Source: Nioella nitratireducens
Lineage (GTDB): Bacteria; Pseudomonadota; Alphaproteobacteria; Rhodobacterales; Rhodobacteraceae
Assembly: GCF_001879715.1 (NCBI RefSeq)
Contig: NZ_MNBW01000027.1
Location: 1 to 35,237, forward strand
Length of the DNA: 35,237 nucleotides
Direction of reading: 5' to 3'
Shown: positions 1 to 35,237 of the stretch, in pieces
Layout: every line of letters starts with the position of its first letter
Position numbering within the stretch: the first letter of the stretch is position 1
Translations under genes and position numbers: made by a program
Notes under the pieces: generated by a model
Databases searched by the model: none
What the model saw: only the letters and a program-made list of their open reading frames with translations
Told to the model about the DNA's origin: nothing

Positions 1-39
1 TGAGCGTCAGTCTCAACGCGCAAACAACCCAACAGAAAC

Positions 40-77
40 CTTAAAGGGGTTTTCTGCACTCAGCCCCACTCGACCCC
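40..77 (-). repeat. Tn3-family 38-bp terminal inverted repeat
   Basis: Read on the minus strand from 77 to 40 this is exactly 38 bases, beginning GGGGTCGAGTGGGG and ending CCCCTTTAAG. A 38-bp end that starts with GGGG and finishes with TAAG is the hallmark of Tn3-family transposons. It begins exactly where the response-regulator reading frame loses its conserved sequence, so the element body should lie to the left of the window. No transposase is visible, so the family call rests on length, terminal bases and position. Confidence 0.65.
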
Positions 78-607
78 TTCTCCTCCAACTGCGCCTTGGA
101 CAGGAGCTGCCCGGGACGCGCCAGGAAGGCCTCGAAGAGCGCCCATTCCCGCGCCGTCAGCGGCACATGTCTGCCATCCCGATGGACGCTGCGCGCGGCA
201 AGGTCGATGTCGAGCGGTCCGTGGGTCAGGATCGGGTTGGGGTTGCCGCTGTAGCGCCGCGCGACCGATCCGATCCGTGCCGACAGTTCCGACAGGTCGA
301 AGGGCTTCACAAGATAGTCGTCAGCGCCCGCATTGAGGCCTTCGATCCTATCGGACACCTGGTCGAGCGCCGTCAGGATGATGACCGGCGTCACGTCTCC
401 ACGCGTCCTGAGGCCCTTGAGGAACCCGATACCACGTCCGTCTGGCAGCATGAGGTCGAGCAGGAGCAGGTCGTAAGAGGTTGCGCTCATCGCGTCTGCC
501 GCCGCGTCTAGCCGCGTGACCCAGTCTACTGACTGGCCATCAGCTGCGATCTGGTCGCGCACGGCAGCGCCAAGAGTCGTGTCGTCCTCGATCAGCAATA
601 TGCGCAT
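41..607 (-). CDS. OmpR-family response regulator, C-terminally truncated
   Basis: This is a 188-residue two-component response regulator. The receiver domain fills residues 1-115: acidic pair D8-D9, phosphoacceptor Asp51 in YDLLLLDLMLPDG, a conserved Thr (ILTALD) and Lys in YLVKPFD. The start of an OmpR/PhoB winged-helix domain follows (LTAREWALFEAFLARPGQLLSK). Full-length relatives are about 220-230 residues. Here the sequence is conserved up to LEEK, then becomes GSSGAECRKPL and stops, because those last codons come from the terminal repeat of a Tn3-like transposon. The recognition helix is therefore missing and the protein is unlikely to bind DNA normally. The partner histidine kinase expected downstream is outside the window or lost. 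ATG at 607 starts MRILLIEDD, the usual start of this family. The gene is divergent from the PepSY operon, which it presumably once controlled. Confidence 0.85.
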   Translation of the reverse strand: MRILLIEDDTTLGAAVRDQIAADGQSVDWVTRLDAAADAMSATSYDLLLLDLMLPDGRGIGFLKGLRTRGDVTPVIILTALDQVSDRIEGLNAGADDYLVKPFDLSELSARIGSVARRYSGNPNPILTHGPLDIDLAARSVHRDGRHVPLTAREWALFEAFLARPGQLLSKAQLEEKGSSGAECRKPL

Positions 608-651
608 GGTCGTACCCGTCCTTTCCTGATGTCCCTCCATGATCCGTCTGG

Positions 652-669
652 CTGACACGAAGCTGAAGC
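652..669 (+). promoter_or_regulatory. candidate OmpR-type operator, copy 1
   Basis: CTGACACGAAGCTGAAGC, 45-62 bases upstream of the response-regulator start. It matches the box at 2501-2518 in 15 of 18 positions. Two CTGA half-sites lie 11 bases apart, the spacing usual for tandem half-sites of OmpR/PhoB regulators. Binding by the adjacent regulator is inference. Confidence 0.5.
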
Positions 670-684
670 TTGTGGGTCGAGCCC

Positions 685-701
685 CTTCAGGCTGCCGTCA
701 G
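685..701 (-). promoter_or_regulatory. candidate OmpR-type operator, copy 2
   Basis: On the minus strand this reads CTGACGGCAGCCTGAAG, matching the copy at 2501-2517 in 15 of 17 positions. It lies 52-68 bases upstream of the first PepSY gene and faces opposite to copy 1, giving a divergent arrangement between the regulator and its likely target operon. Confidence 0.5.
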
Positions 702-752
702 CTTCGCGGCGCATGAATGGCATCAAGAGGCGAGCCACTAGGAGTGTGCCCC

Positions 753-1070
753 ATGAAGAAGACATTGACAATTATCGGCTTTCTCGCGGTCTTTCCGGCC
801 GGCGCGGCGCTGGCTGACGACGATTGCTTCGTGCCGATGGCCGACTGGCAGCCGCGCGATGCTGTTGCCATGCTGGCTGAGGAAAATGGTTGGACGGTGC
901 GCCGGATCAAGATCGATGACGGCTGCTACGAGATCGATGGGAGGGATGCCGAGGGGCGTGCGATCGAGGTGACTGTCCACCCGGCCACGCTGGAGGTAAT
1001 CGAGTTCGAATACGAGGACGACGAGGATGATCGCCGCGAGCGGGATCACGAGAGACGCGACGATGACTGA
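753..1070 (+). CDS. PepSY-domain secreted protein (first paralogue)
   Basis: This 105-residue protein has an N-terminal signal peptide (MKKTLTIIGFLAVFPAGAALA, cleavage expected after ALA) and one small PepSY-like domain. The motif WTVRRIKIDDGCYEIDGRDAEG is followed by IEVTVHPATLEVIEFEYEDD. Two cysteines (CFVP and DGCYE) could form a disulfide in the periplasm. The tail is extremely acidic and charged (EDDEDDRRERDHERRDDD). PepSY modules are found in periplasmic inhibitors and in membrane redox proteins; here the function is unknown. ATG at 753 was chosen because AGGAG lies just upstream and the signal peptide begins there. The stop overlaps the start of the ferric-reductase-like gene, so the two are probably translationally coupled. 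A close paralogue lies at 2595-2975. Confidence 0.85.
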   Translation: MKKTLTIIGFLAVFPAGAALADDDCFVPMADWQPRDAVAMLAEENGWTVRRIKIDDGCYEIDGRDAEGRAIEVTVHPATLEVIEFEYEDDEDDRRERDHERRDDD

Positions 1071-2412
1071 TGCAGCGCGTCGCGACGGTACTGTCCCGGT
1101 GCCGGGCCTGCCGCCACTCTCCCGACTATCCCTAAACTCTCCTCTAGCCCTGACGGGCCCGGTGCTGGTTGCGTTGCCATGCCTGCTGGCGGCACTGATC
1201 GGGTTCAACACCTATGCGCCCTATGGCGCGGATGCAGCACTTGGCATTGCCGTCGGGGCCGCGGCAGTTGTCGCGATGGCACAGACCCTGATCCTCGCCG
1301 CCCGACCGCCGCTGGTGGAACCATTGTTCGGCGGTCTCGATCGCATGTACCGGGTCCACAAGTGGCTTGGTATTTCCGCAATGATCCTGATGATCCTGCA
1401 CCAGCAGATCGAGCCGGATTTCGAGCGTTTGGTGCGTGAAACCTCCCTTGGTGAACTTGGTGAAGAGGCGGGCGAACTTGCCTTCAACGCGCTTCTCGCC
1501 CTGGTTGCTGTCAGCTGGTTCCGGAGATTGCCCTTCACCCCACTGGAAATCCCCTATCAGATCTGGCGGTTCAGCCATCGTTTCATGGGGGCCCTTTTTG
1601 CAATCGTGGTCTTTCACCAGTTCTTCGTCGACCTGCCGACAGAGGTAGATCCATCGCTCTCGGTGCTACTGAACACATTCGGCATCGCGGGAGTGATCGC
1701 GTGGATATTCACCGAGCTGGTCGCCCCGTACCTGCGGCGTAGAGAATTCACCGTCACAGAGATCAGCCAGACCAAGGACACCACCACGCTAACCCTCCGC
1801 CCCGAGGGGCGGGCCATGCGGTGGCGGCCGGGGCAATTCGCCTTCTTCCGCGCGCCAGAGGCAGGACTGTCCGAGCCGCACCCCTTCACGATCGCCAGCG
1901 CCCCGCGCCCTGACGGCACCCTGACGTTCTCCATCCGGGGCTTGGGTGGCTGGACACGAAGCCTGCCCGCCATCTTGCGGACCGGAACGCGCGTGCAGGT
2001 CGAAGGGCCATATGGACGGTTCAATTTCCGCAAGGGCGGTGCGCGCCAGATATGGCTGGCGGGCGGCATCGGTATCACGCCGTTCCTCGCCTGGGCCGAA
2101 AGCCTGAGCGAAGCGGATAGCCGCGACATTCACCTCATCCACTGCGTTCGGACACAAGAGGAGGCGATTGGGGTAGAGACGCTGCGCGCTGCGGCTGCCC
2201 GCAACCCGAGGTTCAGTTTCGAGGTGGTCGTTACGACGCGCGATGGCAGGCTCACGGCCGAGCGCCTGATTGGCGCGGTCCCTTTCGCGATCCGGCAAGC
2301 CGATTTGTGGTTCTGCGGCCCAACCGGTCTGAAGGACGGGATTCTCAAGGGCTTGAAAGCACAAGGTCAAACGCCTCGCCGTGTCCGCTTCGAGCAGTTC
2401 GAATTCACCTGA
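1063..2412 (+). CDS. ferric-reductase-like membrane flavohaem oxidoreductase
   Basis: This 449-residue protein has a polytopic membrane half (residues about 20-215) and a cytoplasmic ferredoxin-reductase-type half (about 220-449). The membrane part carries paired haem-ligand histidines with the spacing of the ferric reductase/NADPH oxidase family: H99-x13-H113 and H172-x12-H185. The reductase half has the FAD-binding motif HPFTIASAP and the nucleotide-binding motif WLAGGIGITPFLAW, and ends FEQFEF as is usual. It should pass electrons from NAD(P)H through FAD and two b haems across the inner membrane. The acceptor is unknown: ferric iron, a periplasmic flavoprotein and oxygen are all possible. 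The ATG at 1063 overlaps the end of the upstream PepSY gene, and a terminator-like hairpin follows. Confidence 0.88.
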   Translation: MTDAARRDGTVPVPGLPPLSRLSLNSPLALTGPVLVALPCLLAALIGFNTYAPYGADAALGIAVGAAAVVAMAQTLILAARPPLVEPLFGGLDRMYRVHKWLGISAMILMILHQQIEPDFERLVRETSLGELGEEAGELAFNALLALVAVSWFRRLPFTPLEIPYQIWRFSHRFMGALFAIVVFHQFFVDLPTEVDPSLSVLLNTFGIAGVIAWIFTELVAPYLRRREFTVTEISQTKDTTTLTLRPEGRAMRWRPGQFAFFRAPEAGLSEPHPFTIASAPRPDGTLTFSIRGLGGWTRSLPAILRTGTRVQVEGPYGRFNFRKGGARQIWLAGGIGITPFLAWAESLSEADSRDIHLIHCVRTQEEAIGVETLRAAAARNPRFSFEVVVTTRDGRLTAERLIGAVPFAIRQADLWFCGPTGLKDGILKGLKAQGQTPRRVRFEQFEFT

Positions 2413-2470
2413 ACGCGGGGCAGGGCGCATAGCCATGCCAGCCCTGTAGCCTGCGCTCGCATCTTTTTTT

Positions 2471-2500
2471 GGCCCCGCCCTCATCGGCGGGGCCATTTTC
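2471..2500 (+). terminator. probable intrinsic terminator after the ferric-reductase-like gene
   Basis: A perfect 9-bp stem GGCCCCGCC / GGCGGGGCC with a 6-base loop is followed by ATTTTC. The U-tract is short, so termination may be partial. It separates the first PepSY-reductase pair from the second PepSY transcription unit, and the third operator-like box starts right after it. Confidence 0.6.
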
Positions 2501-2518
2501 CTGACGGCAAGCTGAAGC
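2501..2518 (+). promoter_or_regulatory. candidate OmpR-type operator, copy 3
   Basis: CTGACGGCAAGCTGAAGC, 77-94 bases upstream of the second PepSY gene. It is nearly identical to the boxes at 652-669 and 685-701 and has the same 11-base CTGA spacing. Three occurrences in front of functionally related genes in this window suggest one regulon. Confidence 0.5.
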
Positions 2519-2594
2519 AGGAATCGCTGGGGCGTCAGGATGCCCTCAGGTCGGGGTGCCAGATTGGTCTCATCAAACGAAAGGACCCCTTGCC

Positions 2595-2975
2595 ATGAAA
2601 AAGACCCTGACCGCCCTTGCCCTGATCGCACTTTTGCCCGCCGGCGCTGCGCTGGCCGACGACGATGATTGCAATGCGCCCCGTGACCAGTGGCAGCCGC
2701 GCGAGGCCGCCATGCAGATGGCCGAACAGAACGGTTGGACGGTGCGCGACTTCGAGATCGACGACGGCTGCTACGAAATCGAAGGCCGAGACCAGGATGG
2801 CCGCGAGATCGAGGTGAAGCTCGATCCGGCGACGCTGCAGATCGTCGAGATGGACTACGAGGATGATGACGACGACCGCGGTGGCGCCCGCAATCCCGCG
2901 CCCGCTGGAACGGTCGCTCCTCCGCAGAACGGCCTCTTCGGAAACGGCGCCCCTCCGCAGGTTCAGGTGAACTGA
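2595..2975 (+). CDS. PepSY-domain secreted protein (second paralogue)
   Basis: This 126-residue secreted protein has a signal peptide (MKKTLTALALIALLPAGAALA) followed by the same PepSY-like module as the gene at 753-1070: WQPREA, GWTVRDFEIDDGCYEIEGRD, IEVKLDPATLQIVEMDYEDD. The conservation points to a local duplication. It differs in the tail: after the acidic DDDDDRG stretch it has a Pro/Gly/Ala-rich extension (NPAPAGTVAPPQ). The ATG at 2595 follows AAAGGACC and begins the signal peptide. The gene starts a run that continues with DUF2271, the PepSY flavoprotein and ApbE, so it may be a periplasmic partner of that electron-transfer chain. The exact function is unknown. Confidence 0.83.
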   Translation: MKKTLTALALIALLPAGAALADDDDCNAPRDQWQPREAAMQMAEQNGWTVRDFEIDDGCYEIEGRDQDGREIEVKLDPATLQIVEMDYEDDDDDRGGARNPAPAGTVAPPQNGLFGNGAPPQVQVN

Positions 2976-3010
2976 ACAGCTCCGAAGCACCCTGAACAAG
3001 GATCATTCCC

Positions 3011-3481
3011 ATGAAATCACTTCTCGCAACGCTCGCGCTTACCACCGCACTCACGCTTCCCGGCCTCGCTATGGCACGGCCCGTGACGCTCACAACCACC
3101 CTTAACAACTATGGCGGCGACGGCGCTTATCTTGCACTTTACGTCACCGATGCCTCGGGCGCCTATGTCGGCAGTCTCTGGATGGCCGGCGACAAGTCCA
3201 AGTACTACGAGCATCTTAGCGACTGGTACCGTGCCACGGGCGGCGATACCGCGCAGGTAAACGGTATCACCGGCGCCAGCGTCGGCGCGGGCCGCCGTCT
3301 CGAGATCACGCTCGATCTGGCCGACGCGCTGTTCGATGCGGGCTACACGCTGCACATCGACGCGGCGGTCGAGGATATGCGTGACAGCCCGAACGAGGTG
3401 GCCGTGCCGCTGACGACGGCGGGCGCGGGCACGCCGGTGAGCGGGCGGCGCTACATCGCCAACTTCTCCTACGACATGTGA
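3011..3481 (+). CDS. DUF2271 periplasmic protein, candidate flavinylated carrier
   Basis: This 156-residue protein has a signal peptide ending around ALTLPGLAMA. The mature part matches DUF2271: YLALYVTDASGAYVGSLWMAGDKSKYYEHLSDWYRA in the middle and a beta-rich end SGRRYIANFSYDM. Residues 84-90 read NGITGAS, resembling the SGAT/TGAT-type acceptor sites at which ApbE attaches FMN to Thr or Ser. The gene sits directly before a PepSY-TM flavoprotein and ApbE, a recurrent arrangement in Gram-negative bacteria. The inferred role is a periplasmic electron carrier with covalent FMN that receives electrons from the membrane protein. The start follows AAGGATC, and the gap to the next gene is 11 bases. 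Flavinylation is a hypothesis; the family assignment is fairly secure. Confidence 0.8.
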   Translation: MKSLLATLALTTALTLPGLAMARPVTLTTTLNNYGGDGAYLALYVTDASGAYVGSLWMAGDKSKYYEHLSDWYRATGGDTAQVNGITGASVGAGRRLEITLDLADALFDAGYTLHIDAAVEDMRDSPNEVAVPLTTAGAGTPVSGRRYIANFSYDM

Positions 3482-3492
3482 GGGGCAGGGCC

Positions 3493-5700
3493 ATGATCCG
3501 TACACTCCATCGCTGGCCGGGTCTTCTGGCACTCGCGCTCGTCACGATCCTGAGCCTGAGCGGCGCTGCGCTCTCGGTCTTTCCGGCAGTCGAGCGCATC
3601 ACCGCGCCGCAGGTGGAGACTGGCCTGACAGTCGCCACCCTCGCGGACCGCATCCAGGTCGTCTATCCGGGCGTCGAGCAGATCCGGCGGTCGCCCTCCG
3701 GTCGGATCACCGCCTATTGGTTCGATCAGGGCGCGCCGGGTGCTGCCGTGATCGACCCGGCGACGGGCGCGGGCGTTGCCTCGGCCGACCCGAACCAGGC
3801 CCTTCGCTGGCTCACCAACTTTCATCGCTCGCTCTTCCTCGGGGATGGCGGGCGCATCGCCATGGCCGCCGGGGCCGCGGCGATGCTGGTCCTCTCGCTC
3901 TCGGGTGCTATGCTGGTCGTGCGACGGGCGGGCGGATGGCGGCACTGGTTCGCGTCCTTGCGCGGTCCGTTCACGGGCAGGCTGCATGTCGAGATCGCCC
4001 GGATCGCCGTCATCGGCCTCGTTCTGTCCTCCACCACCGCCCTCTGGATGACAGCCTCCACCTTCGATCTTCTGCCGGACGGTAGCGTCCTGCCGGCTGA
4101 TCCCACCGAAGTGAGCGGAGAAATTGGGTTCGCTCTCGATCAGATGGCCACGCTGCTGCAGACGCCCGTCGCCGAGCTGCGCGAGCTGAGCTTTCCCTAT
4201 CCCAGCGATGCGACGGACGTGTTCACACTGAAGACCGACCGGGGCACCGGCTATCTTGACCAGGGAACCGGCGCGCTCGTGGCATGGGCCGACCTGACCG
4301 GGTGGGAGCGCGTCTCGGAAACCATTTACATGCTGCACACGGGGCAGGGGGCCGCGACGCTCGGCCTTGTGCTCGGGATGATGGCGCTCGGAGTGCCGGC
4401 GATGGGCGTGACCGGCGTCCTGATCTGGCTTGCCGGGCGGCGCGGGCGGCCGCGCATCCGGGGCAACCAGCCCGCGGGCCGTGCCGAGACGATCATTCTT
4501 GTCGGCAGCGAGGGTGGCAGCACCTGGGGCTTCGCCGGGACCCTGCATGCCGCGCTGACGGCAGCGGGGCAGGGCGTCCATGTTGGCCCGATGTCGGGCT
4601 TCGCACCAGAGCGCTACGCCCGTGCAGAGCGCATCATCGTTCTCGCCGCGACTTATGGCGATGGTGCGGCGCCCGCCTCGGCCAAGGGGTTCCTCGACCG
4701 GATGAACGCGTCGGCCCCTGCGCCTGATATCCCGATGGCCCTGCTCGGCTTCGGCGACCGCAGCTTTCCGTCCTATTGCGCCTTCGCCAAGGCCGTTGCG
4801 GCAGCGGCGCAGGCGAAGGGCTGGGCCGAACTCATGCCGCTGGACACGATCGACCGCCAATCGCCACAGGATTTCGCGCGCTGGGGCCGCGCGCTTGGCG
4901 AGGTGCTTGGCATCTCTCTCGAACTTTCTCACCAGCCCGTCTCGCCGCGCACCGAAACATTGACCCTCGTCTCGCGGCGCAACTACGGGGCCGAGATGCA
5001 GGCGGGGGCCGCGATCCTGCGCTTTGCCCTGCCGCGCGCGACGCTGTGGCAGCGGCTGACGGGCGCGGGTTTCGCGCGGTTCCAGGCGGGCGACCTGATC
5101 GGTGTCCTGCCGCAGGGCAGCGCCGTGCCACGTCTCTACTCGCTGGCCTCGGGTCGCCGCGACGGCTTCGTCGAGATCGTGGTGCGCAAGCATCCGGGCG
5201 GGCTGGCCTCGGGCCAGCTGACCGCCTTGGAGCCGGGCGCTACGGTCACGGCCTTCCTGCGCCGCAATCCCGGCTTTCACGCCGACCGCGGTCGCACCCC
5301 GCTGATCCTGATCGGGGCGGGCACCGGCATCGGGCCGCTGGCGGGCTTCATCCGCGGCAATGCGCGGCACAGGCCCGTGCACCTGTTTTTCGGGATGCGG
5401 CATGCGGACAGCGATTTCTTCTATGGCGAAGAGATGCCCGGCTGGCAGGCTGAGGGGCGGTTGACCCGGCTTGTCACCGCCGTCTCGCGCGGCGCGCGGC
5501 GCAGTTATGTGCAGGACGCCTTGCGCGCCGACGCGGCGCAGGTGGCCCGGCTTATCTGCGACGGGGCGCGTGTGATGGTCTGCGGCGGGCGCGACATGGC
5601 CACGGGCGTGAGCGATGCGTTGGCCGAGATCCTCGCACCTGCCGGGCTTACGCCCGCAGTCCTAAAGGCAGAGGGGCGGTATGTCGAAGATGTCTACTGA
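3493..5700 (+). CDS. PepSY-TM / flavodoxin / FAD-NADPH reductase fusion
   Basis: This 735-residue membrane flavoprotein has an N-terminal PepSY-associated membrane region of about four helices (residues about 8-28, 120-140, 175-195, 285-310), beginning MIRTLHRWPGLLALALV. A flavodoxin-like FMN domain follows (AETIILVGSEGGSTWGF, LAATYGDGAAPASAKGF). A sulfite-reductase/cytochrome-P450-reductase-type module ends the protein: FAD motif RLYSLASG, flavin-loop GGLASGQL, NADPH-site GAGTGIGPLAGFIRGN, and the C-terminal GGRDMATGV...YVEDVY. It should take electrons from NADPH through FAD and FMN in the cytoplasm to the membrane domain and out to a periplasmic acceptor, probably the DUF2271 and PepSY proteins. 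ATG at 3493 has GGGGCAGG upstream and starts the first helix. The 3' end overlaps apbE by 20 bases, indicating coupling. Confidence 0.88.
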   Translation: MIRTLHRWPGLLALALVTILSLSGAALSVFPAVERITAPQVETGLTVATLADRIQVVYPGVEQIRRSPSGRITAYWFDQGAPGAAVIDPATGAGVASADPNQALRWLTNFHRSLFLGDGGRIAMAAGAAAMLVLSLSGAMLVVRRAGGWRHWFASLRGPFTGRLHVEIARIAVIGLVLSSTTALWMTASTFDLLPDGSVLPADPTEVSGEIGFALDQMATLLQTPVAELRELSFPYPSDATDVFTLKTDRGTGYLDQGTGALVAWADLTGWERVSETIYMLHTGQGAATLGLVLGMMALGVPAMGVTGVLIWLAGRRGRPRIRGNQPAGRAETIILVGSEGGSTWGFAGTLHAALTAAGQGVHVGPMSGFAPERYARAERIIVLAATYGDGAAPASAKGFLDRMNASAPAPDIPMALLGFGDRSFPSYCAFAKAVAAAAQAKGWAELMPLDTIDRQSPQDFARWGRALGEVLGISLELSHQPVSPRTETLTLVSRRNYGAEMQAGAAILRFALPRATLWQRLTGAGFARFQAGDLIGVLPQGSAVPRLYSLASGRRDGFVEIVVRKHPGGLASGQLTALEPGATVTAFLRRNPGFHADRGRTPLILIGAGTGIGPLAGFIRGNARHRPVHLFFGMRHADSDFFYGEEMPGWQAEGRLTRLVTAVSRGARRSYVQDALRADAAQVARLICDGARVMVCGGRDMATGVSDALAEILAPAGLTPAVLKAEGRYVEDVY

Positions 5701-6661
5701 GCGCGCGCGCATCGCCCTGAACGGCCCCACCATGGGCACGCGCTGGTCGGCGCTGTTCTTCGCGGATCGGGGCCGCGACACGGATGCAATCCGTGCCGCC
5801 CTTCAGGCGGCTGTCGACGAGGTGGACAAGCAGATGTCGACGTGGAACGCGGAGAGCGCGCTCATGCGGATCAATGCGGCGCCGGTGGACGATTGGGTGG
5901 TGGTGCCGGAGCAACTGCGGGCGGTCCTGCGCCTCGGGCTCGAGATCGGGCGCGCCTCGGGCGGGGCCCTCGATATCGGCATGGGCGATGCGGTGACGGC
6001 CTGGGGTTTCGGGCCCGGGGCCGCCGCGCCCGAGGGTATCCGCGCCGCGATGGACGCCCCCCGCCGCCCGGCGCAGGAGGTGCTGGAGATCGAGGGGATG
6101 CAGTTGCGCAAGACCGCGCCCATTGCGCTGGATCTGAACGGCATCGCCAAGGGCTATGGCGTCGACCGGCTCGCCGAGACCTTGCGCGATCATGGGATTG
6201 CCGACGCCCTTGTCGGCATCGACGGTGAGATGCGTGCCATGGGCCTGCGCCCCGATGGCGAGGCATGGATCATCGCGGTAGAAGCGCCGGACCCTGATCG
6301 CCGGACGCCGCAATCGGTTCTGGCGCTGCAGGACGCCGCCGTCGCGACCTCCGGTGACTACCGCCATTGGGTCGAGGTTCAGGGGTGCCGCCTGTCGCAT
6401 ACCATGGATCCGAGACGTGGCGCGCCGCTGATAGCCTCGCCGGCCTCCGTCACCGTGGTGGCCCGCACCTGTGCCGAGGCCGACGCCTGGGCGACGGCGC
6501 TGATGGTGCTCGGTGCGGAGAGGGGTGCGGACCTCGCGAGACAACGTGGACTCGACGCCCTGTTTCTTCTGCGCGATGATGAAGGGAATGCAATGGGCGT
6601 GGGTGTCGGGCGTCTTTTTTCCGAAGAACCAGCGGCAATCGCCTCAGCCGGGGGAAGATGA
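5681..6661 (+). CDS. apbE: FAD:protein FMN transferase (ApbE)
   Basis: This 326-residue enzyme transfers FMN from FAD onto Thr/Ser of target proteins. Family signatures are in order: GPTMGTRWSALFF near the start, a MSTWNAESALMRIN segment, APIALDLNGIAKGYGVDRLAE (flavin and Mg site), VGIDGEMRAMG, ATSGDYRHW, and SHTMDPRRGAPL. Length is normal for the family. It begins without a recognisable signal peptide or lipobox, whereas many ApbE proteins are exported lipoproteins, so either it acts in the cytoplasm or targets are modified before export. Its likely substrates in this operon are the DUF2271 protein and possibly PepSY proteins. The start overlaps the end of the flavoprotein gene by 20 bases, and its stop overlaps the ATPase start (ATGA). 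Confidence 0.92.
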   Translation: MSKMSTERARIALNGPTMGTRWSALFFADRGRDTDAIRAALQAAVDEVDKQMSTWNAESALMRINAAPVDDWVVVPEQLRAVLRLGLEIGRASGGALDIGMGDAVTAWGFGPGAAAPEGIRAAMDAPRRPAQEVLEIEGMQLRKTAPIALDLNGIAKGYGVDRLAETLRDHGIADALVGIDGEMRAMGLRPDGEAWIIAVEAPDPDRRTPQSVLALQDAAVATSGDYRHWVEVQGCRLSHTMDPRRGAPLIASPASVTVVARTCAEADAWATALMVLGAERGADLARQRGLDALFLLRDDEGNAMGVGVGRLFSEEPAAIASAGGR

Positions 6662-8574
6662 GCCGCATGGAACAGACCCGTACCGATCGCTTCAAGACCG
6701 CACTCCTGCTGATGGCCGCAACCGGGCTGATCGTGGGACTCGTATTCTACCTTGCGGGCCAACCAGAGATTGCGAACCTGATCTGGATTGCAGGAGTTGT
6801 TCCCGCGCTGGCAGCGCTTGTGGTCGAAATCGTCCGGAGCATCGGGCGCGGCGAGGTGGGCCTCGATATCGTTGCCGCGCTGTCGATGTCGGCGGCGCTT
6901 GTCTTCGGCGAGACCTTGGCTGCGGCTGTCGTCGCAGTCATGTATTCTGGAGGCACCTTCCTCGAAGCCTTCGCTGAGGGCCGTGCACGTGGTTCGATGA
7001 AGGATCTTTTATCTCGCGTACCTCGGACCGCGACGCGTCACCGGAACGGCGGTCTTGAGGATGTGCCCCTCGAAGAGATCGCACCGGGCGATCGCCTGCT
7101 GATCCGGCAGGGGGACGTGGTGCCGGTAGACGGCACGGTGGCGTCCAACACCGCCTTCCTCGACACCGCGGCGCTGACGGGTGAGCCTCTGCCGGTGCGG
7201 CTGGCGCGCGGGGCCGACGCCATGAGCGGATCGACCAACGCGGGCGAGGCCTTCGACCTGACGGCGACGCGCGAGGCCAAGGACAGCACCTATGCCGGGA
7301 TCGTTCGTCTAGTGGAGGAAGCGCAGGCGTCCAAAGCGCCGATGTCCCGGCTGGCCGACCGCTGGTCGCTGGGCTTTCTGGTCGTCACCGTCAGTATCGC
7401 CTTCGCGGCCTGGTGGTTCACAGGCGATCCGATCCGCGCGGTCGCCGTGCTGGTGGTCGCCACGCCCTGTCCGCTGATCCTTGCCGTGCCGGTCGCACTG
7501 GTCGCGGGTCTCTCGCGCGCGGCGCATTTTGGCGTTTTGATCAAGGGCGCAGGGCCGCTCGAGACAATGGCGCGCATCCGTACGCTGATCCTCGACAAGA
7601 CGGGGACGCTGACAGATGGCCGTCCGCAGATCATCTCGATCGACAGCCACGATGGCATGACCGAGGACGACATCCTCCGCCTTGCCGCCGCGCTCGATCA
7701 GGCATCGAAACACCCCGTGGCGCAGGCCATCGTCGCTGCCGCAAAGGCGCGGGACTTCACACTGCCCGTTCCGACAGAAGTGGCTGAGATCCCGGGCGAA
7801 GGGGTCTTGGGTCGTGTGGAGTACCGCGAGGTGATCGTCGGCGGCGACGGCTTCGTGGCGTCCCGTGTCGGGCGGATGGTGGGCGATCACCCCGCCAAGG
7901 GCGCCGGATCGGTCCTTGTCGCAGTGGCAGTTGACGGTCACATGGCCGGGCACCTCGTCATGTCCGACCCGCTGCGCGAGGGAGCGGGTGCCATGCTGGA
8001 CGGTCTGCGCCGTCAAGGGATCGCGCGCATCCTTCTGGCTACTGGCGACCGCGCGGACGTGGCCGAGCGCGTGACCGAGGGGCTGGGCCTCGACGGGCTG
8101 CGGGCAGGTCTGACGCCGGATCAAAAGGTGTTACTGGTGCTTTCCGAGCGTAAACACGGGCCGGTGATGATGGTGGGTGATGGTGTCAACGACGCGCCCG
8201 CCCTGGCCGCAGCCGATGTAGGCGTGGCAATGGGGGCACGGGGCGCCGCGGCCTCGGCCGAGGCCGCCGACGTGGTGCTGCTCGTCGACCGGATCGACCG
8301 GCTGGGGCCCGGCATCGAGATCGCGCGGGCCTCGCGGCGGATCGCAGTCGAAAGCGTTGTCGCCGGGATCGGCCTGTCTGTCATGGGCATGATCGCGGCC
8401 GCTTTCGGCTACCTCACGCCGGTCCAGGGCGCGCTCCTGCAAGAAGTGATCGACGTTGCCGTGATCCTGAACGCTCTGCGCGCGCTGCGCATCGCGCCGC
8501 AAGAGCCAGCTACGGGCAAACCACAGGCCATCACGTCAGAGCAAGGTGACATCGTTCAAGGAGCCACGCCATGA
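6658..8574 (+). CDS. P1B-like heavy-metal P-type ATPase with CPL motif
   Basis: This 638-residue P-type ATPase has the phosphorylation motif DKTGTLTDG (Asp near residue 313), the actuator loop TGEPLP, the P1B-specific HP dipeptide (KHPVAQAIVAAA) and the hinge GDGVNDAPAL. There is no N-terminal metal-binding domain. The transmembrane metal site is TPCPLILAV (around residue 271), i.e. CPL rather than the CPC of Cu and Zn/Cd/Pb pumps or the SPC of Co/Fe-type pumps, so substrate cannot be assigned by motif. It probably exports a divalent metal from the cytoplasm using ATP. It is coupled by ATGA overlaps both to apbE upstream and to the VIT-type gene downstream. That linkage suggests iron or manganese homeostasis tied to the flavin electron-transfer genes, which is inference. 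Confidence 0.85.
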   Translation: MSRMEQTRTDRFKTALLLMAATGLIVGLVFYLAGQPEIANLIWIAGVVPALAALVVEIVRSIGRGEVGLDIVAALSMSAALVFGETLAAAVVAVMYSGGTFLEAFAEGRARGSMKDLLSRVPRTATRHRNGGLEDVPLEEIAPGDRLLIRQGDVVPVDGTVASNTAFLDTAALTGEPLPVRLARGADAMSGSTNAGEAFDLTATREAKDSTYAGIVRLVEEAQASKAPMSRLADRWSLGFLVVTVSIAFAAWWFTGDPIRAVAVLVVATPCPLILAVPVALVAGLSRAAHFGVLIKGAGPLETMARIRTLILDKTGTLTDGRPQIISIDSHDGMTEDDILRLAAALDQASKHPVAQAIVAAAKARDFTLPVPTEVAEIPGEGVLGRVEYREVIVGGDGFVASRVGRMVGDHPAKGAGSVLVAVAVDGHMAGHLVMSDPLREGAGAMLDGLRRQGIARILLATGDRADVAERVTEGLGLDGLRAGLTPDQKVLLVLSERKHGPVMMVGDGVNDAPALAAADVGVAMGARGAAASAEAADVVLLVDRIDRLGPGIEIARASRRIAVESVVAGIGLSVMGMIAAAFGYLTPVQGALLQEVIDVAVILNALRALRIAPQEPATGKPQAITSEQGDIVQGATP

Positions 8575-9272
8575 GCCGTCTATCACATTCTGAAATCCAT
8601 ATGGTGCATCGCATCGGCTGGCTGCGGGCCGCCGTTCTCGGCGCCAACGATGGTCTTGTCTCGACCGCGAGCCTCGTCGTCGGCGTCGCCGCAGCCGGGT
8701 CCGGCAAGCCCGAGGTCATGATCGCCGGGCTGGCCGGGCTTGTGGCTGGCGCGATGTCCATGGCGGCGGGGGAGTATGTCTCGGTCAGCTCGCAAACTGA
8801 CGCCGAACAGGCGGACCTCGCCCGAGAGAGCCGTGAACTCGAGGAAACGCCCGAGGCCGAGCTCGAGGAACTGACCCGGATTTATGTTGAAAGAGGGCTG
8901 GACCGCGACCTGGCGGAAAAGGTTGCCGTGCAACTGACTGAACGTGACGCGCTCGGATCGCATGCGCGCGACGAGCTCGGCATTTCGGAAACCGTTACCG
9001 CCCGCCCTATCCAGGCGGCTCTGGTGTCCGCACTGACCTTCGCAGCTGGGGCGGTGCTACCCCTGATCGTCGTGCTGCTGGTCTCGGAGGCGCAGATCGC
9101 TCCCCTGGTGGCGGGATCGATGATCCTCGGCCTAGCAGTTCTTGGCGGATTGGGCGCTTCGGCCGGCGGCGCAGGCGTCGTCCGTGGGGCCACGCGGGTC
9201 ACGCTATGGGGAGCGCTTGCAATGGCGGCGACAGCCGGGGTCGGTTCGCTGTTCGGGGTCGCCGTAGGCTAG
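8571..9272 (+). CDS. VIT1/CCC1-family iron/manganese transporter
   Basis: This 233-residue membrane protein has the vacuolar iron transporter signature: the first helix GWLRAAVLGANDGLVSTASLVVGVAAA, a second helix with GAMSMAAGEYVSVSSQTD, a charged cytoplasmic segment of about 70 residues (ARESRELEETPEAELEELTRIY) and three C-terminal helices. Family members move Fe2+ or Mn2+ out of the cytoplasm, usually by proton antiport. The Glu-rich cytoplasmic loop corresponds to the metal-binding region of eukaryotic VIT1. The start ATG overlaps the stop of the P-type ATPase gene. Two adjacent metal exporters in one transcript suggest that one metal, likely iron or manganese, is handled by both. Family call is secure; direction and substrate follow from the family. 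Confidence 0.9.
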   Translation: MSRLSHSEIHMVHRIGWLRAAVLGANDGLVSTASLVVGVAAAGSGKPEVMIAGLAGLVAGAMSMAAGEYVSVSSQTDAEQADLARESRELEETPEAELEELTRIYVERGLDRDLAEKVAVQLTERDALGSHARDELGISETVTARPIQAALVSALTFAAGAVLPLIVVLLVSEAQIAPLVAGSMILGLAVLGGLGASAGGAGVVRGATRVTLWGALAMAATAGVGSLFGVAVG

Positions 9273-9277
9273 AGTCA

Positions 9278-9568
9278 ATGGGGTGTACCCGAACCCCGCT
9301 CTGGCTGCTTGTTGCGGCAATGCTCGTCAACATCGTGCTGATCATCGAGGTGCCACAGATCGAGTCGCAGCGCGTGGGGTCAGAAACCCATGTCCGCAAA
9401 TGGGTCATGCTGGACGAGATCAACACCGATATTCTGGAGCGGTCCTATGTCTGGGAGGACCGCACGCCCATCGGCACGTTCAGTTCCGTCTTCACATCCA
9501 AGATCCAGTCCAGCCTGATCGCGCTTGCCGGGTCGGGCGGGGCATCCGTTGTCGATCGGCTGAAGTAA
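9278..9568 (+). CDS. small hypothetical membrane-anchored protein
   Basis: This open frame encodes 96 residues and starts 6 bases after the VIT gene stop. It begins with a hydrophobic segment (TPLWLLVAAMLVNIVLIIEVP) that could be a membrane anchor or signal peptide, followed by a soluble part without cysteines (HVRKWVMLDEINTDILERSYVWEDRTP). No family is recognised. The Shine-Dalgarno sequence is poor and the codon pattern is only moderately convincing, so this may be a real last gene of the operon or a chance frame. Confidence 0.5.
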   Translation: MGCTRTPLWLLVAAMLVNIVLIIEVPQIESQRVGSETHVRKWVMLDEINTDILERSYVWEDRTPIGTFSSVFTSKIQSSLIALAGSGGASVVDRLK

Positions 9569-9596
9569 TCTCGATCACCGCAGGGTCAGCCCAGCT

Positions 9597-9890
9597 TCAT
9601 TTGTTCCCGTCGATCCACTTCGACATCAGCCCCTTGTCGCGGAAACATTCATCCGGCACGGCACGGCGCTTGATGCGTGCGAGGCGCTCGGCGAAGGCGA
9701 CCTGCTTTGATGTCGGGCGGCTGTCCTGCGTGCCCGGCTTCAGCTTGGCCTGTGCGTCGATCCAGGCGCTCAAGGAGCGCCGATCTTGCTGAACCTCCCA
9801 CGGCAGAAGCGTCTGGTTGCGCAGGGCTAGTGCGCGCGCATAGGCGATCTGCTTGGGCGTCGCGGGCAGGGCGTAAGTGTTGCTTTCCAT
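9597..9890 (-). CDS. small hypothetical protein with duplicated motif
   Basis: This 97-residue soluble protein has two similar halves. YALPATPKQIAYARALALR followed by LPWE...SLSAWIDAQ is echoed by SRPTSKQVAFAERLARIKR followed by VPDE...LMSKWIDGN. The internal repeat (T-x-K-Q-[IV]-A-[YF]-A-x-x-LA) is clear by eye and resembles helical modules found in phage and plasmid proteins. No enzymatic motif is seen. ATG at 9890 is preceded on the minus strand by a good GGGAG ribosome site. It marks the start of the plasmid-type cargo region and converges with the metal operon. Confidence 0.72.
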   Translation of the reverse strand: MESNTYALPATPKQIAYARALALRNQTLLPWEVQQDRRSLSAWIDAQAKLKPGTQDSRPTSKQVAFAERLARIKRRAVPDECFRDKGLMSKWIDGNK

Positions 9891-10239
9891 CGGGGATCTC
9901 CCTTCTTAGCGTGGCTTTTAAATAGAACATAACAGGAACAAAATCAAGCCACCTGCGGAAATCATGGGGTTTGAGAGGAAGAGGAGGGCCGGGGGAGGTC
10001 AGGCCTGAGGATGCCCGAAAGAGGGCGTCCGGGCCTGATCCTGTTCCTCATTGGTGTCTGATGCCGGAAAGTGGAGGATCCTACGTTCTCATGAGCTTTG
10101 CATTTAACGCTCCCCGGCATCAGATCCCTAAAGAGTGAAAGTGTCCTTCGGGTTTTGTGACTGACGGATGAGGGCCTTTGGGGTCCCTCAGATGGGTCCG
10201 CCGGATTCCGGTCTGTCTTTCCTGATGAAGGGCATTCCG
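9891..10239. other. gene-free stretch rich in inverted repeats
   Basis: These 349 bases hold no convincing gene. They contain a strong compound hairpin at 9999-10038 (outer arms TCAGGCC/GGCCTGA, inner arms GGATGCCC/GGGCGTCC around GAAAGA). A separate 11-bp inverted repeat TCTGATGCCGG / CCGGCATCAGA lies at 10057-10067 and 10114-10124. Neither is followed by a U-run, so a simple terminator role is unlikely. Possible roles are a plasmid control element, a transfer or replication site, or a structured leader for the downstream gene. Confidence 0.5.
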
Positions 10240-10710
10240 ATGCAAACAGGTGTTTTGCGCGTGTTGCGCGCGACCGCTGCCTGGTGGTGGCGACACAAGG
10301 AACTACGCCGAACCGGCCAGACGGGGCAGGCACAACGGCTCGAGCGCGAGACTGTCCTGCGTGACCTCGGCTATCTGAAGCAGGCGGCGTTATTGCCAAA
10401 CGCGCATGTGACCTGCGGAGAGGGTGGAACATTCATCCATCTCGGTTGGACCACCGTGTCGACCTTCGCGCCCATCGAGCGCTTTCCCTTGGCCGCTCTT
10501 GCGGTCGCACGTGGCACGCCGTTCATCGATATCCGACCCGTCACCGATGTCATCGCCTTCGCGAACCTGCCGCGGGTGGCGCGGGACGGATCGGTCGACC
10601 CTGACTCTTCGGGTCCCGGCAAGTCCGTGTCGCTGACCACCTACATCGACATGGTCGAAGCCCTCGGTGCCAGGATCGCCAACGATCCGCGCCCCTGTCG
10701 GTCAACCTAG
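10240..10710 (+). CDS. hypothetical protein of the plasmid/island module
   Basis: This 156-residue soluble protein starts with a basic, amphipathic helix rich in Arg, Lys and Trp (TGVLRVLRATAAWWWRHKELRRTGQTGQAQRLERE). A mixed alpha/beta part follows, with FIHLGWTTVSTFAPIERFPLAALAVARGTPFIDIRP. I recognise no family or active-site motif. ATG at 10240 follows GAAGG; earlier ATGs in frame lack a ribosome site and extend into repeat-rich DNA. It is 41 bases upstream of the ArdC-like gene and probably co-transcribed with it. Confidence 0.65.
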   Translation: MQTGVLRVLRATAAWWWRHKELRRTGQTGQAQRLERETVLRDLGYLKQAALLPNAHVTCGEGGTFIHLGWTTVSTFAPIERFPLAALAVARGTPFIDIRPVTDVIAFANLPRVARDGSVDPDSSGPGKSVSLTTYIDMVEALGARIANDPRPCRST

Positions 10711-10751
10711 TCACCACTCCCTCTCACCAAAACTCGAAAAGGAGGCCAGCC

Positions 10752-11690
10752 ATGGCCCGATCCCGTACGCCCAAATTCGATGCCTCAGAGGTCATCACAA
10801 ACGAAATCATCCGCATCATCGAGCGCGGCGTCCTGCCGTGGCGCAAGCCCTGGACCGCAGGTGGCAGCTCTCGTCCCCTGCGCGTGGGCGGAGAACCCTA
10901 CCAGGGAGTGAACAACTTCCTGCTGACGATGCGGACCGTGATGGCGGGCCACAGCTCTCCCTTCTGGATGACGCTGCCGCAGGCCAATGCGTTGGACGCA
11001 AAGGTCCGCAAGGGCGAGAAGTCCTCTGTCGTCGTTTACTACGGTCAAAGCCGGAGAGACGCCGGCGATGAGCATGTTCACAGCGACGGGGATGATCACT
11101 CCGAGGAAGCCCGTATCTTCCGCTTCCAGAAATCCTACCGTGTGTTCAATGCCTGCCAGATCGAGGGCTTGCCCGACAGCTTCTACCCTGACCCAGAGCC
11201 CGCGCCCAAGCATCCGCCGTCCGAGCCGATCCCGCACATGCAGGCGTTTTTCGATGCCATCGACATCACAACCGTCTTCACGGGCACGGAGGCGTACTAT
11301 TTGCCCCCCGTGGACAAGGTCTACATGCCATCCATCACACGGTTTCAGGACCCGCGCAATTTCTACGGGGTCTGGGCGCATGAGCTGGCCCATGCCACGA
11401 AAGCCCCGCATCGACTGAACCGTGATTTCGGGTTCTCGAAGTTTGGCAACACGTCCTATGCGCGCGAGGAAATCGTCGCGGAATTGACCTCGGTGTTCCT
11501 GGGTCAGACGCTCGGCTTCACGGCGCATACGCTCGAGATGAATGCCGCCTACCTCCACAACTGGTTGCGCGTTCTTCGGTCGGACAAGGGCGCGATCTTC
11601 CGGCACGCCGCGGACGCGCAGCGCGCCTGCGACTATCTGATCGCCAGATCGGAGGTGGGCAGGGCAGGGCGCAGTGCCGAGGCCGCCTGA
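10752..11690 (+). CDS. ArdC-like antirestriction protein, ssDNA-binding plus zincin metallopeptidase
   Basis: This 312-residue protein has an N-terminal ArdC-type single-strand DNA-binding region (residues about 10-125: IIRIIERGVLPWRKPW, YQGVNNFLL, KGEKSSVVVYYGQ, KSYRVFNACQIEGLP). The C-terminal zincin-like metallopeptidase has HELAH (an HExxH zinc site) followed by HRLNRDFG and the downstream acidic helix EEIVAELTSVFLG that supplies the third ligand. Proteins of this kind (ArdC, TraC-like) protect incoming plasmid DNA from restriction during conjugation. A His/Asp-rich insertion (GDEHVHSDGDDHSEEA) interrupts the first domain. GGAGG sits just before the ATG. Its presence marks the surrounding genes as conjugative-plasmid or integrative-element cargo. 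Confidence 0.88.
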   Translation: MARSRTPKFDASEVITNEIIRIIERGVLPWRKPWTAGGSSRPLRVGGEPYQGVNNFLLTMRTVMAGHSSPFWMTLPQANALDAKVRKGEKSSVVVYYGQSRRDAGDEHVHSDGDDHSEEARIFRFQKSYRVFNACQIEGLPDSFYPDPEPAPKHPPSEPIPHMQAFFDAIDITTVFTGTEAYYLPPVDKVYMPSITRFQDPRNFYGVWAHELAHATKAPHRLNRDFGFSKFGNTSYAREEIVAELTSVFLGQTLGFTAHTLEMNAAYLHNWLRVLRSDKGAIFRHAADAQRACDYLIARSEVGRAGRSAEAA

Positions 11691-11713
11691 CCACACGGAG
11701 AACGGAGACACCC

Positions 11714-11923
11714 ATGTCACGTAAGGAACCCAAAACGCTGCGGGTGGCCTGCTTCAACGACGGCCGCCGCAAGATCATCACCTTCAAGCGCGGTGCCTAT
11801 TGGTGGAGCGCTGCCGAGGGCGCTTATCCGCTCTCGGCAGCGCTCGAGAGCATCACGGACCAGGGCGGCTGGATCGAAACCATCCCCAACCCGAATTACA
11901 GACCCAAAGGGCTGTTCGGGTAG
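11714..11923 (+). CDS. small hypothetical protein, island module
   Basis: This 69-residue basic protein contains RVACFNDGRRKIITFKRGAYWW and ends YRPKGLFG. It has no cysteine pairs, signal peptide or membrane helix, and no family is recognised. It follows the ArdC-like gene by 23 bases with GGAGAC upstream of the ATG, so it is probably in the same transcript. Confidence 0.65.
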   Translation: MSRKEPKTLRVACFNDGRRKIITFKRGAYWWSAAEGAYPLSAALESITDQGGWIETIPNPNYRPKGLFG

Positions 11924-12011
11924 GGCGCCTTCGGCCTCGATTCATCCGCCAAGCGGAAAAGAAAAAGCGGGCTTTGAGAAGGGTGTTTCAAACCTCTCAA
12001 AGGAGATCCCC

Positions 12012-12401
12012 ATGTCCATGACCGTTCAACCCCAGCCAGACCGTCCGGATCCGAGTGTGATCGCGGCGCAGAACGACGCGTTTCGCAAGCTCGCGTGCCT
12101 TGGAGTGCCGCCCGCGCAGCCCATCCAGGGCCGGATGCATGTCACCCGCTCGCTTATGGAGGCCGATGACGGCTTCATGGCCGAGGCGGTGAAGGCCACC
12201 GGTGAGTTTGCAACATTCGAGCCTGAGAATGATCCCGAGGGATGGCACGATTTCGGGGCGGTCGAGATCCGGGGCGAGACCGTGTTCTGGAAGATCGATC
12301 TCTATGAAGCAGACTCGGATTTCCGCTACGGGGCTGAGACCCCGGACAATCCCGCCACCACCGTGCGCGTGCTGACCATCATGCTGGCGCGCGACTGGTA
12401 G
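12012..12401 (+). CDS. DUF3768 domain protein
   Basis: This 129-residue protein is recognised as DUF3768 by its central block DPEGWHDFGAVEIRGETVFWKIDLYE and the C-terminal VRVLTIMLARDW. The family is small, soluble, of unknown function, and mainly found in alphaproteobacterial plasmids and islands near ParB-like and ArdC genes, as here. ATG at 12012 is preceded by AAAGGAGATCCCC, a strong ribosome site. An ATG two codons later is also possible. A terminator follows 37 bases after the stop, ending this unit. Confidence 0.8.
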   Translation: MSMTVQPQPDRPDPSVIAAQNDAFRKLACLGVPPAQPIQGRMHVTRSLMEADDGFMAEAVKATGEFATFEPENDPEGWHDFGAVEIRGETVFWKIDLYEADSDFRYGAETPDNPATTVRVLTIMLARDW

Positions 12402-12438
12402 GGCAGGGGACACCCCCTCCTGACACCCCAGGCGATGA

Positions 12439-12476
12439 AGGCCCACTGACCCCTCAAAGGGCAAGTGGGCCTTTTG
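12439..12476 (+). terminator. intrinsic terminator after the DUF3768 gene
   Basis: A perfect 9-bp stem AGGCCCACT (12439-12447) / AGTGGGCCT (12464-12472) has an inner CCCT/AGGG pairing in the loop and is followed by TTTTGT. It closes the unit containing the ArdC-like and DUF3768 genes. Confidence 0.75.
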
Positions 12477-12556
12477 TCGTTGTGATCCCTGAAGCCGGGG
12501 ATCGGTTACGCGCGTGAAGGCGCGGGCCACACCTCACCCACCTGGAAGGATATCCC

Positions 12557-14539
12557 ATGACCACAAGCTTTGCCCCTCTCACCGTCGCCATCAGCGATCT
12601 CACTGCGCATCCCGCCAATGTGCGCAGCAACTCTTCGGAAACCTACGACCCCGAGAACATCGCCCATCTGAAAGCCAGCATCGCTGTTCTGGGTCTCCTG
12701 CAGCCGCTCCTGGTCCAGAAGCTCGACGGCAAATACGCTGTCCTCGCCGGTGGCCGACGCCATGCAGCCCTGAAGGAGCTGGTCGCCGACAAGGCCGCGA
12801 AGGGGTTCACCGCGAAGACCAAGGTCGACTGCCGCCTTGTGCCGGAGAAGTGTGACGTCACCACGGCGCTGTCGCTCGCCGAGAACATCACCCAGGCACC
12901 GATGAACGCAATCGACGAGTTCGAGGCTTTCGCGCGGATGATGGAGGTCGATGGCCAGACGCCTGAGACCATCGCAATGACTTTCGGCACGACCGTTGCC
13001 GCCGTGAAAGGCCGGTTGCGCTACGGGCTGATCCACCCCGATATCCGCGCCGCGGCCCGGGCGAAGACGATCACGCTCGACACGATGAAGGCCTTTGCCG
13101 AGCACCCGAGCCAGGAGGTTCAGCGCGAGGTCTACGAGGCGCTCACCAAGGAAGACAGCTATCTGCAGGCCTATACCGTCCGGCAAGCGCTCAAATCCCG
13201 CGGCGTGCAGGTCAGCGACGATATCGGAGCCTTCGTGCGCGCGGACTACGAGGCCCTCGGCGGTGCTGTCGCGGCTGACCTTCTGGAAGAGCATTCCGTG
13301 CTCGAGGATGCAGCACTGGTCGAGACCATCTTGCTCGAGAAGCTCGGTGCCGCTGCCGAAGAGGCCCGTATGAGGCTGGGCTTCGCCTGGGCCGATGCGA
13401 TGGTGCGCTATGATTACGCGACCATGGCCGACTATGGCCGCGTCTATCCCGGCCCGATCGTGCCGGATGCATCCGCCCAGAAGCGCATCGATGAGATCAC
13501 TGCCGAGCTTGATAAACTGCAGCTCCAGATGGAGGATGAGGGGCTCGAGGACGGTGCCTACAATGCCCTTTACGAGCGCGTGGACGCTCTGGAAGAGGAA
13601 GCCCGCGATCTGCAGGAGGCTTACAGCACCGAGGACCTCGCGCGGTCCGGGGTGATCGCGTCGTGGCAGGGTGGGCAGATCACGCTCCATGTTGGTCTCG
13701 TCCGCCCGGAAGACACCGTGAAAGAGGAGGGCGCGCGCGGCTCTTCGGCTAGCCCGACCGGGGAAGAGGCCCCGGACGCCGGCGAAATCACCTATCCAGC
13801 CTCACTGGCCGAGGACCTCAAGACCGAGCGGGCCATGGCCCTTGGCGCCGCGATGGCGCTGCATCCGGAAGCCACGCTCGATCTGACGCTCTTCAAGCTG
13901 GTGAGCGACGTTCTGGCCAGCGGCATGAGTGTCACGCAGGCGATCAAGATCGATGCCCGCAAGGAATACCGCAACCACGCCAAGATGGACGAGATTGACG
14001 AGACCTCCCTCGCGCAGGTGGCCGCGGCGCATGATGTGCTGGACCTCTCGTGGCTCGATGATACCCGCCCGCCCGCCGATCAGTTCGCGGCGTTTCGCGC
14101 GCTGGAGGCCGGCGAGAAGGCCAAGCTCGTGGCCTATGCCACGGCCAGCACCACGCAGTCCTGCTTCGCGCGGGACCGCCAGCGCGACAGCCTGATGCAT
14201 GCGTTCGAGATCGAGATCATGCCCGATATCCGCGCGCATTGGACGCCGAACGCGGCGCTCTTCAATCGCTTCAAAAAGGCATGGCTCCTGAAGATCCTCG
14301 GCGAGGATCTGGGTCTGGCCCAGGAGGCGGTGACGCTGGCCTCGTCGAGCAAGAAGGAGATCGTGGCCTTCTGCGACAAGCTCTTTGCAGAGCCGTTCGC
14401 CACACTCACGGACGCGCAGCGCGCTGCCGTAGCCGCCTGGTGCCCGCCGATGATGCAGACCGCCGGTGTCGTCTGTGATGAGGCGGAGCCCGCCTCGGAA
14501 TCTCCCGAGCCTGACAGCGAGGTCGCGCAAGCGGCCTGA
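12557..14539 (+). CDS. large ParB/RepB-like DNA-binding protein
   Basis: This 660-residue protein has an N-terminal ParB/Spo0J-type nuclease-like domain (residues about 5-120): VAISDLTAHPANVR, IAHLKASIAVLGLLQPLLVQ, the GGRRHAAL box, and ALSLAENITQAPMNAIDEFEAF. A helix-turn-helix segment follows (TPETIAMTFGTTVAAVKGRLRYGLIHPDIR). The remaining roughly 400 residues are acidic and helical, with a coiled-coil stretch near 305-350, and have no recognised domain. No parA neighbour or rep gene is seen, so it is probably not a standard partition protein. Such long ParB-like proteins are common on alphaproteobacterial plasmids and islands, with a regulatory or segregation role inferred. GGAAGG lies just upstream of the ATG. 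Confidence 0.85.
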   Translation: MTTSFAPLTVAISDLTAHPANVRSNSSETYDPENIAHLKASIAVLGLLQPLLVQKLDGKYAVLAGGRRHAALKELVADKAAKGFTAKTKVDCRLVPEKCDVTTALSLAENITQAPMNAIDEFEAFARMMEVDGQTPETIAMTFGTTVAAVKGRLRYGLIHPDIRAAARAKTITLDTMKAFAEHPSQEVQREVYEALTKEDSYLQAYTVRQALKSRGVQVSDDIGAFVRADYEALGGAVAADLLEEHSVLEDAALVETILLEKLGAAAEEARMRLGFAWADAMVRYDYATMADYGRVYPGPIVPDASAQKRIDEITAELDKLQLQMEDEGLEDGAYNALYERVDALEEEARDLQEAYSTEDLARSGVIASWQGGQITLHVGLVRPEDTVKEEGARGSSASPTGEEAPDAGEITYPASLAEDLKTERAMALGAAMALHPEATLDLTLFKLVSDVLASGMSVTQAIKIDARKEYRNHAKMDEIDETSLAQVAAAHDVLDLSWLDDTRPPADQFAAFRALEAGEKAKLVAYATASTTQSCFARDRQRDSLMHAFEIEIMPDIRAHWTPNAALFNRFKKAWLLKILGEDLGLAQEAVTLASSSKKEIVAFCDKLFAEPFATLTDAQRAAVAAWCPPMMQTAGVVCDEAEPASESPEPDSEVAQAA

Positions 14540-14548
14540 GTCCTCACG

Positions 14549-14580
14549 CGACCCGCGCGAGGCATTTCCCGCGCGGGTCG
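14549..14580 (+). other. 11-bp perfect hairpin after the ParB-like gene
   Basis: CGACCCGCGCG at 14549-14559 pairs perfectly with CGCGCGGGTCG at 14570-14580 around a 10-base loop. No U-run follows, so it may be a factor-dependent terminator, an mRNA-stabilising 3' hairpin, or a protein-binding palindrome between the ParB-like gene and the next gene. Confidence 0.5.
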
Positions 14581-14611
14581 ACCCTCCCACACCCAACCGA
14601 AAGACATCCCC

Positions 14612-15205
14612 ATGGCTATTCTCAAGTTCTCTGCGTCCGCTGTTGCGGCACAGATCGCCCATGCGCGCGCCTGCAAGACCTTCCTGCCCAACTGGAACGG
14701 GCCCGTGGACAGGCCCGCCCTGATCCTGATCGTCGGCAATGGTGTGCATCTGCGCTCAAACGGCATCGATGGCACGACCACCCGTATCGTCACCACCGAA
14801 CAGGCAGATCCCTCCTTCGCCTTCGCCGACGGCATGAACCCGTTTCGGGATACCGACTGGATGGCGCAGCGCCGCATGGCGTTTCGCGATCTGACCGGCC
14901 AGTTCTACACCGACATCCTGGATGACGTGCAGGTGCTCATCGACCGGGGGCGGGGGGCGATCCGGCTCGCCACCGATGGCCACAGCATCCGCGTCTTCGT
15001 ACGCCGGGCCTCGGATTATCTCATCGGCGGGACCTACGAGGTGCCCTCGGGCCTCGGCGGCACCTTCCGGGTCATCCTCAAGGATGCCTGCGATACCTTC
15101 GCGATCGTGCAGAACTGCGGCAATTGCGAGGATTTCGACGCCATGCAGCCCTACCGCGTGCCGCTCGATGCGCTGATGGAAATCGATGACCGGAGGGCGG
15201 CGTAA
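14612..15205 (+). CDS. hypothetical island protein, possibly DUF3085-like
   Basis: This 197-residue soluble protein opens LKFSASAVAAQIAHARACKTFLP and contains ALILIVGNGVHLRSNGIDG, which resembles the LWLVGDxGVYLMSNG core of DUF3085 proteins from similar elements; I am not certain of this link. A later part has IRLATDGHSIRVFVRRASDY and a Cys pair NCGNCEDF near residue 170. No catalytic motif is evident. The ATG follows GAAAGACATCCCC, the same leader style as neighbouring cargo genes. It lies between the ParB-like gene and another uncharacterised gene, typical of conserved accessory blocks. Confidence 0.68.
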   Translation: MAILKFSASAVAAQIAHARACKTFLPNWNGPVDRPALILIVGNGVHLRSNGIDGTTTRIVTTEQADPSFAFADGMNPFRDTDWMAQRRMAFRDLTGQFYTDILDDVQVLIDRGRGAIRLATDGHSIRVFVRRASDYLIGGTYEVPSGLGGTFRVILKDACDTFAIVQNCGNCEDFDAMQPYRVPLDALMEIDDRRAA

Positions 15206-15307
15206 CGCGCCCTTTCTCAAACAAGCATCGCCAATACCCTGCCAGGCCTGCGGCCCTCTCGGGACATTGACGACAACAATTTCCCCAATGAGAGAAAGGA
15301 CTCTGAG

Positions 15308-15961
15308 ATGGGATGGCTCTTCTATACCGATCGCCGCGTCCAGACCTACGCGGATGAGAAAGCGGAGATTGCCCGGCTCTGCACCTTCGAGAGCGACAGG
15401 CGCAAGACGGAACTGGTCAAAGCCTGCAAGGTGGGTTCGACTTGGTACGCGGCGGCAAAGGTCACAAGTATCGATGGCTCGCCGGTCGAGGACACGACCT
15501 ATGTGACCGATGCGGATGGCTCCATCACGTTCGGTGCTGTCTTCCTCACCCGATACGATGACGGCTGCTGGGGCTACAAGGACATGGAGGAAAGTGCTGG
15601 CCCGAACGAGTCTCGTGCTCCCCTTGGGCTGATCGAGCTCCTCTCCGACCTGAAAGACCCGGACAGCTATGCCCATGCCTGGCGCCAGCGCTGCCAGGAC
15701 TGGGCTGCGATCCCGGACTACGAGGAAGGCGACAAGATCAGGCTCGCAGCACCTGTGACGCTCACCGATGGCAGTACCTGCCAGATTGTCACCGCGACCC
15801 ACTACAGGCGCGGGCGGCAAAAGCGCCGCTGCTACCGCATCGAGGAAACTGGTGGGCTCGTACGCCTGTCGAAGGCCTCGCTTGCGGGTTCGGAGCTGCT
15901 CAGCTCCGCGAAAGGTGCGGCTAGCCCGGTGCTGGCGGAGTTCCTGGCGGGGCGAAATTAG
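15308..15961 (+). CDS. hypothetical island protein (starts MGWLFYTD), possibly DUF6927-type
   Basis: This 217-residue protein begins MGWLFYTDRRVQTYADEKAEI, an opening I associate with uncharacterised plasmid proteins annotated DUF6927; the name is offered with caution. The first half (residues 40-105) is beta-rich, ending AVFLTRYDDGCWGYKDMEES. The second half has a small SH3-like or beta-barrel-looking stretch (GDKIRLAAPVTLTDGSTCQIVTATHYRRGRQKRRCYRIEE). There is no signal peptide. A GAAAGGA ribosome site precedes the ATG by 8-10 bases. The function is unknown. Confidence 0.7.
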   Translation: MGWLFYTDRRVQTYADEKAEIARLCTFESDRRKTELVKACKVGSTWYAAAKVTSIDGSPVEDTTYVTDADGSITFGAVFLTRYDDGCWGYKDMEESAGPNESRAPLGLIELLSDLKDPDSYAHAWRQRCQDWAAIPDYEEGDKIRLAAPVTLTDGSTCQIVTATHYRRGRQKRRCYRIEETGGLVRLSKASLAGSELLSSAKGAASPVLAEFLAGRN

Positions 15962-16018
15962 GTCCTGCGCCGGACGGTTCATCGACCTGCCCGGCGACAG
16001 CAGATCCTGCGGCTTGTC

Positions 16019-16048
16019 TTGACAAGGCAATGCAAATGCATTACCTAT
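16019..16048 (+). promoter_or_regulatory. toxin-antitoxin promoter with internal palindrome
   Basis: A perfect TTGACA -35 box (16019-16024) is followed after 17 bases by a weak -10 (TACCTA, 16042-16047). Between them lies the palindrome AATGCA-AA-TGCATT (16029-16042). An operator placed in the promoter spacer fits autorepression by the PrlF antitoxin encoded 44 bases downstream. Confidence 0.6.
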
Positions 16049-16085
16049 CGCGGGCAGCAAAGACCCTTTTCTTCAGGAGACTGCC

Positions 16086-16412
16086 ATGACAGCCCTCGCA
16101 CAAGATGTCTCGAAACTCACGGATCGGTATCAGACGACCGTGCCGGCGGGTGTGCGCAAACAGCTCAAGCTGGGCAAGGGCGACCAGATTCGTTACTGCA
16201 CCGAGCCGAGTGGCAGGGTCTATATCGAGCCCGTGCGCAGCGACGAGGAAGATCCCGTGCTCGGAGCCTTTCTCGATTTTGTCGAGGCCGATATCAAGGC
16301 GCATCCGGACCGCATTCGGGCGTTCGATGGGGCTTTGCATGACCGTCTTGCAGCACTGGTCGGAGACGTTGACGTCGATCTCGATGCGCCGCTATCGCTC
16401 GAGGATGAATGA
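16086..16412 (+). CDS. prlF: type II antitoxin, PrlF/AbrB-type
   Basis: This 108-residue antitoxin has an N-terminal swapped-hairpin AbrB/MazE DNA-binding motif: SKLTDRYQTTVPAGVRKQLKLGKGDQIRYC. The acidic C-terminal half (FLDFVEADIKAHPDRIRAF, VDVDLDAPLSLEDE) should bind and neutralise the toxin. It also represses its own promoter in known PrlF-YhaV pairs, and a palindrome between the -35 and -10 boxes fits that. AGGAGA precedes the ATG. The stop overlaps the toxin start (ATGA), giving tight coupling. The pair probably stabilises the surrounding plasmid or island. Confidence 0.92.
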   Translation: MTALAQDVSKLTDRYQTTVPAGVRKQLKLGKGDQIRYCTEPSGRVYIEPVRSDEEDPVLGAFLDFVEADIKAHPDRIRAFDGALHDRLAALVGDVDVDLDAPLSLEDE

Positions 16413-16927
16413 CCGGCGATAGCGTGCCAGTCCAAGCGCCCCTTGTCGTAAACGGATGGTCGATTTATGCGCATCCGCTCTTTCTGGACCAGATCGAAGG
16501 GCTGATCGAGGAAGTCGAGGCGCGTAAGGCACGCGATCCTAAGACCTGGCGCAAGAAAAACCCGACGAAACGGCTGGCCGCCATCTTCAAGCTGGTCACC
16601 GAGGCCATACCGGCAGATCCGGGTGCCGCCGCCTTCCGGCAAGGCGGCACACTCGGCGATCACCGCAAGCACTGGTTCCGGGCGAAATTCTTCCAGCAGT
16701 ATCGGCTGTTCTATCGGTTCAACAGCGATGCAAAGGTCATCGTGGTGGCCTGGGTGAACGACGACAAGACCCTGCGCGCCTACGGCAGCAAGACGGATGC
16801 CTATGCGACGTTCAAAGGGATGTTGGAAGATGGCAATCCACCTGACAATTTCGACGCGCTCTTGAAAGAAGCTGCAGCGGCGGGCAAGCGGTTCGAAACT
16901 TCCCTTGAAGCGGTGCCCGATCGGTAA
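16409..16927 (+). CDS. yhaV: type II toxin YhaV (ribonuclease)
   Basis: This 172-residue toxin is recognised by its family-long conserved blocks: VNGWSIYAHPLFLDQIEGLIEEVE, KNPTKRLAAIFKLV, IPADPGAAAFRQGGTLG, HRKHWFRAKFFQQYRLFYR and VIVVAWVNDDKTLRAYGSKTDAYATF. YhaV is a RelE-superfamily endoribonuclease that cleaves mRNA and is held inactive by PrlF. All blocks are intact and length is normal, so it is expected to be active if freed. It overlaps the antitoxin gene by 4 bases. It is the last clear gene before a gene-poor stretch and the IS element. Confidence 0.93.
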   Translation: MTGDSVPVQAPLVVNGWSIYAHPLFLDQIEGLIEEVEARKARDPKTWRKKNPTKRLAAIFKLVTEAIPADPGAAAFRQGGTLGDHRKHWFRAKFFQQYRLFYRFNSDAKVIVVAWVNDDKTLRAYGSKTDAYATFKGMLEDGNPPDNFDALLKEAAAAGKRFETSLEAVPDR

Positions 16928-17516
16928 GTGGGGTCGAATGCTGGAAGGGGCAGAATCCTACGCTGAGGCTGTCCGTAAAGAGGTCGTTCTGCCCTACAAT
17001 CTCCCGTCACCCTTGAGCCGAGTGAAATAAGCGACATTGGTGTGTCATATGGCTGGTACGATGAAATTCTCAGAAGTCCCTCCCTATCCGTACACCAGCC
17101 GTTCGCTGCATCGTGTACGAACTGGTAAGATGCGGACATTTCGGACTTACGCAGATGCGGCTTTTGCTGACGCAGCATCCGTTCGCAATTGCCGAACATG
17201 CTTCGTCGCGTTGTTGATCATGTCGCCAAACCCGTCATTGAGCTTGGCCCATACGGTCATCATCCGAACCGAGCATTCGCTACACCAAGCGGGAACCTGA
17301 GGGGAGCGGTCGGCCTGGTCTTGCTGGTCCGATAAAGTCCTCGTCGCGGTTGACCAATAGCTTCGTGGATTTCTTGGTCGGATGTAACCCTTCGCTCCGT
17401 GGCCGCTATGACAGCGGGGTATGAGCCGGAGGGGCGATTGAATTGGAATGAAGTGACAGGACGTAGCACTGGATGTTCACAACAGGCGAAGTGGCGCTGG
17501 ATTTGCACTCTGAAGC
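16928..17516. other. gene-poor stretch upstream of the IS element
   Basis: About 590 bases with no supportable gene: open frames here are short, lack ribosome sites and carry no recognisable motif. The sequence may be the eroded remains of an earlier insertion or a lost gene. It ends in the left copy of the 9-bp target duplication of the IS element (CTCTGAAGC, 17508-17516). Confidence 0.5.
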
Positions 17517-18566
17517 GGCTCTGTTGCACAAAGCCTCTGATGTCCGGAGTTCCCCTTTCCCCGGACGGATTCATCCCACGGTTTCTGTGACAGGGATGCC
17601 AAGCGCGGTGTAGCCGTTCATGACGGCGATGCGGATCTGGACCTCTGCGACCTGTCGGTCAAAGTCCCTCGCCATGAGGCGCTGCCCCAGCAGTTTCATA
17701 CAGTGCATCTTCGTTTCGGCACGGCTTCGTCGGTGGTAACCGCTCCAGTTTCGCCAGATCGCACGGCCGAGATATTTCGCCGCCCGAAGGGCTTCGTTTC
17801 TGGCAACCGCACCAGCGGTGACGGTCTTCCACGGCTTCGCGTTCTTGCGGGGCGGTATGACGGCGTGGGCGCCACGGTCAGCGATCGCATCATGGCACTT
17901 GCGGGTGTCGTAGGCGCCGTCAGCGGTGACGCGGCCGATCTCCTGGCCCTCCGGTATCTGGTTGAGCAGGTCGGGCAGCACCGGTGCATCGCCGATATGG
18001 CTCCCGGTGATCTCGACGGCTCGAACCTCCAGCGTTTGCTCGTCGATCCCGAGATGGATCTTGCGCCAGACGCGCCGTTTGGGGCCGCCGTGCTTGCGTG
18101 CGTGCCATTCGCCTTCGCCCTCGACCTTGATGCCGGTGCTGTCGATCAGCAGGTGCAGCGGCCCTTTGGAGCCACGATACGGGATGTTGACCGCGAGGGT
18201 CTTCTGGCGGCGGCTCAGCGTGCTGAAGTCTGGCACCGACCAGTCAAGGCCGACCAGGCGCAACAGGCTTTCGACGAACCCGGTCGTCTGTCTGAGTGCC
18301 ATGCCGAACAGCACCTTCATTGTCAGGCAAGTCTGAATGGCAGTATCGCTGTAGGTCTGTTGGCGACCACGATTGCCTGTCGGCGCGGCCTCCCAGCACA
18401 TCTCGGGATCGAACCAGATCGTCAGCGAGCCCCGGCGCTTGAGCGCTTCATTGTAGGCTGGCCAGTTCCTGGTCTTGTAGGTCGGGGATGTCGGTTTGCT
18501 CATGGAGCCCGGCTACCACGCTGGATTCACAAGATGAATCCCTCACGCGATTTGTGCAACAGAGCC
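17517..18566 (-). mobile_element. intact IS5-family insertion sequence, 1050 bp
   Basis: The element is bounded by perfect 16-bp inverted repeats GGCTCTGTTGCACAAA (17517-17532) and TTTGTGCAACAGAGCC (18551-18566). It is flanked by a perfect 9-bp direct repeat CTCTGAAGC (17508-17516 and 18567-18575). The single full-length transposase lies on the minus strand. A 9-bp duplication and GGCTCTGTTG-type ends fit the IS903-like group of IS5. The perfect duplication indicates a recent insertion without later rearrangement. Confidence 0.93.
17571..18503 (-). CDS. IS5-family transposase
   Basis: This 310-residue DDE transposase has an N-terminal DNA-binding part (NWPAYNEALKRRGSLTIWFD), a first catalytic Asp in LHLLIDSTGIKVEGEGEW, a second in VTADGAYDTRKCHDAI, and the Y(2)R(3)E(6)K-like catalytic Glu region NWSGYHRRSRAETKMHCMKLLG. 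All catalytic acidic residues are present, so it should be active. It is transcribed away from the hydrogenase regulator. The start at 18503 (MSKPTSPTYKTRNWPAYN) is typical of the group. Confidence 0.95.
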   Translation of the reverse strand: MSKPTSPTYKTRNWPAYNEALKRRGSLTIWFDPEMCWEAAPTGNRGRQQTYSDTAIQTCLTMKVLFGMALRQTTGFVESLLRLVGLDWSVPDFSTLSRRQKTLAVNIPYRGSKGPLHLLIDSTGIKVEGEGEWHARKHGGPKRRVWRKIHLGIDEQTLEVRAVEITGSHIGDAPVLPDLLNQIPEGQEIGRVTADGAYDTRKCHDAIADRGAHAVIPPRKNAKPWKTVTAGAVARNEALRAAKYLGRAIWRNWSGYHRRSRAETKMHCMKLLGQRLMARDFDRQVAEVQIRIAVMNGYTALGIPVTETVG

Positions 18567-18592
18567 CTCTGAAGCTAGATTGCAAGCAGAAC

Positions 18593-18618
18593 TTGCATAA
18601 ATAGTTCTCTTTATGCAA
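18593..18618. promoter_or_regulatory. 9-bp inverted repeat at the start of the hydrogenase regulator
   Basis: TTGCATAAA (18593-18601) and TTTATGCAA (18610-18618) form a perfect inverted repeat with an 8-base spacer. The right arm contains the first possible ATG of the regulator gene. This looks like an operator or an mRNA hairpin controlling the regulator; if translation starts at the downstream TTG (18676), it lies wholly in the leader. Confidence 0.5.
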
Positions 18619-20118
18619 AGAATGTTTGCTGATACTGATCCGGCAATCATCAGTGGCAACGGAGGTCCAAGCACCTTGTCGAATATATCTACGGTTCTTA
18701 TCAAGTCCAAGGACAAGGCTTTGACCCTGTCCGCTTCCAGCGCTCTGAGCGAATTGGATGGGTATCGGCTGATCTTTTGCGAGGATGATAACTCCGCAAA
18801 GAGCCGCCTTGACGAAGTGAACGTGGACCTCATTCTCTATGACGTCGATGAGGATGATTTTGGACCGGACAACGCGTTGGCGCGGTCTCGCTTGTCTCAT
18901 ACCGCGTGTTGGCGCATTGTTATTTGCGAAAAAAATGAAATGAGCTGCGGCGCGCAACTCTGCGAAGATACGGCGTCCTATTTGTATCTTGCCAAACCGG
19001 TGCAAGAGCAGCAGATCCGCATCGTCGTCAAGCGCGCCCTGGAACACGCCGAGCTGTCGCGCCGGCACCGGATACTGAGCAGAGAGCTCAAGCTGTCGCT
19101 GGATGACGAGATTTTCAACGACGAGGAAGGCGGATCGGTTCAGGGTGGCGTTTCACGCTTTGAAAGACTGGTCTATGCAAGCCCCAAGATGGCCGAAGTT
19201 GTCGCCGAGGCGAAAGTCGCGGCCTCCACGGGCATGCCGGTCCTGATCCGAGGCGAGACGGGCACCGGCAAGGAGCTTTTGGCGCGCGCCATTCACTTTA
19301 ACTCGGATCGCGTGAATTCACCCATGCACAGCCAGAATTGCGGCGGTGTGTCTGACGATGCCTTGTATTCCGAGCTGTTTGGCCACATGCGTGGCGCCTT
19401 TCCGGGGGCGATTGCGGATCGGCTGGGCCTTTTTCGGGCGGCTGATGGGGGCACGGTGTTTCTGGACGAGGTGTCAGAAGTATCACCGCATTTTCAGGTG
19501 GCCCTTTTACGCTTCCTGCAAGAGGGCGAAGTCAAACCACTTGGTTCAGACAAGACACTGTACAGCAACGTGCGGATCATCGCGGCATCCAACCGTTCAA
19601 TTGAGGAGATGGTGGAAAAAGGCAGTTTCCGCCGCGATCTGTATTATCGTTTACGCGGGTTTCAACTGGAATTGCCACCGCTTCGCGACCGGACCGACGA
19701 CATCCCGGTGCTGACACAGTTCTTTGTTGAGAAATATGCCGGTGTGGTTGGTCGCCGGGTATTGGGTGTCACATCTGACGTTCTGAAGCGGTTGGAGTAT
19801 TACCCATTTCCGGGCAATGTCCGCGAGCTGGAAAGCGAAGTTCAGCGCATGGTCGCGGTTGCGGAACAAGGTGGATATGTTGCTCTACGACATTTATCGG
19901 AAAAGATCGCGCGCACGCCAATCGAAAACGGCGAGGACGCAGCTTTCGTGCCATCCGGTGTAACGCTTAAAGACAAGGTCGAACATTTGGAGCAGGTCGT
20001 TTTGACCAAGGCGCTGGAGGCGTTTCATTGGAATCAAAGTAAGGTCGCGGAAGAATTGGGCTTGTCACGAGTCGGGCTGGCAAACAAGATCAAGAGATAC
20101 GGTCTGCGCAAAGGGTAA
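18613..20118 (+). CDS. NtrC/HupR-type hydrogenase transcriptional regulator
   Basis: This protein of up to 501 residues has three parts. The N-terminal receiver-like domain (about 25-145) lacks the usual acidic pair (TVLIKSKDKA) but keeps an Asp in DLILYDVD and Lys-Pro in YLAKPVQE. The AAA+ domain (about 185-410) has Walker A GETGTGKE (from 214) and Walker B GGTVFLDEV. A Fis-type helix-turn-helix closes it (WNQSKVAEELGLSRVGLANKIKRYGL). The sigma54-contact loop reads GAFPGA (261-266) instead of GAFTGA. It resembles HupR/HoxA and probably controls the hydrogenase genes downstream; no partner kinase is in the window. ATG 18613 has no ribosome site. TTG at 18676, 10 bases after GGAGG, is a credible true start and places the receiver right at the N-terminus. 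Confidence 0.85.
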   Translation: MQRMFADTDPAIISGNGGPSTLSNISTVLIKSKDKALTLSASSALSELDGYRLIFCEDDNSAKSRLDEVNVDLILYDVDEDDFGPDNALARSRLSHTACWRIVICEKNEMSCGAQLCEDTASYLYLAKPVQEQQIRIVVKRALEHAELSRRHRILSRELKLSLDDEIFNDEEGGSVQGGVSRFERLVYASPKMAEVVAEAKVAASTGMPVLIRGETGTGKELLARAIHFNSDRVNSPMHSQNCGGVSDDALYSELFGHMRGAFPGAIADRLGLFRAADGGTVFLDEVSEVSPHFQVALLRFLQEGEVKPLGSDKTLYSNVRIIAASNRSIEEMVEKGSFRRDLYYRLRGFQLELPPLRDRTDDIPVLTQFFVEKYAGVVGRRVLGVTSDVLKRLEYYPFPGNVRELESEVQRMVAVAEQGGYVALRHLSEKIARTPIENGEDAAFVPSGVTLKDKVEHLEQVVLTKALEAFHWNQSKVAEELGLSRVGLANKIKRYGLRKG

Positions 20119-20121
20119 GAC

Positions 20122-20346
20122 ATGGACGATGACGCGCCTGCCACGAAAGTCATTGGTTTCCCCTATGCCCGATCCGGACTGGCCAAGACCCGGTCCAAGC
20201 CGCGCAATCTGGGCCTGACCGCCATGTCAAAGGCCGTTGCTCCTTCGGGCACGGGCGCCAGGGGCCATTGGTGCAAGAGCTGCAAGGGGATCTGGTACAG
20301 CTACTTCGGAGAGGCCGAATGCCCGGCTTGCGGGCGACGGGGCTAA
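20122..20346 (+). CDS. small zinc-ribbon protein linked to the hydrogenase cluster
   Basis: This 74-residue protein begins 3 bases after the regulator stop, so it is surely co-transcribed. Its N-terminal half is basic and probably flexible (FPYARSGLAKTRSKPRNLG). Its C-terminal part is a zinc-ribbon or rubredoxin-like knuckle: C51-x2-C54-x12-C67-x2-C70 in HWCKSCKGIWYSYFGEAE. The spacing is close to that of the zinc-ribbon of HypA, which is missing from the HypA encoded in this cluster. No family name is recognised. It may be a metal-binding maturation helper, a small electron carrier or a regulator partner. Confidence 0.72.
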   Translation: MDDDAPATKVIGFPYARSGLAKTRSKPRNLGLTAMSKAVAPSGTGARGHWCKSCKGIWYSYFGEAECPACGRRG

Positions 20347-20578
20347 GCCCTGTCAGCTGTCAGCCAAGTTTACATTCCCCCATGGCAACTTAGTTTTCAG
20401 TTTACACTTTGTTACCAGAAATCGCCGCGCTGACCGCTAGTGTTGATTTGCTCGACTGTGCGCAACGGTACACACTTCCACCATAAATGCCGCGACTTTC
20501 GCAGGGTCGACAAGCAACAAGCCTGGCTCTGAGGCGAGGATGTCGCGGCAGGAATGATAGTCTTTGGGAGGAAGAAAA
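20347..20578 (+). promoter_or_regulatory. hydrogenase structural-gene promoter region
   Basis: These 232 bases contain the direct repeat AGTTTACA (20367-20374 and 20399-20406). They also hold a 19-base box (20388-20406) sharing 13 of 19 positions with one upstream of the TPR gene at 24736-24754, and an inverted TTGC-N10-GCAA at 20448-20465. By eye I find no good sigma54 -24/-12 element and no strong -35/-10 pair. The ribosome site GGGAGGAAG precedes hhyS. This is the expected control point for the hydrogenase operon. Confidence 0.5.
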
Positions 20579-21541
20579 ATGGCAAACCTGTTGTGGCTTC
20601 AGGGGGGCGCGTGTTCCGGCAACACGATGTCTTTCCTGAATGCAGAGGAACCAAGCGCATGTGATCTGGTCACTGACTTTGGGATCAACGTCCTTTGGCA
20701 ACCCTCCCTCGGGCTTGAACTGGGCGATCAGGTCAAAGCGATCGTCGAGAAGTGTATTTCTGGCGAGATCAAGCTGGACATCTTTGTCTTCGAAGGCACC
20801 GTCATCAATGCGCCGGACGGCACCGGCGAATGGAACCGGTTCTGCGGGCGCCCGATGAAGGAGTGGGTGAAAGAGCTGTCAGCGGTTGCTGATTTTGTCG
20901 TGGCGATCGGCGATTGCGCGACCTATGGCGGCATTCCGGCGACGGCGCCGAACCCGTCCGACAGCGTCGGCCTGCAGTTTCTCAAGCGCGACAAGGGCGG
21001 CGCACTGGGTGAAGGTTTTGCCGCTAAATCCGGATTGCCTGTCATCAATATTCCGGGTTGTCCGGCACACCCTGACTGGGTAACGCAGATTCTGGTGGCG
21101 GTTGCCACGGGTCGGGCCGGTGATCTGACGCTGGATGAATTCCATCGCCCCAAAACGTTCTTTTCCTCTTTCACGCAGACCGGGTGCACGCGCAACATGC
21201 ATTTTGCCTACAAGGTGTCGACCACGGCGTTCGGCCAGCGCAAGGGGTGCCTGTTCTACGATCTGGGGTGTCGTGGTCCTATGACTCACAGCCCCTGCAA
21301 TCGCATCCTGTGGAACCGCCATTCGTCAAAAACCCGTGCGGGTATGCCCTGCCTGGGCTGTACCGAACCGGAGTTCCCGTTCTTTGATCTGGCGCCGGGA
21401 ACGGTCTTCAAGACACAAACCGTCATGGGTGTACCCAAGGACATGCCCGAGGGCGTGGACAAGAAGGGTTACATCAAGCTCACCTCCGCCGCCAAAGGCG
21501 CGGCACCTGCGTGGGCAGAGGAAGATATCTTCGTAGTCTAA
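20579..21541 (+). CDS. hhyS: group 1h [NiFe]-hydrogenase small subunit
   Basis: This 320-residue electron-transfer subunit carries three Fe-S clusters. It opens MANLLWLQGGACSGNTMSFL, the signature of group 1h (formerly group 5) enzymes. Where other hydrogenases have CxGC, Asn replaces the second Cys, and in this group the proximal [4Fe-4S] cluster is held by three Cys and one Asp (D29 or D33 here). Other diagnostic stretches are LDIFVFEGTVI, VAIGDCATYGGIPA, INIPGCPAHPDW, FTQTGCTRN, GCRGPMTHSPCNRILWN and RAGMPCLGCTEPEFPFF. There is no Tat signal peptide or C-terminal anchor, so the enzyme stays on the cytoplasmic side. Members oxidise H2 at low, even atmospheric, concentrations. ATG 20579 follows GGGAGGAAG. 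Confidence 0.95.
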   Translation: MANLLWLQGGACSGNTMSFLNAEEPSACDLVTDFGINVLWQPSLGLELGDQVKAIVEKCISGEIKLDIFVFEGTVINAPDGTGEWNRFCGRPMKEWVKELSAVADFVVAIGDCATYGGIPATAPNPSDSVGLQFLKRDKGGALGEGFAAKSGLPVINIPGCPAHPDWVTQILVAVATGRAGDLTLDEFHRPKTFFSSFTQTGCTRNMHFAYKVSTTAFGQRKGCLFYDLGCRGPMTHSPCNRILWNRHSSKTRAGMPCLGCTEPEFPFFDLAPGTVFKTQTVMGVPKDMPEGVDKKGYIKLTSAAKGAAPAWAEEDIFVV

Positions 21542-21563
21542 CTGCGAATTGGGAGAGAGAATT

Positions 21564-23165
21564 ATGTCTGCAGCAGTAGAAACACTCGACATTTCGCCGG
21601 TTGGCCGCGTCGAAGGCGATCTGGATGTCCGGGTCGATATTGAAAACGGCGTTGTCACCAACGCCTGGACCCACGCGGAGATGTTTCGCGGGTTCGAAGT
21701 CATCCTGAAAGACAAGGACCCCCAAGCCGGTCTGGTCGTCACGCCGCGCGCCTGCGGGATCTGCGGTGCGTCACACCTGACCTGCGCAGCCTGGGCACTC
21801 GATACTGCCTGGGGCACCACCGTGCCGCGCAACGCCATTCTGGCGCGCAACCTCGGCCAGATCGTGGAATCTCTGCAGTCCCTGCCGCGCCACCATTATG
21901 GGTTGTGGATGATCGACTATACCAACGAAAACTACGCGATGAGCCCGTTTTACGAGGAAGCCGTCAAACGCTATTCCCCGTTTACCGGCACATCCTATGA
22001 AGCAGGCGTGACAATCTCCGGCCGTCCGGTCGAGATTTACGCGCTGTTGGGCGGTCAGTGGCCGCATTCGTCCTTCATGGTGCCTGGCGGCGTCATGTGT
22101 TCTCCGACACTTACGGATATCACCCGCGCCTGGTCTATTCTGGAGCATTTCCGTCAGAACTGGATCGAGCCACTGTGGCTCGGCTGCTCAATGGAGCGTT
22201 ACGAAGAAATCCAGACCTTGGAGCAATTCGAGGCATGGCTGGACGAAAAGCCCGAGCACGCCAATTCTGATCTGGGCCTGTTCTGGCGCATGTCCAAGGA
22301 CATTGGCCTTGACCAGTACGGTAAAGGCCACGGCCGGTTCACTACATGGGGGTATCTGCCCCACGAGGACAAGTATCAGAACCCCACGATTGATGGTCGC
22401 TCAGATGCGGTGATCATGAAATCGGGCATCTACGACGGTGCATCCGACACATTCAGCCCGATGGACCAGTCCTTTGTCCGCGAAGACACGCAGCACGCCT
22501 GGTACGACGAGGCGGCGGGTGCGGTCCACCCGTTCGACCGCACCACGAACCCAGTGAGCAAGAACCCCATCGACCCGGAGGGCAAGTATTCCTGGTCGAC
22601 GGCCGTGTCGCATGCCGAAAGCGGTCGCCTCGAGGCCGGCCCGCTGGCGCGGCGTCTGGTGGCGGGCAATGACACGGGCCATGACTTCCAGCACAGCGAC
22701 GGGTTGGTGCTGGATATGTACCGCAAGATGGGCGGTGCTTCGACGATGCTGCGCCACTTTGCGCGGATGCACGAGCTTTGCATTCTCTATCGCGAAGCCG
22801 AACGCAATTTGCGCGAGTTCCAGTTGAACGACGAATGGTATATAAAGCCAACTGAAAAAGACGGACAGGGCTGGGGTGCGACCGAGGCGATTCGCGGTGC
22901 GCTGTGCCATTGGATCGATGTACGCGACGGCAAGATCGCCAATTACCAGATCATCGCGCCGACGACATGGAATGTTGGGCCGCGTACATCTGACGGCGCC
23001 CGGGGGCCAATCGAAGAAGCGTTGATCGGCACGCCGATCAAGAACAGCGCGGATCCGGTCGAGGTCGGTCACGTTTGTCGATCCTATGACAGTTGCCTTG
23101 TGTGTACTGTTCATGCGCATGATGCCAAATCCGGTGATGAACTGGCACGCTTCCGAACAGCCTGA
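21564..23165 (+). CDS. hhyL: group 1h [NiFe]-hydrogenase large subunit
   Basis: This 533-residue catalytic subunit houses the NiFe(CN)2CO site. The N-terminal ligand motif is RACGICGASH (C64, C67) and the C-terminal one is DSCLVCTVH (C511, C514, H517). A 16-residue C-terminal extension beyond His517 should be removed by the endopeptidase encoded two genes further on, once nickel is inserted. The opening VETLDISPVGRVEGDLDVRVDIENG and MFRGFEVILKDKDPQAGLVVTPRACGICG fit group 1h. Function: H2 to two protons and two electrons, passed to the small subunit. The ATG is 22 bases after hhyS with GGGAGAGAGA upstream. All active-site ligands are present. Confidence 0.95.
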   Translation: MSAAVETLDISPVGRVEGDLDVRVDIENGVVTNAWTHAEMFRGFEVILKDKDPQAGLVVTPRACGICGASHLTCAAWALDTAWGTTVPRNAILARNLGQIVESLQSLPRHHYGLWMIDYTNENYAMSPFYEEAVKRYSPFTGTSYEAGVTISGRPVEIYALLGGQWPHSSFMVPGGVMCSPTLTDITRAWSILEHFRQNWIEPLWLGCSMERYEEIQTLEQFEAWLDEKPEHANSDLGLFWRMSKDIGLDQYGKGHGRFTTWGYLPHEDKYQNPTIDGRSDAVIMKSGIYDGASDTFSPMDQSFVREDTQHAWYDEAAGAVHPFDRTTNPVSKNPIDPEGKYSWSTAVSHAESGRLEAGPLARRLVAGNDTGHDFQHSDGLVLDMYRKMGGASTMLRHFARMHELCILYREAERNLREFQLNDEWYIKPTEKDGQGWGATEAIRGALCHWIDVRDGKIANYQIIAPTTWNVGPRTSDGARGPIEEALIGTPIKNSADPVEVGHVCRSYDSCLVCTVHAHDAKSGDELARFRTA

Positions 23166-23233
23166 TGTTTATGTTTGGCCGGCGGATCAAATCTGCCGGC
23201 CAAACGACATCCGGCAATTAGGGAGGAAGCTGA

Positions 23234-23620
23234 ATGTCAGAAAATCCGGAAGCATCAATAACCCAAGCGCAGCGCCAGGCCTACTTGGACAGATATGGCC
23301 TGACACCCGCCGAAGCGGGGCATGAAATGCTCCTCCAGATGATAGAGGACCATTTCGCGGAAGGACTGGAAACCAAGGTCGAGCCTTTTCCGGAAACGGA
23401 TCGTGAATTCGGTGCGCTGCTTGACGAATTGCGGCCTCTGAGCGCGGATCAGCTGCGCGAAAAACTGGTGATCTCAGGCTGGCTTTTGCAGCCCTACGGC
23501 GAAGACGAGATGCGGTGCCAGGAATGTATGTACTACCTGGTGCACAAGCGCTGGTGCGACCTGCCAGAACTTGATCTCCCGGCAAAGCCGGAATGGTGGT
23601 GCCGTCTGTGGCGGATCTGA
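23234..23620 (+). CDS. four-Cys aromatic-rich protein A, possible small Fe-S carrier
   Basis: This 128-residue soluble protein has a helical, acidic N-terminal part (HEMLLQMIEDHFAEGLETKVEPFPETD). Its C-terminal cysteine domain is C95-x2-C98-x9-C108-x14-C123, ending PEWWCRLWRI and dense in Tyr/Trp. The pattern recalls a shortened high-potential iron-sulfur protein (CxxC...C...C next to a Trp), so a [4Fe-4S] carrier is plausible; zinc binding cannot be excluded. No signal peptide is seen, so it would work beside the cytoplasm-facing hydrogenase. The gene downstream is a paralogue with the same tail. GGGAGGAAGC precedes the ATG. No family name is recalled; similar genes accompany group 1h hydrogenases. 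Confidence 0.75.
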   Translation: MSENPEASITQAQRQAYLDRYGLTPAEAGHEMLLQMIEDHFAEGLETKVEPFPETDREFGALLDELRPLSADQLREKLVISGWLLQPYGEDEMRCQECMYYLVHKRWCDLPELDLPAKPEWWCRLWRI

Positions 23621-23633
23621 AAGGAGCGCTGAC

Positions 23634-23945
23634 ATGGATGATGACGAGACTCGCGCAACAATCGCCGAGATGCTGGCTTCGGGTCTGGAAACCGAGGTCT
23701 GGCCACGGGCCGGAACCAGCGAAGAGGTCAATGAAATCGTGGCGCGCCTGCAGGTCGAGGCAGGTCAGGATCTGGAAAAGAAACTCGTCATCGCCGGTTT
23801 CACCGATCACACGATCGAGGCTGACGAGATTGAGCAACCCTGCGAGACCTGCATGTACTACAAGGTCCATGCGAAATTCTGCGAATTGCCGGAACTGATG
23901 GTGCCGGTCGAACCGGAATGGTCCTGCCGCCTGTGGCGGATCTGA
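23634..23945 (+). CDS. four-Cys aromatic-rich protein B, paralogue of A
   Basis: This 103-residue protein shares with its upstream neighbour the phrase EGLETKV/SGLETEVWP and the whole C-terminal Cys domain: C70-x2-C73-x9-C83-x14-C98, ending PEWSCRLWRI. It is shorter at the N-terminus. The two genes are a tandem duplication that has diverged outside the cysteine domain, which suggests two non-identical carriers or a heterodimer. It has an AAGGAGCG ribosome site, and its stop overlaps the start of the maturation protease gene (TGATG). An electron-relay role between HhySL and the NifU-Rieske protein is inference. Confidence 0.75.
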   Translation: MDDDETRATIAEMLASGLETEVWPRAGTSEEVNEIVARLQVEAGQDLEKKLVIAGFTDHTIEADEIEQPCETCMYYKVHAKFCELPELMVPVEPEWSCRLWRI

Positions 23946-24418
23946 TGCCGCTTGATGTTGTCGTCATCGGATGCGGCAACCCAAACCGAAGCGACGACGG
24001 CGTCGGTCCGCATCTCATCGCTCAAATGCGCGAAAACGGCGTGCCGGAGCACACTCGCATATTCGACGGCGGAACCGACGGGATGTCGGTCATGTACAGC
24101 GCACGCGGCGCCACGCATCTGATCATTGTCGATGCCCGGGTCCCCGAAGGGTCGCCGGGCACCATTTATGAGGTTCCTGGAGAGGTTCTGGAAGCACCGC
24201 CCAACAACAGCCTGAACCTGCATGATTTCAGGTGGGATCATGCGCTTTACGCAGGACGCCGTATCTATGGTGATGCGTTTCCCAAGACGACATCGGTGCT
24301 GTTGATCGAGGCCGCGACGCTGGAGCTTGGGTTAGGCCTGAGCGACGAGGTTTCTCGCGCGGCGCGGACGGTTGAGTGCCGCATTCGGGACCTGATCGAT
24401 ACGTGGTCGGAGGCATGA
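23945..24418 (+). CDS. hydrogenase maturation endopeptidase
   Basis: This 157-residue protease of the HycI/HupD/HyaD superfamily has the family opening VVIGCGNPNRSDDGVGPHL, in which the Asp of the RSDDG stretch is one nickel-sensing ligand. DGGTDGMSVM supplies the second acidic site, and HLIIVDARV and NLHDF (conserved His) follow. These enzymes cut the C-terminal extension of the large subunit after nickel insertion. HhyL here has a 16-residue extension beyond its last ligand, so this is its dedicated protease. The start TGATG overlaps the previous stop and the end overlaps the next gene (ATGA), showing tight translational coupling. Confidence 0.9.
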   Translation: MPLDVVVIGCGNPNRSDDGVGPHLIAQMRENGVPEHTRIFDGGTDGMSVMYSARGATHLIIVDARVPEGSPGTIYEVPGEVLEAPPNNSLNLHDFRWDHALYAGRRIYGDAFPKTTSVLLIEAATLELGLGLSDEVSRAARTVECRIRDLIDTWSEA

Positions 24419-24735
24419 GCACGATCGCGATCAGGGATGGTGCGATCTATCTGCCTTGCGCCGTGGTGGACACCTATTTCCGCGGCATTGATGCGGTCAT
24501 CGTACTGATCCAACAGGATGAATTATTGGTGATGCCCGTGCATCAGGCAACCGCCGGAGGGTGCCTTTTGAAGGTCCGGAATGCTGCAGGTGATCGGGTG
24601 GTTCAGGCCCGTGATGTTTTCCAGGATCAAGACCTTCTGGACTTTGCAACCGACAGCCTGACCGTCGCGTGGCAGGCCAGCAAAGGGGCGCTTTGTGCAG
24701 AATTGAAGCCGGATCAGCGCGGCGAGGATGTGTAA
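24415..24735 (+). CDS. conserved hypothetical protein of the hydrogenase operon
   Basis: This 106-residue soluble protein probably forms a small beta-rich fold (IAIRDGAIYLPCAVVDTYFRG, AVIVLIQQDELLVMPVHQ, GCLLKVRNAAGDRVVQARDVF). There is no signal peptide, membrane helix or paired cysteine motif, and three scattered cysteines are seen. I recognise no family. It overlaps the maturation protease gene by four bases and the next gene follows after a 104-base gap with promoter-like features, so it closes the structural-gene transcript. A role in assembly of the hydrogenase is suggested only by position. Confidence 0.7.
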   Translation: MSTIAIRDGAIYLPCAVVDTYFRGIDAVIVLIQQDELLVMPVHQATAGGCLLKVRNAAGDRVVQARDVFQDQDLLDFATDSLTVAWQASKGALCAELKPDQRGEDV

Positions 24736-24839
24736 ACTAAGTTTTCTATAAACCAAGTAAGTTGACAGCGCCCGCTTTGAGTGCTTTTCTCGGTCGAACA
24801 CAGAAATCGAACCAGATTCGATTCGAGGGAGAAACCGGT
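24736..24839 (+). promoter_or_regulatory. internal promoter region before the TPR gene
   Basis: The box ACTAAGTTTTC...AAACC at 24736-24754 matches the box before hhyS (20388-20406) in 13 of 19 positions, and TGTAAACT (24731-24738) is the reverse complement of AGTTTACA there. TTGACA at 24762-24767 with TTTTCT after 17 bases may be a -35/-10 pair. An inverted repeat TCGAA-N5-TTCGA lies at 24808-24822. GAGGGAG then precedes a TTG start at 24840. Confidence 0.45.
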
Positions 24840-25841
24840 TTGACGAATATCAGTCGTGCTCAGCAGCAGGTGCAGGCGGCCATGACCGCGGTCGAAACGG
24901 CTGCGGCGACGCAGGCCGAAAAGGCCGAGATGCTGATGGAAATCGCGATGGGGCTTCAGCAGAAACCCGAACGTGCCGAAGACATCTTTGCTGCCGTGGA
25001 TCTCTACAAACTTGCCATGGATCTTGCGCCGGAAGGCGAAGTTCTGGGGGTCGCCCGCATTCGTGCGCGTATGGCCACAGCGCTGATGGCCGTGCCCGCC
25101 GAAGATGCGACGCAGCTAAAGGAAGCGAAATCCGAAATAGAGATCGCGCTTGCAACCCTGACTGCGGAAGGGTCGGACGCCGAAGTGGCCGAAGCCGAAA
25201 TGAACCTTGGTCTGATCTGCCAGACACTTGCGGGCATGCATCTCTTGCCGATCCAACCTGCCATCAGCGCCTATCAGCGGTCGCTCAGGACCTTCGACAA
25301 GACCAACTACCCCAAGGAATTCGCGGTCCTGCAAAGCAACCTGGCCACGGCGTTCCTGTCCATGCCGTTCACCGACCAGTCCGGGAAGATGCGCGAGGCG
25401 CTGGCAGTGCAGGCCTTTGAAGAGGCGTTGACGGTCGTCAACCTGATAGACCATCCCAACGAATACGCGATGCTGCAAAACAACCTTGGCAACGCGCTGC
25501 AGTACGTGTCCTCGTCTCACCGGGTGGAAAACGGATATCGCGCTCTAGAGGCTTATGATGAGGCGCTCAAGGTGCGCACCATCCGCGACATGCCCGAAGA
25601 ATATGCCAACACCATCGCGAACAAAGCCAATTGCCTGTCGAACCTGCCGGACGATCCGCAAAATCCCGACGGCGGCAACTTTGGCAACCTGACCGAAGCG
25701 GTGCGTCTGCTGGAAGAAGCGCGCGGCGTATTCGCCAAGCGCGGGGCCGGCGAAAAGGCACAAGCAGTAAGCGAAGCCATTGCCGAACTGAACGCGGCCC
25801 TTGGCCCATCAACAATTCTGGAACGGAGCGGATTACAATGA
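24840..25841 (+). CDS. TPR-repeat protein of the group 1h hydrogenase cluster
   Basis: This 333-residue, almost wholly helical protein contains several tetratricopeptide-like repeats: AEDIFAAVDLYKLAMDLAP, AEAEMNLGLICQTLA, PAISAYQRSLRTFD, LQSNLATAFLSM, LQNNLGNALQYVSS and RALEAYDEALKVR. TPR proteins act as docking platforms; here it may assemble the hydrogenase with its Fe-S partners or with the membrane. There is no signal peptide. A TTG start at 24840 is preferred because GAGGGAG lies 8 bases upstream. The longer frame from TTG 24762 would use what looks like a -35 box and adds a low-complexity leader. The next two genes encode tiny membrane proteins. Confidence 0.8.
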   Translation: MTNISRAQQQVQAAMTAVETAAATQAEKAEMLMEIAMGLQQKPERAEDIFAAVDLYKLAMDLAPEGEVLGVARIRARMATALMAVPAEDATQLKEAKSEIEIALATLTAEGSDAEVAEAEMNLGLICQTLAGMHLLPIQPAISAYQRSLRTFDKTNYPKEFAVLQSNLATAFLSMPFTDQSGKMREALAVQAFEEALTVVNLIDHPNEYAMLQNNLGNALQYVSSSHRVENGYRALEAYDEALKVRTIRDMPEEYANTIANKANCLSNLPDDPQNPDGGNFGNLTEAVRLLEEARGVFAKRGAGEKAQAVSEAIAELNAALGPSTILERSGLQ

Positions 25842-25857
25842 TGAATGGAGAATACAG

Positions 25858-26052
25858 TTGAGCGCTATAGTCGTAATTTTGGCCCTGGTCGCCGGCCTGG
25901 CCGCCGCCTTGGGTGCAGGGGCCTTGTCGGGTCTGCGCATCGGTAAAGATGCACTGGGCGCAGAGCTGGCCGCCTATATGGGCGCGCTTTACGGCGGGCT
26001 TGCAGGTGGCGGCGCAGTTGTCGTGACCACGCTTGTTCTTTTGCTGATCTAG
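25858..26052 (+). CDS. tiny membrane protein, two predicted helices (first)
   Basis: This 64-residue hydrophobic protein has two likely membrane helices: SAIVVILALVAGLAAALGAG and, after a short charged loop (RIGKDALGAELAA), GLAGGGAVVVTTLVLLLI. TTG at 25858 is taken as the start, 7 bases after GGAG; the in-frame ATG at 25801 would overlap the TPR gene and add a polar leader. No family is recognised. With the next gene it could anchor or couple the otherwise soluble hydrogenase complex to the membrane and quinone pool, which is inferred from position and hydrophobicity. Confidence 0.68.
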   Translation: MSAIVVILALVAGLAAALGAGALSGLRIGKDALGAELAAYMGALYGGLAGGGAVVVTTLVLLLI

Positions 26053-26061
26053 GAGGTCGCC

Positions 26062-26283
26062 ATGCTGGGAATGGCCATGAATTCTGCAAAACTGTTTTTT
26101 GCAGGCAAGCTTTTCAAAGACAACAAAACCGTGGTCCGACAGTTGATGATGGGGGCTGGCGCCGGCGTGATCGCCGGTATCGTCATCGGGTTGTTTGCAC
26201 CGATCTGGGTGGCAGCCATCGCCGCAGGCGCTGTAAGCGGCGCTGTGCAGCCTGTGTTGTTCAACGATCTGAAATACGCATAA
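26062..26283 (+). CDS. tiny membrane protein, two predicted helices (second)
   Basis: This 73-residue protein has a basic amphipathic N-terminus (NSAKLFFAGKLFKDNKTVVRQLM) followed by a Gly/Ala-rich hydrophobic hairpin (GAGAGVIAGIVIGLFAPIWVAAIAAGAVSGA). The basic end favours a cytoplasmic N-terminus. AGGAGG precedes the ATG. It sits 9 bases after the other small membrane gene and 3 bases before the NifU-Rieske gene, so all are translated from one message. The function is unknown; a membrane docking or quinone-access role is plausible by analogy with small membrane-linked subunits of other high-affinity hydrogenases. Confidence 0.72.
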   Translation: MLGMAMNSAKLFFAGKLFKDNKTVVRQLMMGAGAGVIAGIVIGLFAPIWVAAIAAGAVSGAVQPVLFNDLKYA

Positions 26284-26286
26284 GCA

Positions 26287-27156
26287 ATGCCGGATGCCGC
26301 ATCTCTTGAAGGCGAAGAGCCGACTCTGGATCGCCTGATCGGCGATCTGAAGGCGCTTGAAATGCTGGCAGACGGCTGGGATGAGGCGGCCCGCAACGGA
26401 GCCCATGCAAGGGCTGAAGCCGTAGATGCATTGAACAAGGAGGCGTTCCGACGGTTGATCGGAGCGCTTAAGGACAACCCAGAGTTTGGCAACGCCCTGA
26501 AAGAGGCGGCCCGGGATGAAGTGGTCTACGCCGTGTTGCGCCGCCACGGGATATTGCGGCCATCGCTCTACGAACGGGTCGAGGCGGCGCTGGAAACGGT
26601 GCGCCCGAGCCTGGTCAGCCATGGCGGCGATGCCGAGGTCGCTGCGGTCGAAGGCAAGCGCGCAGAAATTCGGTTTCTGGGTGCCTGTGATGGGTGCCCG
26701 GCGTCACAACTGACGTTCTATGCGGGTGTCAAAAAGGCCATTCAGGATCAGGTTCCCGAGATCACCGAAGTGAAACAGGCCAAGGGTCTGGGCGGTGGCG
26801 GGTCGGACGGCGTTCAGTTCACGTCGCCCTTTGCAAATTACGGCGACAACGAGTGGACAACGGCGCTGCCGCTGGATGATCTGGCCGATGGCGAAACGCG
26901 CTTTATCGACATCGACACTCATTCAGTGATCATCACCCGCTTTGCCGACAAGGTAAGCTGCTTCAAGAATGCATGCGCCCATATGGGCCTTGAGATGACC
27001 CAAGGCGATATCATCGAGACGATCCTGTCCTGCCCGCATCACGGGTTTCGATATGCGCTTGAGAGTGGCGAGTGTTTGACTGCTCCCGAGGTGCAATTGC
27101 AGCCGCACGCGGTGCGGGTCAAAGGCCCCAATATCGAAGTGAGGATTATCGCGTGA
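26287..27156 (+). CDS. NifU-Rieske fusion Fe-S protein (HhyE-like)
   Basis: This 289-residue protein has a helical N-terminal region (1-90) and a NifU C-terminal-type domain (about 95-165) with the cluster motif GACDGCPASQLT. A Rieske [2Fe-2S] domain ends it (about 185-285): CAHMGLEM, then SCPHHGFRYALESGECL, giving C-x-H-x16-C-x2-H with both Cys and both His present. HhyE and HucE, Fe-S proteins of this make-up, accompany high-affinity hydrogenases in mycobacteria and are thought to carry electrons from the enzyme to the respiratory chain. It most likely does the same here; a role in cluster delivery is the alternative. It overlaps the NHL gene start (GTGA). Confidence 0.9.
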   Translation: MPDAASLEGEEPTLDRLIGDLKALEMLADGWDEAARNGAHARAEAVDALNKEAFRRLIGALKDNPEFGNALKEAARDEVVYAVLRRHGILRPSLYERVEAALETVRPSLVSHGGDAEVAAVEGKRAEIRFLGACDGCPASQLTFYAGVKKAIQDQVPEITEVKQAKGLGGGGSDGVQFTSPFANYGDNEWTTALPLDDLADGETRFIDIDTHSVIITRFADKVSCFKNACAHMGLEMTQGDIIETILSCPHHGFRYALESGECLTAPEVQLQPHAVRVKGPNIEVRIIA

Positions 27157-28331
27157 AAGTCTCGCTGTCCCGCTCGTTCAGCCCGCAAAAGGCGCCCGGC
27201 ACCATAACCCCCGGTGCGCCGTTGTTGGGTGGGCAGGGCGCCCGCGTCATTTTGGGCAGCGACGGCGGTTCACTTGTACAGGCGATCACGCCCGCGCCGC
27301 ACCTGATGTTCGGGCCGCGCGGCGTGTGCCTGCATCCGGACGGCTCGCTTTGGGTGTCAGACACGGGGCATCACCGGGTGCTGGGATGGAAAACCGTCCC
27401 GACAAATGACGACACACCTGCCGATATTCTTTTGGGTCAGCCCGACTTTGGCCGCGAGGGCCGAAACGCCAAGGGCCCGGTGGCTGCGAACACCGTGAAT
27501 GTGCCGACCGGGATCGTTGCATTTCGGGGTGGGCTGGCCGTGGCCGACCCGTGGAACCACCGCGTGCTGATCTGGCGCGAAACGCCCACCGGTCCCGACC
27601 ACGAGGCTGATATCATTCTTGGTCAGCCTGACGCCCACAGCGCACTGGCAAATTTGGGTCTGTCGCATGCGCGCGCTGATACGATGCACTGGCCTTACGG
27701 GGTCTCGGCGGATGGCAATCGGTTGATCGTATGCGACACCGGAAACCGCCGTGTGCTGATCTGGGACGATCCGCAAACCACGGGTCAACCGGCGGATCTG
27801 GTTCTGGGACAGCACGATTTCACCTGCCGGGATGAAAATGCGGGCGGGGCGGTTTCGGACGTATCGATGCGCTGGCCGCACATGGCCATCGTCTGGCAAG
27901 GCGGTCTGGCGGTGGCAGATGCCGGCAACAACCGGGTGATGATATGGGATGCGTTTCCCGGCCAGAACGGCACCCAATGCGACACGGTGCTGGGACAGGC
28001 GGATATGACCGCCTGCGACCACAATATGGCGTCGTATTATCCCACGTCACAAGCGATGAATATGCCCTATGCGCTGGCAACACTTGGGTCGACGCTGGTG
28101 GTGGCTGACACGGCCAATTCACGACTTCTGGGATTTGAGGATACCGGTATGGCGGCCCACGCCGACCGGCTGACGGCGCAGCCGGATTTTGCGGCCAAAG
28201 GCGACAACCGCTGGGGCATTGCCGAGCGCGATACGGTGTGCTGGCCCTATGGGCTGTCTGCTCTGGGCTCGACGGTGGCGGTGGCCGACAGCGGCAACAA
28301 CCGCATTCTGATCTGGGACGCGGCGACATGA
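27153..28331 (+). CDS. NHL-repeat beta-propeller protein
   Basis: This 392-residue protein is built of six NHL repeats, each with an [VI]xDxxNxR[VIL]L[IG]W core: LWVSDTGHHRVLGW, AVADPWNHRVLIW, IVCDTGNRRVLIW, AVADAGNNRVMIW, VVADTANSRLLGF and AVADSGNNRILIW. Linkers repeat ADI[IL]LGQPDF. This is a six-bladed propeller, normally a protein-protein interaction platform. There is no signal peptide. The start is GTG at 27153, overlapping the NifU-Rieske stop, and the end overlaps hypF (ATGA). NHL proteins recur in group 1h hydrogenase operons; a scaffold or maturation role is inferred. Confidence 0.87.
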   Translation: MKVSLSRSFSPQKAPGTITPGAPLLGGQGARVILGSDGGSLVQAITPAPHLMFGPRGVCLHPDGSLWVSDTGHHRVLGWKTVPTNDDTPADILLGQPDFGREGRNAKGPVAANTVNVPTGIVAFRGGLAVADPWNHRVLIWRETPTGPDHEADIILGQPDAHSALANLGLSHARADTMHWPYGVSADGNRLIVCDTGNRRVLIWDDPQTTGQPADLVLGQHDFTCRDENAGGAVSDVSMRWPHMAIVWQGGLAVADAGNNRVMIWDAFPGQNGTQCDTVLGQADMTACDHNMASYYPTSQAMNMPYALATLGSTLVVADTANSRLLGFEDTGMAAHADRLTAQPDFAAKGDNRWGIAERDTVCWPYGLSALGSTVAVADSGNNRILIWDAAT

Positions 28332-30673
28332 CCGGTGCCCGCTTCACCGTTTCTGGTCAGGTTCAGGGCGTAGGCTTTCGCCCGACGGTCTGGCGGCTGG
28401 CGCATGAAATGGGCCTGACGGGCGATGTGAAAAACACCGGCGAAGGCGTAGTGATCCAGCTTTGGGGGGACCATGTCGCAACCTTTCCAGACAGGCTGCA
28501 CAGCGCACTGCCGCCGCTGGCGCGCATCGAACGGCTCGATGTCACACCCCTGACCGACCCAGCCCCTTGCGGATTTGAAATCACCGCATCGCAAGAGGGC
28601 GAGATGCGAGGCAATGTGACGCCAGATGCCGCAACCTGCGCCGATTGCCTGGAGGAAATCCGCAATCCGTTTGAGCGGCGCTATCGCTATCCGTTTGCCA
28701 ATTGCACCAATTGCGGGCCGCGCTTTTCGATTGTGCAGGCCGCTCCCTATGACCGCGCTAAAACAACCATGGCGCCGTTTGATTTCTGTCCACCTTGCGA
28801 GGCGGAATATTCCAACCCGGTCGACCGCCGCTTTCACGCGCAGCCGGTGGCCTGTGGCCGGTGCGGACCGAACATCTGGATCGAGAAACTTGGCAAGGGC
28901 GCGGTGAATCTCGAAGCGTTTTCAATGCTGGATGACGTGGATGCCACCGGCGGGATGATCATGAATGGTCACATCGTCGCAATCCGGGGTCTGGGCGGTG
29001 TGCATCTAGCTTGTGACGCCACCAACGCCGCGGCCGTGGCCGAATTGCGCAGGCGCAAATCGCGCACGGGCAAGGCCTTTGCCCTGATGGCCCGCGATCT
29101 GGATGTGGTGCGCGCGTATTGCGAGGTGTCGAAGATCGAGGCCGATCTTCTGTCGAGCCCGCAAGCACCTATCGTTCTGCTGAAGGCCAAGCCCAACGGT
29201 CTGCCAAGCGAGATCGCGCCGGGTCTGGATCGTCTTGGCGTAATGCTGCCCTATACGCCGTTCTATCACATGATCCTGCGGCGCATCGGGCGCCCGGTGA
29301 TCATGACCAGCGGCAATCCTTCGGGTCAGCCGCAATGCATCGACAATCAGGAAACCCGCGACCGTCTTGCCGATATCGCAGATTTCGCCTGTCTTCATAA
29401 CCGCGACATCGCCAACCGGATCGATGACAGTGTTGTGCGCGTCGATCTGGGCCGTCCGCGCGTGCTGCGCCGGGCGCGTGGATATGCGCCGCAGGGGCTT
29501 GAACTGCCAGCCGGGTTTTCCGACGCGCTTGAGGTTCTGGCGCTCGGTGCGGAACAGAAGAACACATTCTGCCTCGTCAAGGACGCCCGCGCCATCATGT
29601 CCCAGCACATGGGCGATCTGGAGGATGTGGCCACAAACGCGGATGTGACGCGCAATCTGGGTCTATACGAAAACCTCTTTGATCATGCTCCAGATATAAT
29701 CGCTGTCGATCAGCATCCGCAATACCTGTCCACGCAGCGCGGGTTCCAGATGGCAGGCGACCGGCCTGTGATCCAGGTACAGCATCACCACGCGCATATC
29801 GCCGCGTGCCTGGTCGAGAACAACCGGCCCCTGAGCGCAGAACACGTGCTAGGCATCGCGCTGGACGGCACAGGCCTGGGGGATGACGGCACGATCTGGG
29901 GCGGTGAATTCCTGATCTGCGACTACCACGGGTATCGCCGGGTCGGCTGTCTGAAACCAGTTGCACTGCCCGGCGGTGTGGCCGCCGTGCGTGAGCCATG
30001 GCGCAATGCCTATGCGCATCTGATGGCCGAGATGGGCTGGGGCGAGTTTGCAATCAACTTTCCCGATCTGGAGGTCTTCAGCCGTATGCGGGACCTGCCT
30101 CGCGACACTTTGGATGCGATGATCAAGTCTGGAACGAATTCGCCCTTGGCGTCGTCCTGTGGCCGGCTGTTCGATGCCGCTGCCGCGATTGCAGGCATCG
30201 CTTGGGACCGGCAGAATTACGAGGGCGAAGCCGCGATCCTGTTCGAGGCCGCCCTTGATCCTGACGCGCTGAACGAGCCAGATGATCTGGCCTATCCGTT
30301 TTCAATACCGCTGATGGGCGGCAAGGGCATGCCCTATATCGAGCCGCTGGCCGTCTGGCGCGCCATGCTGGGCGATCTGGTTCTGCAGACACCCATTGGC
30401 ACGATTTCGGCAAGGTTTCACCGGGGATTGGCCCGCGCCATTGTCGAAATGGCGGTGCGGCTGACCAAAGACACGGCCATCGACACCGTCGCCCTGTCGG
30501 GTGGCTGTTTTCAAAACGCGACGCTGTTCGCGCTGGTTCATCAAGGCTTGGAAGGAGCAGAGCTGACGGTTCTGAGCCATTCCGACTATCCGGCGAATGA
30601 CGGCGGTATTTCACTGGGGCAAGCCGTGATTGCCCTGGCAAACACACAAGGGGAGGACGCAAAATGTGCCTAG
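28328..30673 (+). CDS. hypF: carbamoyltransferase HypF
   Basis: This 781-residue enzyme supplies the cyanide ligands of the NiFe site by making carbamoyl-AMP from carbamoyl phosphate and passing the carbamoyl group to HypE. Domains in order: acylphosphatase (SGQVQGVGFRPTVWRLA), two zinc-finger Cys sets (CADCLEEI/NCTNCGPRFS and CPPCEAEY/ACGRCGPN), a YrdC-like domain (VAIRGLGGVHLACDATN, KSRTGKAFALMARD, MTSGNPSGQP), and a Kae1-like C-terminal domain (VQHHHAHIAACLVE, GIALDGTGLGDDGTIWGGEFL, LSGGCFQN). Length is normal. ATG 28328 overlaps the NHL stop, and its end overlaps hypC by 10 bases. Confidence 0.95.
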   Translation: MTGARFTVSGQVQGVGFRPTVWRLAHEMGLTGDVKNTGEGVVIQLWGDHVATFPDRLHSALPPLARIERLDVTPLTDPAPCGFEITASQEGEMRGNVTPDAATCADCLEEIRNPFERRYRYPFANCTNCGPRFSIVQAAPYDRAKTTMAPFDFCPPCEAEYSNPVDRRFHAQPVACGRCGPNIWIEKLGKGAVNLEAFSMLDDVDATGGMIMNGHIVAIRGLGGVHLACDATNAAAVAELRRRKSRTGKAFALMARDLDVVRAYCEVSKIEADLLSSPQAPIVLLKAKPNGLPSEIAPGLDRLGVMLPYTPFYHMILRRIGRPVIMTSGNPSGQPQCIDNQETRDRLADIADFACLHNRDIANRIDDSVVRVDLGRPRVLRRARGYAPQGLELPAGFSDALEVLALGAEQKNTFCLVKDARAIMSQHMGDLEDVATNADVTRNLGLYENLFDHAPDIIAVDQHPQYLSTQRGFQMAGDRPVIQVQHHHAHIAACLVENNRPLSAEHVLGIALDGTGLGDDGTIWGGEFLICDYHGYRRVGCLKPVALPGGVAAVREPWRNAYAHLMAEMGWGEFAINFPDLEVFSRMRDLPRDTLDAMIKSGTNSPLASSCGRLFDAAAAIAGIAWDRQNYEGEAAILFEAALDPDALNEPDDLAYPFSIPLMGGKGMPYIEPLAVWRAMLGDLVLQTPIGTISARFHRGLARAIVEMAVRLTKDTAIDTVALSGGCFQNATLFALVHQGLEGAELTVLSHSDYPANDGGISLGQAVIALANTQGEDAKCA

Positions 30674-30957
30674 GAATTCCAGGACAAATTACCGAGATCT
30701 CGGATGCGACCCGCAAGCTCGCCATGGTCGACATCTCGGGCGTGAAACGTGAGGTCAACGTGGCCTGCATCGCGGGTGATGACCCGTTGGAGGACTTGAT
30801 TGGCACGTGGACCTTGATCCATGTCGGTTTTGCCATGAGCAAGATCAACGAAAAGGAAGCGGCCCTGACACTGGAGGTCCTGCGCGAACTTGGCGAAGCG
30901 CAGGAAGAGATAGAGGCGATGCGGGCCAGTGCGGCCATGCTGTCGGAAGCGTCATGA
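30664..30957 (+). CDS. hypC: hydrogenase assembly chaperone HypC
   Basis: This 97-residue chaperone starts MCLGIPGQI; after Met removal Cys2 carries the Fe(CN)2CO unit together with HypD and delivers it to the large subunit. The family core KLAMVDISGVKREVNVACI and WTLIHVGFAMSKINEKEA is intact. The C-terminal tail (LGEAQEEIEAMRASAAMLSEAS) is somewhat longer than in many relatives. It overlaps hypF by 10 bases and hypD by 4 bases, consistent with stoichiometric co-production of HypC and HypD. Confidence 0.95.
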   Translation: MCLGIPGQITEISDATRKLAMVDISGVKREVNVACIAGDDPLEDLIGTWTLIHVGFAMSKINEKEAALTLEVLRELGEAQEEIEAMRASAAMLSEAS

Positions 30958-32093
30958 AATACGCTGATGAATTCCGCGATCCGGTGGCCGCCAAAGGCGT
31001 GCTGGCTGCCATCGAACGCGTGACCAACGAGATCGGAGCGACCAAGGAAAAGCCGGTTCATATCATGGAGATTTGCGGCGGGCATACGCACGCGATCTTT
31101 CGCTATGGTCTGGACAAGCTGACCCCGCCGGGGCTGGAGTTCATTCACGGCCCCGGCTGCCCGGTTTGCGTCCTTCCGATGAGCCGCGTGGATGAATGCG
31201 TACAGATCGCCGAAGATCCGAATGTGATCTTTACAACCTTTGGCGATGCGATGCGCGTGCCGGGCACCAAGAAATCCCTCATGCAGGCCAAAGCCGACGG
31301 CGCCGATATCCGCATGGTCTATTCGCCGCTGGACGCGTTGGAACTGGCGCGCCGCAACCCCGACCGCGAGGTGGTGTTCTTTGGCCTTGGGTTCGAGACG
31401 ACCACGCCTTCGACGGCCCTGTCGATCCTTCAGGCCGATACCGATGGGCTGACGAATTTCACTATCTTCTGCAACCACATCACCGTGCCGCCGCCGATCA
31501 AGGCGTTGCTGGATGACCCTTATATGGTCTTGGATGGTTTCGTGGGCCCGGGCCATGTGTCGATGGTGATCGGCACCGAACCTTACCAGTTCATCGCGCG
31601 CGACTATGGCAAACCCATCGTGGTGGCGGGGTTTGAACCGCTTGATCTGTTGCAATCGGTGCTGATGGTGCTGGAACAAATCCGCGATGGCCGTGCCGAG
31701 GTGGAAAACCAATATGCGCGGATCGTGCCCAACGAGGGCAACCCGGTATCCATCGCCGCCTGCGAGCAGGTCTATGAGCCGCGCCCAACCTTTGAATGGC
31801 GCGGTCTGGGTGAGATTGATGAAAGCGGATTGCGCATTCGCGACCGGTACAAGGCATACGATGCCGAGGTGAAATTCAACATCGGCTACGGCCGCAACAC
31901 ATCGTTCACAGAAGAACAGGAAGGTTGCGCCTGCGGCGACGTCATGACCGGGCGGATCAAGCCCCACGCGTGTCCGCAATTCGGCAAGGGCTGCACGCCC
32001 GAGATGCCGCTGGGGGCCCTGATGGTCAGCTCGGAAGGGGCCTGCGCGGCCTATTACCAATATGGCGGCCTTGATCTGGAGCCGGTAGAATGA
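30954..32093 (+). CDS. hypD: hydrogenase maturation factor HypD
   Basis: This 379-residue Fe-S protein is the scaffold on which the Fe(CN)2CO group is assembled with HypC and HypE. Conserved motifs: MEICGGHTHAIFRYGL, HGPGCPVCVLP, FFGLGFETTTPSTAL, FTIFCNHITVPP, GFVGPGHVSMVIG and the C-terminal cluster cysteines (GCACGDVMTG, PHACPQFGKGCTPEMPLGALMVSSEG). ATG at 30954 (MKYADEFRDP) is the normal family start and overlaps the hypC stop. No residue appears missing. Confidence 0.95.
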   Translation: MKYADEFRDPVAAKGVLAAIERVTNEIGATKEKPVHIMEICGGHTHAIFRYGLDKLTPPGLEFIHGPGCPVCVLPMSRVDECVQIAEDPNVIFTTFGDAMRVPGTKKSLMQAKADGADIRMVYSPLDALELARRNPDREVVFFGLGFETTTPSTALSILQADTDGLTNFTIFCNHITVPPPIKALLDDPYMVLDGFVGPGHVSMVIGTEPYQFIARDYGKPIVVAGFEPLDLLQSVLMVLEQIRDGRAEVENQYARIVPNEGNPVSIAACEQVYEPRPTFEWRGLGEIDESGLRIRDRYKAYDAEVKFNIGYGRNTSFTEEQEGCACGDVMTGRIKPHACPQFGKGCTPEMPLGALMVSSEGACAAYYQYGGLDLEPVE

Positions 32094-33136
32094 ACGCGAT
32101 GGACCGCCAGCCCAGACGCGTCGTTGCCGACAAGGTGACGATGGCCCATGGCGGGGGCGGCAAGGCGATGCGCGACCTGATCGAGGATGTGTTCACATCG
32201 GTCTTCTGTCCGCCCGGCATGGAAGATCAAGCGCGGCTGATGGATGATGCGCTCACCGTACCCGGAGCGCGGCTGGCCTTTACGACGGACGGGTTCGTGG
32301 TGTCCCCGATGGAATTTCCCGGTGGCGATATCGGTAAGATCGCTGTCTGCGGCACTGTGAACGATCTGGCTGTTGGCGGGGCGAAACCGCTGTGGCTGTC
32401 AGCGGCCTTTGTCATCGAAGAAGGTGTCGAGATTTCGACGCTGCGCCGGATCGCGGCGTCGATGCAAAATGCCGCCGATGATGCGGGCGTTGCCATTGTG
32501 ACGGGTGACACAAAGGTCGTCGGCAAAGGATCAGGCGATGGAGTTTTTATCACCACATCCGGCATCGGCGTGATCGCGCCGGGCCGCGACCTGTTGGCCG
32601 AAACCGTGCAGCCCGGTGATGTTGCCATCGTCAACGGCGTGCTTGGTGATCACGGTGCGGCCATCCTTGCCGCGCGCGGCGATATGGCGCTGAGCACCGA
32701 AATCCCGTCGGACTGCCAACCGCTCAATCATCTGATGGAGGCAATATTGTCTGCTGCCCCCGGCACGCGGGTTGCAAGAGATGCGACACGCGGCGGGCTG
32801 GCCTCGGCCCTGAATGAAATCGCCGATGCTGCCGGTGTCGGCGTTGAAATCGGCGAAGACGTTCTGCCTTTGCGCACCGAAGTCAAAGGCGTTTGCGAGA
32901 TTTTGGGGCTGGATCCACTCTATCTGGCCAATGAAGGTACATTGGTGATCTTCGTTCCCGAGGATCAGGCCGACGCGGCGTTGTCCGCGATGCACGCCAC
33001 CGATGCGGGCCGCGAGGCCGTGATCATCGGCAAGGCCACCACCCAGCATCCCCGAACGGTGGTGATGAAAACTGTCTTTGGCGGTCTGCGCATTGTCGAC
33101 ATGCTGGTCGGTGAACAACTTCCGAGGATTTGCTAA
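32090..33136 (+). CDS. hypE: hydrogenase maturation factor HypE
   Basis: This 348-residue enzyme dehydrates the thiocarbamate formed on its own C-terminal cysteine to thiocyanate, the CN donor. It has the AIR-synthase-like fold with MAHGGGGKAMRDLI, FTTDGFVVSPMEFPGGDIG, CGTVNDLAVGGAKPLWLS, VTGDTKVVGKGSGDGVFI and RDATRGGLASALNEIA. It ends QLPRIC, the required C-terminal Pro-Arg-Ile-Cys. It overlaps hypD by four bases, and the stop overlaps the nickel-permease-like gene (TAATG). Confidence 0.96.
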   Translation: MNAMDRQPRRVVADKVTMAHGGGGKAMRDLIEDVFTSVFCPPGMEDQARLMDDALTVPGARLAFTTDGFVVSPMEFPGGDIGKIAVCGTVNDLAVGGAKPLWLSAAFVIEEGVEISTLRRIAASMQNAADDAGVAIVTGDTKVVGKGSGDGVFITTSGIGVIAPGRDLLAETVQPGDVAIVNGVLGDHGAAILAARGDMALSTEIPSDCQPLNHLMEAILSAAPGTRVARDATRGGLASALNEIADAAGVGVEIGEDVLPLRTEVKGVCEILGLDPLYLANEGTLVIFVPEDQADAALSAMHATDAGREAVIIGKATTQHPRTVVMKTVFGGLRIVDMLVGEQLPRIC

Positions 33137-33888
33137 TGGCCTTACTGGAAAATCTTACATTTCTTGATGCGTCGTCATCGTCTGGGTTCCTGGTTTTGGG
33201 TCTTCTGTTTGGCATGGTTCACGCCCTCGAAGCAGATCATTTGGCTGCGATCATTACGCTTAGCAGGGGCGGAAAAAACAAGCTCCTGCTGCGAGGCGCC
33301 GTCTGGGGCCTGGGTCACACGGCGACGTTGCTGATCATGTCCATTGGCGTGATTGTGTTCAGCCTCGTTCTCAATGAGCAGCGCGCGGCAACGTTCGAAT
33401 TTGCTGTTGGCGTCATGCTGGTTTTTCTCGGAGCACAGGTCGTGCACAGGTTTCGCAAGGACAGGCTGCACTATCACGTCCATCAACATGAGGGACAGGG
33501 GTATCACATGCACGTGCACAGTCACGCGTCCGATGTGGCCGACCATTCCAAAAGCTCGCATGCCCACGTACACGCCGAGCGATTTCCCCTGAAAGCCTTT
33601 TTCATTGGTCTGCTGCACGGCGCGGCCGGATCGTCCGGGCTCATCGTGCTGGCGGTCTCCAAAACTGGCGACCCCTGGCTGGCTGTCGGATATGTCGGTC
33701 TGGTCGGCCTTGGGTCCGTTCTTGGCATGGCGGCCATGTCCGTTGTTGTCGGTTGGCCGGTGCTCCAGGCGCCGAAAATCGCAAAAGGCCTTCATACCGC
33801 CGTGCAGATGTCCATTGCTGCGGTCGTTGTCGCCATCGGCCTGTCAATCATGTGGGAAACCGGACCAGTGGCCTGGGGGACTGGTTGA
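33136..33888 (+). CDS. nickel permease-like membrane protein (NicO/NiCoT-related)
   Basis: This 250-residue integral membrane protein has about six helices. The first carries FGMVHALEADHLAAIITLSRG, matching the H-x4-D-H-type metal-selectivity motif of NiCoT/NicO transporters but with Glu-Ala in place of Asp-Ala. A central cytoplasmic loop is extremely His-rich (HYHVHQHEGQGYHMHVHSH, then SSHAHVHAE). A later helix has FFIGLLHGAAGSSGLIVLAVSK. It is placed between hypE and hypA-hypB, so it most likely imports nickel for the hydrogenase; relatives can also export nickel or cobalt. Its start overlaps the hypE stop and its stop overlaps the hypA start. Confidence 0.82.
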   Translation: MALLENLTFLDASSSSGFLVLGLLFGMVHALEADHLAAIITLSRGGKNKLLLRGAVWGLGHTATLLIMSIGVIVFSLVLNEQRAATFEFAVGVMLVFLGAQVVHRFRKDRLHYHVHQHEGQGYHMHVHSHASDVADHSKSSHAHVHAERFPLKAFFIGLLHGAAGSSGLIVLAVSKTGDPWLAVGYVGLVGLGSVLGMAAMSVVVGWPVLQAPKIAKGLHTAVQMSIAAVVVAIGLSIMWETGPVAWGTG

Positions 33889-34130
33889 TGCACGAGCTTG
33901 GACTGGCCCGCAGCATTGCGGGTATCGCAGAAGAAAACGCCAAAGGGCGAAGGCTCAAGGAAGTCCGCGTGGCGATCGGCCCACAGGCCTGTGTGGAACG
34001 CGGCGCACTGACCTTTTGCTGGGATCTGGTGACCGAAAGTACCGCTATTTCCGGGGTGTCCTTGGGATTTATCGATGCGGACAACGACACATTCGTCGTA
34101 CGCGAAATAGAATTTATGGAGGAAGCATAA
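33888..34130 (+). CDS. hypA: HypA, nickel chaperone lacking the zinc-ribbon
   Basis: This 80-residue protein has the HypA start MHELGLARSIAGIAEENA (nickel-binding M-H-E) and the following core (VRVAIGPQACVERGALTFCWDLVTE). Normal HypA is about 113 residues and carries a C-x2-C-x13-C-x2-C zinc-ribbon before the C-terminal strand. Here SLGFIDADND runs directly into the last strand TFVVREIEFMEE, so the complete zinc loop has been cleanly removed in frame. There is no frameshift or stop. Nickel binding at the N-terminus could persist, but zinc-dependent stability and pH sensing cannot. It overlaps both neighbours by one base and should work with HypB. Confidence 0.88.
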   Translation: MHELGLARSIAGIAEENAKGRRLKEVRVAIGPQACVERGALTFCWDLVTESTAISGVSLGFIDADNDTFVVREIEFMEEA

Positions 34131-34960
34131 TGTGTGGAGTATGCGGCTGCGCCGACCCTGCAAACGAGGTTTCGATGACCGATTCTCAAACCGGCGTCAA
34201 AGTCCTGTTGCGGGACGATCATGCGCATGACCACGGACATGATCATGATCACGCGCATTCTCATGACGACCATCACCACGGTCATGATGAGCCGCATGTC
34301 CATGGCCCGGGCGGCGAGATCATTTCCCTGGAAACTGCAATTCTCGGCAAAAACAACGAAATCGCGACCCGCAACCGCGGCTGGTTCGAAGGGCGCGGCG
34401 TCATCGCCCTGAATATCGTCTCCTCGCCCGGATCCGGTAAGACTACGCTGCTTGAAGAGACGATCAAGCGCATGAAGGACAAAGCCGATATCGCGGTCAT
34501 CGAAGGTGATCAGATGACGTCGAATGACGCCGATCGTATCCGCGATGCAGGCGCCCGTGCCGTCCAGATCAACACCGGTGCCGGGTGCCATCTCGAAGCG
34601 GATATGATTGCCTTCGCCGTACAATCTTTGGATCCCCAAACCGGGTCAATCCTGATGATCGAGAATGTGGGAAATCTGGTGTGTCCGGCCATGTTCGATC
34701 TGGGCGAAAAGATGAAAATCGCTGTGATTTCAACGACGGAAGGCGAAGACAAGCCGACCAAATACCCACATATGTTCCGCGCCGTGGAATGGGTCGTCAT
34801 CAACAAAATGGATCTGGCTCCGCATGTGGATTTCGATGAAGAAGCCTGTCGGCAAAACATATTGGAGGTCAATCCGGGAGTGAAAATCTTCTGCCTGTCG
34901 GCCCGAACGGGGGATGGCATGGATGCATGGTGTTCGAGCCTGGCCGAATTGAAAGCCTGA
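34130..34960 (+). CDS. hypB: hydrogenase nickel-insertion GTPase HypB
   Basis: This 276-residue SIMIBI GTPase inserts nickel with HypA. The N-terminus has MCGVCGC (CxxCGC nickel site) and a long His/Asp-rich stretch of about 16 His residues (HAHDHGHDHDHAHSHDDHHH and HVHG) that can store nickel. The G domain has P-loop SSPGSGKTTLLEE, switch EGDQMTSNDADRIRDAG, metal-site TGAGCHLEADM, ENVGNLVCPAMFDLGE, STTEGEDKPTKYP and NKMDLAPH. Length is typical for the His-rich type. The start overlaps the hypA stop (TAATG). It is the last gene of the cluster. Confidence 0.95.
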   Translation: MCGVCGCADPANEVSMTDSQTGVKVLLRDDHAHDHGHDHDHAHSHDDHHHGHDEPHVHGPGGEIISLETAILGKNNEIATRNRGWFEGRGVIALNIVSSPGSGKTTLLEETIKRMKDKADIAVIEGDQMTSNDADRIRDAGARAVQINTGAGCHLEADMIAFAVQSLDPQTGSILMIENVGNLVCPAMFDLGEKMKIAVISTTEGEDKPTKYPHMFRAVEWVVINKMDLAPHVDFDEEACRQNILEVNPGVKIFCLSARTGDGMDAWCSSLAELKA

Positions 34961-34966
34961 AATTGA

Positions 34967-35047
34967 ACGGATTGGTGAGTTACCTCTCCTGTCAAGTCAC
35001 TGCTGTGAGACCCTCATCCATATCGTGAGTGCAGCGCACCAATCCGT
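34967..35047. repeat. long-range 11-bp inverted repeat after hypB
   Basis: ACGGATTGGTG (34967-34977) and CACCAATCCGT (35037-35047) are perfectly complementary, 59 bases apart, followed by GTAAAAAAAAG. It begins 7 bases after the hypB stop. It could be a large-loop terminator, the ends of a tiny non-autonomous element, or a recombination scar next to the transposase remnant. Confidence 0.45.
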
Positions 35048-35124
35048 GTAAAAAAAAGATCACCACCCAGCCGCAGATGGACTATCGAATTGCGACCCCT
35101 CCACCTGCCGGATTATTTGCGTGC

Positions 35125-35237
35125 CTAGATGTGGAACGTCAACAGGTTGTTCCGATCCAGTCCTAATCGGCTGATTGGTGGTTTTGACTTTAGCGCCGAG
35201 TGCGGACGGTGCCAATTGTAGAGATGCGTCCATACGG
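35125..35237 (-). CDS. IS481-type transposase, C-terminal end (cut by the window)
   Basis: Reading the minus strand from the window edge gives about 37 codons ending at a TAG (35125-35127). The frame includes HLYNWHRPHSALKSKPPIS, the C-terminal end of the integrase-core transposases of the IS481/IS3 type, followed by RLGLDRNNLLTF. Only this end is visible, so completeness of the element is unknown. It marks the right boundary of the hydrogenase cluster as mobile DNA. Confidence 0.75.
   Translation of the reverse strand, partial: VWTHLYNWHRPHSALKSKPPISRLGLDRNNLLTFHI

Follow-up and report, generated by a model that had tools for sequence, protein, structure and literature searches.

The window, by which we mean the whole 35,237-nucleotide stretch of DNA analysed, is an entire contig (C20) of a draft genome in 84 contigs in which no plasmid circle was closed, and on the right the contig breaks off inside an IS481/IS3-like element. 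The contig appears to be part of a plasmid from a marine bacterium: backbone genes on the forward strand (10752–16927), encoding ArdC-like, DUF3768, ParB-like, DUF6927 and PrlF/YhaV toxin–antitoxin proteins, lie to the left of a cargo slot holding a hydrogenase cluster, whose genes are all on the forward strand and arranged head to tail. The initial annotation had placed a complete island at 20347–34960. The gene set holds, comprising HucS and HucL, a sigma-54-type regulator, a maturation protease, HypF, HypC, HypD, HypE, HypA and HypB, a NicO-like permease and accessory proteins, but the left limit does not, because the regulator gene (18613–20118) and a zinc-ribbon-like ORF (zr, 20122–20346) precede it.

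The regulator is a sigma-54-dependent activator with a response-regulator-like N-terminus (Pfam Sigma54_activat, E = 2e-59, and HTH_8), presumably HupR/HoxA-like, and the same gene occupies the same place in the plasmids pow41 and pRIdsm_03. A scan for sigma-54 promoters with the consensus TGGCACGNNNNTTGCW, allowing up to three mismatches, found 62 sites where chance alone would give 66. The zr ORF encodes 74 residues with a CxxC...CxxC ribbon; of the 71 group 2a loci in which the sequence ahead of HucL extends for 2,600 bp or more, 51 contain it. Compared with Seohaeicola, 17 of its codon changes are synonymous and 15 non-synonymous, with 12, 7 and 22 changes at the first, second and third codon positions. 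The small subunit, HucS (20579–21541; PDB Huc small subunit, E = 6.6e-158), has no Tat leader, and the large subunit, HucL (21564–23165), carries the NiFe-binding motifs CGIC and CLVC and a C-terminal extension. Downstream lie hp1 (23234–23620), a 128-residue four-cysteine protein and putative iron–sulfur carrier; its paralogue hp2 (23634–23945), with the same cysteine pattern; a maturation protease of the HycI family (23927–24418; Pfam E = 7.7e-13); a conserved small protein (24403–24735); and a TPR-like protein (24834–25841), which matches Pfam TPR weakly (E = 3), takes its name from the annotation of a Thermus homologue and is kept in group 2a clusters, some of Cyanobacteria among them. Two small hydrophobic proteins recognized from sequence and homologues, the glycine-rich tm1 (25858–26052) and tm2 (26062–26283), are followed by HucE, a NifU-like and Rieske [2Fe-2S] protein (26287–27156; Pfam NifU E = 6.8e-21, Rieske E = 5.3e-13), and an NHL-repeat protein (27147–28331; Pfam E = 9.3e-25).

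The remainder of the cluster consists of HypF (28328–30673), HypC (30664–30957), HypD (30954–32093), HypE (32090–33136), a NicO/HupE-like nickel permease with a His-rich loop (33136–33888; Pfam NicO E = 2.3e-5, 24.3 bits against a cut-off of 27.7), HypA (33888–34130) and HypB (34175–34960), which has an N-terminal Cys motif and a His-rich stretch and whose start was set by analogy with pRIdsm_03. All of hypABCDEF are present, as first described, but HypA is not the ordinary protein: it is an 80-residue form, retaining the nickel domain without the zinc ribbon (Pfam HypA positions 1–64 of 112 only), and sphingomonad clusters have HypA in the same short form. That zr might be the detached zinc part of this HypA was ruled out, because the Bradyrhizobium and Mesorhizobium clusters (L008 and L010) carry the ribbon ORF alongside a full-length HypA.

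The enzyme is a group 2a (Huc) [NiFe]-hydrogenase and not the group 1h (Hhy) enzyme of the initial annotation. The best PDB match of HucL is Huc (E = 1.8e-178, against 1.2e-37 for the 1h protein HofG), and the small subunit behaves in the same way (approximately 1e-158 for Huc against approximately 1e-32 for HofK). In the tree, HucL fell within a 2a clade of 18 rows (support 100/98), together with Mycobacterium Huc and the Runella, cyanobacterial and Acidithiobacillus enzymes, whereas the 1h sequences (HofG, Streptomyces and mycobacterial HhyL) formed a separate clade (100/100) with HucL outside it, and forcing HucL to join them was rejected (AU, p = 0.001). Class names of tree rows other than those of Sphingopyxis alaskensis, Runella, Mycobacterium and Acidithiobacillus are what we take them to be; for these four, the 2a labels come from PMC10305171 (S. 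alaskensis) and PMC7784904 (the others). The motif GGACSGNT, previously read as a signature of HhyS, belongs to the 2a type, the two 1h small subunits compared, HofK (GLGCDGDS) and mycobacterial HhyS (GLSCDGDS), reading GL[GS]CDGDS. HucE and the NHL protein, both encoded in the operon, are described as common group 2a partners (PMC7784904). An actinobacterial-type, high-affinity 1h enzyme would agree with the proximal-cluster pair lacking one cysteine, and with a compact cluster having its own hyp genes, as in Cupriavidus necator, whose megaplasmid pHG1 bears the 1h (AH) hydrogenase HofKG with its own hyp set. HofKG differs, however, in clade, cluster motifs and partner genes, and HucE is Rieske-type, unlike HhyE with its two C-terminal CxxC motifs (PMC6883350). 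As HucL clusters with group 2, a test that the initial annotation had set beforehand, the 1h claim falls; it is refuted as far as tree and motifs reach, and we give it next to no probability. The suggested link to atmospheric H2 nevertheless survives the change of class, because group 2a enzymes also oxidize it: this is reported for the Huc of M. smegmatis (PMC10017518) and for the S. alaskensis homologue (PMC10305171).

The F plasmid of S. alaskensis RB2256 carries a group 2a cluster whose HucL is 84% identical to that of the window and whose gene order is shared, including zr, hp1, hp2, tm1, tm2, HucE, NHL, hypFCDE, the NicO-like gene and the short HypA; its other proteins, except HucS, are 41–75% identical. 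It differs in that a SIS-domain gene separates hypC from hypD and the plasmid is typed mobilizable (MOBQ). For this plasmid-borne homologue, H2 uptake to a sub-atmospheric level was measured, presumably the first case of atmospheric H2 oxidation in a marine bacterium; the same study saw no substantial H2 consumption in two further marine isolates, which have group 1l enzymes (PMC10305171). Mycobacterium Huc (the M. smegmatis PDB entry and M. intracellulare) shares HucSL, the quinone-site residues, HucE, the NHL protein, the protease and the hyp genes, but there HypA is full-length, nothing matches hp1, hp2, zr, tm1 or tm2, and HucM (DUF1641) is encoded upstream of hucS.

Alignment to the PDB Huc small subunit equated HucS K212, Y227 and Y298 with the quinone-site residues Lys212, Tyr229 and Tyr301 of M. 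smegmatis. None of the three varies in any of the 84 group 2a rows compared (84 loci less three in which HucS was missing or short, plus the window, Thermus and Runella), and the same positions in two 1h rows are A/G, V and L. Searches with PF07849 for the quinone-conducting HucM gave no match above the cut-off in any of the six whole genomes with the cluster, with one sub-threshold match (E = 0.005, genome G054), nor in any of four proteobacterial plasmids, and found HucM in both the Mycobacterium and the Thermus records. The HucM scaffold is a trait of the mycobacterial enzyme and not of group 2a as a whole.

The cysteine and tryptophan spacing of hp1 and hp2 is reminiscent of the HiPIP motif, and this, together with PMC7735108, prompted their examination as HiPIPs. 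The hp1 pattern is CxxC-x9-C-x14-C with W-[WYS]-C-x-L-W, in which C95, C98, C108, C123, W121 and W126 are invariant across 48 rows, and the tandem hp1/hp2 pair occurred only in genomes carrying a 2a HucL. The HiPIP assignment was not confirmed: hp1 belongs to no Pfam or NCBIfam family and has no Pfam match up to E = 10, the sole Pfam match of hp2 is DUF1284 (E = 0.05), a profile search of PDB sequences found no HiPIP up to E = 10, and Foldseek, run without a positive control, matched the fold to neither a HiPIP nor any other PDB entry (best E = 5.8). That the pair are zinc proteins or iron–sulfur-cluster assembly factors, and not electron carriers, has a probability that we would put a little short of even: the missing fold match and the cysteine tail, for which no fold is predicted when it is modelled alone (pLDDT 54.6; the hp1 AF2 model reaches 92.5), favour it, and the invariant Cys and Trp spacing argues against it, as does the related system of Acidithiobacillus. 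There, the group 2a Hup of A. ferruginosus has a HucL 72% identical to that of the window, on a 3.6-kb contig that ends inside the first hp ORF, and in A. ferrooxidans a gene beside hupLS, termed a putative HiPIP, has been proposed with a Rieske/NifU protein as the route to ubiquinone (PMC7735108).

The left part of the window (77–17516) is 98.1% identical to pRIdsm_03 (joined pieces, 94% covered) and approximately 95% alike to Pseudosulfitobacter plasmids; none of the 10 plasmid records matched by the island itself is from Pseudosulfitobacter. Both near-identical matches, pow41 and pRIdsm_03, are typed conjugative. As a point against, neither C20 nor C7, the contig of the same genome in which the locus continues and which bears the helicase gene (97.5% protein identity), matched any of four pow41 transfer proteins or of two RepC proteins (E = 1e-10); a VirB10 homologue (57%) lies on a third contig, C14. 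As the initial annotation had suspected, the cluster is not fixed in relatives: one of six genomes of the genus and seven of 394 of the family have it, and Roseovarius AK1035 has an empty slot, with 430 bp at the site.

Both mobile elements named in the initial annotation are present. A 1,050-bp IS5-family element at the left edge of the cargo (17517–18566, reverse strand), with 16-bp perfect terminal repeats and a transposase at 17571–18503, is bounded by a 9-bp target duplication, CTCTGAAGC, at 17508–17516 and 18567–18575. On the right is the transposase end of an IS481/IS3-like element (35130–35237, reverse strand; rve_3 E = 1.5e-4, 21.9 bits, below the 26.5-bit cut-off), with a 6-bp duplication, CCTAGA, at 35124–35129 that is repeated at the start of C7. 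They are later insertions and not the limits or the vehicle of a mobile unit, neither being found at the corresponding positions of pow41 and pRIdsm_03; Thiosulfatihalobacter lacks the left one, Brevirhabdus has it, and an Aestuariivita metagenome-assembled genome (MAG) has it with a 41-bp internal gap. An IS at either end of the cluster might suggest a composite transposon moved by the pair, but their families differ and each is framed by a target duplication of its own, so that the same IS at both ends and one outer duplication are not found at this locus, and the near-identical clusters lacking one or both make such a transposon extremely improbable. As for a phage vehicle, a megablast of the island against 50,697 phage records gave no match.

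Six hosts of different genera (our genome, Octadecabacter SW4, Roseovarius indicus, the Aestuariivita MAG, Thiosulfatihalobacter marinus and Brevirhabdus pacifica) share a 14,565-bp core with 0–4 substitutions and one 12-bp indel, whereas the rpoB loci of three of them are only 79.6–83.6% identical, which bears out the mobility of the whole cluster proposed earlier. Sequencing cross-contamination might be suspected from Brevirhabdus, which shows 0 differences over 16,658 bp, approximately 95 bp of the IS5 element included; the backbones differ, however, Brevirhabdus holding its own 92–97% versions on other contigs, and pow41 and pRIdsm_03 are circular plasmid records with flanks 92–97% alike, so that we regard contamination as highly unlikely. 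The near-100% tract extends left to window position 11616 against R. indicus and to 13121 against Octadecabacter, with one divergent toxin–antitoxin patch. On the right, the R. indicus and Octadecabacter plasmids share it as far as L004 34538, beyond which these are approximately 81–99% alike per 250-bp bin, and between C7 and R. indicus it reaches L004 34794, with one difference en route. The identical tract runs into the plasmid backbone genes, which suggests that related plasmids exchange sequence, and the cluster may spread with its plasmid or by such exchange through shared backbone sequence.

Class, completeness, plasmid-type context, near-identity across genera, the quinone-site residues and the absence of HucM were established directly. 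We consider it very likely that a complete group 2a operon is cargo on a plasmid belonging to a family widespread among roseobacters, in a slot between PrlF/YhaV and a strawberry-notch helicase, that it moves between genera with the plasmid or through plasmid exchange, the IS elements having arrived later, and that HucSL oxidizes H2 and feeds the electrons into the quinone pool. Ubiquinone is the quinone expected in the Rhodobacteraceae. The sigma-54 activator would switch the operon on, HypA–F, the NicO permease and the protease would assemble the NiFe site, and HucSL would most likely oxidize H2 in the cytoplasm, probably to atmospheric level, its electrons presumably entering the quinone pool. 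The membrane coupling carried out by HucM in mycobacteria may fall here to hp1/hp2, the Rieske protein HucE and tm1/tm2. Bolder, and tentative enough that we rather doubt it, is a second architecture of atmospheric-H2 respiration, in which a Huc with an internal quinone site and no HucM tube is coupled to ubiquinone by hp1/hp2, HucE and the two small membrane proteins, the whole module sweeping the marine roseobacters on plasmids and the trait being gained in one step per host.

Plasmid-borne hydrogenases are already in print (pRUNSL01, the S. alaskensis F plasmid and pGLAAG01; PMC4224046), and an uptake hydrogenase of Salipiger mucosus is mentioned, without class or replicon, in a passage of PMC4148975; no title found in the open-licence PMC literature names a group 2a hydrogenase carried on a roseobacter plasmid. 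What accepts the electrons of uptake hydrogenases in Cyanobacteria has been described as long enigmatic (PMC6883350). An intact quinone site without HucM raises the question of how non-mycobacterial group 2a enzymes reach the membrane, and hp1 and hp2 are concrete candidates for this coupling in the Pseudomonadota. Because 14.6 kb is near-identical in five other genera, a trace-H2 energy source appears to have been handed on whole between genera, and with the near-identical cluster in six genera, complete plasmid records and a relative whose slot is empty, it can be tested directly whether a host gains trace-H2 use through plasmid transfer.

The initial annotation had placed the enzyme in group 1h (Hhy) and proposed a subunit phylogeny as a check. 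A tree built from 32 large subunits placed the window sequence inside an 18-row clade (support 100/98) together with mycobacterial Huc and sequences from Runella, Thermus, Nostoc, Nitrospirales and Acidithiobacillus, that is, with group 2a, and the four 1h enzymes formed a clade of their own (100/100); the tree was flagged for long branches, and the grouping was unchanged when the longest row was dropped. Trees constrained to join the window sequence, or the nine alphaproteobacterial rows, to the 1h rows were rejected (p-AU 0.00098 and p 0.0035, respectively). The best PDB match of the large subunit, HucL, was to chains 7uus/7utd (‘Hydrogenase-2’; E 1.8e-178), against 1.2e-37 for the group 1h HofG, and that of the small subunit, HucS, was 6.6e-158 for Huc against 1.6e-32 for 1h; we take 7uus/7utd to be Mycobacterium smegmatis Huc, which fits with PMC10017518. 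The motif GGACSGNT, previously read as a 1h signature, occurs in the group 2a Huc of M. intracellulare, Nostoc, Acidithiobacillus and Runella, with GGACNGNT as the Thermus variant, whereas the 1h small subunits HofK and mycobacterial HhyS read GLGCDGDS and GLSCDGDS. Together, the PDB sequence matches, tree, constraint tests and motifs identify the window enzyme, at the level of sequence, as group 2a, Huc-type, and the 1h assignment is left unsupported.

The genes form a single head-to-tail array on the + strand (18613–34960) of contig C20, a 35,237-bp contig that is the whole window, in a draft genome of 4.01 Mb and 84 contigs. A sigma-54-type activator and a 74-aa ribbon ORF come first, ahead of the small and large subunits; two small four-cysteine proteins (hp1 and hp2) follow, and then a maturation protease, a conserved small protein, a TPR-like protein and a pair of small hydrophobic proteins. 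Next in order are a NifU-Rieske protein (HucE), an NHL-repeat protein, HypF, C, D and E, a NicO-like permease, HypA and HypB, and the whole reads as a complete, plasmid-type group 2a hydrogenase module. The earlier inventory of parts was sound overall, except that HypA (33888–34130) is not ordinary: at 80 aa, it covers positions 1–64 of the 112 of the Pfam model, without the zinc ribbon. Of 12 rows compared, seven have this short form, which occurs in group 2a clusters of the roseobacter and sphingomonad types (three of the seven are copies of one island, and two are sphingomonad rows identical to each other); the other five, from Hyphomicrobiales, Mycobacterium and others, have a long form of 109–115 aa that includes Cys pairs. 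Upstream of hucS (20347–20579), an alignment of five sequences shows repeated GTTTGCA/GTTTACA-like elements that relatives have in common, which are possible operator sites for the activator.

S. alaskensis, whose HucL is 84% identical to that of the window and whose gene order is nearly identical, is described in PMC10305171 as drawing H2 down to sub-atmospheric levels while growing, with a plasmid-borne group 2a enzyme. M. smegmatis Huc, as described in PMC10017518, contains three [3Fe-4S] clusters and reduces menaquinone directly at a site with HucS Tyr301, Lys212 and Tyr229, with a HucM tube conveying quinone 94 Å from the membrane to the enzyme. The counterparts of these quinone-site residues in the window HucS (K212, Y227 and Y298) are invariant in 84/84 group 2a rows, many of them related, with three of 84 loci omitted as HucS was missing or short; both 1h rows differ at these positions. 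DUF1641 (HucM) was detected in Mycobacterium and Thermus records; neither the six whole genomes that carry the cluster nor four proteobacterial plasmid records gave a match above the cut-off, and the one sub-threshold match was in cluster-bearing genome G054.

The hp1/hp2 pair occurs in six of the 394 family genomes, all with a full 2a HucL (in a seventh 2a genome the sequence breaks off within hucL), and in four of 398 phylum genomes, an overlapping sample, these being exactly the four with HucL identity of at least 78%; it was absent from 17 other phylum genomes, whose large subunits are 35–42% identical. Among the matches listed, 77 of 80 named loci have 1,500 bp or more of sequence downstream of HucL, with two hp-type ORFs in 56, one in seven and none in 14 (by record title, 13 Cyanobacteria or Melainabacteria and one uncultured bacterium), so the pair is not universal in group 2a systems. 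Across 48 rows there are twelve invariant residues, four Cys and two Trp among them, and the AF2 model, a confident one (pLDDT 92.5), matched no PDB structure. We tentatively propose that, in place of HucM, electron transfer or anchoring of the enzyme falls to hp1/hp2 together with HucE and the two small proteins of the membrane, a reading that we consider less likely than not; the main alternative is that hp1/hp2 serve maturation instead of electron transfer or anchoring. Such a relay has been suggested before: in At. ferrooxidans, according to PMC7735108, a putative HiPIP encoded next to hupLS and the Rieske protein are the likely connections to ubiquinone.

Window 18570–35129 (16,560 bp) is 100.0% identical, as rounded, to plasmids pRIdsm_03 of Roseovarius indicus and pow41 of Octadecabacter SW4, both typed conjugative, and a base-by-base count gave two to four differences. 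HucL is 100% identical also in named genome contigs, among the matches listed, of an Aestuariivita MAG, Thiosulfatihalobacter marinus and Brevirhabdus pacifica. Cross-contamination is an unlikely source of this near-identity, because Brevirhabdus bears 92–97% versions of the backbone on other contigs.

The left backbone (77–17516) shares 98.1% identity with pRIdsm_03 and about 95% with Pseudosulfitobacter plasmids, a genus absent from the 10 plasmid records matching the island. At 717–9272, it carries PepSY, ferric-reductase-like, flavodoxin-like, ApbE, heavy-metal P-type ATPase and VIT genes, common to the Pseudosulfitobacter plasmids, which look like an iron- or metal-handling module. The near-100% tract extends past the cluster, starting at 11616 against R. 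indicus, where an 8.5-kb transposon breaks it, and at 13121 against Octadecabacter. Within the latter, the PrlF/YhaV toxin-antitoxin genes form a divergent patch (16006–16783) in otherwise identical sequence, a probable sign of allele exchange. Between pRIdsm_03 and pow41, the right end lies at pRIdsm_03 position 34538, a few codons into the strawberry-notch helicase gene, beyond which identity is about 81–99% per 250-bp bin; between the genome's own contig C7 and R. indicus it lies at 34794, with a single mismatch before that point. Homologous recombination between related plasmids would leave tract ends inside shared backbone genes, and the ends seen here suggest such exchange. The slot between the toxin-antitoxin and helicase genes holds different cargo in Sulfitobacter SK025; in Roseovarius AK1035 the matches to its sides are 430 bp apart, and R. 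mucosus looks alike, judged by hit coordinates. Searches of C20 and C7 with four transfer proteins of pow41 and with two RepC proteins gave no match, while a VirB10 homologue lies on another contig, C14, so self-transfer by the organism's own replicon is no more than a possibility.

The pRIdsm_03 transposon (8441–16973 of that plasmid) lies directly left of the hydrogenase cargo, with a 5-bp duplication (ACAAC) and presumably Tn3-like terminal repeats, and encodes phosphonate/phosphite transport, an NAD(P)-dependent oxidoreductase and a recombinase. The homologous cluster of Novosphingobium US6-1 pLA5 is flanked by two Tn3-family transposase and recombinase pairs (8334–12013 and 39602–41590).

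The left IS of the window (17517–18566) ends in perfect terminal repeats of 16 bp and is flanked by a 9-bp duplication. Its site is uninterrupted in pow41 and pRIdsm_03, the transposon of the latter lying some 35 bp further left, and Thiosulfatihalobacter also lacks the element. It seems to mark a sub-lineage, because the Brevirhabdus and Aestuariivita contigs start inside the same insertion (the Aestuariivita element with a 41-bp gap). The right IS, missing in Brevirhabdus, has its own 6-bp duplication, found where C20 ends and again where C7 begins; C7 continues with the remaining cargo and then the helicase gene. Both elements are passengers and not the vehicle, and the view of an IS-bounded mobile island was not borne out.

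The proposal that the cluster moves whole between hosts was upheld: its 14,565-bp core shows 0–4 substitutions among six hosts and a single 12-bp indel, in Thiosulfatihalobacter, whereas rpoB loci (about 7.1 kb with flanks) are 79.6–83.6% identical among three of them, our genome and the genomes taken to be those of Octadecabacter SW4 and Brevirhabdus. In two further loci compared, the core is 87.8% (Seohaeicola) and 74.7% (Roseovarius lutimaris) identical. Nor is it fixed in relatives, the gene being present in one of six genomes of the genus, our own counted. In the family, 14 of 394 genomes match at E 1e-80; seven are group 2a (identity at least 87%, one gene being cut by a contig end, at 97% over the remaining piece), and seven, at 37–38%, group in the tree with the regulatory HoxC type. 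These sequence comparisons are strong evidence for a very recent spread of the module over six genera.
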